This document shows, in pieces, positions 1 to 46,012 of a stretch of DNA of 46,012 nt. The stretch is from Treponema sp. GTDB lineage: Bacteria; Spirochaetota; Spirochaetia; Treponematales; Breznakiellaceae. The notes below the pieces were generated by a model, which saw only the letters and a list, made by a program, of their open reading frames with translations, ran no database searches and was not told the origin of the DNA. The position numbers were made by a program, and so were the translations under genes. Numbering within the stretch: the stretch's first letter is position 1; each line of letters opens with the position of its first letter. Location of the stretch: contig WQXG01000020.1 of assembly GCA_009784975.1 (NCBI GenBank), positions 1 through 46,012 on the forward strand. Reading direction: 5' to 3'.

Positions 1-36
1 AATCGGGAATTTAAAGGGACATATAAATTCCCAACC

Positions 37-146
37 CCTCTTCCTCCTTCTTCCCCTCCGCGTCCTCCGCGCCCCTGCGCCTCCGCGTGAGTCCTTGCCA
101 ATCTTCTCCCTCTTCCTCTCTCCCCGTGTCTTTGTGTGAGTATCTT
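37..146 (+). repeat. GCG-rich 8-nt-periodic repeat, two degenerate copies
   Basis: A pyrimidine tract (CTTCC-like) runs into a series of CTCCGCGT / CCTCCGCG / CCTGCGCC units and ends in GTGAG near 90. A more diverged copy, with GTGTC and TTTGTGTGAG, follows at 121-146. The same core recurs at 22666-22713, 23491-23535, 30165-30205 and, inverted, at 38502-38540. The unit is about 8 nt, so it does not keep a reading frame. No ORF is associated with it here. Confidence 0.75.
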
Positions 147-387
147 GCCAGTAAAACACCCTAAAAAAACACTTGTATAGCACTTTTTTCAAAAAAAAAT
201 AAAAATTCTTGAAGATTCTTTAAATCTCGGTCAAGCACTACGCATGCCTCCCTTACCGGTCGGCGAGCTTAAGGAAAATTATTATATACGCCGCGAAAAC
301 GCGGCTAGTGCTTCTGCGCGCCATTAATAGGTATAACTTTTTCAAAGTTAAATCTATTTTTTATCACGGAGCGTTAGTTGCAGTTTT
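147..387. other. Intergenic region with a foldable element at 233-313
   Basis: There is no credible gene in this stretch. It holds A/T tracts (170-210) and a symmetric element. AAGCACTA (233-240) pairs with TAGTGCTT (306-313). Inside it are a 5-bp arm, CCTTA (251-255) with TAAGG (270-274), and a 6-bp hairpin, GCCGCG (290-295) with CGCGGC (300-305), closed by an AAAA loop. This could be a structured RNA or the end of a mobile element; no known family was recognised. Confidence 0.4.
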
Positions 388-732
388 TTGATAAGCAAGA
401 TTTGGGAATACCGGAACAGTAAATTTACACTTGAAGAATCGTTGAGGTATGCGATACAATACTGTATAGACAATAATGTATTAAGGGATTTTCTAAGAAA
501 ACACGGTTCGGAGGTGTATAGTATGCTGTACGGTGAATATAGGATAGAGGACGAGATTGCGGTTGTAAAAGAGGAAGTTCGGGAAGAAGTTCGGAAAGAA
601 ACCTGGAATGAAGCTAGCAAACATGAAAAGCTCACAATTGCCCGGAACTTGCTGGCAAAAGGTTCAACTCCTGAATTTGTACAGGAAATAACCGGTCTTG
701 ATATGGAAACCATCAGGGAACTGCAAAAATAA
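388..732 (+). pseudogene. C-terminal remnant of a PD-(D/E)XK (Rpn-type) transposase/nuclease
   Basis: The 114-codon frame can only start at TTG. It resembles the C-terminal third of Rpn/PDDEXK_2-type putative transposases: a stretch with YCIDNNVLRDFLRKHGSEV, a charged coiled-coil (VVKEEVREEVRKE), and a tail with ARNLLAKGSTPEFVQEITGL, where such proteins end. The catalytic N-terminal core with the D...ExK residues is missing, and the upstream sequence has no open continuation to it. I read it as a decayed mobile-element gene. It ends 17 nt before the glycerate kinase start and has no obvious link to it. The family call rests on recall of the C-terminal pattern; the truncation is visible directly. 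Confidence 0.6.
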
Positions 733-749
733 CACGCAAAAATAAAATA

Positions 750-2012
750 ATGGAAAAACTATACCACGATGCCAGAACTCTTATAAACCGCGTAATTCAG
801 GCAAATATGCCGGGGCAGGCAGTACGGGATGCGTTAAAAAATAAAAGTTTTAAAAGTAATTTATATCTTTTGGCTGTCGGCAAAGCGGCATGGACAATGG
901 CGCATTCTGCGTACGAAGAGCTGGGGGAGCGGATAAAAAAAGGCATCGTAATAACCAAATACGGGCATTCGTTAGGTGACATTCCGGGTTTGGAGATTAT
1001 CGAAGCAGGTCATCCGTTGTCAGATGAAAATACAATTGCGGGAACCAGGAAGGCAGTTGAAATGGCAAATGGGCTGGGGAAAGACGATGAACTTTTGTTT
1101 CTGCTTTCCGGCGGCGGTTCGGCATTGTTCGAGGAGCCGCAGCCGGGAATAACGCTTGCGGATATAGTGGATATCAATTCGCAGCTGCTAACCTGCGGCG
1201 CCGATATTATAGAAATCAATATGATTAGGAAGCGGCTTTCGCGCGTAAAAGCCGGAAGATTTGCGCAGATTTGCGCGCCGGCAAAAGTGTTTACTGTGGT
1301 ATTGTCGGATGTGCTGGGAGACAGGCTGGACACCATTGCTTCAGGACCTGCAGCGCCTGATTTGTCCACGGCGGAAGAAGCGATAGCAGTTGCGGAAAAA
1401 TATAAACTTAAAATAAACGATAGTATAAGGGAAAATTTAAAAAAGGAAACGCCTAAAATACTGGACAATGTAGAAACAGTTATTACAGGCAGCGTGCGTA
1501 TCCTGTGCGGCAGCGCTGCGGAAATAGCGGCAAGCCTTGGATATACTCCGCATATTCTGTGTACAGAAATGAACTGCGAAGCGCGGGAAGCAGGACGATT
1601 AATATCTTCGATTGCAAAACAAATTAACTGTAAAGACTATATGTTTAAGCGCCCGTGCGCAGTCATTTTTGGGGGAGAAACAGTAGTAACCCTGAAAGGA
1701 AAAGGCAAGGGAGGACGCAACCAGGAGCTGGCTTTGTCTGCCGCGGAAGGCATAGCCGGGATAGATAATCTGCTTGTTTTTTCTGTTGGTTCTGATGGTA
1801 CGGATGGTCCCACCGATGCGGCAGGCGGAATGGTGGATGGTTTAACGCTGCAAAAACTTAAGAAAAAGGGGCTGAAACTGCAGGAAATACTGGATAACAA
1901 TGATGCGTATAACGGGCTCGCCGCTGCGGATGGGCTTATAATTACAGGTCCTACAGGGACAAATGTTAATGATGTATGTGTGATATTGTGCTATAATCCA
2001 TCCAAGGAGTAA
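750..2012 (+). CDS. Glycerate 2-kinase (DUF4147/MOFRL family)
   Basis: At 420 residues this has the family's normal length. It probably phosphorylates D-glycerate to 2-phosphoglycerate with ATP in the cytoplasm, feeding lower glycolysis. The N-terminal DUF4147 part shows LAVGKAAWTMA (about 41-51), the Gly-rich LSGGGSALFEEP loop (about 119-130) and a conserved NMIRKRLSRVKAGR stretch with the Lys/Arg expected at the active site. The C-terminal MOFRL part shows GGRNQELAL and FSVGSDGTDGPTDAAGG. No clear Shine-Dalgarno precedes the ATG (AATAAAATA). It lies 3 nt before the hydrolase gene, so the two are probably co-transcribed. The sequence does not separate glycerate from hydroxypyruvate-related substrates, but the family assignment is firm. 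Confidence 0.88.
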   Translation: MEKLYHDARTLINRVIQANMPGQAVRDALKNKSFKSNLYLLAVGKAAWTMAHSAYEELGERIKKGIVITKYGHSLGDIPGLEIIEAGHPLSDENTIAGTRKAVEMANGLGKDDELLFLLSGGGSALFEEPQPGITLADIVDINSQLLTCGADIIEINMIRKRLSRVKAGRFAQICAPAKVFTVVLSDVLGDRLDTIASGPAAPDLSTAEEAIAVAEKYKLKINDSIRENLKKETPKILDNVETVITGSVRILCGSAAEIAASLGYTPHILCTEMNCEAREAGRLISSIAKQINCKDYMFKRPCAVIFGGETVVTLKGKGKGGRNQELALSAAEGIAGIDNLLVFSVGSDGTDGPTDAAGGMVDGLTLQKLKKKGLKLQEILDNNDAYNGLAAADGLIITGPTGTNVNDVCVILCYNPSKE

Positions 2013-2015
2013 AAA

Positions 2016-3941
2016 ATGAAAAAATCTATTATTAAACCTCTTGTTGTTTTTATTGTATGCGTAATTGCTGTATTTTTGTTCAACGGACTGGCTGCGCATG
2101 TAAGAAATGACTTTGGAAACGTAGAAGTAACAACCGGCTTTCTAACGCCGGAAAACAGCCGTATAGCATACAGGCTTTATAAGCCAAAATCCGCAACCGC
2201 GGCTAATCCTGCTGCTGCCGTGCTTGCCATGCACGGATACCAGAGCGATAAGGATACCAATGCGGCTTTTTGTATCGAACTTGCCCGCAGAGGCATAGTT
2301 GTCCTTTCCATCGACAGCTACGGACACGGCGATTCAAGTCCCGGTATGCGCGGGCGCGGCTGGGCTAATTACAACATTAAAAACCTGGACAAAACCATTT
2401 CCGGTCCCAAACGCTTTATGGTAATGATGACATTCAGTATTCTGGACTTTTTCCGCCCGAAAATTTCCGAAGGATTAATTGATAGTTCTATGGGCGGCAG
2501 AGACGCGTGGCAGCATTTATCTTCACTTTCCTTTGTTGATTCAAGCCGAATGGGATTAACCGGCCATTCAATGGGAACCTGGTCGTCGTGGTCTGTGGCT
2601 TCAAGTTTCCCGGAACACCGCGCCATTGTTCTTCAGTGCGGCGAGGTTTTTCCGCTTTCCCACTACGATTCAGAGAATATCAAATTTAACAATGTGCTGC
2701 TGCTTCAGGCTCTGATAGAAGAATTTGAGAACATGAGGGATTATCAGCAGAGAATACTCGGTCTTGAGACGACGCCTCTTCGCTACAGTGATTTTATGGG
2801 GCAGGAAGCGCCGGTTGAGTGGAACAAGACTTACGGTTCATTTGAGGACGGCACCGCGCGGCGCATGGAATTGGTTGGTACCAACCATCGCCTTGTAACC
2901 TATGACAGCGATGCTCTTACTCCTGCAATGAACTGGTTTATAACCGCGCTTGATGTTGAAACAGCCGTTGCCGATACTAGTCATGTCCAATGGCTCAAAG
3001 AATGCCTGAACTTCCTTGCAATGTTAGCCGCAATGGTTTCCATGCTGCCTCTCTTTTTGGTGCTTGTTAAATTTAAATTCTTTGAGTCTCTTGCGCTGCC
3101 CTTAAAAAGCGAACCAAAGATGCTTTCCCCAAAAAGCCGCGCGAATACAGTTTTGATTGCGATTATTGTTAGCGGTGTTACATTTCCTTTCATGACACAG
3201 TTGGGTCATGGATTGCTGCCGCTGCCGGAAAGCATTTTCCGCATGACAATAGGCAATGGTTTTATTACATGGCTTGGTTTCCTCATGATTGTTGCTGTTC
3301 TTACACTGTACCGGTGGTATAAAAAGGGTAATGGTAAAAAAGACGGCTGGACATTGGCAGATCTTGGAATGGAAGGGCAATCTCATAATTATAAAAAGCT
3401 TATTATCCGTTCTGTTATAGCGGCTTTTATTTTAACGGGTACAATGTATATTCTAACCTGTCTTAGCGTTGTTCTTTTTCAGCTCGATTTCCGTTTTATC
3501 TGGCCGTTCTTCAGGCCGTTTAATCTTGCGCGCTTTGGACAGTTTTTGGTCTATCTGCCCGTGTATGCGGCATTCTTTACAATCAATGCGGGGGTAAAAC
3601 TCTATGGACAGCTTCGGCTGCCTGAATGTAAAACTCCGCTGAGCACACAGCTGGCATGGTGGGGCTACAGCATATTTGTCATGCTGGGCGGTTTGTTTGT
3701 TATTGCCTTGATTCAATATATTCCGTTCTTTATGGGTTTTGGTCCCGGCGCGGATTTGCTTTTCTCTTCCCTGTTCGGCGGACCTTTTATGTCAATATTG
3801 ATTTTGCTTGTTCCGCAGTTTGCAGTATTTTTCTTTTTCTCTACATGGCTGTACCGCAAAAGCGGAACAGTTTATGTCGGTTCCTTTGTACTCGCTATTC
3901 TTGCGACATGGGTAGTAACCGGCGGATCGGCAATTTTTTAG
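2016..3941 (+). CDS. Membrane-anchored alpha/beta hydrolase with C-terminal multi-helix membrane domain
   Basis: The 641-residue protein starts with a membrane helix (about 8-26). An extracytoplasmic alpha/beta-hydrolase domain follows: the oxyanion strand AMHGYQSD (about 71-78), DSYGHGDS (100-107), nucleophile elbow GHSMG with Ser185, and a candidate catalytic His291 in GTNHRLV. From about residue 329 to the end there are roughly seven to eight hydrophobic helices, unlike ordinary soluble lipases. The start follows AAGGAG at good spacing, 3 nt after glycerate kinase. The substrate is unknown; an esterase or acyl-transferring role at the cell envelope is possible. It is convergent with the amino-acid ABC ATPase, only 2 nt apart. 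Confidence 0.75.
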   Translation: MKKSIIKPLVVFIVCVIAVFLFNGLAAHVRNDFGNVEVTTGFLTPENSRIAYRLYKPKSATAANPAAAVLAMHGYQSDKDTNAAFCIELARRGIVVLSIDSYGHGDSSPGMRGRGWANYNIKNLDKTISGPKRFMVMMTFSILDFFRPKISEGLIDSSMGGRDAWQHLSSLSFVDSSRMGLTGHSMGTWSSWSVASSFPEHRAIVLQCGEVFPLSHYDSENIKFNNVLLLQALIEEFENMRDYQQRILGLETTPLRYSDFMGQEAPVEWNKTYGSFEDGTARRMELVGTNHRLVTYDSDALTPAMNWFITALDVETAVADTSHVQWLKECLNFLAMLAAMVSMLPLFLVLVKFKFFESLALPLKSEPKMLSPKSRANTVLIAIIVSGVTFPFMTQLGHGLLPLPESIFRMTIGNGFITWLGFLMIVAVLTLYRWYKKGNGKKDGWTLADLGMEGQSHNYKKLIIRSVIAAFILTGTMYILTCLSVVLFQLDFRFIWPFFRPFNLARFGQFLVYLPVYAAFFTINAGVKLYGQLRLPECKTPLSTQLAWWGYSIFVMLGGLFVIALIQYIPFFMGFGPGADLLFSSLFGGPFMSILILLVPQFAVFFFFSTWLYRKSGTVYVGSFVLAILATWVVTGGSAIF

Positions 3942-3943
3942 TT

Positions 3944-4696
3944 TTATAAAACGTTTGCTAAAAAGTTTTTTAGCCTTTCGCTTTTTGGTGAGGAAAACAG
4001 CTCTTCGGGGGTGTTTTCCTCTACTATTTTTCCATAATCCATAAAAATTACCCGCGTGCCAACCTCTCTTGCAAAACCCATTTCATGCGTAACAACAACC
4101 ATCGTCATGCCGGTTGGCACATCTCTTGCAAGCTGTTTCATTACATCAAGCACTTCGCCGACCATTTCGGGGTCAAGCGCGCTTGTTGGTTCATCAAACA
4201 GCATGACATCCGGGTCCATGCACAAAGCGCGGACAATTGCGATTCGCTGTTTTTGTCCGCCGGAAAGCTGATTTGGGTATGCGTCCGCCCTGTCCGGCAA
4301 TCCTACGCGCTGTAAAAGCATCATGGCTTTGCTTTCCGCTTCCGCTTTGGTTTTGCCAAGAAGTTTTATCGGCGCTATGGTCATGTTTTTAAGGACTGTC
4401 ATGTGCGGGAAAAGATTGAAGTGCTGGAATACCATCCCCATTTTCTGACGATGTGTGTTTATGTTAACTTTAGGGTCTGTTATATCTACGCCCTCAAATG
4501 TAACTTTTCCGCTTGTCGGCGTTTCAAGCAGATTCAGGCAGCGCAGAAATGTGGATTTTCCGCTTCCGGACGGTCCTATGATAACGACAACTTCGCCCTT
4601 GCAAACCTGAGTTGTTATTCCATCAAGGGCAGCTATCTTGCCGTCTTTAAAATGTTTTTTCAGACAATCGGTTTTGATAAGTATATCAGCGCTCAC
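3944..4696 (-). CDS. glnQ: Polar amino-acid ABC transporter ATP-binding protein
   Basis: The 250-residue ATPase has Walker [10 protein letters not shown] (41-49), Q-loop [10 protein letters not shown], signature LSGGQKQR, Walker B VMLFDEP and the switch His in VVVTHEMG. Length and sequence style match GlnQ/HisP-type ATPases of polar amino-acid uptake (PAAT) importers. It would energise the permease encoded just upstream; the genes overlap by 11 nt, which suggests translational coupling. Order on the minus strand is binding lipoprotein, permease, ATPase, a complete importer. The exact amino acid is not readable from the ATPase. The symbol is given at family level. Confidence 0.93.
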
Positions 4697-5414
4697 TGCT
4701 TCTCAGCCTCCTTTCCAGTTTGCCTACAAGCCATGTAAAGAACATAACAAGCGCAAGATATACAAGCGCAACGGCAATAAGCGGCATAAACGCCGAAAAT
4801 GTTCGTCCGCGGATAATGTCTCCGGCTTTTGTAAGATCCTGAACAGCGACATATCCTACAACAGCTGTTTCCTTTAAAAGGACGATAAATTCATTGGCAA
4901 GCGTCGGCAGGATATTTTTAAATGCCTGCGGAATTATTATGTGCTGCATTGTCTGAATATAATTGAAGCCAAGACTGCGCCCTGCTTCAAACTGTCCGTT
5001 GTCTATGGACATTATGCCGCTTCTGAAAATTTCGGCGATATAGGCTCCGGCGTTAATGCCGAATGCAATAATGCCTATAAGTTCGCCGTTTCTGATACTT
5101 ACCAATATTATAAAGTAAAATATCATCAGCTGAACAACGACAGGCGTTCCGCGTATAACAGTCAGATAAATTTTGCATATCCCGTTGAAAAACCGCAGTA
5201 AAAACAAGCCTGTGCCGCGCTTTATTCTGTCTGCGTTTTTATCGTGTGTTGAGCGCACGATTGCGACAACAACACCTATCGCTATTCCGATAATCAGCGC
5301 AAAAAAAGTGATTCTTAAAGTGACAAAGAGCCCGTTTAAAAGAAACTGCCAACGGTTATCGTTGATAAAATTGAGAATAAATTGTCTTTTTATCTCTTCA
5401 AACCATTCGTGCAA
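4686..5414 (-). CDS. Polar amino-acid ABC transporter permease (HisMQ/GlnP family)
   Basis: The 242-residue inner-membrane protein has a long hydrophobic segment at about 24-50 ([20 protein letters not shown]) and further helices through to the C-terminus. The HisMQ-type EAA loop is visible as [22 protein letters not shown] (about 144-165), which docks the ATPase. [10 protein letters not shown] is typical of GlnP-type permeases. The only in-frame start upstream of the first helix is TTG at 5414, with a weak purine stretch before it; the ATG a few bases later is out of frame. It lies 23 nt after the binding-protein gene and overlaps the ATPase. It probably forms a homodimeric channel, since only one permease gene is present. 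Confidence 0.92.
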
Positions 5415-5437
5415 ACGGATACCTGACTGTAAACGGC

Positions 5438-6214
5438 TTAATCAATATTGATGTACTTGTCAATGATGCTCTGAACAGTGCCGTCGGCGATAAGTTCAGC
5501 CAGCGCTTTATTCACCGCGTCACGCAATGCAGGATTTTTCTTTGAAAAAGCAATGGCATAATCTTCTTCCGCATATGCTGTTTCCAGTATTTTTAACCCG
5601 CTGTACATTGCTACAAACGCTTTTGCAGGTTCATTGTCAATGATAACACAATCGATTCTTCCGTTGACCAGATCCTGTACAGCATCTACGCCTCTTCTGT
5701 ATCTGAACATTGTCGCAAGACCTTCATCCGCAAGCTCTTCTGTCGCATAAAGGTCGCCGGTTGTAGATTCTTGCACGCCGATGTTGAAATTGGCGCCTTC
5801 TGCAAAAAGGTCTTCATTGCTGGTTATGACAGAGCCGTCTCTTACAATAATTACCTGTACGCCTTTTGCATAACTTTCAGAGAAATTAACGTTCTTTTTC
5901 CGTTCGTCTGTTACTGTCATGCCTGCCATACCCATGTCAGCTCTGCCGCCGGTTACTGAGGGTATTATCGCATCAAATGCTATATCATCTATGCGCAGCG
6001 TAAGACCCAGGTTTTCCGCGATAGCCGCCGCTATTTCCGCGTCAATGCCGACAATTTTGCTGTCATCCCAGAATTCATAGGGAGGGAATTCCGCATTTGT
6101 TACCATTGTTAATACGCCTTCTTCTACAGTAAATGCGCCGCTTTTCCTGCTGCAGGCTCCCAGCAGCACCGTAATCGCAAGGATGAGCATAAGTACCCTT
6201 GTTAATTTTTTCAT
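5438..6214 (-). CDS. Amino-acid-binding lipoprotein (SBP family 3)
   Basis: The 258-residue protein has a lipoprotein signal ending in LLGAC, lipidated Cys21. The mature domain shows the family-3 signature pattern: NAEFPPYEFWDD, GIDAEIAAAIAENLGL, FDAIIPSVTGGRADMGMAGM and FSESYAKGVQVII. It would capture a polar amino acid and hand it to the permease/ATPase downstream. The start is preceded by GGAGG (in TCTGGAGGACTAAA), and a promoter lies at 6246-6274. Acidic or Gln/His/cystine-type ligands are all possible; specificity was not assigned. Confidence 0.93.
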   Translation of the reverse strand: MKKLTRVLMLILAITVLLGACSRKSGAFTVEEGVLTMVTNAEFPPYEFWDDSKIVGIDAEIAAAIAENLGLTLRIDDIAFDAIIPSVTGGRADMGMAGMTVTDERKKNVNFSESYAKGVQVIIVRDGSVITSNEDLFAEGANFNIGVQESTTGDLYATEELADEGLATMFRYRRGVDAVQDLVNGRIDCVIIDNEPAKAFVAMYSGLKILETAYAEEDYAIAFSKKNPALRDAVNKALAELIADGTVQSIIDKYINID

Positions 6215-6245
6215 TTTAGTCCTCCAGACTTTCTTTTTTCATGTC

Positions 6246-6274
6246 ATTATATAGCTATTATTTGGCAATTACAA
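6246..6274 (-). promoter_or_regulatory. Sigma-70-type promoter for the amino-acid ABC operon
   Basis: On the minus strand, TTGTAA (6274-6269) is separated by 17 nt from TATAAT (6251-6246). Transcription would start near 6239, leaving a short leader with GGAGG before the ATG at 6214. Its position fits the three-gene transporter operon. Confidence 0.65.
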
Positions 6275-6299
6275 TAATAAAAAGCCAAAAAACATCATC

Positions 6300-6328
6300 T
6301 TGTTTAAATTAAAATAATAAGTTATAAA
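6300..6328 (+). promoter_or_regulatory. Putative promoter of the chemotaxis receptor gene
   Basis: TTGTTT (6300-6305), 17 nt, TATAAA (6323-6328). The -10 box ends only 8 nt before the ATG at 6337 and no Shine-Dalgarno is present, so the mRNA would be leaderless or nearly so. A flagellar-type sigma factor could be used instead. Confidence 0.45.
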
Positions 6329-6336
6329 AGATCTAT

Positions 6337-8178
6337 ATGAAAACATCTAAATTTTTAATTTCTTTCTGGATGCTTGTACTTTTTACCGGATTAGCCATGC
6401 TGTTGGCAGACTTCCTGTTATTGCTCTTTTTCCATAGTTCCTTTTCGCAGATTGGCTTAAGATTTGTGATTCCGGGGCTGGTTTTTCTTGTTATTTATTG
6501 CATTGTTCTGGGAAGGAGCGCCGGGTGCTTCCATAAATCATTTTTTAAGAATGCCCGGGAAGATGAGTTTTTAAAAAGGCTTAAAAAAATGGGTTCTGTG
6601 CCTATTAAAATGATAGCGTTAAATGTGCTGCTTCATGCCGCCTTTTTGGGTTTTATCTTTTTTAACAATGATTATCTGTATCTGGAAAAAAATATGCAAA
6701 GTCCCCTGTTCCTTGCCTCTTTGGCATTCGGAATGCTGGTTGGAACTTTTATATATGTGGTAAGCGACGGGCTGGTTTCCCGTATTCTGATACATTATGC
6801 TTTTACCGAATATCCGCGGGAACTCCGGGAAAGACGGCAGGAACTAAAAGCCATGATAATCCCCATGGCGGCGGTTCTTATGGCATTGGTTTTTGCCTGT
6901 TCTGTTACATTGCTTGCTGCCGGCGAAGAGCCGGAAAATATGTGGTTTACAATACTTGTTCCGATTATCGTTGTGTTTATATGCGTGACTATTCTGAGTA
7001 TAACTCTGAAAAAAAACGCATCCAGGCTTTTCTCTTCTGTCATTGAACAGCTTGAAAATCTTTCTTCTGATCAAAAGGATTTAAGAAAACGCGTTACAGT
7101 CTGTTCTGTTGACGAGCTGGGTACCATTGCCGGAATGGTAAATGAATTCAGCGATCACCTGTGCAAAGGAATAGCGGAAATTAAAACAGGACAGAAAGAG
7201 CTTTTTGAAGCAGGAGATCAGCTTGAACATAACGCTTCCAGCATGGCTGATTCCATTGAACAGATTTCTGTTGCCGCAGATCATGTGTTTGTTAAAACTC
7301 AAGGTCAGATGAAAAGCGTCGATAATTCCTCTGATGCAGTGCAGCGGATATCAGATCACATTATTGCTCTGGATGCGTCAATTCATGTTCAGTCATCAAG
7401 TATGAGCCAGGCTTCTGCGGCAGTAGAGCAGATGGTAGGTAACATCTCTTCCATCGGTTCTGTGACGGAAAAAATGGCTTCACAGTTCAGGACTGTAGGG
7501 GAAGCGTCTGATGCAGGGAGCACAATTCAGAAAGAAAGCGCAGAACGTATACGGGAGATTGTGTCGCAGTCCCAGGCTTTACAGGAAGCGAATAAAATTA
7601 TTGCGAATATTGCAGCCCAGACCAATTTGCTTGCCATGAACGCAGCCATTGAAGCAGCCCATGCCGGAGAAGCGGGCAAGGGATTTTCCGTAGTAGCGGA
7701 CGAGATTCGCAAATTGGCGGTTAATTCATCGACTGAGTCCAAAAAAATCGGCGCTGATTTAAGACAAATTATTAAAATAATAGATATGATTGTAAAAGAT
7801 GCCGAGTCTACAACAGACGCCTTTCTGGAAGTTTCCCGGCGTATTCGCGATACGGATACTTTGGTGCTGGAAGTTGATAATGCTGTCCGTGAACAGAAGA
7901 TAGGTGCCAGTCAGGTAATGGAATCCCTGAGGGTGATGAACGATCTTACCTCAAGAGTTAATCTTGGCTCTCAGGAAATGAGCCGCGGTAACGAGGTTAT
8001 GCTGAGGGAAATACATGCTCTTCAGATTAGCTCAAAAGAAATATTAACCCGCATGGAAGAGATTTCTGAAGGTTTTAAAAACATTAATTCAAGCGCTCAC
8101 AGGGTGTCCGATCTGGCAGTTAATACCCGGTCCTCCATTCAGAAGATTTCCGTAATTGCCGACGGGTTTGAAGTTTGA
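6337..8178 (+). CDS. Methyl-accepting chemotaxis protein with six predicted N-terminal helices
   Basis: The 613-residue receptor has six hydrophobic segments in residues 1-226 (about 7-30, 40-59, 87-109, 124-148, 174-196, 205-226). It lacks the usual two-helix layout with a large periplasmic domain. A HAMP-like linker follows (about 225-285), then a long signalling coiled coil. The kinase-contact tip, [20 protein letters not shown], sits at about residues 425-445, with [15 protein letters not shown] just after. It would sense a membrane-linked or small stimulus and control CheA. No chemotaxis genes are adjacent. The initiation region lacks a Shine-Dalgarno. Family certain; ligand unknown. Confidence 0.93.
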
Positions 8179-8192
8179 TATCTCGACAAAGA

Positions 8193-8220
8193 TTGCGATT
8201 TTTTGTATTCTAGGTATATA
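8193..8220 (+). promoter_or_regulatory. Promoter of serC
   Basis: TTGCGA (8193-8198), 16 nt, TATATA (8215-8220). The leader of about 15-20 nt contains GGAG ahead of the serC ATG at 8243. Confidence 0.5.
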
Positions 8221-8242
8221 ACACTAATTTTGGAGAAAAACC

Positions 8243-9340
8243 ATGCGAGTTTACAATTTTTCCCCCGGACCTTCGGTTCTGCCATTGCCGGTTCTTGAAA
8301 AAGCCGCTGCCGAAATGACAAATGCCAACGGCACGGGTCAGTCGGTTATGGAGATGAGCCATCGTTCCAAAGATTACAAGCCCATTATCGACAAGACAGA
8401 GTCCCTGCTGCGCGAACTTATGGGTATCCCGGCAAATTATAAAGTTCTGTTTTTACAGGGAGGGGCATCTCTTCAGTTTGCAATGGTTCCCCTTAATCTT
8501 GCCGCAGGTAATGCGCCCGGTCAGGGAAAAAAAGCCGCCTATATCGACACAGGTGTGTGGTCTGATAAAGCCATAAAAGAAGGCAAAAAATACGCCAATG
8601 TTGAGGTTAGGGCAAGTTCCAAAGACAAAGCGTACACATACATTCCCGATGCTCCGCCTCCTTTGGCAGGAGATGCCTATTATCATATAACCCAGAATAA
8701 TACAATCGTTGGAACCAAATGGGATAAAATTCCTGATACAGGCTCTGTTCCGCTGATCACGGATATTTCTAGCAGCATTCTTTCTGAACCTTTTGATGTC
8801 AGTAAATTCGGCATCCTCTATGCCGGCGCGCAGAAAAACCTGGGACCTGCCGGCGTTACCGTTGTCATTATCCGTGAAGATTTAATTGGCCATGCGCCTG
8901 ACTGGACGCCGATCATGCTTCGCTACGATACGCATTCTACTGAAGGTTCAATGTACAATACTCCTCCTTGCTACAGCATCTACATGATAGGTCTTGTTTT
9001 GGAATGGATTAAAAATCTGGGCGGTGTTGACGCGATTGCAAAAATAAACCGGGAAAAAGCCGGAATGTTTTACGATTACCTTGATGCCTCAAAGATGTTT
9101 TATTCTCCGGTAGAAAAACAATTCCGCAGTTTAATGAATATCCCGTTTGTAATAAGAGAAACCGATGAGGCAAAGAAAACCGAACTGGAAACCCGCTTTG
9201 TTAAGGAAGCAGCGGCTGCCGGTCTTGTAAACCTTGCAGGTCATCGTCTTGTCGGCGGAATGAGGGCAAGTATCTACAATGCAATGCCGGTTGACGGCGT
9301 AAATGCATTGATTAGCTTTATGAAAAAATTTGAAAACTAA
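8243..9340 (+). CDS. serC: Phosphoserine aminotransferase
   Basis: The 365-residue class-V PLP aminotransferase converts 3-phosphohydroxypyruvate and glutamate to phosphoserine, step two of serine synthesis. The family start YNFSPGPSVLP is clear. The PLP lysine is K198 in YAGAQKNLGPAG, and the motifs GTGQSVMEMSHRS and HSTEGSMYNTPPCYSIY match SerC. GGAG precedes the ATG. serA follows 3-12 nt downstream depending on the serA start, giving a compact serine operon. SerC can also serve pyridoxal-phosphate synthesis in some bacteria. Confidence 0.96.
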   Translation: MRVYNFSPGPSVLPLPVLEKAAAEMTNANGTGQSVMEMSHRSKDYKPIIDKTESLLRELMGIPANYKVLFLQGGASLQFAMVPLNLAAGNAPGQGKKAAYIDTGVWSDKAIKEGKKYANVEVRASSKDKAYTYIPDAPPPLAGDAYYHITQNNTIVGTKWDKIPDTGSVPLITDISSSILSEPFDVSKFGILYAGAQKNLGPAGVTVVIIREDLIGHAPDWTPIMLRYDTHSTEGSMYNTPPCYSIYMIGLVLEWIKNLGGVDAIAKINREKAGMFYDYLDASKMFYSPVEKQFRSLMNIPFVIRETDEAKKTELETRFVKEAAAAGLVNLAGHRLVGGMRASIYNAMPVDGVNALISFMKKFEN

Positions 9341-9352
9341 AAGGTGAAAAAT

Positions 9353-10522
9353 ATGTTTCGTATTCAAACACTGAATAAAATCTCTCCTATCGGGCTGGAA
9401 CTGTTCAGCAGGGACAAGTATGAAATCGCAAGCGATATTCCCAATCCGGATGCGATTTTGGTGCGCAGCGCAGACATGAACTCAATGGAGATACCGTCCT
9501 CTGTGCTGGCAATTGCCAGGGCAGGAGCCGGATATAACAATATTCCTGTTAAAAAATGCAGCGAAAGCGGGGTAGTGGTATTTAATACTCCCGGCGCAAA
9601 TGCCAATGCTGTTAAAGAACTTGCTCTTGCATCGCTTCTTCTTTCTTCCCGTAATGTAATAGGCGGAATAAACTGGGCTGCTTCACAAGCGGGCAATCCT
9701 GATATTGCAGAACTTGTAGAAAAGGAAAAATCCAAGTATACAGGACCTGAAATTAAGGGAAAGACACTCGGCGTAATCGGGCTTGGCGCAATCGGCGTTA
9801 TGGTTGCCAATGACGCATTGGCTTTAGGCATGAAGGTTATCGGTTTTGATCCGTATATTTCCGTAGATGCCGCATGGAACCTTTCAAGCGAAGTTGCCCG
9901 CGCCGATACCCTGGAAAGCCTTTTAATGAAATCTGATTATGTTACCCTGCACATTCCCCAAAGCGAAGCAACCAAGGGTATTTTGGACGAAGATAAATTC
10001 CGCATAATAAAAAAAGATGCCCGCATTATTAACTTCTCCCGCCAGGCGCTTGTAAAGGATAAGGATGTTGTTGCGGCGCTGGAAAGCGGAAAAATAAGCT
10101 GCTATGTTACGGATTTCCCGTCCCCTGAACTTTTAGCCTGTAAAAAAGTTATTGGTATTCCTCACCTTGGCGCGTCCACACCGGAAGCCGAAGACAACTG
10201 CGCGATAATGGCAGTTAAGCAGCTTATCAATTATCTTGAATACGGCTCTATACGCAATTCTGTTAATTTTCCGCAATGTAAACTTGAACAGCGTTTTCCG
10301 TACAGGCTGCTTGTTGTAAACCGCAATATTCCCAATATGGTTGGGCAAATTACAACAAATCTTGCAAGCGCAAATATTAATATTCAGGATTTAATAAATC
10401 ATCACCGCGATGATTATGGTTTTAGCATTATTGATACTGAGCAGAAAATACCTGATTCTGTACTGGATCAGATTCGTAAAGTAAACGGAATTATCAGGGT
10501 TAGAGCCTGCGTACAAGGATAG
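9353..10522 (+). CDS. serA: D-3-phosphoglycerate dehydrogenase with C-terminal ACT domain
   Basis: The enzyme oxidises 3-phosphoglycerate with NAD to 3-phosphohydroxypyruvate, step one of serine synthesis. The Rossmann fingerprint GVIGLGAIGVMVAND lies near 137-151. The catalytic Arg is in NFSRQALV, and the catalytic His in IPHLGASTPEAEDN. A short ACT domain (about 317-389, beginning RLLVVNRNIPNMVGQIT) suggests feedback control by an amino acid, usually serine. ATG 9353 is chosen because AAGGTG lies 6 nt before it; a GTG start at 9344 is possible. The order serC-serA is one operon. Confidence 0.94.
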   Translation: MFRIQTLNKISPIGLELFSRDKYEIASDIPNPDAILVRSADMNSMEIPSSVLAIARAGAGYNNIPVKKCSESGVVVFNTPGANANAVKELALASLLLSSRNVIGGINWAASQAGNPDIAELVEKEKSKYTGPEIKGKTLGVIGLGAIGVMVANDALALGMKVIGFDPYISVDAAWNLSSEVARADTLESLLMKSDYVTLHIPQSEATKGILDEDKFRIIKKDARIINFSRQALVKDKDVVAALESGKISCYVTDFPSPELLACKKVIGIPHLGASTPEAEDNCAIMAVKQLINYLEYGSIRNSVNFPQCKLEQRFPYRLLVVNRNIPNMVGQITTNLASANINIQDLINHHRDDYGFSIIDTEQKIPDSVLDQIRKVNGIIRVRACVQG

Positions 10523-10534
10523 AAACTCCCGGCG

Positions 10535-11248
10535 ATGGAATTAAGTTTTAAAAGTATAAAAATGGAATTGGTAGTACCCCTGTTTGCAGGGGTGCTGTTG
10601 TCTCTTCTTCCCTGTGCTGCAATCGGCGCGGCTTACGGATATTTTCTTAAAAATGAAGCGCCTCAAATTACAGAAATTAATAATGAAGAAAAAGACGATT
10701 TTCTTTTTTTTGCATCAGAAAAAAAACCGGATCCTGTTTTGGAATATTACCGTAATCCGGATTTTAAGGAATGGGTTGTTGATTTTTTTGCCGGCATTTG
10801 CAGGAGCAGGGAAATAGCGCAGGCAATTCTTGAAAACACAGATCGTTATAATGTGCCGCCTGCGTTGGCTTTTGCATTAAGCTGGGAAGAGAGCAGGTTT
10901 AATCCCCGCGCGATAAACCGCAGTAACCGAGACGGAAGTATCGACCGCGGATTGTTTCAGTTAAATAACCGTTCCTTTCCCCATCTGGAGATACCCGTTT
11001 TTTATGAGATAGAAACAAATGCTCGTTACGGAATCAGCCATTTGCGGCATTGTCTTGATTCCGGAGGCAGTGATGTTTCCGCGCTGGCGATGTACAATGC
11101 CGGGGCGGGAAGGGTAAGGTCGACAGGGGCGCCGCATGTTACGCTAAATTACGCAAGCCGTATTCTGGAAAACCGTCAAAGGATAGAAAGCAGATTTCAC
11201 TCCAGGCTTATTCGAGAAGAGGAAGCGCGGCTGGATTCTCAGTTTTAA
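10535..11248 (+). CDS. Membrane-anchored lytic transglycosylase (SLT domain)
   Basis: The 237-residue protein has an N-terminal hydrophobic segment (about 11-37) that anchors it in or exports it across the inner membrane. An SLT-type peptidoglycan lytic transglycosylase domain fills about 95-225. The catalytic glutamate is E119 in SWEESRFNP. The family motifs GLFQLN and ALAMYNAGAGRV are present. It would cleave the MurNAc-GlcNAc bond for wall remodelling. It lies 12 nt after serA but lacks a good ribosome site at ATG 10535; an internal ATG at 10562 would shorten the N-terminus by 9 residues. A functional link with serine synthesis is not implied. Confidence 0.88.
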   Translation: MELSFKSIKMELVVPLFAGVLLSLLPCAAIGAAYGYFLKNEAPQITEINNEEKDDFLFFASEKKPDPVLEYYRNPDFKEWVVDFFAGICRSREIAQAILENTDRYNVPPALAFALSWEESRFNPRAINRSNRDGSIDRGLFQLNNRSFPHLEIPVFYEIETNARYGISHLRHCLDSGGSDVSALAMYNAGAGRVRSTGAPHVTLNYASRILENRQRIESRFHSRLIREEEARLDSQF

Positions 11249-11250
11249 AA

Positions 11251-11697
11251 CTATTCTGAAAGTATCACAAGAATTTCTTCTGCTGTCTTTGCTTTTAGAA
11301 TTTCTTCGCGTTTTTCGGAACTTTTGAATAAAAGGCTGATTTCTGCCAAAAATTGCAAATGCGGTCCGGTTTTTTCTACGGGAGAAATGGTCATAATGAA
11401 GATCCTGCACGGTTGTTTGTCAAGAGAATTAAAATCAACAGGATTTTCAGAAATTCCGATGCATGCAACCAAATCCTGCGTTGTGGCGGTTTTTCCGTGC
11501 GGGATGGCTATCCCGTGTTTCATACCGGTGGACATTTTTTCTTCCCTGTCCATTACTGCCGCAAAAGCAGCGTCCCTGTCCTGGATTTTCCCGGTTCTGA
11601 CAAGAATATCAAGCAATTCGTTGATAATTTCTTTCTTTGTGGTGCCCTTCAGGTGAAGGTCTATGGTATCGGTGCTTATTACTGTCTTGAGGTTCAT
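11251..11697 (-). CDS. ptsN: PTS EIIA domain protein (PtsN/fructose type)
   Basis: The single 148-residue EIIA domain has the phospho-accepting His67 in HGIAIPHGKT, the hallmark of fructose/mannitol and nitrogen-type EIIA. No EIIB or EIIC is fused or adjacent, so a regulatory PtsN-like role is more likely than sugar transport. The gene is convergent with the lytic transglycosylase (2 nt apart) and divergent from the sugar ABC operon, so it could signal carbon status to that locus. Its promoter places the predicted transcription start on the A of the ATG, and there is no Shine-Dalgarno. The symbol is at family level. Confidence 0.87.
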   Translation of the reverse strand: MNLKTVISTDTIDLHLKGTTKKEIINELLDILVRTGKIQDRDAAFAAVMDREEKMSTGMKHGIAIPHGKTATTQDLVACIGISENPVDFNSLDKQPCRIFIMTISPVEKTGPHLQFLAEISLLFKSSEKREEILKAKTAEEILVILSE

Positions 11698-11703
11698 GCA
11701 ATA

Positions 11704-11732
11704 ATTGTAACCTCAAAATTTCTGTAAGTCAA
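11704..11732 (-). promoter_or_regulatory. Leaderless promoter of the ptsN-like gene
   Basis: On the minus strand, TTGACT (11732-11727) is followed by 17 nt, TACAAT (11709-11704), then exactly 6 nt (TATTGC) and the ATG at 11697. The predicted +1 coincides with the start codon. Confidence 0.7.
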
Positions 11733-11766
11733 TGAATTTTTGGTGGATTTAATGAGAAACCCATTG

Positions 11767-11772
11767 TATAAT
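11767..11772 (+). promoter_or_regulatory. -10 box close to the sugar permease start
   Basis: A perfect TATAAT ends 5 nt before the ATG at 11778. No Shine-Dalgarno is seen and the -35 is weak (TGGATT at 11744-11749, 17-nt spacing). It may need an activator, and the mRNA may be leaderless. Confidence 0.5.
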
Positions 11773-11777
11773 GCTTT

Positions 11778-12692
11778 ATGCGCAGGACTTTGACCGCTAA
11801 ACGCCTTTTTAATCAACGGTACCTTCTATTAATGTCCGTTCCGTTCATTGTATGGCTTGTGGTATTTAAATATATTCCCATTTGGGGATGGACAATGGCT
11901 TTTCAGGACTATAAGCCCCACCTTGGTTTTTTTGATCAAACATGGGTGGGTTTTAGGTACTTTAAGGAATTGTTTAATGCTCCCCTTTTTTATCAGGCTT
12001 TGCAAAATACGCTGGGAATGAGTATTCTGGGGCTGGTTTTCGGCACCGTTTCCGCGCTTGGTTTTGCGCTCCTTTTAAATGAACTGCGTTTTCTTTCCTT
12101 TAAACGGTTTACCCAGACAGTTTCCTATTTGCCGCATTTTGTGTCGTGGGTAGTTACGGCAAATATAGTTACTTCTCTGTTATCCATAAACGGTCCCATA
12201 AACGAAATCCTTGTTTCGCTTAAAATAATCAGTGAGCCCATTAATGTAATGATTAAACCGGAATATTTTTGGTGGCTTGTGGTTTTTTCGGATATCTGGA
12301 AAGAAACAGGCTGGAATGCAATTATTTACCTTGCAGCAATGACAGGGATAGACAGTCAGGTATACGAGGCGGCAGAAATTGACGGGGCAAACCGTATTCA
12401 AAAAGTGTTTTTTATTACCCTGCCGGGCATCAGCACTACGATCTTTATCCTGCTAATTCTTAACATCGGCAATCTTGTTAACATTGGTTTTGAAAAACAA
12501 TTCCTGCTCGGCAATGCGGTAACCGCTACCAAAGCGCTTGTTCTGGATAAATACGCGCTGGATTACGGTATAGGACTTTTCAGGTTTTCTTTTGGAACTG
12601 CGATAGGTATATTCAAATCTGTTGTAAGTATTATTCTGCTGTTCGCCGCGAATTATCTGATAAAGAAATCCGGCAGGGGAAAACTTTTTTAG
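11778..12692 (+). CDS. Carbohydrate ABC transporter permease, LplB-like
   Basis: The 304-residue inner-membrane protein has about six helices. Its N-terminal style (RYLLLMSVPFIVWLVVFKYI, then GWTMAFQDYKP) is typical of LplB/YtcP-partner permeases for complex oligosaccharides. The ATPase-docking EAA loop is YEAAEIDGANRIQKVFFITLP (about 195-215). It pairs with the next gene (10-nt gap) and the binding lipoprotein at 13639. It probably imports the oligosaccharides cleaved by the downstream glycosidases. No ATPase gene is present, so a shared MsmK-type ATPase encoded elsewhere is inferred. Confidence 0.9.
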   Translation: MRRTLTAKRLFNQRYLLLMSVPFIVWLVVFKYIPIWGWTMAFQDYKPHLGFFDQTWVGFRYFKELFNAPLFYQALQNTLGMSILGLVFGTVSALGFALLLNELRFLSFKRFTQTVSYLPHFVSWVVTANIVTSLLSINGPINEILVSLKIISEPINVMIKPEYFWWLVVFSDIWKETGWNAIIYLAAMTGIDSQVYEAAEIDGANRIQKVFFITLPGISTTIFILLILNIGNLVNIGFEKQFLLGNAVTATKALVLDKYALDYGIGLFRFSFGTAIGIFKSVVSIILLFAANYLIKKSGRGKLF

Positions 12693-12702
12693 GGAGCATT
12701 AA

Positions 12703-13584
12703 ATGAGACGGCGTTTATCTGTTGCGGACATTCTTATTATTCTGTTTATGCTCTATGTTATAGTTATCACTCTTTATCCGTTTTTAAATATACTTGCAAA
12801 ATCATTAAACGATCCGGTTGATACTGTTAAGGGCGGTATTCATTTATACCCAAGAGCTTTTACTCTGCAAAATTATATTGGCTTGTTTGAAAGCGGAAGT
12901 AATTTGCCTGCGGCTTTTAGAATGTCGGTATTAAGAACTGTGATTGGAACTCTTACAGGAGTTTTATGCTGCGCCATGTTTGCGTTTCCCTTAAGCCGGG
13001 AAGATTTTGTTTTTAGAAGATCTTTTACAATTATTTTGGTTGTTACCATGTACATAGGCGGAGGACTGATACCTGATTTTCTGCTTATCAGAAAACTGGG
13101 GCTTATCAATAATTTCTGGGTATATATTATTCCCTGGCTGATTAATGCATTTAATGTTGTTGTTATACGCGCCTACATTGATACCATTCCTGCGTCATTG
13201 CAGGAATCTGCAAGAATCGACGGCGCCAATGACATTGTAATATTTTTCAGGATTATTTTTCCGCTGTGTAAACCGGTACTCGCTACCATTGCCCTTTTTA
13301 TCGCGGTAGGACAATGGAACAGCTGGTTTGATACTTACCTGTATGCGCGCGGCTCCAACGCCCTTTCTACGCTTCAGTTTGAGCTTATGAAAGTTTTGGA
13401 CAGCGCGTCGGCAATGGGTGCGCAGGTTGATATTTATTCCGAAGGAATAAGGCAGGCAAGAAGAAATCCGGAAGCGTTAAAAATGGCAATTACAATTATT
13501 GCGACAGTTCCTATTTTACTGGTATATCCGTTTTTACAGAAATATTTTGTATCAGGAATAACATTGGGAGCAGTTAAAGAGTGA
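12703..13584 (+). CDS. Carbohydrate ABC transporter permease, YtcP-like
   Basis: The 293-residue second permease of the importer has six predicted helices. MSVLRTVIGTLTGVLCCAMFAFPLSR and an EAA loop (LQESARIDGANDIVIFFRIIF, about 166-186) are visible. The C-terminus ends in KYFVSGITLGAVKE, the typical end of this family. The ATG has AGGGAG upstream at good spacing. It forms the heterodimeric channel with the LplB-like subunit and is followed 54 nt later by the binding-protein gene. Confidence 0.9.
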   Translation: MRRRLSVADILIILFMLYVIVITLYPFLNILAKSLNDPVDTVKGGIHLYPRAFTLQNYIGLFESGSNLPAAFRMSVLRTVIGTLTGVLCCAMFAFPLSREDFVFRRSFTIILVVTMYIGGGLIPDFLLIRKLGLINNFWVYIIPWLINAFNVVVIRAYIDTIPASLQESARIDGANDIVIFFRIIFPLCKPVLATIALFIAVGQWNSWFDTYLYARGSNALSTLQFELMKVLDSASAMGAQVDIYSEGIRQARRNPEALKMAITIIATVPILLVYPFLQKYFVSGITLGAVKE

Positions 13585-13638
13585 GCAATGAACAAAGAAC
13601 AGAGAGATTGTTTTTATAATATTTTATAGGAGTTTAAA

Positions 13639-15288
13639 ATGAAAAGATTGGTATTGTTTGTTTTTGTTTTGGTTTTGCTGGCGGGAATTGCCGGTTGTTC
13701 CAGGAGCGCGGGCAGTTTTGGACCTACTACGGCAGGAACCAAAAAACCTATCACTTTTACGTTTCATAACGAAGACGCAGTGGAAGATATGCCCTTTGAT
13801 GATCCTGTGGCAAAAAGAATTACAGAGCTTACGGGAGTTGTTCTTAGGGTGCAGCGCCCTGTCGGCGGAGATCAGCAGTCCATTCCATTAATGCTCGCTT
13901 CCGGTCAGTATCCCGATATAATTTTTGCAAAGGGAAATATTGGAATGTTAATTGAAGCGGGAGCTGTTATTCCGCTTGATGAGCTAATCGAAAAAAGAGG
14001 GAATAATTTAAAAGACCTTTACGGTGATCAGATAGGACGGCTTCGCAATTCTGCAGAAGATCCGCGTATTTATACAGTGGGAACATTCGGCGTTAAAAAC
14101 GCAATTTGGCAGACAGACGGAACTTTGCAGCTGCAGCATGCGGTTTTAAAAGAGCTAGGTTATCCTCAAATGAAAACTTTAAATGATTACGAGCAGGCAA
14201 TAAAGAGATATATGGCAAGGTATCCTGTTATTAACGGACGCAGAACCATCGGCTTTTCTTTATTGATTGATACATGGCAATGGTATATCAGCCTGTCAAA
14301 CCCAAGCTGTTTTCTTCTTGGCTATGCGGATGACGGACAGTGGGTAGTAAACCGCGATACCCTTGAAGCGACATATAAATTTTTAGTTCCGGATTCCAGG
14401 CTGTATTATCAATGGCTTAACCGGATGAATGCAGAAGGTATTCTTGATCCGGAATCGTTTACGCATAAAGAAGATGAATGGCAGGCAAAAATTGCTTCCG
14501 GCAGGGTGCTTGGCATTGCGTATCCCAGATGGGGTTATGACAGCGCAAGGGTTTCTCTTGTAAATGACGGTTTGGATGAAAGAACTTTTGCGTATCTTCC
14601 AATCACAATTAATGAAAGATATACAAATGCCTCCCTGCAGGATTATGGTTTTGCCGGCGGATGGGGTATCTCGATTACCAGCAGCTGCAGGGATCCGGAA
14701 AGGGCTTTTGAATTCCTTGACTGGCTGTGCAGCGAAGAAGCGCAGAAACTTATCAACTGGGGAATTGAAGGTGTTAATTATATTGTTGTTGACGGCAAGC
14801 GGATTGTTCCGGAAGAAGAACAGCGCCGGGCAGATACCGATCCGGATTACTCAATTAAAACCGGAGTAGGCCGCTGGGTGCATCCGTTTCCGCAAAGGGG
14901 AAATATGCATATTGATTCTACCGGAAACTTTATTACCCGTGACAGCCCGGAAAGAATTAAGCAAAATTATCTTGATGTAGAAAGAGAAACCCTTGCGGCT
15001 TACGGGGCGGATATGTGGATAGATCTTTTCCCGTCAAGTGAATCACTTGGCATATCAAGGCACGGACAGGCATGGCAATACGCGCTTCCTCCGGATTTAC
15101 AGGCAAAAGTTGTAGAAGCGGACAACTACATGAAGAACGCTCTTGCAAATATTGTGCTGGGAAGACCGGAAAACTTTAATACAGCATGGCAGAGAATACA
15201 GCAGGATTTAATACGCATGGGGATAGAAGACGCAAACAGAGCCATGACACAGATGATTAGAAGCAAAGTGGAGCTCTGGAACAGGTAA
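13639..15288 (+). CDS. Oligosaccharide-binding lipoprotein (LipO/SBP family 1)
   Basis: The 549-residue lipoprotein has a signal ending in AGIAGC, lipid Cys20. Its size and features, such as LMLASGQYPDIIFAKGN and GWGISITSSCRDPERAFEFLDWLCSE, match large LipO-type binding proteins that work with LplB/YtcP permeases. AGGAG precedes the ATG. The stop codon overlaps the GH42 start (TAATG at 15286-15290), coupling translation of import and hydrolysis. The ligand is inferred from the neighbours to be xyloglucan- or galactoside-type oligosaccharides. Confidence 0.9.
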   Translation: MKRLVLFVFVLVLLAGIAGCSRSAGSFGPTTAGTKKPITFTFHNEDAVEDMPFDDPVAKRITELTGVVLRVQRPVGGDQQSIPLMLASGQYPDIIFAKGNIGMLIEAGAVIPLDELIEKRGNNLKDLYGDQIGRLRNSAEDPRIYTVGTFGVKNAIWQTDGTLQLQHAVLKELGYPQMKTLNDYEQAIKRYMARYPVINGRRTIGFSLLIDTWQWYISLSNPSCFLLGYADDGQWVVNRDTLEATYKFLVPDSRLYYQWLNRMNAEGILDPESFTHKEDEWQAKIASGRVLGIAYPRWGYDSARVSLVNDGLDERTFAYLPITINERYTNASLQDYGFAGGWGISITSSCRDPERAFEFLDWLCSEEAQKLINWGIEGVNYIVVDGKRIVPEEEQRRADTDPDYSIKTGVGRWVHPFPQRGNMHIDSTGNFITRDSPERIKQNYLDVERETLAAYGADMWIDLFPSSESLGISRHGQAWQYALPPDLQAKVVEADNYMKNALANIVLGRPENFNTAWQRIQQDLIRMGIEDANRAMTQMIRSKVELWNR

Positions 15289-17294
15289 TGTTAACCGTAA
15301 ACAAAGTTCTGTACGGAGGAGACTATAATCCCGAACAATGGTCCAAAGAAACATGGAAAGAAGACCGGCGTCTTTTGGCTCTTGCCGGGATAGATACAGT
15401 TACAATAAATGTTTTTAGCTGGGCTTTATTGCAGCCGTCCGAAGACGAATATAATTTTTCTATCCTTGATGAGATTGTAGATACAGTATCAAAAGCAGGC
15501 ATGAAGATTTGTCTTGCTACTGCTACAGCAACTCATCCTGCATGGATGGCGCGCAAATATCCTGATATTTTACGGGTTACAATCGAAGGCGCAAAACGCA
15601 AGTTCGGCGCCCGGCAGAATTCCTGCCCCAACAGCCCGACATACCGCCTGTACAGCGTAAGGCTTGCAAAAAAGCTTGCAGAGCGTTACGGAAAACTGGA
15701 AAATCTGATTGCCTGGCATGTGAGCAATGAATACGAAGGAAGCTGCTATTGTGATAATTGCGAAAAAGCTTTTAGAAAATGGCTTGAACAAAAATATAAA
15801 ACCATTGATGCGCTGAACAGGGCATGGAACTCTTCTTTTTGGGGGCACACCTATTATAGCTGGGATGATATATCAGCCCCGAATTATTTGTGCGAAGAAT
15901 GGCATCCGGGGCGTACCGCTTGCCAGATACAATCAATTGATTACCGGCGTTTTAATTCAGACAGCCTTCTTGAATGTTTTCGCGGCGAGGCTCAGGTTTT
16001 AAAAGAAATTACGGCGAATGTTCCCGTGACAACAAATATGATGGGCAGCTATTGGTTCCTTGATTATTTTAAATGGGGAAAATACGTTGATTTTATTTCC
16101 TGGGACAATTATCCGTCGCCCGGCACTCCCTACACCCGCACTGCTATGAACCATGCGCTCATGCGCGGATGCGGAGACGGAAAACCTTTTATGCTCATGG
16201 AGCAGACTCCCAGCGTTACCAACTGGCAGCCGTACAATGCTCTTAAACGCCCCGGCATCATGAGGCTGTGGAGTTATCAGGCGCTGGCGCACGGCTCTGA
16301 TACGGTTATGTTTTTTCAGATGCGCCGTTCCCGCGGATGCTGCGAAAAATTCCACGGAGCGGTTATTGATCACTGCGGTCATGAGAACACAAGAGTTTTC
16401 CGCGAAATTGCCGCTCTTGGAGAAGAATTAAAAAAACTGGAAGATGCATTTACAGGCAGCCGTCTTAAATCCGATGCGGCAGTTTTGTTTGACTGGGACA
16501 ATTGGTGGGCTTCCGCTTTGTCAGCAGGTCCAACCATCGACATGAACTACCCGGAAGAAGTTTTCCGTTTCTATGATGCCCTTGCAAGAAAAAACATTTC
16601 CGCCGACATCATCGGCATTGGCACTTCTCTTGATACTTACAAGCTGCTCTTTGCTCCAATTCTGTACATGATAAAACCCGGCTATGCGCAGAAACTTTCC
16701 GCCTTTGTTCAAAACGGCGGCATACTTGTTACAACTTATTTTTCCGGTATGGCAGACGAAAACGATCTTGTAACAATTAGCGGCTATCCCGGAGAGCTGC
16801 GTTCCCTTTGCGGTTTGTGGGTGGAAGAAACGGACGCTCTTCCTCCCGAACAGACAAACAAACTAATCTGCAAAGAAGGTGCTCTTGCTGGAACCTGGAA
16901 ATCAGACATGCTGTACGACATTATTCATCCAGAAGGAGCCCAAACAATTGCCTGTTACGGCGAAGATTTTTACGCGGGGACCCCCGCTGTCTGCCGCAAC
17001 TATTACGGTAAAGGGCAGGTGTGGTATTTGGGCTCACGCCCGGATACGCAATTCCTGGATCGCCTTGTTTCTCTTGTTTGCGATGACTGTAATATTGAGC
17101 CGGTTTTCCCCGCGCAGGAAGGAATAGAAGCAACCCGCCGCGGCGATATTGTTTTTGTGCTGAATCATAACAAGGAAGAGACAGAGATAGTTATTCCTTT
17201 TGCGTGCTGCGATCTGCTGAGAGATACGCAATTTGCCGCCGGTCAGAAATATTTGCTTTCCGCTGCGGGAGTGCTGGTGTTAAGGAAAGGTTAG
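15288..17294 (+). CDS. GH42 beta-galactosidase
   Basis: The 668-residue enzyme starts KVLYGGDYNPEQW, the GH42 N-terminal signature. The proposed acid/base is E148 (HVSNEYEGS) and the nucleophile E305 (FMLMEQTP). The zinc-site cysteines of the family are present: C113 and C153, C155, C158. The trimerisation/beta-galactosidase domain and a short C-terminal domain follow. No signal peptide, so it is cytoplasmic and would remove beta-galactosyl side groups after import. It overlaps the binding-protein gene by 1 nt and the kinase stop on the opposite strand by 4 nt. Confidence 0.95.
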   Translation: MLTVNKVLYGGDYNPEQWSKETWKEDRRLLALAGIDTVTINVFSWALLQPSEDEYNFSILDEIVDTVSKAGMKICLATATATHPAWMARKYPDILRVTIEGAKRKFGARQNSCPNSPTYRLYSVRLAKKLAERYGKLENLIAWHVSNEYEGSCYCDNCEKAFRKWLEQKYKTIDALNRAWNSSFWGHTYYSWDDISAPNYLCEEWHPGRTACQIQSIDYRRFNSDSLLECFRGEAQVLKEITANVPVTTNMMGSYWFLDYFKWGKYVDFISWDNYPSPGTPYTRTAMNHALMRGCGDGKPFMLMEQTPSVTNWQPYNALKRPGIMRLWSYQALAHGSDTVMFFQMRRSRGCCEKFHGAVIDHCGHENTRVFREIAALGEELKKLEDAFTGSRLKSDAAVLFDWDNWWASALSAGPTIDMNYPEEVFRFYDALARKNISADIIGIGTSLDTYKLLFAPILYMIKPGYAQKLSAFVQNGGILVTTYFSGMADENDLVTISGYPGELRSLCGLWVEETDALPPEQTNKLICKEGALAGTWKSDMLYDIIHPEGAQTIACYGEDFYAGTPAVCRNYYGKGQVWYLGSRPDTQFLDRLVSLVCDDCNIEPVFPAQEGIEATRRGDIVFVLNHNKEETEIVIPFACCDLLRDTQFAAGQKYLLSAAGVLVLRKG

Positions 17295-19954
17295 CCGGTC
17301 TTCCCAGCCAAATTCTCAAGAGCTTTTTCTGCGGAACTAAAATCGAATTTTTCTATGTGCATAATGAGTTCTTCGCTTCCAGATATTAATTTAAGGCTGT
17401 CTGTAAACTCCAGACATTCAGCATCGCTTGATTTTAGCAGAGGTTTCAGTTTTTCCAGCAATTTACGGGTTTCTTCGTTCGTTAAAGACGCCTGCGCCGC
17501 TTTCTGTGTTTCTGAATTTGCAGCCTCCAGCTCAAGTTCAGAAATAACTGAATTTAATTCTATTTGCAGCTTTTCCATTTGTTCCTGAGAAACAAGGTTT
17601 TTGCTGTTTACAAGATGGCTTTCAACCTCTTCGGCAGCCTGCTGCAAAGACTTTTTCTTTAACTGACCTGCGTTGCTTTTAAGAGTATGCACCAGTCTAT
17701 GCGCCAGTTTTATTTCGCCGTCATCCATTGCTTTTTCAATTTCATCGTATATATTTTTATTTTTATTAATGAATTGAACCTTAAGCTGTTTTTGTAATTT
17801 TTCATAAGCCATGTTTTCCCGTTTTTCATTTACAACGGTATAACTTTTTGGCTGAATATATGTCAATAAGCATCTCCATAGCTCCTGCGAAGTAAACGGT
17901 TTGCCGAGAGTGTCATACATTCCGCTTTTCCTGTAAATCTCCATGTCATTGGACATAATGTTTGCGGTTAATGCAACAATAGGTGTTTTAATACCCATCT
18001 CTGTTATTTTGGACGAAGCTTCCAATCCGTCCATTACAGGCATATGTATATCCATGAAGATCAAATCAAATTGTTTTTCGCCTGTTTTTATACGTTCAGC
18101 AACAATATCGACACCGTCTTTGCCGTTGCTTGCCACAACAGATTTTATACCCACTCTCGCCAAATGGTCGCAAATTACCTGCTGGTTAAGGCTGTTATCT
18201 TCACATATAAGAATTTCTCCGTCAAATTCCGGTTTTTCCAAATTGCTCAGTGTTATTTTTTTGGACAGCATATCAACGGTATCTTCGATTAATTCGAATG
18301 TCAGATCGAAGCTGAATTTGCTGCCAATCCCAACCGTGCTTTCAACGGCGAGTTTTCCGTTCATCAGCTCAATAAAATTCTTGGTAATTGTCAGCCCCAA
18401 ACCTGTGCCGCCGAATTCCCGCGTTACAGTATCGTCTGCCTGCATAAACGGTTCAAATATCCTTTTTATTTGTTCGGATGACATTCCGATCCCTGAGTCT
18501 TTTATTTCAAAATGCATGGTTACGTTTGATTCATCTGTTTTTACTATTGAAGCCAGGAGTTTAACCATGCCATTATTTGTAAATTTTACTGCGTTGGAAA
18601 GAAGGTTAAGAAGAATTTGACGCAGTCTTACGGGGTCGCCAAGCAGCTTCTTTTTAAAGGAAGGTTCCGCATAGCAATAAAGCGCTATGCCTTTTTCTTC
18701 GGCCTTGGGATTAATTAACATCTGGCAATGCGCAAAAATATCTGTTAAATCAAAAGGAATATGCTCAAGCACTATTTTCCCGGATTCGATTTTGGAGATG
18801 TCCAATATATCGTTGATAATATTCAGAAGCCATTTTGCGCTGTACTGTATTTTATCCAGATATTCCTTTGATTTCTGCGGCATATTGTCATCCTGCGCAA
18901 GTTCGGAAAATCCGATGATGCTGTTCATGGGCGTGCGTATCTCATGACTCATGTTGGCTAAAAAGATGGATTTGGCGGTATTGGCGGCTTCTGCACTCTG
19001 GCGCATATTTTCTACTTCATTCATCATGTCCTGCAATCGCTGCTCAATTACCCTGGAAATAAAAATCGCTATAATTAAACATGCAGCAAACACAAGAAGC
19101 GTTATTAATAAACCAACAAGTATAAAGACTTGTATTTTTCTGGTTTGCTCCTGAGTATAATATCCGGCAAAAACCATTCCTATAATTTCGTTGTTAACAC
19201 CGCGCAGCGGGACATACAGAGCCAGCACATCCCTGCCGAAAAGCTGTATTCTGTCAAAAAACGATTCCCCTGCCAGCACTTTTTCACTTATGTATTCCGC
19301 CGCATTTATTCCTAATGCGCTTCTGCCGCCCTCACCTATGATTGTAGAAGCAATGCGCTCTGTGTTTAAAAATATCGATACTTCGCATCCTATCTGCTCT
19401 TTTAGACTGTGTACGAAATTCTGGGTATCTAACCTTAACCCCAATGACATGGCGCCTATAATATTCGTTGTATCATAATATATCGGAGAACTGGCAACGA
19501 CTCCAAGACGTATGGTGCTGCCCGGCACGATGTAAGATTCAATTCTTCCCTCCAAAGCAGAGGTAATGTGAGGCTGCTGCGCAAGATTGTCGCCGAAGTT
19601 TTCGATATCATAAGTTCTTGCCAATACCGTTCCTGTGCTGTCAAGCACCGTGCAAAAATCAATTTGCGCCATTGCCTGCAGGGAAAAAGCTATGTCCGCG
19701 ATTCTTGTGCGGTTATTGTTTTTTATTGCCTCGCTTAGATTTTGATTGTCAGAAACCGCGAATGCCGCAAGACGCGCTTTGGATATCATCTCATCAATTT
19801 CCGCTTCTATCATGTTCATGGCGGTGACAGCTTTTTCCCGCATGGATTCTTTTAATTCCCTGTTAAAAAGCATTATAGAGGAAGCAAGCACAGCAGTCCC
19901 GCATAAAACAACCAGCACAACCATAGGAATTAAAATTCTTTTTTTTATGCTCAT
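17291..19954 (-). CDS. Hybrid sensor histidine kinase: Cache, HisKA, HATPase, receiver, Hpt
   Basis: Numbered from ATG 19954 (887 residues). Membrane helix 1 is about 7-27, an extracytoplasmic Cache-like sensor about 28-270, and helix 2 about 275-302. HisKA carries H337 in MSHEIRTPMN. The ATPase has an N-box (LLNLLSNAVKFTN), DSGIGM and GGTGLGL. The receiver has D635 in FMDIHMPVMDG. A C-terminal Hpt domain has H756 in LVHTLKSNAG. The phosphorelay output regulator is not in the window. ATG 19954 overlaps the upstream lipoprotein stop (ATGA); ATG 19966 is an alternative. The coupled lipoprotein may present ligand to the Cache domain. It probably controls the surrounding glycan genes (inference). 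Confidence 0.92.
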   Translation of the reverse strand: MSIKKRILIPMVVLVVLCGTAVLASSIMLFNRELKESMREKAVTAMNMIEAEIDEMISKARLAAFAVSDNQNLSEAIKNNNRTRIADIAFSLQAMAQIDFCTVLDSTGTVLARTYDIENFGDNLAQQPHITSALEGRIESYIVPGSTIRLGVVASSPIYYDTTNIIGAMSLGLRLDTQNFVHSLKEQIGCEVSIFLNTERIASTIIGEGGRSALGINAAEYISEKVLAGESFFDRIQLFGRDVLALYVPLRGVNNEIIGMVFAGYYTQEQTRKIQVFILVGLLITLLVFAACLIIAIFISRVIEQRLQDMMNEVENMRQSAEAANTAKSIFLANMSHEIRTPMNSIIGFSELAQDDNMPQKSKEYLDKIQYSAKWLLNIINDILDISKIESGKIVLEHIPFDLTDIFAHCQMLINPKAEEKGIALYCYAEPSFKKKLLGDPVRLRQILLNLLSNAVKFTNNGMVKLLASIVKTDESNVTMHFEIKDSGIGMSSEQIKRIFEPFMQADDTVTREFGGTGLGLTITKNFIELMNGKLAVESTVGIGSKFSFDLTFELIEDTVDMLSKKITLSNLEKPEFDGEILICEDNSLNQQVICDHLARVGIKSVVASNGKDGVDIVAERIKTGEKQFDLIFMDIHMPVMDGLEASSKITEMGIKTPIVALTANIMSNDMEIYRKSGMYDTLGKPFTSQELWRCLLTYIQPKSYTVVNEKRENMAYEKLQKQLKVQFINKNKNIYDEIEKAMDDGEIKLAHRLVHTLKSNAGQLKKKSLQQAAEEVESHLVNSKNLVSQEQMEKLQIELNSVISELELEAANSETQKAAQASLTNEETRKLLEKLKPLLKSSDAECLEFTDSLKLISGSEELIMHIEKFDFSSAEKALENLAGKTG

Positions 19955-20925
19955 CTGTGTGTCCATCTCTCCAGAAGCCGCTCCTTTTCTTCGGAGGTAT
20001 TGTTTGACATATCGGCATACCTGATATTTACCGGGTAATTAGGGAGTGTAAATTCCCTGTCATTAAAAATTCTTTCGGGGCAGAACATCAGCTTGTCCTT
20101 TTCCGTCCATACATTAACAATATAGTTAAAAACTTCACTGACTGCGCGGCGTGTTTCTTTACCTTTAATAATGCTGATGCCGTACAGCGAAAAAGGCGAG
20201 CCTTCCCTAAAAAAATGAATTCTCAGCGGAAAACCGTCATTAATCGCGCCGACTGTTTGCGCTGTCATGGAAAAACCGATTGCTGCATTTTTTTCTTTTA
20301 ATGCGTTAACAGGACCGGAACCGGAGCCGGTAAAACTTAAAACATTATTCGATAAAGCGTTAAAGTAGCTGAATGCCTCATCTTCACCCCATGCGTTTAC
20401 AAGGCTCTTTAAAAACATATAACCTGTACCGGAGGATAAAGGGTTAGGCATGGAAACAAGGCCCTTATAAATGGGTTTTAATAAATCGGCATAACTTTCC
20501 GGGACAGGGAGTCCTCGTTCAGAAAGCACCATTCTGTTAACCGCGATACAGCCGCCGTTACGGTACCACGGCAGATACCTTGCTTTTTCCGGAACCATGT
20601 CGGCAGTAAAAATACTTGTGTCATATGCGGATAAATCAGCCAATAACTCAATTATTCTGTCAAGATTGGCATATTCCATTTCGCCGATGATATCACATTC
20701 GGTATCCGTTCCCTCGGCAAGGAGCCTGGTTAGCAGATCGCCGGTAGAGTAATATTCTATACGAATGTCGTATTTTGGAAATCTGGCATTAAGGTCTGCC
20801 TGCATCGCCTCGTTGCGGTATTCCTCCGCGCTGGTATAGATAACAACAGAATTACCGTCCTTGCCGCAGGCGGACAGGACCATACACAGGCATAAAGCCA
20901 TAAGCAGAAGAATATTCTTTTTCAT
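19951..20925 (-). CDS. Solute-binding lipoprotein coupled to the sensor kinase (iron/spermidine-type SBP fold)
   Basis: The 324-residue lipoprotein has a signal ending in LSAC, lipid Cys20. The mature part starts VVIYTSAEEYRNEAM and has SGTGYMFLKSLVNAWGEDEAF and GSGSGPVNALKEKNAAIGFS, as in family-1 Fe3+/spermidine-type binding proteins. No permease or ATPase accompanies it. Its stop overlaps the kinase start, so sensing rather than uptake is likely, as in TorT-TorS or LuxP-LuxQ style pairs. It has a consensus promoter with a -10 box exactly 6 nt before the ATG. The ligand is unknown; a sugar or sugar phosphate fits the locus. Confidence 0.82.
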   Translation of the reverse strand: MKKNILLLMALCLCMVLSACGKDGNSVVIYTSAEEYRNEAMQADLNARFPKYDIRIEYYSTGDLLTRLLAEGTDTECDIIGEMEYANLDRIIELLADLSAYDTSIFTADMVPEKARYLPWYRNGGCIAVNRMVLSERGLPVPESYADLLKPIYKGLVSMPNPLSSGTGYMFLKSLVNAWGEDEAFSYFNALSNNVLSFTGSGSGPVNALKEKNAAIGFSMTAQTVGAINDGFPLRIHFFREGSPFSLYGISIIKGKETRRAVSEVFNYIVNVWTEKDKLMFCPERIFNDREFTLPNYPVNIRYADMSNNTSEEKERLLERWTHR

Positions 20926-20931
20926 AACAAA

Positions 20932-20960
20932 ATTTTAGCAAAAAATAACCATAAATGCAA
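20932..20960 (-). promoter_or_regulatory. Leaderless promoter of the sensor lipoprotein-kinase operon
   Basis: On the minus strand, TTGCAT (20960-20955), 17 nt, TAAAAT (20937-20932), then 6 nt (TTTGTT) and the ATG at 20925. No Shine-Dalgarno is present. Confidence 0.65.
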
Positions 20961-21000
20961 CAAAAAACTTCCGCAAGGGGCCCCCACAGCGCCCTTATGT

Positions 21001-21028
21001 TTGACAATTTTAATTATTTTAATATAGA
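21001..21028 (+). promoter_or_regulatory. Promoter of the transglutaminase-like lipoprotein
   Basis: Perfect TTGACA (21001-21006), 16 nt, TATAGA (21023-21028); TAGAAT at 21025-21030 with 18 nt is equivalent. AGGAG then precedes the ATG at 21051, so this gene has a conventional leader. Confidence 0.7.
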
Positions 21029-21050
21029 ATAGTTCGACAGGAGTATAAAA

Positions 21051-22019
21051 ATGAAATTAAAAACGTATCTAATAATGGTTTTTGCAGTTTTTGGATTTTT
21101 ATCCTGCGTTACGCTTTCCTCCTCCGGAAGCACTGAAGTCCGCCAACCGGCAGAACAGAGAGCATCCTCTCCGGAAAGCGGCAGAAACGCTGCCGCAAGT
21201 ACAGAAGTTAAAAATACAAATGAACGATCAACCGCTCCATCTGCAGTTACTGTCTGGCCTTTGGCTGTCAGGATGGCAGAGGCAAAAATCAAACGTTTTG
21301 TTACAACTCCTGAACAGATGCTAGAAATGGCAAGAGAAAGAAGTATAGGCACCTGGGATTCTGTTGAACTTGTAAACACAAGAGAATTGGCAGATGGCAG
21401 AATCGAATATACATTGTTATATTCGGTAGATCAAAGAACAAGAGTTTATACCACCAACACTACCAATACCATAAATGGTCCTAAAAATATTACCGTTGCC
21501 ATGTTCGGCTCAATAGTCGGTCCTAACGAAAACCTGTCTGCCTATGATGCGCAAGTTCTAATTAACCAATGCAAAGAATGGTATACCAATGATCGGGATT
21601 ACCGCAGAATCATAGATATACTTGAAGAAGAAGTAATAACAAAACTTCAATATGACTGGGCTTCATATCTTAGCGGAAGATATCCCAGCTACCAGGATGC
21701 TGTCCGCGCCGGTTTGGGTGTATGTGATGTGTACGCGCGGTTAACAAGAGAAGTTTTAACCAGAGCCGGATACAGGGTTGAAATGTGGTCATCATCTTCG
21801 GGAAATCATGCCTGGAATCATGTAATTTTATCTAACGGAAGAACCTTATATATCGATGCCACATGGTACGATAACAATTATGACAATCATCCTACTCAGC
21901 ACAGCCCGGACAGTTATTCTCCGTGGTATATTACTTACGATAAAAATCTTTTTGAACGCGGATTGAAAGGCACTATTCGCATGCATGGAGCCTGGGGAGA
22001 CGCAAGGAGAATAGATTAG
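21051..22019 (+). CDS. Lipoprotein with transglutaminase-like (papain-fold) domain
   Basis: The 322-residue lipoprotein has a signal ending in FLSC, lipid Cys19, then a Ser/Thr/Glu-rich linker to about residue 65. The C-terminal transglutaminase-like core shows C225 (LGVCDVYARL), H253 (GNHAWNHV) and D269 (YIDATWYD), a complete Cys-His-Asp triad. A role as surface or periplasmic protease, peptidase or cross-linking enzyme is possible; the family also has structural members. It is convergent with GH95 (4 nt apart) and has its own consensus promoter, so it may not belong to the sugar pathway. Confidence 0.8.
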   Translation: MKLKTYLIMVFAVFGFLSCVTLSSSGSTEVRQPAEQRASSPESGRNAAASTEVKNTNERSTAPSAVTVWPLAVRMAEAKIKRFVTTPEQMLEMARERSIGTWDSVELVNTRELADGRIEYTLLYSVDQRTRVYTTNTTNTINGPKNITVAMFGSIVGPNENLSAYDAQVLINQCKEWYTNDRDYRRIIDILEEEVITKLQYDWASYLSGRYPSYQDAVRAGLGVCDVYARLTREVLTRAGYRVEMWSSSSGNHAWNHVILSNGRTLYIDATWYDNNYDNHPTQHSPDSYSPWYITYDKNLFERGLKGTIRMHGAWGDARRID

Positions 22020-22023
22020 AATT

Positions 22024-24309
22024 CTAAATAACTATAACGGAAACTTCTTCCGTTCCTTTGTTTCTCACATTATAGGAAGTTATTTTTCCGCCTCGCCACT
22101 CTATGTCCAGTTCAAGATTTCCCTTTATGCGAATTCCTTTTAAACTGCCGGATTGCCATTCCTGCGGCAGGGCAGGGAGCAGCTTAAGTTCTGCCTGCAA
22201 ACCATCACGGAGGCGGCTTTGCACCAGCATTTGGGTAATTCCTGCAAGCGCGCCGAAGTTGCCGTCTATCTGGAAGGGCGGACCGTTGTTAAAAAGATTT
22301 GGCAGGGTGAAATCTTTAAACAGCAAATTAAGATTTTCCAAAGCGGCTTCCCCGTCCCCAAGACGGGCAAAAAAATTAATAAGCCATGCGCGGCTCCATC
22401 CTGTGTGCCCGCCGTCTGCGGCAAGCCGGTGCTCGATACTTTTTCTGGCAGCCGCAGCAAGTTCCGGCGTTTCGCAAGAGATTGCGTCTCCGGGAAAAAG
22501 CCCCCACAAATGCGAAAAATGCCGATGCCCCGGTTCCGCCTCCTCAAACTCCTCATTCCACTCGCAAATCCCCCCATTACCATGAACCCTAGCCTCAGCA
22601 ATCCGCCCCAACAAATTTTTTAGGTCTGCAACCTCTTCCCCCCTCTTCCCTCTTCCCTTTTCCCCCTCTTCCTCTGCGTCCTCTGCGCCTCCGCGTCTCC
22701 GCGAGAACTCTTCCAAAACACAAATCACAACAGAAAAAAGTTTACGCAAAATCTGATTATCCATCTCGCAGCCCGCGCATAAACTCGCACAGTCAGTCTC
22801 GTTTAAACGATAACTATTCTCCGGCGATACAGATGGAGATACAACAAGAAAGGAGTCTTTTCCCGGTGACAGGAAATCAACAAAGAAGAGGCAGGCATCT
22901 TTTAAAAGGTAAAAATATTTTTTTAGAAAATCTTTATCCAGAGTGTACTCGTAGTGTTCCCAGATATGCAGCGAAAGCCATGCCGCGCCTAGAACCCAGT
23001 AAGATGCGGGAATCCAATAATCTCTGGGAGCAGTGTCTCCCCAAATATCGGTGTTATGGTGAGCGGTAAAACCGCGGCAGCCGTACATAGAATGCGCTGT
23101 TTGTTTTCCGTTGGGGTACATACGTTCAAGGAGATCAAAAAGCGGCTCTTCGGTTTCCGCAAGATTACACATACATGCCGCCCAATAGTTCATCTGCGTA
23201 TTTATATTGATCGTGTAATCGCAGCCCCACGGCGGATCCATGTGCGGATTCCATAACCCCTGAAGATTTGCAGGATGAGTACCCGGTCTGCTGCATGAAA
23301 TTAAAAGGTAGCGGCAAAAGTTAAAATATTTTACTGTATCATCCGCGCCATCAATCTTTAATTCCACACGGTCATACCACGACCTATACTCCCCAACATG
23401 CTCCTGCAAAAGCTCGTCCCACCCCCGCCCAATCTGCCGGTTAATCTTCTCAAGACAAACCTCCTGAATCTTATACACTTCTCTTACTCTTCCCTCCGCG
23501 TCCTCTGCGTCTCCGCGTTTCCGCGAGAGCTCTTCTCCAATCCATCCGGTCTGAATATCCAAAAAGAGCAAAGCCTCATCCGCATTGGCAACGGTAATAA
23601 ATCCGCCGCGGCTTCTTTGGCTGCCTCCTTTTTGTATAACCTTCATCATTGCGCAGAAAGGAATGTTTTCGTCGCGGCAAAGAAAAGCTGCATCATCGAT
23701 ATTTCCCTTGCGATCATAAAATACACCGCGATCCAAACTTGCGCGAAAAGAAATTTTCCCCCGCTGGAAAGGCGGTGACGGTTTGCCGTCTTTGTTTTCG
23801 GCTGTAAAGCGAAGAACCAGTAATCCTGCCGCAGCGGAAATAAAACATTCACGTTTAAACACAGTATTATCGTATTCAAATGAAAGCGTATGCAGAGCCC
23901 GGGAAATATCCAAAGACCTCTCGTAATTGCTGACATCTTTTAAAAGTGCGCCGCCTCTTGTTCCCGACCAGGGATGCCCGAACCCTCCTGCCGGTGAAAA
24001 ACTGATTAAAAGTTCGCCCGCAGTCTGATACACCCGCTGTGCCGGCGGAATACCGCTGAAACTTTCAAGGCAAATTTCTTCCGCTTCATCAGCGCGTCCT
24101 TCGTTCAGCAATCGCCTGACTTCCGCAAGTGATTCTTTTGCTGCCGGATTATTCCTGTCGCGGAAACCGCCAGACCAGATTGAATCTTCGTTAAGCTGAA
24201 TCCTTTCCCGATCCGGCGAGCCGTAAATCATGGCTCCCAATCTTCCGTTTCCCAGAGGCAGGGCTTCTTCCCACTGGGCAGCCGGTGTATTAAAAATCAA
24301 TTTAGTCAT
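22024..24309 (-). CDS. GH95 alpha-L-fucosidase or alpha-L-galactosidase, with two repeat-derived insertions
   Basis: The 761-residue enzyme has the GH95 N-terminal beta domain (EEALPLGNGRLGAMIYGSP, LNEDSIWSGG) and the (alpha/alpha)6 core, with the catalytic-centre pattern YTININTQMNYW (365-376). N368 and N370 match the two catalytic asparagines of the family. Thr366 is at the position where alpha-L-fucosidases usually have His, which favours alpha-L-galactosidase. The segments at about 260-272 and 535-558, both with SR(K/R)RG-AEDAE, are translated copies of the GCG repeat and may be surface loops. No signal peptide, so cytoplasmic. It would remove the terminal side-chain sugar of imported xyloglucan pieces. 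Divergent from GH31. Confidence 0.9.
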   Translation of the reverse strand: MTKLIFNTPAAQWEEALPLGNGRLGAMIYGSPDRERIQLNEDSIWSGGFRDRNNPAAKESLAEVRRLLNEGRADEAEEICLESFSGIPPAQRVYQTAGELLISFSPAGGFGHPWSGTRGGALLKDVSNYERSLDISRALHTLSFEYDNTVFKRECFISAAAGLLVLRFTAENKDGKPSPPFQRGKISFRASLDRGVFYDRKGNIDDAAFLCRDENIPFCAMMKVIQKGGSQRSRGGFITVANADEALLFLDIQTGWIGEELSRKRGDAEDAEGRVREVYKIQEVCLEKINRQIGRGWDELLQEHVGEYRSWYDRVELKIDGADDTVKYFNFCRYLLISCSRPGTHPANLQGLWNPHMDPPWGCDYTININTQMNYWAACMCNLAETEEPLFDLLERMYPNGKQTAHSMYGCRGFTAHHNTDIWGDTAPRDYWIPASYWVLGAAWLSLHIWEHYEYTLDKDFLKKYFYLLKDACLFFVDFLSPGKDSFLVVSPSVSPENSYRLNETDCASLCAGCEMDNQILRKLFSVVICVLEEFSRRRGGAEDAEEEGEKGRGKRGEEVADLKNLLGRIAEARVHGNGGICEWNEEFEEAEPGHRHFSHLWGLFPGDAISCETPELAAAARKSIEHRLAADGGHTGWSRAWLINFFARLGDGEAALENLNLLFKDFTLPNLFNNGPPFQIDGNFGALAGITQMLVQSRLRDGLQAELKLLPALPQEWQSGSLKGIRIKGNLELDIEWRGGKITSYNVRNKGTEEVSVIVI
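22634..22713 (+). repeat. GCG repeat copy inside GH95, with pyrimidine tract
   Basis: A C/T-only stretch from 22634 leads into CCTCTGCGTC-CTCTGCGCC-TCCGCGTC-TCCGCGAGA, ending near 22713. On the coding (minus) strand it encodes a Glu/Arg/Gly-rich insert with SRRRGGAEDAEE. The reading frame stays open. Confidence 0.8.
23491..23535 (+). repeat. Second GCG repeat copy inside GH95
   Basis: CTCCGCGTCCTCTGCG followed by TCTCCGCG and TTTCCGCGAGA. It encodes SRKRGDAEDAEG on the minus strand, in the same frame as the copy about 820 bp away. It lies in a loop region between the N-terminal domain and the catalytic domain. Confidence 0.8.
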
Positions 24310-24316
24310 TAATCTA

Positions 24317-24346
24317 ACTATAACATATGTTTTTTGTTATTGATAA
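24317..24346 (-). promoter_or_regulatory. Promoter of GH95
   Basis: On the minus strand, TTATCA (24346-24341), 18 nt, TATAGT (24322-24317), then 7 nt to the ATG at 24309. No Shine-Dalgarno. Likely leaderless or with a 1-nt leader. Confidence 0.5.
24322..24331. promoter_or_regulatory. Palindrome AACATATGTT between divergent GH95 and GH31 genes
   Basis: A perfect 10-bp inverted repeat lies in the 61-bp divergent region. It touches the GH95 -10 box and lies where the GH31 -35 should be, so a regulator bound here could control both genes. Confidence 0.35.
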
Positions 24347-24348
24347 TG

Positions 24349-24354
24349 TATAAT
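24349..24354 (+). promoter_or_regulatory. -10 box of GH31
   Basis: Perfect TATAAT with a poor -35 (TATGTT at 24326-24331). AGGAG follows at 24360-24364, so the leader is very short but includes a ribosome site for ATG 24371. Confidence 0.5.
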
Positions 24355-24370
24355 ACGCTAGGAGTAAAAA

Positions 24371-26377
24371 ATGAAATTTACAAACGGCTATTGGATGATT
24401 AAAGAAGGAATAGAGCCTCATTTTGCAGCCTGTGCAATTGAGCCGCAGCAGCAGGGAAAAGAGCTTGTAGTGTATGCGCCGGAAAGGCCGATACGGCACA
24501 GGGGCGATACTTTAAATGCCCAGCTTCTTACAATCAGGTATTCCAGCCCCATGAAAAATGTCATAAGGGTGAGGGTTTCCCATTTTGAAGGCAGCGAAGA
24601 CAGGGGACCGCACTTTGAACTTTTTGAAGAAGAATGTAAATCAGTAATAAATATGTCAGAAAAAAACGCAGAGCTTAAAAGCGGAGATCTGTCGGTCTGT
24701 GTTGATGTTGGCAGCGGCTGGAATAATTGTTTTTGCGCAGGCACAAGCGTGCTTACAAAAAATTTGAATAGATCTACAGGCTACATGATAGATCGTGAAA
24801 AAGGAGCTTTTATAAAAGACGAGCTTTCGCTTTCTGTCGGAGAACTTGTGTATGGTCTTGGAGAACGCTTCGGCGCATTTGTAAAAAACGGACAAAGTAT
24901 CGATATCTGGAATGCAGACGGAGGCTCTGCAAGCGAACAGGCTTATAAAAACATTCCATTTTATTTAACCAACAAAGGATACGGCGTTTTTATAAACGAC
25001 CCGGGAAATGTTTCTCTGGAAATCGGCAGCGAAAAAACCGCTCGTGTTCAATTCTGCGTAAAAGGAGAAATCCTGGAATACTTTATAATTTACGGACCGC
25101 AGCCCAAAGCTATTCTGGAACGCTACACTGCGCTCACCGGAAAACCCGCCATGCCGCCGGAATGGAGTTTCGGTTTGTGGCTGTCAACTTCATTTACTAC
25201 TTCATACGATGAAAAAACCGTAATGAGTTTTATAAACGGAATGGAAGAAAGAAAAATTCCGCTTTCTGTTTTTCACTTTGACTGTTTCTGGATGAAAGGT
25301 TTTAACTGGTGCGATTTTACATGGGACAGGGAAACCTTCCCGGATCCAAAAGGAATGCTGTCACGGATAAAAGCAAAGGGTATAAAAATCTGCGTATGGA
25401 TAAATCCGTATATTGCCCAGCGTTCACATCTTTTTATGGAAGGAAAAAAAGGCGGATACTTTTTAAAGCGTAAAGATGGTTCTGTTTATCAGACAGATCA
25501 ATGGCAGGCAGGAATGGCTATCGTAGATTTTTCAAATCCGTCAGCTGTTAAGTGGTATCTGGGAGAACTTGGAAAATTGACGGACATGGGAGTTGATTGT
25601 TTTAAAACAGATTTTGGCGAAAAAATTCCTGAGGATGTGGTGTACTTTGACGGCGGCGATCCTCATCGTCATCATAATTATTATTCGTATCTGTACAACA
25701 AAGCTGTTTTTGAACTGCTGGAAAAAAAGAATGGCGAGGCTGTATTGTTCGCGCGTTCTGCGACCGCAGGAGCGCAGCGTTTTCCGCTTCACTGGGGCGG
25801 AGACTGCGAATCCACTTTCGAAGCAATGGCAGAAACTTTGCGCGGCGGTTTGTCACTGGGTCTTTGCGGTTTTGGCTTTTGGAGTCATGACATCGGCGGA
25901 TTTGAAGGAACACCCAATGCCTCATTGTTCAAACGCTGGCTTGCATTTGGTTTACTCTCGTCTCATTCACGTTTGCATGGAAGCACATCCTATCGTGTCC
26001 CATGGAGCGTAGACGAGGAATCATGTCAGTCAGAGACTGCCTTGGACGTCTGCCGTTTTTTTACAGAGCTGAAAAAAAGCCTGATGCCGTTTTTGTTAAA
26101 AGCTTCAAAGGAAGCCTGCGAAAAAGGCACGCCGGTATTGCGCGCGATGTTTCTTGAATTTCCCGATGACCCCGCGTGCGCATATCTTGACCGGCAGTAT
26201 ATGCTTGGCAGTGATCTGCTTGTTGCTCCTGTGTTCAGCGAAGACGGCGATGTTACCTATTATCTGCCCGAAGGCGAATGGACACAGGTAATTACAGGAG
26301 AAACAGCAAAAGGCGGATGCTGGAAAACAGAAAACCACGGCTTTTTAAGTATCCCCCTGTGGAGAAGAACAATATAA
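24371..26377 (+). CDS. GH31 alpha-xylosidase (YicI/XylS-like)
   Basis: The 668-residue enzyme has the nucleophile D414 in CFKTDFGE and the acid/base D478 in HWGGDCEST, numbering close to YicI. The YicI-type stretches FHFDCFWMKGFNWCDF and FWSHDIGGFEGTP are present. KTDFGE with PLHWGGDC is typical of alpha-xylosidases rather than alpha-glucosidases. It is shorter than YicI, which has an extra distal C-terminal beta domain; here the protein stops after SIPLWRRTI. No signal peptide, so cytoplasmic, removing alpha-1,6 xylose from the non-reducing end of xyloglucan oligosaccharides. It is followed 54 nt later by GH74. Confidence 0.93.
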   Translation: MKFTNGYWMIKEGIEPHFAACAIEPQQQGKELVVYAPERPIRHRGDTLNAQLLTIRYSSPMKNVIRVRVSHFEGSEDRGPHFELFEEECKSVINMSEKNAELKSGDLSVCVDVGSGWNNCFCAGTSVLTKNLNRSTGYMIDREKGAFIKDELSLSVGELVYGLGERFGAFVKNGQSIDIWNADGGSASEQAYKNIPFYLTNKGYGVFINDPGNVSLEIGSEKTARVQFCVKGEILEYFIIYGPQPKAILERYTALTGKPAMPPEWSFGLWLSTSFTTSYDEKTVMSFINGMEERKIPLSVFHFDCFWMKGFNWCDFTWDRETFPDPKGMLSRIKAKGIKICVWINPYIAQRSHLFMEGKKGGYFLKRKDGSVYQTDQWQAGMAIVDFSNPSAVKWYLGELGKLTDMGVDCFKTDFGEKIPEDVVYFDGGDPHRHHNYYSYLYNKAVFELLEKKNGEAVLFARSATAGAQRFPLHWGGDCESTFEAMAETLRGGLSLGLCGFGFWSHDIGGFEGTPNASLFKRWLAFGLLSSHSRLHGSTSYRVPWSVDEESCQSETALDVCRFFTELKKSLMPFLLKASKEACEKGTPVLRAMFLEFPDDPACAYLDRQYMLGSDLLVAPVFSEDGDVTYYLPEGEWTQVITGETAKGGCWKTENHGFLSIPLWRRTI

Positions 26378-26378
26378 C

Positions 26379-26406
26379 TTGCGTATCCATCAAGGTGTGA
26401 TATAAT
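26379..26406 (+). promoter_or_regulatory. Promoter of the GH74 gene
   Basis: TTGCGT (26379-26384), 16 nt, perfect TATAAT (26401-26406). A conventional leader carries AGGAGG 5 nt before ATG 26432. Confidence 0.7.
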
Positions 26407-26431
26407 TAGAATTTAATATTAGGAGGAATAA

Positions 26432-28834
26432 ATGCGAAAGTACAAAAATTATTTTTATGTTATTCTGGCTGCAATTCTTATAACAGCGATTGTTGTATCC
26501 TGCGCGACTTTAGGTTCGGGGAAAAGACCCGACCGTGATCTTCCGCAGTACACTCAGAAAGGCTGGAAGAATGTAAAAATTGTCGGCGGCGGAATGATCC
26601 CCGGAATTATTTACAGCACTGCACAAAAAGATTTAGCTTATGTGCGCACAGACATGGGCGGCGCATACCGGTGGAATCCCGAAAACGAATCGTGGATACC
26701 GTTAACCGACTTTGCCGGAGTGGAAGATTACGGGCGGCTGGGAATTTCCAGTATCGCGACAGATCCGGTTGAACCGAATCGTCTTGTTATTGCTTCCGGA
26801 ACATACACAAATGATTGGGACGGAACTCCGTCGCAGATGCTTGTTTCAGAAGATTACGGCGATACATTTACCAGAATTGATATGCCCTTTAAAATGGGCG
26901 GTAATATGCCGGGACGCGGCGCAGGGGAGAGGCTTGCTATCGATCCCAACAACAACAGGGTTGTTTACTATGGTTCTTACGGCAACGGTTTGTGGCGCAG
27001 CCGCGATTACGGCCACACATGGGAAGAGGTAAGATCGTTCCCGACAAAGGGCAATGTTTACGATTACGATTTTACTTTTTATGTAGATCAGAATTTTAAA
27101 CACTTCCATGGAATAATGTGGGTGATTTTTGATCCTGCTTCCGGAACTCCCGGAAGCGGATCTCAAAATATTTATGTAGGCGTTGCCGATACAGACTTTA
27201 CTATTTACGAATCAACAAACGGCGGCGCGACATGGAGACCGCTGGAAGGGCAGCCGATACGGAACAGGCATCAGGGTGCCAGATATGAAAGAGAGCACGG
27301 TCATCTTGTAGAAAATTGTCCCTGCGATAATTATTATCCCATAAGAGCTGTTTATTCTCCGGACGGCTCGCTGGTAACAGCATGGAACCACGGCTTTGGT
27401 CCTTACAGTTCAAGTTATCAGGGCGGAGGAATCTGGAAATATACTTTTGCAACCAGAACCTGGACAGACATCAGCCTGCCCAAGCATGACTATGATCCTG
27501 CCTACAGAACTACAGATCGCGGAGTAGGCAGTGTCGCGGTTGACTGGCAGAATCCCAATGTATTGATTGCAGTTACCCTTAACGAATGGTGGCCGGATGA
27601 ATACATCTACCGTTCAACAGACGGCGGAAGAAACTGGGATGCAATCTGGTATCTTGATGGATGGCCTGATCGCGTCAACAAATACACAATGGACATTGAT
27701 ATGGCTCCCTGGCTGGACTGGGGCGAGCAGAAAGAACTGCCCGAACAAAATCCCAAACTCGGCTGGTGTATACAAACCATCGTAATAGATCCTTTTAATT
27801 CAGACAGGATGATGTACGGAACAGGCGCAACCATTTACGGAAGCAGCAACCTCACAGAATGGGACAGAAACCGGCGGATAAAAATCGAAGTAATGGCAGA
27901 AGGCATCGAAGAATGCGCTATCCTTGATCTTGTGGCTCCAACATCAGGACCTCTTCTTTACAGCGGTATGGGTGATATCGGCGGATTTGTCCACACAAAT
28001 TTAAACCGCGCTCCGAATATGATTGTTAATCCAAAAATTGACGGAGTAAATTCGATTGATTATGCGGCTGCAAGACCGAATTATGTTGTACGCCTGGGCG
28101 GAGACGGACACGGCGATGAACACCTGAGCAAAATGGGAATCAGTTCCGATTACGGAAGAAGCTGGAAACCTGCGGTAAGATTTCTTGAAGGCGCGCAAGG
28201 CGGCTGGAGCGGCCTTGCTGCAGTATCCGCAGATGCAAGAATAATTATCTGGGCGGCTGGAAATATGCCTCCTCACTGGACAGACAACGAAGGAAGAACA
28301 TGGAATGTTTGTACAGGAATTCCCGGCTCCGCAAAAGTTGTATCTGATCGTGTAAACGCTTCCAGATTTTATGCCTATTCAGACGGTGTAATATATGCAA
28401 GCACCAATGCGGGCAGATCTTTTCAGGTAATGAATAATTCCTTTATCACAGGGAATGTAACAAAATCAAATTTAAAAGCTGTTGTAGGCGAGGAAGGTCA
28501 TCTGTGGTTTGCCGCGGGTGATGCCGGTCTTTACCACTCAATGGACGGCGGCAGAACATGGGCAAAGTTCGAAGGCTTTGACACAATACCGATTATCGGC
28601 CTTGGCAGGGCAGCGCCCGGCGCGGACTATCAGGCGCTGTACACAAACGCAAAACTTCGCGGCCAATGGGGTATTTACCGCAGCGACGACAAGGGACAGA
28701 ACTGGATCCGCATCAATGATGATACAAAACAATTTGGAGCGGCGGATACAGCGATAACCGGCTGCCCGAGAGTTTACGGCAGAGTATATCTTGCTACAAA
28801 CGGACGAGGCATTCAGTTCAGGGATTTGGAATAA
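26432..28834 (+). CDS. GH74 xyloglucanase lipoprotein
   Basis: The 800-residue protein has a lipoprotein signal ending in AIVVSC, lipid Cys24, and two seven-bladed beta-propellers rich in BNR-like repeats (STDGGRNWD, SMDGGRTWAKF, SDDKGQNWIRI). The two GH74 catalytic aspartates are visible: D74 in VRTDMGGAYRW and D515 in GMGDIGGF. It would cut the beta-1,4-glucan backbone of xyloglucan at the cell surface or in the periplasm. It is the only glycosidase of the locus with an export signal. No carbohydrate-binding module is attached. A strong intrinsic terminator follows. Endo- versus reducing-end-specific mode cannot be decided by eye. Confidence 0.95.
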   Translation: MRKYKNYFYVILAAILITAIVVSCATLGSGKRPDRDLPQYTQKGWKNVKIVGGGMIPGIIYSTAQKDLAYVRTDMGGAYRWNPENESWIPLTDFAGVEDYGRLGISSIATDPVEPNRLVIASGTYTNDWDGTPSQMLVSEDYGDTFTRIDMPFKMGGNMPGRGAGERLAIDPNNNRVVYYGSYGNGLWRSRDYGHTWEEVRSFPTKGNVYDYDFTFYVDQNFKHFHGIMWVIFDPASGTPGSGSQNIYVGVADTDFTIYESTNGGATWRPLEGQPIRNRHQGARYEREHGHLVENCPCDNYYPIRAVYSPDGSLVTAWNHGFGPYSSSYQGGGIWKYTFATRTWTDISLPKHDYDPAYRTTDRGVGSVAVDWQNPNVLIAVTLNEWWPDEYIYRSTDGGRNWDAIWYLDGWPDRVNKYTMDIDMAPWLDWGEQKELPEQNPKLGWCIQTIVIDPFNSDRMMYGTGATIYGSSNLTEWDRNRRIKIEVMAEGIEECAILDLVAPTSGPLLYSGMGDIGGFVHTNLNRAPNMIVNPKIDGVNSIDYAAARPNYVVRLGGDGHGDEHLSKMGISSDYGRSWKPAVRFLEGAQGGWSGLAAVSADARIIIWAAGNMPPHWTDNEGRTWNVCTGIPGSAKVVSDRVNASRFYAYSDGVIYASTNAGRSFQVMNNSFITGNVTKSNLKAVVGEEGHLWFAAGDAGLYHSMDGGRTWAKFEGFDTIPIIGLGRAAPGADYQALYTNAKLRGQWGIYRSDDKGQNWIRINDDTKQFGAADTAITGCPRVYGRVYLATNGRGIQFRDLE

Positions 28835-28842
28835 ATGTTTTT

Positions 28843-28874
28843 ATAGTCCGCAGGGTACTGCGGACTATTTTTTT
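28843..28874 (+). terminator. Intrinsic terminator after GH74
   Basis: An 11-bp perfect stem, ATAGTCCGCAG (28843-28853) with CTGCGGACTAT (28858-28868), a GGTA loop and a seven-T run. It closes the glycan locus on the plus strand. Confidence 0.92.
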
Positions 28875-29415
28875 AAACTGACTTTAATAGTTCTTCTATT
28901 GATTCTCTGATAACAATTTTTTGTTTTTTTATAAAGTCATTGGTTTCATTCAGTTTTTGCTCTTGTTTTTCGCGCTGCTTTTTTAATTTATTCAAATTAC
29001 TGAATAATCTGGTAAAAAAATTAGTCTTTTTGCTTTCCAGATTTTTAATTTGTACTTCTTTGTCTATTAAATCATTTAACAAATCTTCGCTTTCTTTTTC
29101 TTTTTCCTGTAATTCTCTAAATATCTTTTGCAGTTCTTTTAATCTTTTTTCTATATTTAAAATTAATTCTTCATTTTCTTTTATTTCTTGTATGTATTCT
29201 TCAATTGTTTTTCTGATTTTTTCTTCTTTTGCCTTTTTGATTTTGTCATCTATTTTTTTAAAAAATGAGCTTATGCCCTTGCCTGTCCCTTTAACAGCTC
29301 TTTTTATGCCTTTAAACCAGCCTCTTATCAATCCAATAATTGCAAAAGCTACCGCCAAAACAATAATGACCAATACAAATACCAATACCGTATTAACATC
29401 CAGATTTCCCGACAT
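28873..29415 (-). CDS. Membrane-anchored coiled-coil protein of unknown function
   Basis: The 180-residue protein has one N-terminal hydrophobic helix (about 8-31, VNTVLVFVLVIIVLAVAFAI). A basic juxtamembrane stretch follows, then a long Lys/Glu-rich coiled coil from about 55 to 175. No enzymatic motif was seen. Its stop codon lies in the T-run of the GH74 terminator. AAGGCGG precedes the ATG, and the promoter is perfect. The AAG/GAA-rich composition makes similarity searches unreliable. A scaffold or envelope-spacer role is possible. Confidence 0.6.
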   Translation of the reverse strand: MSGNLDVNTVLVFVLVIIVLAVAFAIIGLIRGWFKGIKRAVKGTGKGISSFFKKIDDKIKKAKEEKIRKTIEEYIQEIKENEELILNIEKRLKELQKIFRELQEKEKESEDLLNDLIDKEVQIKNLESKKTNFFTRLFSNLNKLKKQREKQEQKLNETNDFIKKQKIVIRESIEELLKSV

Positions 29416-29442
29416 TTATTCCGCCTTTTAAGGTTTTTTTGC

Positions 29443-29471
29443 ATTATAGCTCTTTACTTGTTTCAGGTCAA
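29443..29471 (-). promoter_or_regulatory. Promoter of the coiled-coil membrane protein gene
   Basis: On the minus strand, TTGACC (29471-29466), 17 nt, TATAAT (29448-29443), then a leader of about 20 nt with a ribosome site. It overlaps the opposing pth promoter. Confidence 0.72.
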
Positions 29472-29486
29472 TATTTCCTGTAAGAT
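29458..29486 (+). promoter_or_regulatory. Leaderless promoter of pth
   Basis: TTGTTT (29458-29463), 17 nt, TAAGAT (29481-29486), 6 nt (TTAATT), ATG at 29493. No Shine-Dalgarno. Confidence 0.65.
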
Positions 29487-29492
29487 TTAATT

Positions 29493-30143
29493 ATGATAAA
29501 ACTTGCCGCTTTTTTCGGCAACCCCGGAACAGGTTATGCCCGAAACAGACACAATGCAGGGCGGATGCTCTCTTATTCGCTCCCTTTCTACCCGTCCCTC
29601 TCATGGCAGAAAAAATTCAAGGGGCTTTATGCTTCTTTTAACGGGAATCACTTTATCATGCCGGAAACATACATGAACCTTTCAGGAGAGGCAGTTCATG
29701 CTGTTTCTTCGTTTTATAAAATTAAAACAGAGGAAATAATCGTAGTCCATGATGAGCTGGAACTGCCTCTTGGGACAATTTCCCTTAAATTTTCCGGCGG
29801 TCTTGGCGGGCACAACGGGCTTCGCTCAATGAACAAATGTTTCGGCAATGCGGACTTTTGGCGGATACGGATCGGTATAGGCCGCCCGGACGCACGGCTG
29901 CCCGGCGAAGGAGGTCCCGCAGGAAGCGGCGTGGCAAGCAAAGCTTGCCTTGGCATCATCGACTGGGTACTCACAGATTTTTCCAAAACAGAACAGGAAC
30001 AGCTAATCCCGGTATTCGACGCCGGCGCAGGACTGCTAAATCAATTATTCACAACCGACCCCGAAACAATGCTGGACGAATGGAAAAAGAAAAAAATCTC
30101 AATAAATAAAACACCTGAGAATAAAGAAAATATAGAGGTATAA
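29493..30143 (+). CDS. pth: Peptidyl-tRNA hydrolase
   Basis: The 216-residue cytosolic enzyme releases peptides from tRNA after abortive translation. Catalytic H20 and substrate-contacting N10 are at the same numbers as in E. coli (FFGNPGTGY, NRHNAGRM). The motifs PETYMNLSGEAV, VVHDELELPLG and GGLGGHNGLRSM are complete. A Gly/Ala-rich insertion (about 131-145, DARLPGEGGPAGSGV) replaces the usual short loop before the C-terminal lid. The first gene of a pth-mazG-pfkA group. The mRNA is predicted to be leaderless. Confidence 0.95.
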   Translation: MIKLAAFFGNPGTGYARNRHNAGRMLSYSLPFYPSLSWQKKFKGLYASFNGNHFIMPETYMNLSGEAVHAVSSFYKIKTEEIIVVHDELELPLGTISLKFSGGLGGHNGLRSMNKCFGNADFWRIRIGIGRPDARLPGEGGPAGSGVASKACLGIIDWVLTDFSKTEQEQLIPVFDAGAGLLNQLFTTDPETMLDEWKKKKISINKTPENKENIEV

Positions 30144-30146
30144 AAA

Positions 30147-30215
30147 ATGAAACTTCAAACTACAACTCTGCGATCTCTGCGCCTCTGCGTCTCTGCGAGA
30201 AAAAAAGGAAATTAA
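30147..30215 (+). CDS. 22-codon repeat-derived ORF coupled to mazG
   Basis: ATG at 30147 follows GAGGT at fair spacing, and the ORF ends with TAA at 30213-30215, directly abutting the mazG ATG. Its core is the translated GCG repeat (LRSLRLCVSARKKG). It may be no more than a consequence of the repeat, or a leader peptide that couples translation to mazG. No homologous function is known to me. Confidence 0.3.
   Translation: MKLQTTTLRSLRLCVSARKKGN
30165..30205 (+). repeat. GCG repeat copy between pth and mazG
   Basis: CTCTGCGATCTCTGCG, then CCTCTGCG, TCTCTGCG and AGAAAA. The mazG ribosome site (AAAAAAGGAA) begins at the repeat's 3' edge. Confidence 0.82.
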
Positions 30216-31028
30216 ATGAAAACAAGCGAGACATTTCAGGCACTATACGACACCATAGCAAAACTGCGCAGTCCCGAAGGCTGCAAATGGGACAGGGAGC
30301 AAACTCCGTCTACTCTAAGAGGCGCATTGGTAGAAGAAACCTACGAGTGTCTTGAAGCAATCGACAATAACGATACCGCGCATATCGCAGAAGAGCTGGG
30401 AGATATATTTCTTCTTGCAACCATGCTCGGCTACATGTTTGAACAGGAGAGCAAGTTTTCTGTCGCCGATGTTTTAACGGGGATTAATGAAAAGCTAATT
30501 CGCCGGCATCCCCATGTTTTTGGTGATGTAAAAGTAAAGGATACTTCTGAAATTCTTGATAATTGGGCGGCAATTAAAGTGCAGGAAGGGCGCAAGCCAA
30601 AGGACTCAATTTTAGATGAAGTTAGTTCCGGCATTCCGCCGATGGATCGTTCCTATGCGCTGCAAAAAAAAGCCGCAAAAGCCGGTTTTGACTGGCAGGA
30701 TGTAAACGGCGTAATTGAAAAAATTGCCGAAGAACTGGAAGAAGTCCGCGAAGAGCACGCTATAAATGGTGTACCCGGCGGCAACAGGAACCAATTGGAA
30801 GAAGAGCTTGGGGATTTGCTTTTTTCTGTGATTAATCTTTGCCGGTTTTTAAAAATCGATCCTTCGGTTGCTCTTAATCGAACCAACAGCAAATTTATAG
30901 AGCGCTTTAAACATGTAGAAAAAAAGATGAAAGAAACCGGACAGGAGATGAAACAGGAAAATCTGGATATTATGGAATCATTCTGGAACGAGGCTAAAAT
31001 CTCTCTTGAATCCCCCCATGTTTTTTGA
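30216..31028 (+). CDS. mazG: Nucleoside triphosphate pyrophosphohydrolase
   Basis: The 270-residue protein has two MazG domains. The first holds CKWDREQTPSTL, then the metal ligands in EETYE and EELGD (about 45-70). The second holds a similar EELEEVRE and EELGDLLFSVINL (about 165-205). It hydrolyses NTPs to NMPs plus pyrophosphate and helps clear non-canonical nucleotides. An RBS GGAA lies within AAAAAAGGAAATTAA. The promoter of the next gene, pfkA, lies inside the last codons. Confidence 0.94.
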   Translation: MKTSETFQALYDTIAKLRSPEGCKWDREQTPSTLRGALVEETYECLEAIDNNDTAHIAEELGDIFLLATMLGYMFEQESKFSVADVLTGINEKLIRRHPHVFGDVKVKDTSEILDNWAAIKVQEGRKPKDSILDEVSSGIPPMDRSYALQKKAAKAGFDWQDVNGVIEKIAEELEEVREEHAINGVPGGNRNQLEEELGDLLFSVINLCRFLKIDPSVALNRTNSKFIERFKHVEKKMKETGQEMKQENLDIMESFWNEAKISLESPHVF

Positions 31029-31034
31029 TATAAC
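31006..31034 (+). promoter_or_regulatory. Leaderless promoter of pfkA
   Basis: TTGAAT (31006-31011), 17 nt, TATAAC (31029-31034), 6 nt (ATAATT), ATG at 31041. It sits mostly inside the end of mazG. No Shine-Dalgarno. Confidence 0.68.
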
Positions 31035-31040
31035 ATAATT

Positions 31041-32126
31041 ATGGCTATTCACAGTGTTACAAAACGCTTCGGTATCCTTACGGCGGGCGGCGACTGTCCC
31101 GGTTTGAACGCCGCTATTCGCGGAGTGTGCCGCGCTGCTCATGATCGTTATGGCATGGAAATTATCGGTATTGCCAATGGTTTTAGGGGTCTTATTAACG
31201 AAGACACAAAAATACTGCATCCCGAAGATTTTTCCGGTATTTTAACACGCGGCGGAACCATACTTGGCTCCAGCAGGGAAAAACCTTTTGCGCCTGTCGA
31301 TAAAGATGAATTGGCAAGCACCAAAGTTTCTGCCATTAAAGAAACATATTCCAGGCTCGGTCTTGATTGCCTTGTTGTGCTTGGAGGAAACGGAACCAAT
31401 ACCACAGGCTGCAAGCTTTCCCGCGAAGGACTCAATGTAATAGGGCTACCCAAAACAATTGATAATGATATTGCCGGCACAGACAGAACATTTGGTTTTC
31501 ATTCCGCTCTTGCTATCGGCACAGAAGCAATCGATCGTCTTCACTCAACAGCGCAAAGCCACAGCCGCATTATCGTGATCGAACTTATGGGCAACAAAGC
31601 CGGCTGGCTTGCCTTGTATGCAGGGGTTGCAGGCGGCGGCGATGTTATTCTAATTCCGGAAATTCCCTATGATCTAAAAGCCATTGCCCGCCATCTGGAA
31701 AAACGCGCAAAATCCGGAAAAACATTTTCGATTGTTGTTGTCGCAGAAGGCGCAATGTCAATCGAAGAAGCATCAATGGAAAAAAAAGAACGAAAAAAAT
31801 ACCGCAGCGATAACGGTCCTTCCACAGGTTACCGCATTGCCCGCGAAATCGAAGAAAAAACCGGAATGGAAACCCGCGCCACAGTTTTAGGTTATGTGCA
31901 GCGCGGCGGCATTCCCAGCGCATCTGACCGTGTCCTTGCCACTAGCCTTGGCACCGCAGCGGCAGATCTTCTTGCAGCCGACAAATACGGCCGCATGGTC
32001 GCTCTTCTTGGAAACGAAATTGGCTCTGTAGATTTAAGCGTACCTGAAGGTAAAGTTAAAAATGTACCCGCAGATCACTTTATGATTGACACAGCAAAAG
32101 CCGTAGGCACCTGCATGGGAGAGTGA
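31041..32126 (+). CDS. pfkA: 6-phosphofructokinase family enzyme, phosphoryl donor uncertain
   Basis: The 361-residue enzyme phosphorylates fructose 6-phosphate. Motifs are GGDCPGLNAA (16-25), LGGNGTNT (114-121), PKTIDNDIAGTD (137-148) and GYVQRGGIPSASDR. Gly118 matches the glycine that marks ATP-type enzymes. Lys138 in PKTIDND matches the lysine of PPi-type enzymes, where ATP-PFK has Gly. Asn117 replaces the Mg-binding Asp of the GGDG motif. This mix belongs to a subgroup in which the donor cannot be predicted safely. It probably makes the committed step of glycolysis. Confidence 0.9.
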   Translation: MAIHSVTKRFGILTAGGDCPGLNAAIRGVCRAAHDRYGMEIIGIANGFRGLINEDTKILHPEDFSGILTRGGTILGSSREKPFAPVDKDELASTKVSAIKETYSRLGLDCLVVLGGNGTNTTGCKLSREGLNVIGLPKTIDNDIAGTDRTFGFHSALAIGTEAIDRLHSTAQSHSRIIVIELMGNKAGWLALYAGVAGGGDVILIPEIPYDLKAIARHLEKRAKSGKTFSIVVVAEGAMSIEEASMEKKERKKYRSDNGPSTGYRIAREIEEKTGMETRATVLGYVQRGGIPSASDRVLATSLGTAAADLLAADKYGRMVALLGNEIGSVDLSVPEGKVKNVPADHFMIDTAKAVGTCMGE

Positions 32127-32157
32127 CGTGGGGCGGATGTCCCATGAATCAACGTTG

Positions 32158-32367
32158 CTATTTCACTCCGTCTTTCTGCTTAAACGACGGGCAATTTGCG
32201 CCTGTGGCGCGGAAAACTTCGTGCGAAGGAAGATGAACACACATTATGGAAAACAATTCACAAACACGCGGAGGATAATTGGGATCCCATGAAATTTTAA
32301 AATGAACGCACTTCAGGCAATTGGGCGGGCGTGAAGGGATAGCTGCTTCGTTATATGTGCCGTTCAT
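32158..32367 (-). CDS. Small Cys-rich conserved protein (69 aa)
   Basis: Four to five cysteines (NCLKCVHF, RVCELFSIMC, GANCPSF) and LPSHEVFRATG form a compact pattern I recall from small conserved bacterial proteins, common in spirochaetes; a metal-binding fold is likely. Function unknown. ATG 32367 is preferred to TTG 32382: TTG overlaps the -10 box, while the ATG lies exactly 6 nt after it. Convergent with pfkA, 31 nt apart. Confidence 0.72.
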   Translation of the reverse strand: MNGTYNEAAIPSRPPNCLKCVHFKISWDPNYPPRVCELFSIMCVHLPSHEVFRATGANCPSFKQKDGVK

Positions 32368-32373
32368 TTTTTT

Positions 32374-32402
32374 ACTATACAATATGGATTTTCTGGTTGC
32401 AA
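32374..32402 (-). promoter_or_regulatory. Leaderless promoter of the small Cys-rich gene
   Basis: On the minus strand, TTGCAA (32402-32397), 17 nt, TATAGT (32379-32374), 6 nt (AAAAAA), ATG at 32367. No Shine-Dalgarno. Confidence 0.72.
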
Positions 32403-32432
32403 CTCGGAAAGCAGATGCCGGTCACTTTTTTT

Positions 32433-32564
32433 GCCCCGAATTTTCTTGAAATTCAGTCATTTTTTGGGTTGAATTTTCTTGAAAAACCTGCTTTTTTTGC
32501 CCCGAATTTTCTTGAAATTCAGCCGTTTTTTGGGTTGAATTTTCTTGAAAAATATGCTATTTTG
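32433..32564. repeat. 66-bp tandem repeat made of two 33-bp halves (four units)
   Basis: Unit A (GCCCCGAATTTTCTTGAAAT...) and unit B (GGGTTGAATTTTCTTGAAAA...) alternate A-B-A-B. All share GAATTTTCTTGAAA. Unit A contains GAATTT-TCTTG-AAATTC, which can fold. It lies in the divergent region between the Cys-rich gene and the ATPase gene. The 33-bp period is 11 codons, and one frame is open through it, but there is no other sign of coding. Confidence 0.85.
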
Positions 32565-32596
32565 AATTCTAGAAACTTCGTTGCAAGGAGAGAAAT

Positions 32597-33925
32597 ATGG
32601 AACATCAGTATTTTAAGAGAAATGTTGATAAAACTCTTCTTGAATGGAGCAGGGAACCTGTCAGAAAACCTTTGCTTTTGCGGGGTGCAAGGCAGATTGG
32701 AAAGTCCTCAGCGGTTAGGCATTTGGGGCGGCAATTTAAACATTTTATAGAGATAAACTTTGAAGAAAACAAGGAAGCCGCCGCTTTATTTGACACCTCA
32801 CTTTCTCCTCAAAAAATATGTGAACAGTTAGCACTTCTGTATAAAACACCAATAATTCCGGGAGAAACATTGCTTTTCTTCGATGAGGTACAAAGCTGTC
32901 CGCCGGCAATATCTAAACTTCGGTATTTTTATGAAAAGTATACAGAGCTTCATGTGATTGCTGCCGGTTCGCTGCTGGAATTCGCACTTGAGGAAATACC
33001 TTCGTTCGGCGTGGGGCGAATTCGCTCTCTTTTTATGTTTCCTTTTTCGTTTAATGAATTTTTAATCGCTATGAATGACGAAATGCTTGTTGAAGCAATT
33101 AAGGCAGCATCTCCAAATGAACCGCTTTCTGAACCCATTCATCAGCTTCTTCTTAACAAGTTTAAAACTTTTTTAATAATCGGCGGAATGCCGGAAGCTG
33201 TCTCTCAATATGTTCAAAAAGAAGATTTGCTTAACGGTGAATATGTTTTGAATGACATTATTACAGTATTAAAAACAGATTTTGCAAAATACCGAAAAAA
33301 GACGCCTCTTTTGCTTTTAAACGAAATTTTTGAATCGGTCATGCATCAGACCGAAGGGAAATTTGTATATGAACGCGCTTCTCCTGGAAGCTCTGCCTTG
33401 GCAATTAGGCAAGCGCTGGATCTTTTAATTATGGCTGGATTGGTTCATCCTGTTACTCATACTGCCGCGAATGGTATTCCGCTTGGTGCGGAAAGAAATA
33501 ATAAATTCAAGCGTATAATTCCCTGTGATACAGGCATCTTTTTACAGACTCTTGGTCTTCGTGCAGAAATACTGCCGGCAAATGATTTTTTTGCGGTTAA
33601 TAAAGGAGCGCTTGCGGAAATATTTGTCGGCTTGGAATTATTAAAAGCTGCTTCCTGTTATAAACAGCTCGAGTTGTTTTGCTGGCAGCGCTCAGCAAAC
33701 CCTGATACTTCTAAAGGCAGTGCCCAGGTTGATTTTCTTATTCAGAAAGGTTCAAATATTATTCCAATAGAAGTAAAATCCGGAACACAGGGCAGTATGC
33801 AAAGCCTTAGGCTATTTATGAATGAAAAAAATATTAAAAGAGGTGTTAGAACATCTCTTGAAAATTTCGGTTACTCCGGAGATATCGAAACATATCCGCT
33901 GTATGCTATAGGAAATTTAAATTGA
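32597..33925 (+). CDS. AAA ATPase with C-terminal DUF4143 domain
   Basis: The 442-residue protein has Walker A GARQIGKSS (30-38, K36) and Walker B LLFFDEVQ (about 92-99). The sensor-like stretch HVIAAGSLLEFAL follows. The C-terminal DUF4143 region ends with DFLIQKGSNIIPIEVKSG, a nuclease-like D...ExK arrangement often seen in this family. AAGGAGA lies before the ATG. Such proteins are abundant and of unclear role; they are found in accessory regions and vary among strains. The 33-bp repeats lie directly upstream. Confidence 0.9.
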   Translation: MEHQYFKRNVDKTLLEWSREPVRKPLLLRGARQIGKSSAVRHLGRQFKHFIEINFEENKEAAALFDTSLSPQKICEQLALLYKTPIIPGETLLFFDEVQSCPPAISKLRYFYEKYTELHVIAAGSLLEFALEEIPSFGVGRIRSLFMFPFSFNEFLIAMNDEMLVEAIKAASPNEPLSEPIHQLLLNKFKTFLIIGGMPEAVSQYVQKEDLLNGEYVLNDIITVLKTDFAKYRKKTPLLLLNEIFESVMHQTEGKFVYERASPGSSALAIRQALDLLIMAGLVHPVTHTAANGIPLGAERNNKFKRIIPCDTGIFLQTLGLRAEILPANDFFAVNKGALAEIFVGLELLKAASCYKQLELFCWQRSANPDTSKGSAQVDFLIQKGSNIIPIEVKSGTQGSMQSLRLFMNEKNIKRGVRTSLENFGYSGDIETYPLYAIGNLN

Positions 33926-33940
33926 AGTGAGGGAAGCTCT

Positions 33941-34693
33941 ATGAAAAATATTATTAAGATAGCAGCTATTGCGCTAATAATAGCAATTGGATTTACAGCT
34001 TGTGACGACGACGACAACGATCCTTGCGATCTCGGACATGATTTTAACGGGATTGTTAGCTGCACTGAATATCCGGCAACTTCTGTGGAAGTTTGTACCA
34101 GATGCTCTGAAATCGGAGAAACACGAGCCGCTCAAATCGGCGACACAGGACCCGGCGGCGGGATAATCTTTTATATTGCAGACGGAGAGGAAGAAAGACC
34201 GCTTGGTTTTGAAGTTACAAGCACTACAAGCGCATTTGAAACATACACCGCCCACTACCTTGAAGCCGCTCCTGAAAATGCAGTTGGCGGAACCGGAACA
34301 CAAACAATGATGAGATGGTCAACACAAGACGGTTCGCCGTATCCCAATGTAGCAGGCACTTTGATAACAATAGGCTCTGGCAGAAACAACACTGCGCTGA
34401 TAATTGCAGCGGAAAAAGCGGCACACCCGGCAAACACATTTATTTACGCAGCATTGGCTTGTGATAATTACAATACAGATTCCAAAGACGACTGGTTCCT
34501 CCCCAGCAAGGATGAATTGAATGAATTTTATAAACAAAAATCATATTTTGGTTTGACTACCGGCTACTTCTGGTCTTCATCACAGGCTGCCGGTAATTTC
34601 GCGTGGGATCGAAGTTTCTTATATGGCGCTGAGTCTTATGGCGGCGCTCACAAGAATGTTCCAACCAATGTTCGTGCCATCCGGGCTTTTTAG
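33941..34693 (+). CDS. DUF1566-type lipoprotein
   Basis: The 250-residue lipoprotein has a signal ending in GFTAC, lipid Cys21, then a poly-Asp patch (CDDDDNDP) and a Cys-containing linker (about 27-62). The DUF1566/Lcl-like domain runs from about 66 to the end. Its typical landmarks are GDTGPGGGIIFYIAD, DDWFLPSKDELNEFYKQK, YFWSSSQ and the terminal VRAIRAF. Related domains have a formylglycine-enzyme/C-type-lectin-like fold and are often multicopy surface proteins in treponemes. A ligand-binding role is likely; the ligand is unknown. No reverse transcriptase or template repeat is near. Confidence 0.82.
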   Translation: MKNIIKIAAIALIIAIGFTACDDDDNDPCDLGHDFNGIVSCTEYPATSVEVCTRCSEIGETRAAQIGDTGPGGGIIFYIADGEEERPLGFEVTSTTSAFETYTAHYLEAAPENAVGGTGTQTMMRWSTQDGSPYPNVAGTLITIGSGRNNTALIIAAEKAAHPANTFIYAALACDNYNTDSKDDWFLPSKDELNEFYKQKSYFGLTTGYFWSSSQAAGNFAWDRSFLYGAESYGGAHKNVPTNVRAIRAF

Positions 34694-34848
34694 GCTCGTA
34701 CAGCGCGCCCAGCGTCTAAAAAAAAGTCTTATTTTGCTCAAATTTGTTGTACTTACGTTGTGCATGGGGTTATATATTGCCTTCATCGTATTTTGAAAAT
34801 CATTGTCCGTAAAATAGCCAGGCTGCTGACAGCCAAGGGGAGTTTCAG

Positions 34849-37800
34849 ATGAAAACAATGTTAAGATTACTGGGATTTATTGCCATTGTGTCAATAATCG
34901 GCTTTTCAACAGCAGCCTGCAAAGAAGACAATTATACCGCAGAAAAAACACTGGCAAGTATCAGCGTAACCGCAACAAAAACAAAATACGTCATTGGCGA
35001 AGATATCGATCGTTCTACAATAACAGTAACCGCCGGATATGACGATGGTTCAACTGAGGAAATTACCGACTATGATTTAAGCGGCTACGATAAAAATAAC
35101 GAAGGACAGCAAACAGTTACAGTAACCTACCAGGGAAAAAATGATGCTTTTACGGTGACGGTTGTCTGTGATATTTGCGAAGAATATCCTTGTGAATGCC
35201 CTGAAGAAACAGTCAGTATTTTTGAGATACTGGGCGTGGCGGCTCCGGTTGCGGGTTTAACTCCTGTTGTCTCGATTACCGAAACAGAACAGTACACTGG
35301 TACCGTAAGCTGGTCACCTCAGGTAACAGGGGAATTTGCGGCTTTTACGGAGTACACGGCGACAATTACTCTTACGGCAAAAAGATGGTTTAAATTTGCG
35401 GGCGTGGAAGAAGATGCGTTTACAATCGCAGGCGCGCAAGCTTCAAATGATGAGGATTCCGGTGTTATTAAAGCGGTATTTCCGCAAACCGGCGAGTTGA
35501 TATTCGAAGTAACAAACGGAGCGGATAACGGAGCCGGCAGTTTAAGGCAGGTAATTGCTCAGGCTCCGGCAAATAGCGTGATATATATTAACGGCGATGT
35601 AAAAACTATTTTATTATCCGATTCAATAAATATTAATAAAAACCTTACAATCATGGGAAACGGCGTAATCTTAACACGGAACCCGTCATGGACAACAACA
35701 AGCACTTCTTCTCAATTGCTTTCGCTCGATACCGGCAGTTATAAGGTATCTTTAAGCCGAATTCATTTTAAAGGCGGCAAAGCGTCTGATTATGGCGCGG
35801 CAATCAGAAACGGCGCGACTCTAATTGTCGAATCTTGTATTTTTAATGATAATAGAACTGACGGTTTTCTGTCTTATGGCGGCGCGATTTATAACTCAGG
35901 AACTTTAACAGTGAAAGGCTGTACTTTTTACGACAACAGAGCTACTGGCAGTGGCGGCGCGATTTATACTACTACAGGTACACTAAATTTGACTGGAAAT
36001 TTGTTTTATAATAATAATGCCAATAGTGGCCGCGTAGTATACAGATCAACCGGAACCGTAACATCCGGCGGTTACAATGTTTCTGATATAGCGCTTGGAA
36101 CATTATCAATCCAGGCAGGATGGACAGCGCATTCTACTGACAAAGTTGTTAATACCTTATCGTTCTCAACAAGTACTTTCAGACTGTTTCCTGACAGCGG
36201 CGTTTTAAATATTATTACGGCGCTGCCGGAAAATTATCCAACCGAAGATTTTTATGGCTTTCCTGTCAATGCCGGAGCTGCTTCGGGAGCAGTGCAGGAT
36301 ATATTAACCGGCGGTTATTTGATTAACATAACTGTGAATAATACATTAGCGGGCGAAGCGGTTGTATCAAGCGGCAGCAAAGATGAAAACGGGCTTTATT
36401 CAGGAGATATTACCATTACCGCAAACGCAAATAATAATTATGAGTTTTCTCATTGGGTGATAAATGAAATTATAGAAACCGAAAACCCTTTTGAATTTAC
36501 ACTTGCCGCTAATGCATCTATTCAAGCGGTTTTTGAAAGAACGTTCATTGTTACTAGTTCAAGCGACGTTACAGGCAGCGCGACAACAGCGGGAACGCTG
36601 CGTCATGCTCTGACTAACGCGCGAGACGGAGACACTATACGCTTCGAACTGCAAGCGCCAAACAATACCATAACGCTTACAAGCACTTTACCGCAAATTA
36701 CCAGAAGTATAAATATCGAAGGAAACGGTGTAACATTAACAAGAAGTCCAACATGGGCATATTCAGGTACTTCCCAGCTGTTATATATAAATTCCTCTAC
36801 TGCTGCAATTAAAATTAATAGAATGCATTTTAAGGGAGGCAGAGCGAATGATTATAGCGGGGGAATTAGAAATAACGGCAATCTTATTCTTGAATCATGT
36901 ATATTCAGCGATAATCAGGCAACTTCCAATGCGTCATGGGGCGGCGCGATTTATAATACCGGAACTTTAACAGTGAATGGATGTACTTTTTATGAAAACG
37001 CCGCTTACATTGGCGGAGCGATTTATAATAATGGCTTTGAGCTTACCATGACAGGAAATCTTTTCTACAAGAATTTTTCTATTACTCGCAGCCCTGTAGT
37101 CCACAGAGCATTCGGCAGCATTACATCCGGCGGTTACAATCTTGTTGATTATGAATTGGGAACCGGAGACAATCAAAGCGGCTGGACTGAGGCAACGGGA
37201 GATAAAAACATCAATAAACGCGCGGTAGCTCCGTTAAATTTCAAGCTATTAAGCGACAGCAGCGCGGTAAACGCAATCAGCGTATTGCCTATTGATTATC
37301 CGGAAAAAGACTTCTACGGCAATTTAATTACTAACGGAGCTGCCGCAGGAGCTGTGCAGGAAGCTGTTAGCGGAGGTTATGTTTTAGATATATTGCTTCC
37401 TAACCCGGCTGCCGGCAGTCCGTATGTTATAGATGGCGAGCCGGATGAAAATGGACTCTATTCCGGAAGTATTACTATTGCGGCAGGAACAAATACCGGC
37501 TATGAATTTTCTCACTGGTTGATGGAAAATAACGAAACATATACAGAAAATCCGCTTACGTTGAATCTGACTGAACATACATTAATAATAGCCGTTAATG
37601 TTCGTCGGGTAACCGTTATTAGCAATTCCGATTCAAATACATTGGGAACACTGCGTTATGCTTTAAACAATTTACAGTATGGGGATATAATAACTATAAG
37701 TCCTTTTATATCAACAATCACTTTATCAAGCGCTTTGCCTCAAATAACTGAAGCGGTAACTATCATAGGAAACGGCGTAACAATAACACGCAGTCCGCTT

Positions 37801-38472
37801 TGGACAACGTCAAATGCAACCTCTCAACTGTTGTATATAAATTCCCAATACGGCGTTGTTAGAATTAGCGGAGTACACTTTAAAGGCGGAAGGGCGGAAA
37901 CAGGCGGCGCTATCCGAAAAAATGCAGGTACACTAAGACTTGAATCCTGCATCTTTAACGATAACCGAGCTACCAACTCTTCTTTTGGTGCTGGCTATGG
38001 CGGGGCGATTTATAACGGAAGCGGAATTTTAATCGTAGCAGGTTGTACATTTTATATGAACAGTGCAAGCGGTACTACGTCATCCTCTGGCGGCGCAATC
38101 TATAATGCAGGAACCGGATTTCTTGGTATTACAGGCAACCTTTTTTATGGAAACTCGGTAAGCGGCGGCATCACGAGCGGTTATCCGATAATTTATAACG
38201 CTTCTACCGCTACTGTTGAATCAGGAGGTTTTAATGTAGCTGATGCGGCAATTGGAACCGGAAGCGCTCAAAGCGGCTGGTTAGCAAATATAATTTATCC
38301 TGACAGAACGTTTTCTGTTTTAGGTATTACCGGATTGCCGTTTAACACAACTACCTTTGCGCCTGTTGACGGTTTAAAAAATATAGTGATAACTACGGAG
38401 TATTTTTTCCCAACAACAGACTTTCGGGGAGCAACAAGAGATTTCCCGGGAGCGCCGGGAGCGGTGAAGTAG
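34849..38472 (+). CDS. Giant modular surface lipoprotein: Ig-like, three beta-helix blocks, InlB-like repeats
   Basis: The 1207-residue lipoprotein has a signal ending in STAAC, lipid Cys24. Residues about 34-105 resemble a bacterial Ig-like (Big_3) domain. Three homologous right-handed beta-helix blocks follow (about 218-480, 566-820, 926-1207), each with ITGNGV-like, HFKGG, ESCIF and GGAIYN motifs of Pmp/choice-of-anchor type. Blocks are separated by segments with DENGLYSG, YEFSHW and a hydrophobic tail, like divergent InlB B-repeats. No autotransporter barrel was found. AAGGGGAG precedes the ATG. Adhesion or glycan binding is plausible. The repeats also exist at DNA level. Confidence 0.82.
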   Translation: MKTMLRLLGFIAIVSIIGFSTAACKEDNYTAEKTLASISVTATKTKYVIGEDIDRSTITVTAGYDDGSTEEITDYDLSGYDKNNEGQQTVTVTYQGKNDAFTVTVVCDICEEYPCECPEETVSIFEILGVAAPVAGLTPVVSITETEQYTGTVSWSPQVTGEFAAFTEYTATITLTAKRWFKFAGVEEDAFTIAGAQASNDEDSGVIKAVFPQTGELIFEVTNGADNGAGSLRQVIAQAPANSVIYINGDVKTILLSDSININKNLTIMGNGVILTRNPSWTTTSTSSQLLSLDTGSYKVSLSRIHFKGGKASDYGAAIRNGATLIVESCIFNDNRTDGFLSYGGAIYNSGTLTVKGCTFYDNRATGSGGAIYTTTGTLNLTGNLFYNNNANSGRVVYRSTGTVTSGGYNVSDIALGTLSIQAGWTAHSTDKVVNTLSFSTSTFRLFPDSGVLNIITALPENYPTEDFYGFPVNAGAASGAVQDILTGGYLINITVNNTLAGEAVVSSGSKDENGLYSGDITITANANNNYEFSHWVINEIIETENPFEFTLAANASIQAVFERTFIVTSSSDVTGSATTAGTLRHALTNARDGDTIRFELQAPNNTITLTSTLPQITRSINIEGNGVTLTRSPTWAYSGTSQLLYINSSTAAIKINRMHFKGGRANDYSGGIRNNGNLILESCIFSDNQATSNASWGGAIYNTGTLTVNGCTFYENAAYIGGAIYNNGFELTMTGNLFYKNFSITRSPVVHRAFGSITSGGYNLVDYELGTGDNQSGWTEATGDKNINKRAVAPLNFKLLSDSSAVNAISVLPIDYPEKDFYGNLITNGAAAGAVQEAVSGGYVLDILLPNPAAGSPYVIDGEPDENGLYSGSITIAAGTNTGYEFSHWLMENNETYTENPLTLNLTEHTLIIAVNVRRVTVISNSDSNTLGTLRYALNNLQYGDIITISPFISTITLSSALPQITEAVTIIGNGVTITRSPLWTTSNATSQLLYINSQYGVVRISGVHFKGGRAETGGAIRKNAGTLRLESCIFNDNRATNSSFGAGYGGAIYNGSGILIVAGCTFYMNSASGTTSSSGGAIYNAGTGFLGITGNLFYGNSVSGGITSGYPIIYNASTATVESGGFNVADAAIGTGSAQSGWLANIIYPDRTFSVLGITGLPFNTTTFAPVDGLKNIVITTEYFFPTTDFRGATRDFPGAPGAVK

Positions 38473-38501
38473 TCGTATATTGGTTGCAAGAATGATTTGA
38501 G

Positions 38502-38540
38502 GAGAGATTCTCGCGGAGACGCGGAGAACGCGGAGGAATT
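38502..38540 (-). repeat. Inverted GCG repeat copy
   Basis: Reads on the minus strand as CCTCCGCGTTCTCCGCG, TCTCCGCGAGAATCTC. It lies in the 117-bp gap between the convergent 1207-residue lipoprotein and DUF4116 genes. No clear terminator was seen in this gap. Confidence 0.8.
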
Positions 38541-38589
38541 AGGGTTAGGAGTATTTTACAGAGGCGGTTTTTGCTCGCAATATTATATC

Positions 38590-39261
38590 TCAGTGTTTCA
38601 CTGCTTTAAGGCACAGTTCTGCTGTTTTTAGTTTTTCTGGAACAAATTTAAGCGCATCACCTCTACCCTTTACAGCCTCAAGGCATATTTCTGCAGTTTT
38701 ATATTCTTCAGGAACAAATTTAAGTCCAAAACCGTTAGACTTTACAGCTTCCAGACATATTTCATAAGTTATATGTTTAATGGGTATGTGTTTTAATTCA
38801 TACCCATTAGCTTTCACTGCCTCAAGATATAATTCTGTTGTTTTAAATTCTTCGGGTACATATATAAGTCCACTGTATTTAGACTTTACAGCTTCAAGGC
38901 ACAGTTCCATTGTTATATGTTTTTTGGGAACATATTTTAATCCGCAACCGTTAGACTTCATTGCCAAAAGACAAAATTCGGCTGTTTTGAATTCTTCAGG
39001 CACATATGCTAATGCATTGCCGTCACTCTTTATAGCCTCAAAATACATTTTTGCTGTTCTGTATTTTTCTGGAACATTTCCTAAATTAGCCCCGTCTTTT
39101 TTTACTGCCTCTAGCCAAAATTCTGCTGTTTTATGTTCTTCGGGAACATATTTAAGTACAGAACTGTCGATCGCTTCTAGGAGTTCGTCTATTTCATCTT
39201 GTGATAATGCTCCTTCTGCCGGTGTTGGTTTATCGTTGTTGTTTTGTAGTGTTTCTGGCAT
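38590..39261 (-). CDS. DUF4116 repeat protein with FliM-like N-terminal peptide
   Basis: The 223-residue protein has eight tandem repeats of 24 residues from about 36 to the end, with consensus L-x-x-VPEE-x-KTAE-x-CLEAVK-x-NG-x-x (DUF4116). The N-terminal stretch ALSQDEIDELLEAID (18-32) matches the CheY-binding peptide of the flagellar switch protein FliM (LSQ-x-EIDALL). A linker rich in Asn/Pro precedes it. AAGGAG is placed before the ATG. No enzymatic motif. It may bind CheY-like receivers or mimic the switch (inference). Last gene of the seven-gene minus-strand set. Confidence 0.78.
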   Translation of the reverse strand: MPETLQNNNDKPTPAEGALSQDEIDELLEAIDSSVLKYVPEEHKTAEFWLEAVKKDGANLGNVPEKYRTAKMYFEAIKSDGNALAYVPEEFKTAEFCLLAMKSNGCGLKYVPKKHITMELCLEAVKSKYSGLIYVPEEFKTTELYLEAVKANGYELKHIPIKHITYEICLEAVKSNGFGLKFVPEEYKTAEICLEAVKGRGDALKFVPEKLKTAELCLKAVKH

Positions 39262-39382
39262 TGTTTTCTCCTTAGTAAATGTTGATTATTTCATATTATT
39301 TATATTCTTCTGTTATCGACATTACATACATTTCAGACATGTTCATAAAGCTAAAGATTGCGCTTTAAAAATAATATAGAAT

Positions 39383-40801
39383 TCAATTCTTTTTATTTTC
39401 AAGTTCTGATAATTCATTGAACTGTTTAACACACTCAATAACAAATTTATCAGAATTAGAATAACCTTGTATTTTACGAAATTTTTCAGCAAGAATATAG
39501 TAATCGCTTGCTTTTTTAGCATTATTTTTTTCCAAAATCAATTGAAAATAGTCTGTATTTTCGATCATTTCAATTATTTCAATAAATATTAAATTATAGT
39601 CTAACATGTCAAAATAAGGTAATTTCTCTGAAAAACTAGATGGAATATTTGTTTTATAAAAAATATTTTCAGATTTATATAATGTTTTATAATGGATAAT
39701 TTTTTTATAATTTGTTTCTGCTTCATCTATAAAAAGTTTATGCTTTAATTTATTTATAAGAGCATAAATTTCTTCCGAAATATTAGAAAAGTCATCATCG
39801 TTAAAAACTTTTATACAATAATTCCGATCTAACAAAACCAGTTTTTCCAAATCATCAATAGCAGCCATTTTTTGACCTTGCAAAACCTTGCAACGGGCGC
39901 TATTGAATAGAGACTCATGCATTTTATCAGAATAATTAAACGATTGTTCAAACGACTTTAACGCCTTATCAAGCATTTCTCTTGCTTCCACTTTTTTATT
40001 AGTTCGAATTAACTCATTTGATTGTGAATATTGTGCTGTTCCCAAATAGAAATACACCTCTGCTGACAAAAGACGGGCATCTGTTGATTCTGTTATATTA
40101 GGGCTATTATATTTTGCTGCTTGAGTAAAAGCATTAATAGCTTCTTCAAGATTAATAACATTACTGAATTCGCCTGCACCAAAGGCTAGTATCTTCCCTT
40201 TTAAAAACCATGAGATATAATCTGTTTTGTATTTTTCAACAGCAGAATTTATATCTTCCAATGCTTCTTCAAAGAAGCTTTTTCCATAATTAGCTGCGGC
40301 TCGGCGAAATAATTCTCGTGATTGAGTTAGAAGAGGGTTGTTCACAATATCATTTATTGCATCCAATCTGTCGCAAATTTCTTTTGACATACCTTTAATG
40401 TTATCTGAAACACGATCAAGCCCGCAGGAAAATGCAGCACTCATAGAACCTAGTTGGTTAGAAACGCCTGAAAAACCTATATCAAGAGTATTGTTTATCT
40501 CATTAAATCCATGTTGAAATGTCTGTCCAAGAGCTTCATTGGACGCTACAATAGCGGAAGTTTGATTGTTTATAGCGGTCTGGATACCAGTTTGCATACG
40601 CATCATTGAATCGTCAATCTGACCTGCCAACTTTCCGGCAATTGCAGCATTACCTATCAACTGCTGTTTAGTACTCTGTTGTATTGCATTTCCAATGTAT
40701 CTGGATTGTCTTTCCATGTAGGTCCGATAGTCCATATCTCCAGAGTTAGCAATTTTGTTGGTGTAATAGGGGGAGTTTTCTCCAAATATTTCTATTGCCA
40801 T
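39383..40801 (-). CDS. TPR-containing protein with helical N-terminal domain
   Basis: The 472-residue protein has no signal peptide. Residues about 1-165 form amphipathic helices with repeated phrases (GFNEINNTLDIGFSGVSNQLG, GLDRVSDNIKGM) that look like a coiled-coil oligomerisation module. From about 166, TPR-like helices follow (RELFRRAAANYGKSFFEEAL, EAINAFTQAAKY, ALKSFEQSFNYS), then a helical C-terminus. AAGGAA precedes the ATG. Function unknown. A scaffold role with the neighbouring island proteins is possible. Confidence 0.6.
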   Translation of the reverse strand: MAIEIFGENSPYYTNKIANSGDMDYRTYMERQSRYIGNAIQQSTKQQLIGNAAIAGKLAGQIDDSMMRMQTGIQTAINNQTSAIVASNEALGQTFQHGFNEINNTLDIGFSGVSNQLGSMSAAFSCGLDRVSDNIKGMSKEICDRLDAINDIVNNPLLTQSRELFRRAAANYGKSFFEEALEDINSAVEKYKTDYISWFLKGKILAFGAGEFSNVINLEEAINAFTQAAKYNSPNITESTDARLLSAEVYFYLGTAQYSQSNELIRTNKKVEAREMLDKALKSFEQSFNYSDKMHESLFNSARCKVLQGQKMAAIDDLEKLVLLDRNYCIKVFNDDDFSNISEEIYALINKLKHKLFIDEAETNYKKIIHYKTLYKSENIFYKTNIPSSFSEKLPYFDMLDYNLIFIEIIEMIENTDYFQLILEKNNAKKASDYYILAEKFRKIQGYSNSDKFVIECVKQFNELSELENKKN

Positions 40802-40884
40802 GATAAGTTTCCTTTATTATCCTTCATGTATCTATATCCAAATGCATATAATGATTCACTCTTCCGCAATGAATTTAGCTATAA

Positions 40885-42174
40885 TTACTTTGAATAAGTT
40901 ATTACAATAACAACACTGCCGTCACCACCACGTGTGCCTGATTCGCCATTGTTGTACCCACCTCGACCGCCGCCGCCTGTTTGCGCCGAAGTTCCGATAA
41001 TGGCACCATAACCGCCACCAAAGTGAAATTCAGAACCGCTATTTATTGATGCAGCCCTACCACCACGGTTTATAGCTCTTCGATCCGCATTGAATTCTCC
41101 ATCATTACCTTTTTCTCCACTAGCTGAAACCCAATCCAATAAACCAATAGTCATAGAGCCTGTTGCTCCTCCAGCTCCGCCAGTTAAAGTTTGACCATCT
41201 CCTCCACCATAAATGCCTCCTCCTGCAGTAATAATTCTTGATCCAACAACAACCGATGTAGAACCACCGCTTATTCCTGGATAACCCGATTGCCATGTAT
41301 AACCAGCACCTCGGTATCTTCCAGTCCCGCCAGGACCACCTCCGCCTACTGTAATGTTAAAAACAACAGGACTATCCAATTCAAATTTCATATAAGCTGC
41401 TGATCCGCCGCCACCAGAACCACCGGTTCCAACCCAATCACTACGAGAAAGACCTTGAATATAATAAGAACGATGCCCACCTTGCCCGCCGCCGCCAGCT
41501 CCAAGAACGTAAACTTCTACTACTGCAGGAAAACCTTCATGGAAGCTAAGGACGGTATTTGTAACTGGAGTTGTATATTCTCTTCTAAATACTCTGGTAG
41601 ATAGATCTGATAGCCATTCCTCATCAATAATCCATTTTGCATAAAAAGTAATATTGATAACAGGAGTATAAGAAGAACCGGCATTATAGATGTCTCCTGA
41701 ACCATCAGGATAATAACTCCATCCATCAAATTTAAAACCATCTTTAGACAGATCATTCCCATTTGGAAGTTGTTGTATACTGGCTCCTTGAGGTACTCGT
41801 CGTTCTGGCGGAACATTTCCGCTTCCGCCATTATTGTCAAATTTTACAGAATAAAAGAAATCACTTTCATCGTACCACTTGGCATACAAAATAACATTCT
41901 GTTCTGGTGTATAAAAAGAACCAGGGTTGTAATGTACGCCTCTATTATCAGGATAATAATTCCATCCGATAAAAGTATAACCGGTTTTTAATAGTCCGCT
42001 TCCGCTAGGTAATTGTATCCTTGATCCTGCATTTACTGTTTCTTGTTCAGGAGCAGATCCGCTTGTTGCGCCATTAACATCAAAGGTTACGGTATAAGTC
42101 GTATCCTCTAAAATGCATCCTGTAATCAATAGGATTACTTTTATTAATCCTATCCATTTGTTCTTTAAACACAT
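40885..42174 (-). CDS. Surface lipoprotein with two InlB B-repeats and a Gly-rich C-terminal domain
   Basis: The 429-residue lipoprotein has a signal ending in LITGC, lipid Cys20. Two InlB B-repeats lie at about 26-99 and 107-182 (YTVTFDVNGATSG..., YTFIGWNYYPDN, VILYAKW and the matching second copy). The C-terminal part (about 215-429) is a Gly-rich domain with GAGGGGQGGH, GGSGGGGSAA, GGGGPGGTG and the closing GGDGSVVIVIT. Such tails recall polyglycine-helix adhesin tips of phage fibres. AAGGAG precedes the ATG. Probably an adhesin or binding protein. Confidence 0.75.
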   Translation of the reverse strand: MCLKNKWIGLIKVILLITGCILEDTTYTVTFDVNGATSGSAPEQETVNAGSRIQLPSGSGLLKTGYTFIGWNYYPDNRGVHYNPGSFYTPEQNVILYAKWYDESDFFYSVKFDNNGGSGNVPPERRVPQGASIQQLPNGNDLSKDGFKFDGWSYYPDGSGDIYNAGSSYTPVINITFYAKWIIDEEWLSDLSTRVFRREYTTPVTNTVLSFHEGFPAVVEVYVLGAGGGGQGGHRSYYIQGLSRSDWVGTGGSGGGGSAAYMKFELDSPVVFNITVGGGGPGGTGRYRGAGYTWQSGYPGISGGSTSVVVGSRIITAGGGIYGGGDGQTLTGGAGGATGSMTIGLLDWVSASGEKGNDGEFNADRRAINRGGRAASINSGSEFHFGGGYGAIIGTSAQTGGGGRGGYNNGESGTRGGDGSVVIVITYSK

Positions 42175-42188
42175 TTTTTTCTCCTTGT

Positions 42189-43088
42189 TTAAAATCGATA
42201 GGTATAACCGATCGATAATTTATTATTTATAAAATCTGCAAAGTTTGTGCGCAGTGCGTAGGAAATATTAATAATATTTAAAATATTAAAGCCTGTAATA
42301 ACATTGAAAGTGATGCTTCTGTTTAGTCCTGAGCTACCAGATTTAGTTTGTTCGCTATGCAAGTAACCGATTCCTGCGCCAACATACCAGCCGCCTTTTT
42401 CAAAAGGTAGGAAAAAAGCGTAATGAGCAAAAGGTAGTATAGAATAATAATTTGTTACAAGCGGATCGTTGGATAAAAAACCTAAATCAATGCCGAGTTC
42501 CAGAAAAGAATAACGAAATGGAGCAACAGTACCGTGAATGGTTCCAATTACCAGCGGAGAAATAAAGGATGTTCCTAGAGAAGCGCCTATTGTCCACAAA
42601 TGACTGTTGTAAATAAGGCGTACTGTGTAGGGTTTTTGCAAAATTATACGAGCACTTTCGGCTTCTGTAGCGGTAATAGTCATTTGGTATTCATTTATGC
42701 TGTTTCCCTTTCGGATTGAACCATAAATAACAATGTCTGCTCCAATAAAATGCCCTATCCTTTTAACTGTTTCATCGCTGACCTTACCAGTGAGAGAAAA
42801 ATCGAGTTCTCTTTGAATATATTCGATCCTATGCCTTTCATAAACTTCAATATTTCTGTTCTTTTTCAAGTTGTTTTCGATTAGTTTTCCTATCATCGTA
42901 TCTATAAAATCAACCGCAAGATCATGCTTGTCGGTTTCAAAAGCAACAACGGCAATTTTTTTATTTGTGAAACGGGATGTGAAGTCATCGGCAAAGTTGT
43001 CTATGGCAGCTTGCATGGTTACAATGTTTTGAGAAAACAACGGTGTGAAAGAGCAGCATAATAAAAGCAGGAAATAAAATATTTTCAT
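42189..43088 (-). CDS. CsgG/LpoB-like N-terminal domain fused to an outer-membrane-type beta domain
   Basis: The 299-residue protein has an N-terminal signal peptide (about 1-19, ends LFS). Residues 20-150 show the CsgG/FlgO-like pattern: KKIAVVAFETDKHD, NLKKNRNIEVYERHRIEYIQRELDF, GADIVIYGSI. Residues 160-299 are amphipathic strands rich in aromatic residues and end in IGYTYRF, the C-terminal Phe typical of outer-membrane barrels. AAAAGGAAAA precedes the ATG. It may anchor a periplasmic or surface complex. The stop lies 14 nt from the InlB/Gly-rich lipoprotein gene, suggesting a shared role at the cell surface. Confidence 0.72.
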   Translation of the reverse strand: MKIFYFLLLLCCSFTPLFSQNIVTMQAAIDNFADDFTSRFTNKKIAVVAFETDKHDLAVDFIDTMIGKLIENNLKKNRNIEVYERHRIEYIQRELDFSLTGKVSDETVKRIGHFIGADIVIYGSIRKGNSINEYQMTITATEAESARIILQKPYTVRLIYNSHLWTIGASLGTSFISPLVIGTIHGTVAPFRYSFLELGIDLGFLSNDPLVTNYYSILPFAHYAFFLPFEKGGWYVGAGIGYLHSEQTKSGSSGLNRSITFNVITGFNILNIINISYALRTNFADFINNKLSIGYTYRF

Positions 43089-43155
43089 CTTGTTTTCCTT
43101 TTAAACAAAACTCAAGCATTATCTTAAAAAAACTAATCCTATCTTTTTATAGCAA

Positions 43156-44412
43156 TTAATTTTCCGCTTTATTGATAACAATAAATCCAGGAATAGAAGG
43201 AAATGTTAAAAAAACAAATGTTAGCATACTGTAGTTTTTAGAAATTGACCCTATTATTCCAGATACTATTGCACATACAATTGTTGCAACTATAAGAGCT
43301 CCTATATCTCTTAATCCAATATTAGTAAATAAATCAGGTTGAAATTTTAATATAAGAATTATTGGAATCGCAAGAAGTGAAACGCATATAATGCTTGATG
43401 TTATTCCACTACCTTCCCAAACACTTATTATTGTACTAGTTATTGCAAAAGTTAGGATGAGCAATCCAATACCCCATGGGAATTTAGGATTAATGTTACT
43501 TCGAAATATGCGACTAATAATACCAAAGACCAATGATATCACTCCAGGAATTATTATTAATGGTGCTATGGATTCGATAGTACGAAGCAAGTTAGTTCCC
43601 AAAAAAATGCAGAAAAAACCAATTGTTATTGCAAATTGTAAAAGCAAGCCGATGTTTGCCAGATTATTTTTATGTTTTGATTGTTTTTCTGTATTTTGTA
43701 AATGCTCTGCTTCTTCTTTTAATTTCCGGGCATTTTCTAAAAGAGTTTTTGTAGTGTTATCTTTTGGATCTATTCGTAATGCTTCTTCATAGTCTGATAT
43801 TGATTTATCATGCTCCTCTTTAACACCATACATACCACCTCTAAACCAATAAGCGTTTTTACAATTAGGATTGAGGCGAATAGCTTCATTAAAGTCATCT
43901 AATGCCTGGTTGTACTCTTTTTTTTGGATATATACCGAGCCTCTAAATGCATAAGCTTCTGCATCATTAGGGTTAAGTCTGATTGCCTCATTATAGTCGG
44001 TAATGGCTTTATCGTATTCTTTCCTTTGAGCATACGCCCCACCCCTTAACCTGTAATTTTCTGCATCATTGGGGTTTTGTATAATTGCATTATTGAAGTT
44101 TGTAATTATTTTTTCAAATAAAGCTCTTTCTTCTCTTTCTGCCTTTTCTGTTTCTGTTCTTCTTTTTTCTGCTTCTTCTTTTTGAACTTTTTCACATAAA
44201 TCAAGCCAACAATTATGATCGCGATAGTAAAATTGACAATACATCATAGCTTTCAAAGTACCATCTTTATCAAAACCAATTATTTTACGATGCTTATTAC
44301 AATACCAGGCACCCATTCCATTAATCATTAAATTGTCACAGCATTTGCTTTTATCAAGACCATCAAGATTCAGGTGCGGATTTTTTACAGATATGTATTC
44401 AGACAAATTCAT
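43156..44412 (-). CDS. Cys-rich, TPR and multi-helix membrane protein
   Basis: The 418-residue protein has an N-terminal region with possible metal ligands (C24, C25, C38, H41, and later CQFYYRDHNCWLDLC). A charged helix with KEEAEKRRTETEKAEREER follows. Three to four canonical TPRs (about 106-245: AENYRLRGGAYAQRKEYDKA, AEAYAFRGSVYIQKKEY and NAYWFRGGMYG) come next. Finally there are five to six hydrophobic helices to the C-terminus (about 250-415). The TPR part would face the cytoplasm. No enzyme motif. The gene lies in the middle of the island and has AAAAAGGAA before its ATG. Confidence 0.65.
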   Translation of the reverse strand: MNLSEYISVKNPHLNLDGLDKSKCCDNLMINGMGAWYCNKHRKIIGFDKDGTLKAMMYCQFYYRDHNCWLDLCEKVQKEEAEKRRTETEKAEREERALFEKIITNFNNAIIQNPNDAENYRLRGGAYAQRKEYDKAITDYNEAIRLNPNDAEAYAFRGSVYIQKKEYNQALDDFNEAIRLNPNCKNAYWFRGGMYGVKEEHDKSISDYEEALRIDPKDNTTKTLLENARKLKEEAEHLQNTEKQSKHKNNLANIGLLLQFAITIGFFCIFLGTNLLRTIESIAPLIIIPGVISLVFGIISRIFRSNINPKFPWGIGLLILTFAITSTIISVWEGSGITSSIICVSLLAIPIILILKFQPDLFTNIGLRDIGALIVATIVCAIVSGIIGSISKNYSMLTFVFLTFPSIPGFIVINKAEN

Positions 44413-44429
44413 TTGTTTTTCCTTTTTGT

Positions 44430-44666
44430 TTAATTAAACATCCAATCCAACGAATACCCTTTATCACTTTCCTTCATAATGGAACCACTGCTAATCACAA
44501 AACCGGTTTCTGAACTACCGTCCATAATTTTTCCACCATTATTTACAGAAAACTTTGTAAAACATCCGCTTTTTAAAATAGTGCTTCCGCTTACTGAATA
44601 CCTTGTGTCGCAACCGCTTTTCATGATCATTCCGCAACTTCCTACGGTATAATTTGTACTAGACAT
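44430..44666 (-). CDS. 78-residue short-repeat protein
   Basis: Four imperfect repeats of 15-17 residues are visible: YTVGSCGMIMKSGCDTR, YSVSGSTILKSGCFTK, FSVNNGGKIMDGSSETG, FVISSGSIMKESDKG, then a partial YSL. Aromatic-Ser/Val starts and Gly/Ser turns suggest a small beta-solenoid. Four Cys occur in the first two repeats. AGGAGG lies 7 nt before the ATG, the strongest ribosome site in the island, so the protein may be made in quantity. No family recognised; it has no signal peptide. Confidence 0.6.
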   Translation of the reverse strand: MSSTNYTVGSCGMIMKSGCDTRYSVSGSTILKSGCFTKFSVNNGGKIMDGSSETGFVISSGSIMKESDKGYSLDWMFN

Positions 44667-44690
44667 AATAAAATCCTCCTAAAATATTAT

Positions 44691-45647
44691 TTAATCGTTA
44701 TAAGGTTTATCTTCATATCCGTTTTCTTGTAGTTTATTTACAAGTTTATCTAATTTGCTGCGACAAAATATTGTAAACCACTCAACATTGCTGAATACTT
44801 TTACAATAACCGGACTGATAGAATAATATATACTTATAAACATACGTCCAAAAATATTATTGGCAAGCGTATTATCCCTGTAGCGACGCAATGTCCAAAC
44901 TTGAGGGCAATCGTATGAACCGTAAACTGCTGTAGCAATATAGCAGCCTCCACTTGAAGTTTTAGTATTATTTCTTTCTGCTTCTATACTTGTAAGATAT
45001 TGTATCATCGATGCCATGTTGTTTTGTTCTGCCATGTCGAGGGGGGTATTGCCTTTTGATGTTTTTGCATTTTTATCTGATCCGGCAGAAATAAGAAATT
45101 TGGCAACTTCAACATTCCCTTTTAATACTGCTGAATGGAGGGGTGTCCAACCATGTGTATCTCTAGCATTAATTTCTGCTCCCTTGGAAATATAAAATTC
45201 TGCTATTTCAACATTTCCTCGTTCTGCAACGAAATGAAGTGGGGTAATAAGCATATTTTCCTTTGCATTAACATTTGCCCCTGCAGAAATAAGAATTTTA
45301 GCAATCTCAAAATTTTCCACTACATGAAGCGGTGTAAAACCTTCATCATCTTTTACATTTACATCTGATCTTGCAGAAATTAGAATATTAACAATATCAA
45401 TATATCCAAATTTTGCTGCAAAATGAAGTGCCGTAAACCCTTTATCAGCTTTTGCATTAATATCCGCTTTTTTAGAAATTAGATAATTAGTAATATTAAA
45501 ATTTCCAGCAGCAGCTGCTAAAAGAAGAGGGGTACAAAATTCATTATTTTTACCATTAACATTAATTCCTTTTTCTTCGATAAAATATTTAACATCCTCA
45601 ATTGTACCCTTAACACATGCTTCAAAAATGTCTTTTTTATTGCTCAT
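44691..45647 (-). CDS. Ankyrin-repeat protein with C-terminal CFI-box domain
   Basis: The 318-residue protein has about six ankyrin repeats (about 36-225), including ADKGFTALHFAAKFGYIDIV and DTHGWTPLHSAVLKGNVEVA. A C-terminal domain starts with SGGCYIATAVYGSYDCPQV and LRRYRDN, the CFI-box-CTERM type (usually CFIATAAYGS...LRRFRD). It is followed by hydrophobic stretches. No signal peptide. AAGGGGG lies before the ATG. It is the first gene of the minus-strand set and likely acts as a protein-binding scaffold. The function of the CFI-box is unknown. Confidence 0.78.
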   Translation of the reverse strand: MSNKKDIFEACVKGTIEDVKYFIEEKGINVNGKNNEFCTPLLLAAAAGNFNITNYLISKKADINAKADKGFTALHFAAKFGYIDIVNILISARSDVNVKDDEGFTPLHVVENFEIAKILISAGANVNAKENMLITPLHFVAERGNVEIAEFYISKGAEINARDTHGWTPLHSAVLKGNVEVAKFLISAGSDKNAKTSKGNTPLDMAEQNNMASMIQYLTSIEAERNNTKTSSGGCYIATAVYGSYDCPQVWTLRRYRDNTLANNIFGRMFISIYYSISPVIVKVFSNVEWFTIFCRSKLDKLVNKLQENGYEDKPYND

Positions 45648-45674
45648 TTATTTCCCCCTTATCCTCTCCCACAA

Positions 45675-45703
45675 ATCCTAACACAGTCCTATAAAACTGT
45701 CAA
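45675..45703 (-). promoter_or_regulatory. Promoter of the seven-gene accessory operon
   Basis: On the minus strand, perfect TTGACA (45703-45698), 17 nt, TAGGAT (45680-45675). The start would be near 45668, with a leader holding AAGGGGG before ATG 45647. It is the best promoter for the ankyrin gene and possibly the whole set. Confidence 0.65.
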
Positions 45704-45705
45704 TA

Positions 45706-45754
45706 AGAAAGAGTAAACTATCAAATAGAAAGTTTATAAAACACTAAAAGAAAG
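45706..45754. repeat. Three AGAAAG direct repeats at 21-22 bp spacing
   Basis: AGAAAG at 45706-45711, 45727-45732 and 45749-45754. Two helical turns separate them, so they lie on one DNA face. They lie between the accessory-operon promoter and the XRE gene and may bind that regulator. Confidence 0.45.
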
Positions 45755-45782
45755 TTAATATTTACTTATAGATAGGGGAAAA

Positions 45783-46012
45783 ATGGCGAAAATTCGGGAA
45801 ATTTTAGCGCAAAACATGAAAATTCATCGGCAAAAACTCGGTATTACACAGCCGGAACTTGCAGAAAGGGCTAATATTTCCACCAATTTTATAGGCATGA
45901 TCGAGCAAAAACGGAAATTTCCCGCTCCGGAAATGCTGGATCGAATTGCGGCAGCCCTCGAAATCGAAACCTTTGAACTTTTTACTACTTCTGCCTCTCC
46001 GCAAGCCGAGCT
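45783..46012 (+). CDS. XRE-family helix-turn-helix regulator, 3' end outside the window
   Basis: Partial gene, 76 codons visible, open to the window edge. It reads MAKIREILAQNMKIHRQ, then the XRE helix-turn-helix with GITQPELAERANIS and FIGMIEQKRKFPAPEML (about 20-55). AGGGGAA lies a few nt before the ATG. Many such proteins control a divergent neighbour; here that is the seven-gene accessory operon. Whether the C-terminus carries another domain cannot be seen. Confidence 0.85.
   Translation, partial: MAKIREILAQNMKIHRQKLGITQPELAERANISTNFIGMIEQKRKFPAPEMLDRIAAALEIETFELFTTSASPQAE

Follow-up and report, generated by a model that had tools for sequence, protein, structure and literature searches.

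In the genome of Treponema sp. (GCA_009784975.1), a minority class of genes carries a promoter whose -10 box ends exactly 6 nt before the start codon (N6), and these genes are most probably transcribed with sigma-70 from the A of the ATG and translated as leaderless mRNA, a reading to which a probability of about 0.87 was assigned. What was computed directly is the layout itself, its overrepresentation both here and in most genomes sampled from the class, the shortage of Shine-Dalgarno sites, the opening of reading frames and the conservation at ptsN. According to the proposed mechanism, the housekeeping sigma-70 RNA polymerase would transcribe from promoters with the -10 box ending 6 nt before the start codon. 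RNA polymerase usually begins about 7 nt past the -10 box, which here would be the A of the ATG; the mRNA would then lack a 5' leader, or have one of about 1 to 3 nt where the spacing is N7 to N9. A leaderless mRNA would be unable to use the Shine-Dalgarno contact, and its 5'-terminal AUG would be read, probably by assembled 70S ribosomes. For these genes we infer from sequence which sigma factor acts, where the RNA begins and how it is translated, the RNA start being deduced from the promoter spacing together with the pyrimidine-purine step described below.

The window, i.e. the whole stretch analysed, comprises 46,012 nucleotides (positions 1 to 46,012 of contig WQXG01000020.1; all coordinates are those of the forward strand). 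An earlier note had claimed five TTGnnn-N17-(-10)-N6-ATG sites, and each letter of them agrees with the window sequence. The ptsN promoter (11698..11732, minus strand) consists of the -35 box TTGACT (11732-11727), N17, the -10 box TACAAT (11709-11704) and N6 before the ATG at 11697; the ptsN-like gene (11251..11697, minus strand) encodes a PTS EIIA type 2 protein of 148 aa (Pfam PF00359, E 3.4e-34, domain from residue 6). The second promoter (20926..20960, minus strand; TTGCAT, N17, TAAAAT, N6, ATG 20925) precedes a gene at 19951..20925 (minus strand) which had been labelled a sensor lipoprotein; the protein matches solute-binding protein families (SBP_bac_6), and the label is corrected here to solute-binding lipoprotein. 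The pth promoter (29458..29492, plus strand; TTGTTT, N17, TAAGAT, N6, ATG 29493) is followed by the gene for a peptidyl-tRNA hydrolase of 216 aa (29493..30143, plus strand; Pfam PF01195), and the pfkA promoter (31006..31040, plus strand; TTGAAT, N17, TATAAC, N6, ATG 31041) by that for a phosphofructokinase of 361 aa (31041..32126, plus strand; Pfam PF00365, E 2.5e-103). The fifth promoter (32368..32402, minus strand; TTGCAA, N17, TATAGT, N6, ATG 32367) belongs to the gene for a small Cys-rich protein of 62 aa (32181..32367, minus strand), which had no match in the Pfam search and is kept in the family, being present in 50 of 58 genomes. The strict pattern TTG-N20-TAnnnT-N6-ATG matched the window only four times, at four of these five sites; pfkA falls outside it due to its -10 box, TATAAC.

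The three near matches proposed alongside these sites are all present in the window as layouts. They were found at N7 (24310..24346, minus strand; TTATCA, N18, TATAGT, N7, ATG 24309), at N5 (11744..11777, plus strand; weak -35 box TGGATT, N17, TATAAT, N5, ATG 11778) and at N8 in front of a chemotaxis receptor gene (MCPsignal; 6300..6336, plus strand; TTGTTT, N17, TATAAA, N8, ATG 6337). However, the ATGs of the N5 and N8 cases are without independent confirmation, because the gene caller puts the starts at 11832 rather than 11778 and at 6589 rather than 6337.

One alternative would be that AT-rich upstream DNA contains -10-like boxes by chance and that five fitting cases were picked from them. 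The genome has 42% GC and TAnnnT is common in it at any spacing: a scan for TAnnnT-N6-ATG without a -35 box gave no excess, with 273 matches at N6 and 205 to 352 at other spacings. The N6 signal therefore depends on the -35 box, and with a -35 box at N17 it was several-fold above the controls. In the whole genome, TTGnnn-N17-TAnnnT-N6-ATG was found 115 times (57+58), compared with 26 (13+13) for the reversed pattern and 38 (18+20) for the N12 version. In the 446-kb sample used for the detailed tests (17% of the genome), 22 matches were obtained at N6, whereas each of 16 other spacings between N2 and N18 yielded 2 to 13; frames of at least 60 aa were opened by 21 of the 22 N6 matches as opposed to 27 of 112 at the other spacings. 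The signal was also specific to a -35/-10 spacer of 17 (22 matches, 21 open), since spacers of 14-16 and 18-20 resulted in 3 to 8 matches each. The architecture thus corresponds to the sigma-70 form TTGACA/17/TATAAT, and the -10 box stands above chance at the fixed short distance of bacterial leaderless (TA-led) genes, its first T lying about 12 bp ahead of the start codon. The strict promoter was found at N6 from GTG as well, and three of three such sites had frames of at least 60 aa. A scan of starts and a comparison with shuffled upstream regions had been proposed in the earlier note; the former, carried out on the sample and, as a pattern search, genome-wide, gave an excess at exactly N6 that is anti-correlated with Shine-Dalgarno, and in the latter the N6 peak of the start-site model was missing from four shuffles. 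A chance origin of the class was rejected by the reversed pattern, the other spacings, the shuffles and the spacer length, and is hardly credible, although individual N6 sites could be due to chance.

A start-site mixture model was fitted to 315 genes, its -10 motif both starting from and converging on TATAAT. Two classes were obtained side by side: a Shine-Dalgarno class (GGAG, mostly 4-6 nt ahead of the start) with about 56% of the genes, and a class with the TATAAT motif and a spacing peak at N6 with about 9%. A Shine-Dalgarno match of at least 4/6 was present in 2 of 27 N6 genes and in 195 of 288 others; the proposal that the N6 genes are without Shine-Dalgarno sites holds for most of them, as for bacterial TA-led leaderless genes. 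Since most other genes of the same genome start by Shine-Dalgarno, two initiation modes would coexist, as had been suggested. The start codon was ATG in all 27 N6 calls, AUG being the typical start codon of bacterial leaderless genes. Doubt attaches to five of the 27 calls, which contain no TA- hexamer. For pth the model favoured other spacings and gave N6 a weight of 0.09. Among the 20 genes listed with weight at N0/N1, most represent AT-rich starts, and some, e.g. pth, have a promoter at N6 to N9 instead.

It is also conceivable, but unlikely, that the promoters are real and transcription nevertheless begins elsewhere, either further downstream or from a second promoter upstream, with translation beginning at an internal start or behind a longer leader without Shine-Dalgarno, for instance with the assistance of S1. 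An upstream gene on the same strand lies within 40 bp of 6 of 23 N6 genes (83 of 167 for Shine-Dalgarno genes), which leaves some room for such starts. In the window, mazG (30216-31028) ends 12 bp before pfkA and its 3' end contains the pfkA -35 box; pfkA could alternatively be expressed from a longer mRNA. Ribosomal protein S1 was above the cut-off in 5 relatives tested and gave only a weak partial match in this genome, where intact rpsA was not found. Of 6 genomes searched for the anti-SD motif, 3 contained it and the present one did not; the absence of both this motif and an intact rpsA here is attributed to a putatively incomplete assembly. On the other hand, the domains of several N6 proteins begin at residues 2 to 9 (deformylase 2, response regulator 4, ParA 5, EIIA 6, SecA 7, PFK 9), and that of pth at residue 7, which leaves little room for a downstream start and argues that the ATG is the true one. 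A pyrimidine at position -1 was observed in 18 of 21 strict N6 genes and in 70 of 157 Shine-Dalgarno genes (p 0.0004), which is consistent with transcription from the A of the ATG. Neither this excess nor the exact N6 spacing would be explained if the RNA began elsewhere, and the spacing at ptsN is preserved among relatives. A start on the A of the ATG is thus the preferred reading.

The N6 layout was surveyed among relatives by accepting an in-frame ATG anywhere between 60 nt before and 30 nt after the expected start. For ptsN, in all 30 loci examined from the same order the promoter was followed by an in-frame ATG at a distance of 6 to 9 nt, the ATG being 6 or 33 nt upstream of the expected start in five of them, and an N6 to N10 layout was found in 18 of 27 further loci of the class. 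In the alignment of the ptsN promoters the box columns are conserved through the pattern selection, so only the spacer and flank columns are informative; the spacer sequence was not conserved. Two aligned loci (L205 and L206) matched elsewhere than at the ptsN start and are to be dropped, and two others (L186 and L194) are off-pattern.

The ptsN promoters often have in common a C before TTGAC and TTGACTTTT, and a nearly identical promoter was found at two paralogous AAA-ATPase genes, as might be expected if a special sigma factor or regulator served a dedicated regulon, in place of ordinary sigma-70 promoters drifted up to the ATG. Against this, the boxes fit the ordinary TTGACA/TATAAT consensus, a C precedes TTG in only 9 of 22 cases, and the 20 N6 proteins scanned outside the window have mixed functions (SecA, deformylase, ParA, phosphorylase, amino acid kinase and others). 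A dedicated regulon is therefore very improbable, and ordinary sigma-70 promoters are favoured. With regard to ptsN, it may tentatively be proposed, at somewhat less than even odds, that the gene has been leaderless since ancient times in much of the class Spirochaetia, its promoter keeping its distance from the ATG even as the spacer sequence diverged without constraint. On that view, selection may have favoured leaderless initiation as a regulatory feature of this gene that couples the amount of EIIA to the state of the ribosomes or initiation factors, and the layout would not be a product of promoter drift.

Outside ptsN, the N6 layout turns over between relatives, as was observed with pth, pfkA and the solute-binding protein gene. 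For pth, used as a control, the layout was found in 2 of 30 loci of the same order, the window's own included; of 16 spirochaete pfkA loci, 6 had it at N6 or N7, and so did 4 of the 12 family loci examined for the small Cys protein, again including the window's. In G177, a genome of the same genus, Shine-Dalgarno-like sites are present at pth and at the solute-binding protein gene. This genome has 85 N6 sites; of 30 examined as loci, 21 open at least 60 aa. Six proteins from these 21 match the 446-kb sample: two are N6 in both genomes, one stands at about N5 in the present genome and three are different or not comparable. In a sample of G138, at least 60 aa were opened by 12 of 17 N6 sites and by 22 of 55 sites at other spacings (p 0.05). 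The opening of frames at N6 sites is less clean in these two relatives than here.

Within the class, the N6 count exceeded the N12 count in 57 of 60 genomes. Seven of the 60 missed p 0.01, and three of the seven, from a single family (f5), were without any excess. Beyond the class the excess was weaker and absent from some genomes.

Leptospira interrogans belongs to the same phylum as Treponema. By dRNA-seq, about 440 of its mRNAs were reported to have a 5' UTR under 10 nt, and 184 (30 C) and 170 (37 C) genes to start exactly at the start codon (PMC5243855); these starts were mapped by experiment, whereas ours are predicted from sequence, and the -10/ATG layout of the leaderless genes is not given in the available part of that source. 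Zheng et al. (2011, PMC3160421) reported leaderless genes in 6 of 18 Spirochaetes genomes, with a mean of 3.9% (1.8 to 6.9). The remark that leaderless mRNAs had not been described as common in this group was thus right only in part. The TANNNT of their TA-led genes, about 12 bp upstream of the start from its first T, is the same as the N6 layout, and their mean and our value of about 9% at N6 in a one-genome sample are only roughly comparable since the methods differ. A further difference from that report (PMC3160421) is the excess seen here in most genomes sampled from the class. In Deinococcus-Thermus, TANNNT directly before about 30% of ORFs leads to leaderless mRNA, as tested experimentally (PMC12340547; the word spirochaet is absent from its main text). 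There too a TANNNT class stands beside a GGAG class; the class described here is a smaller minority and has a -35 box at N17. In the open-access library searched, outside of which most subscription journals lie, no report of leaderless mRNA in Treponema or of a leaderless ptsN was found; the two Treponema papers using the word leaderless most prominently refer to antimicrobial peptides or carry it in a reference title, and the ptsN match was unrelated.

Leaderless genes in Spirochaetes are already known, and the freshest part of the present results is the conserved ptsN layout. The results suggest that, among spirochaetes, leaderless starts extend beyond Leptospira and serve the Treponema lineage, and most genomes sampled from its class, as a regular second mode. 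Gene finders which score Shine-Dalgarno alone may misplace starts in such genomes, and at ptsN the layout is conserved enough to ask what purpose the leaderless mode would have.

Rereading of the window sequence gave exact agreement with the earlier note for all five stretches, each with TTGnnn, 17 bases, a -10 box, 6 bases and ATG. The genes were real, as Pfam identified an EIIA-type ptsN, a solute-binding protein (the former "sensor lipoprotein"), a peptidyl-tRNA hydrolase (pth) and a phosphofructokinase (pfkA). The fifth, a Cys-rich protein of 62 aa (window 32181-32367, minus strand), had no Pfam match and was present in 50/58 family genomes; its N-terminus is variable and it carries a CLKC-like motif. 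A 223-aa protein encoded at 38590-39261 (minus strand) was matched by DUF4116 in six stretches. The source genome comprises 2.60 Mb in 73 contigs and is 95% complete, the window being contig C20. The nearest named relatives based on pfkA were mostly metagenome assemblies labelled Treponema sp., and from the isolate names of the relatives we take them to be gut spirochaetes, probably from termite gut.

The strict pattern, TTG-N20-TAnnnT-N6-ATG, occurred 115 times in the whole genome, compared with 26 for its reverse and 38 with N12 in place of N6. In a 446-kb sample (the window and 20 further stretches), N6 gave 22 matches and each of the 16 other spacings from N2 to N18 gave 2 to 13. Frames of ≥60 aa were opened by 21 of these 22 matches versus 27/112 at the other spacings. 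With a spacer of 17 bases between the boxes 22 matches were obtained, and with 14-16 or 18-20 bases 3 to 8 each. When the -35 box was left out of the pattern, no excess was detected at N6. In 176 kb of G138, a genome of the same family, a clear N6 peak was found (17 versus 0 to 7 at other spacings), with frames opened by 12/17 N6 matches versus 22/55 elsewhere (p 0.05). The 3.1 Mb of G138 contain 241 strict N6 matches and 26 reversed ones, the top count among 198 phylum genomes.

The proposed scan of starts was conducted on 315 genes called from the 446-kb sample, using a mixture model with free spacing seeded with AGGAGG and TATAAT. The two initiation modes suspected earlier were recovered side by side: a GGAG-like class mostly 4 to 6 nt from the start (56% of genes), and a class retaining TATAAT with a weight of 0.216 at N6 (about 9% of genes) and also 0.071 and 0.158 at N0 and N1, respectively. 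Four dinucleotide-shuffled controls gave N6 weights between 0.011 and 0.075, and none retained the Shine-Dalgarno motif. The 27 genes assigned to N6 (posterior >0.5) included three of the five initial genes; the N6 weight of pth was only 0.09 and the small Cys gene was absent from the 315-gene list. The assignment is doubtful for five of the 27, which lack a TA- hexamer.

Shine-Dalgarno sites (at least 4/6 matches) were rare in N6 genes, 2/27 versus 195/288 of the others, and all 27 started with ATG. A Pfam scan covered 20 of the 24 N6 proteins encoded outside the window and gave matches for 18, of mixed functions. A domain started 2 to 7 residues past the ATG in several, which argues for this ATG as the real start. 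Near-identical N6 promoters are shared by two AAA-ATPase_like/PDDEXK_9 paralogues located at separate sites (L118:11967-13585 and L130:17385-19009).

Across the 198 phylum genomes, the strict pattern clearly outnumbered its reverse in most members of the order and class. Outside the class the excess was weaker, and in some genomes absent (41 versus 49 in G004; 67 versus 87 in G181). Within 60 class genomes, N6 exceeded N12 in 57 (uncorrected p <0.01 in 53), with totals of 4181 and 1462. The three genomes with no N6 excess over N12 (G076, G101 and G106) all belong to one family, f5, and are 1.0 to 1.5 Mb in size.

A ptsN match was found in 58/58 order genomes. All 30 best-scoring order loci, a choice that favours closer relatives, had a TTG/TAnnnT promoter upstream of an in-frame ATG, at a distance of 6 nt (19 loci), 7 nt (8), 8 nt (2) or 9 nt (1). 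Among 27 further class loci, the promoter was present at N6 to N10 in 18, including two weak cases (L271, L279), and absent at these spacings in 9. A GGAG or AGGA site is present in four of the latter (L277, L283, L290, L291); in another three (L286, L289, L292) the match is an EIIA domain within a protein of about 720 aa. The spacer between the ptsN boxes was not conserved in the alignment without rows L205 and L206. In L177-L204 (two stray rows dropped), a C lies immediately 5' of TTGAC in 21/25 distinct rows and TTGACTTTT often recurs upstream; neither belonged to the search pattern. A C before TTG is not general in N6 promoters of the source genome (9/22).

The pth loci, handled like ptsN (30 loci from 55 genomes with a match), had N6 in two, including the source genome, and N3 in one. 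N6 or N7 was detected in 6/16 spirochaete pfkA loci surveyed out of 80; the 12 loci of the small Cys gene comprised 4 with N6 or N7, 3 with N10 to N12 and 5 with none of these. A Shine-Dalgarno-like site was found instead at pth and the solute-binding protein in a same-genus relative (G177). Compared with ptsN, these surveys indicate at the sequence level that single genes enter and leave the N6 mode while ptsN has retained it.

A sigma-70 promoter with its start point on the A of the ATG would be the simplest account, and the resulting leaderless mRNA would be translated from its 5'-terminal AUG; we infer both this RNA 5' end and this way of translation. RNA polymerase favours a purine start following a pyrimidine. 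A pyrimidine precedes the A in 18/21 strict N6 matches with a frame versus 70/157 Shine-Dalgarno genes, which fits an RNA start on that A. Ribosomal protein S1 was above the cut-off in 5/5 relatives tested and the usual anti-Shine-Dalgarno end was found in 3/6 genomes, so the ribosomes of those relatives look ordinary.

Leaderless genes marked by a TANNNT some 12 bp ahead of the start are already known from bacteria; 6/18 Spirochaetes genomes have them, with a mean share of 3.9% (PMC3160421), and about 440 short-leader mRNAs were mapped in Leptospira interrogans (PMC5243855). A like layout is reported for Deinococcus-Thermus, in about 30% of ORFs there (PMC12340547). Six Spirochaetes species had a mean of -3.25 on a component that a comparative study connects with bacterial leaderless or S1 signals (PMC5397173), a negative value which is qualified by the present N6 counts. 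No report of leaderless mRNA in Treponema or of a leaderless ptsN was found in the open-access literature searched. The N6 layout belongs to the already known kind of leaderless genes, and the part worth following is the conserved, putatively leaderless ptsN.
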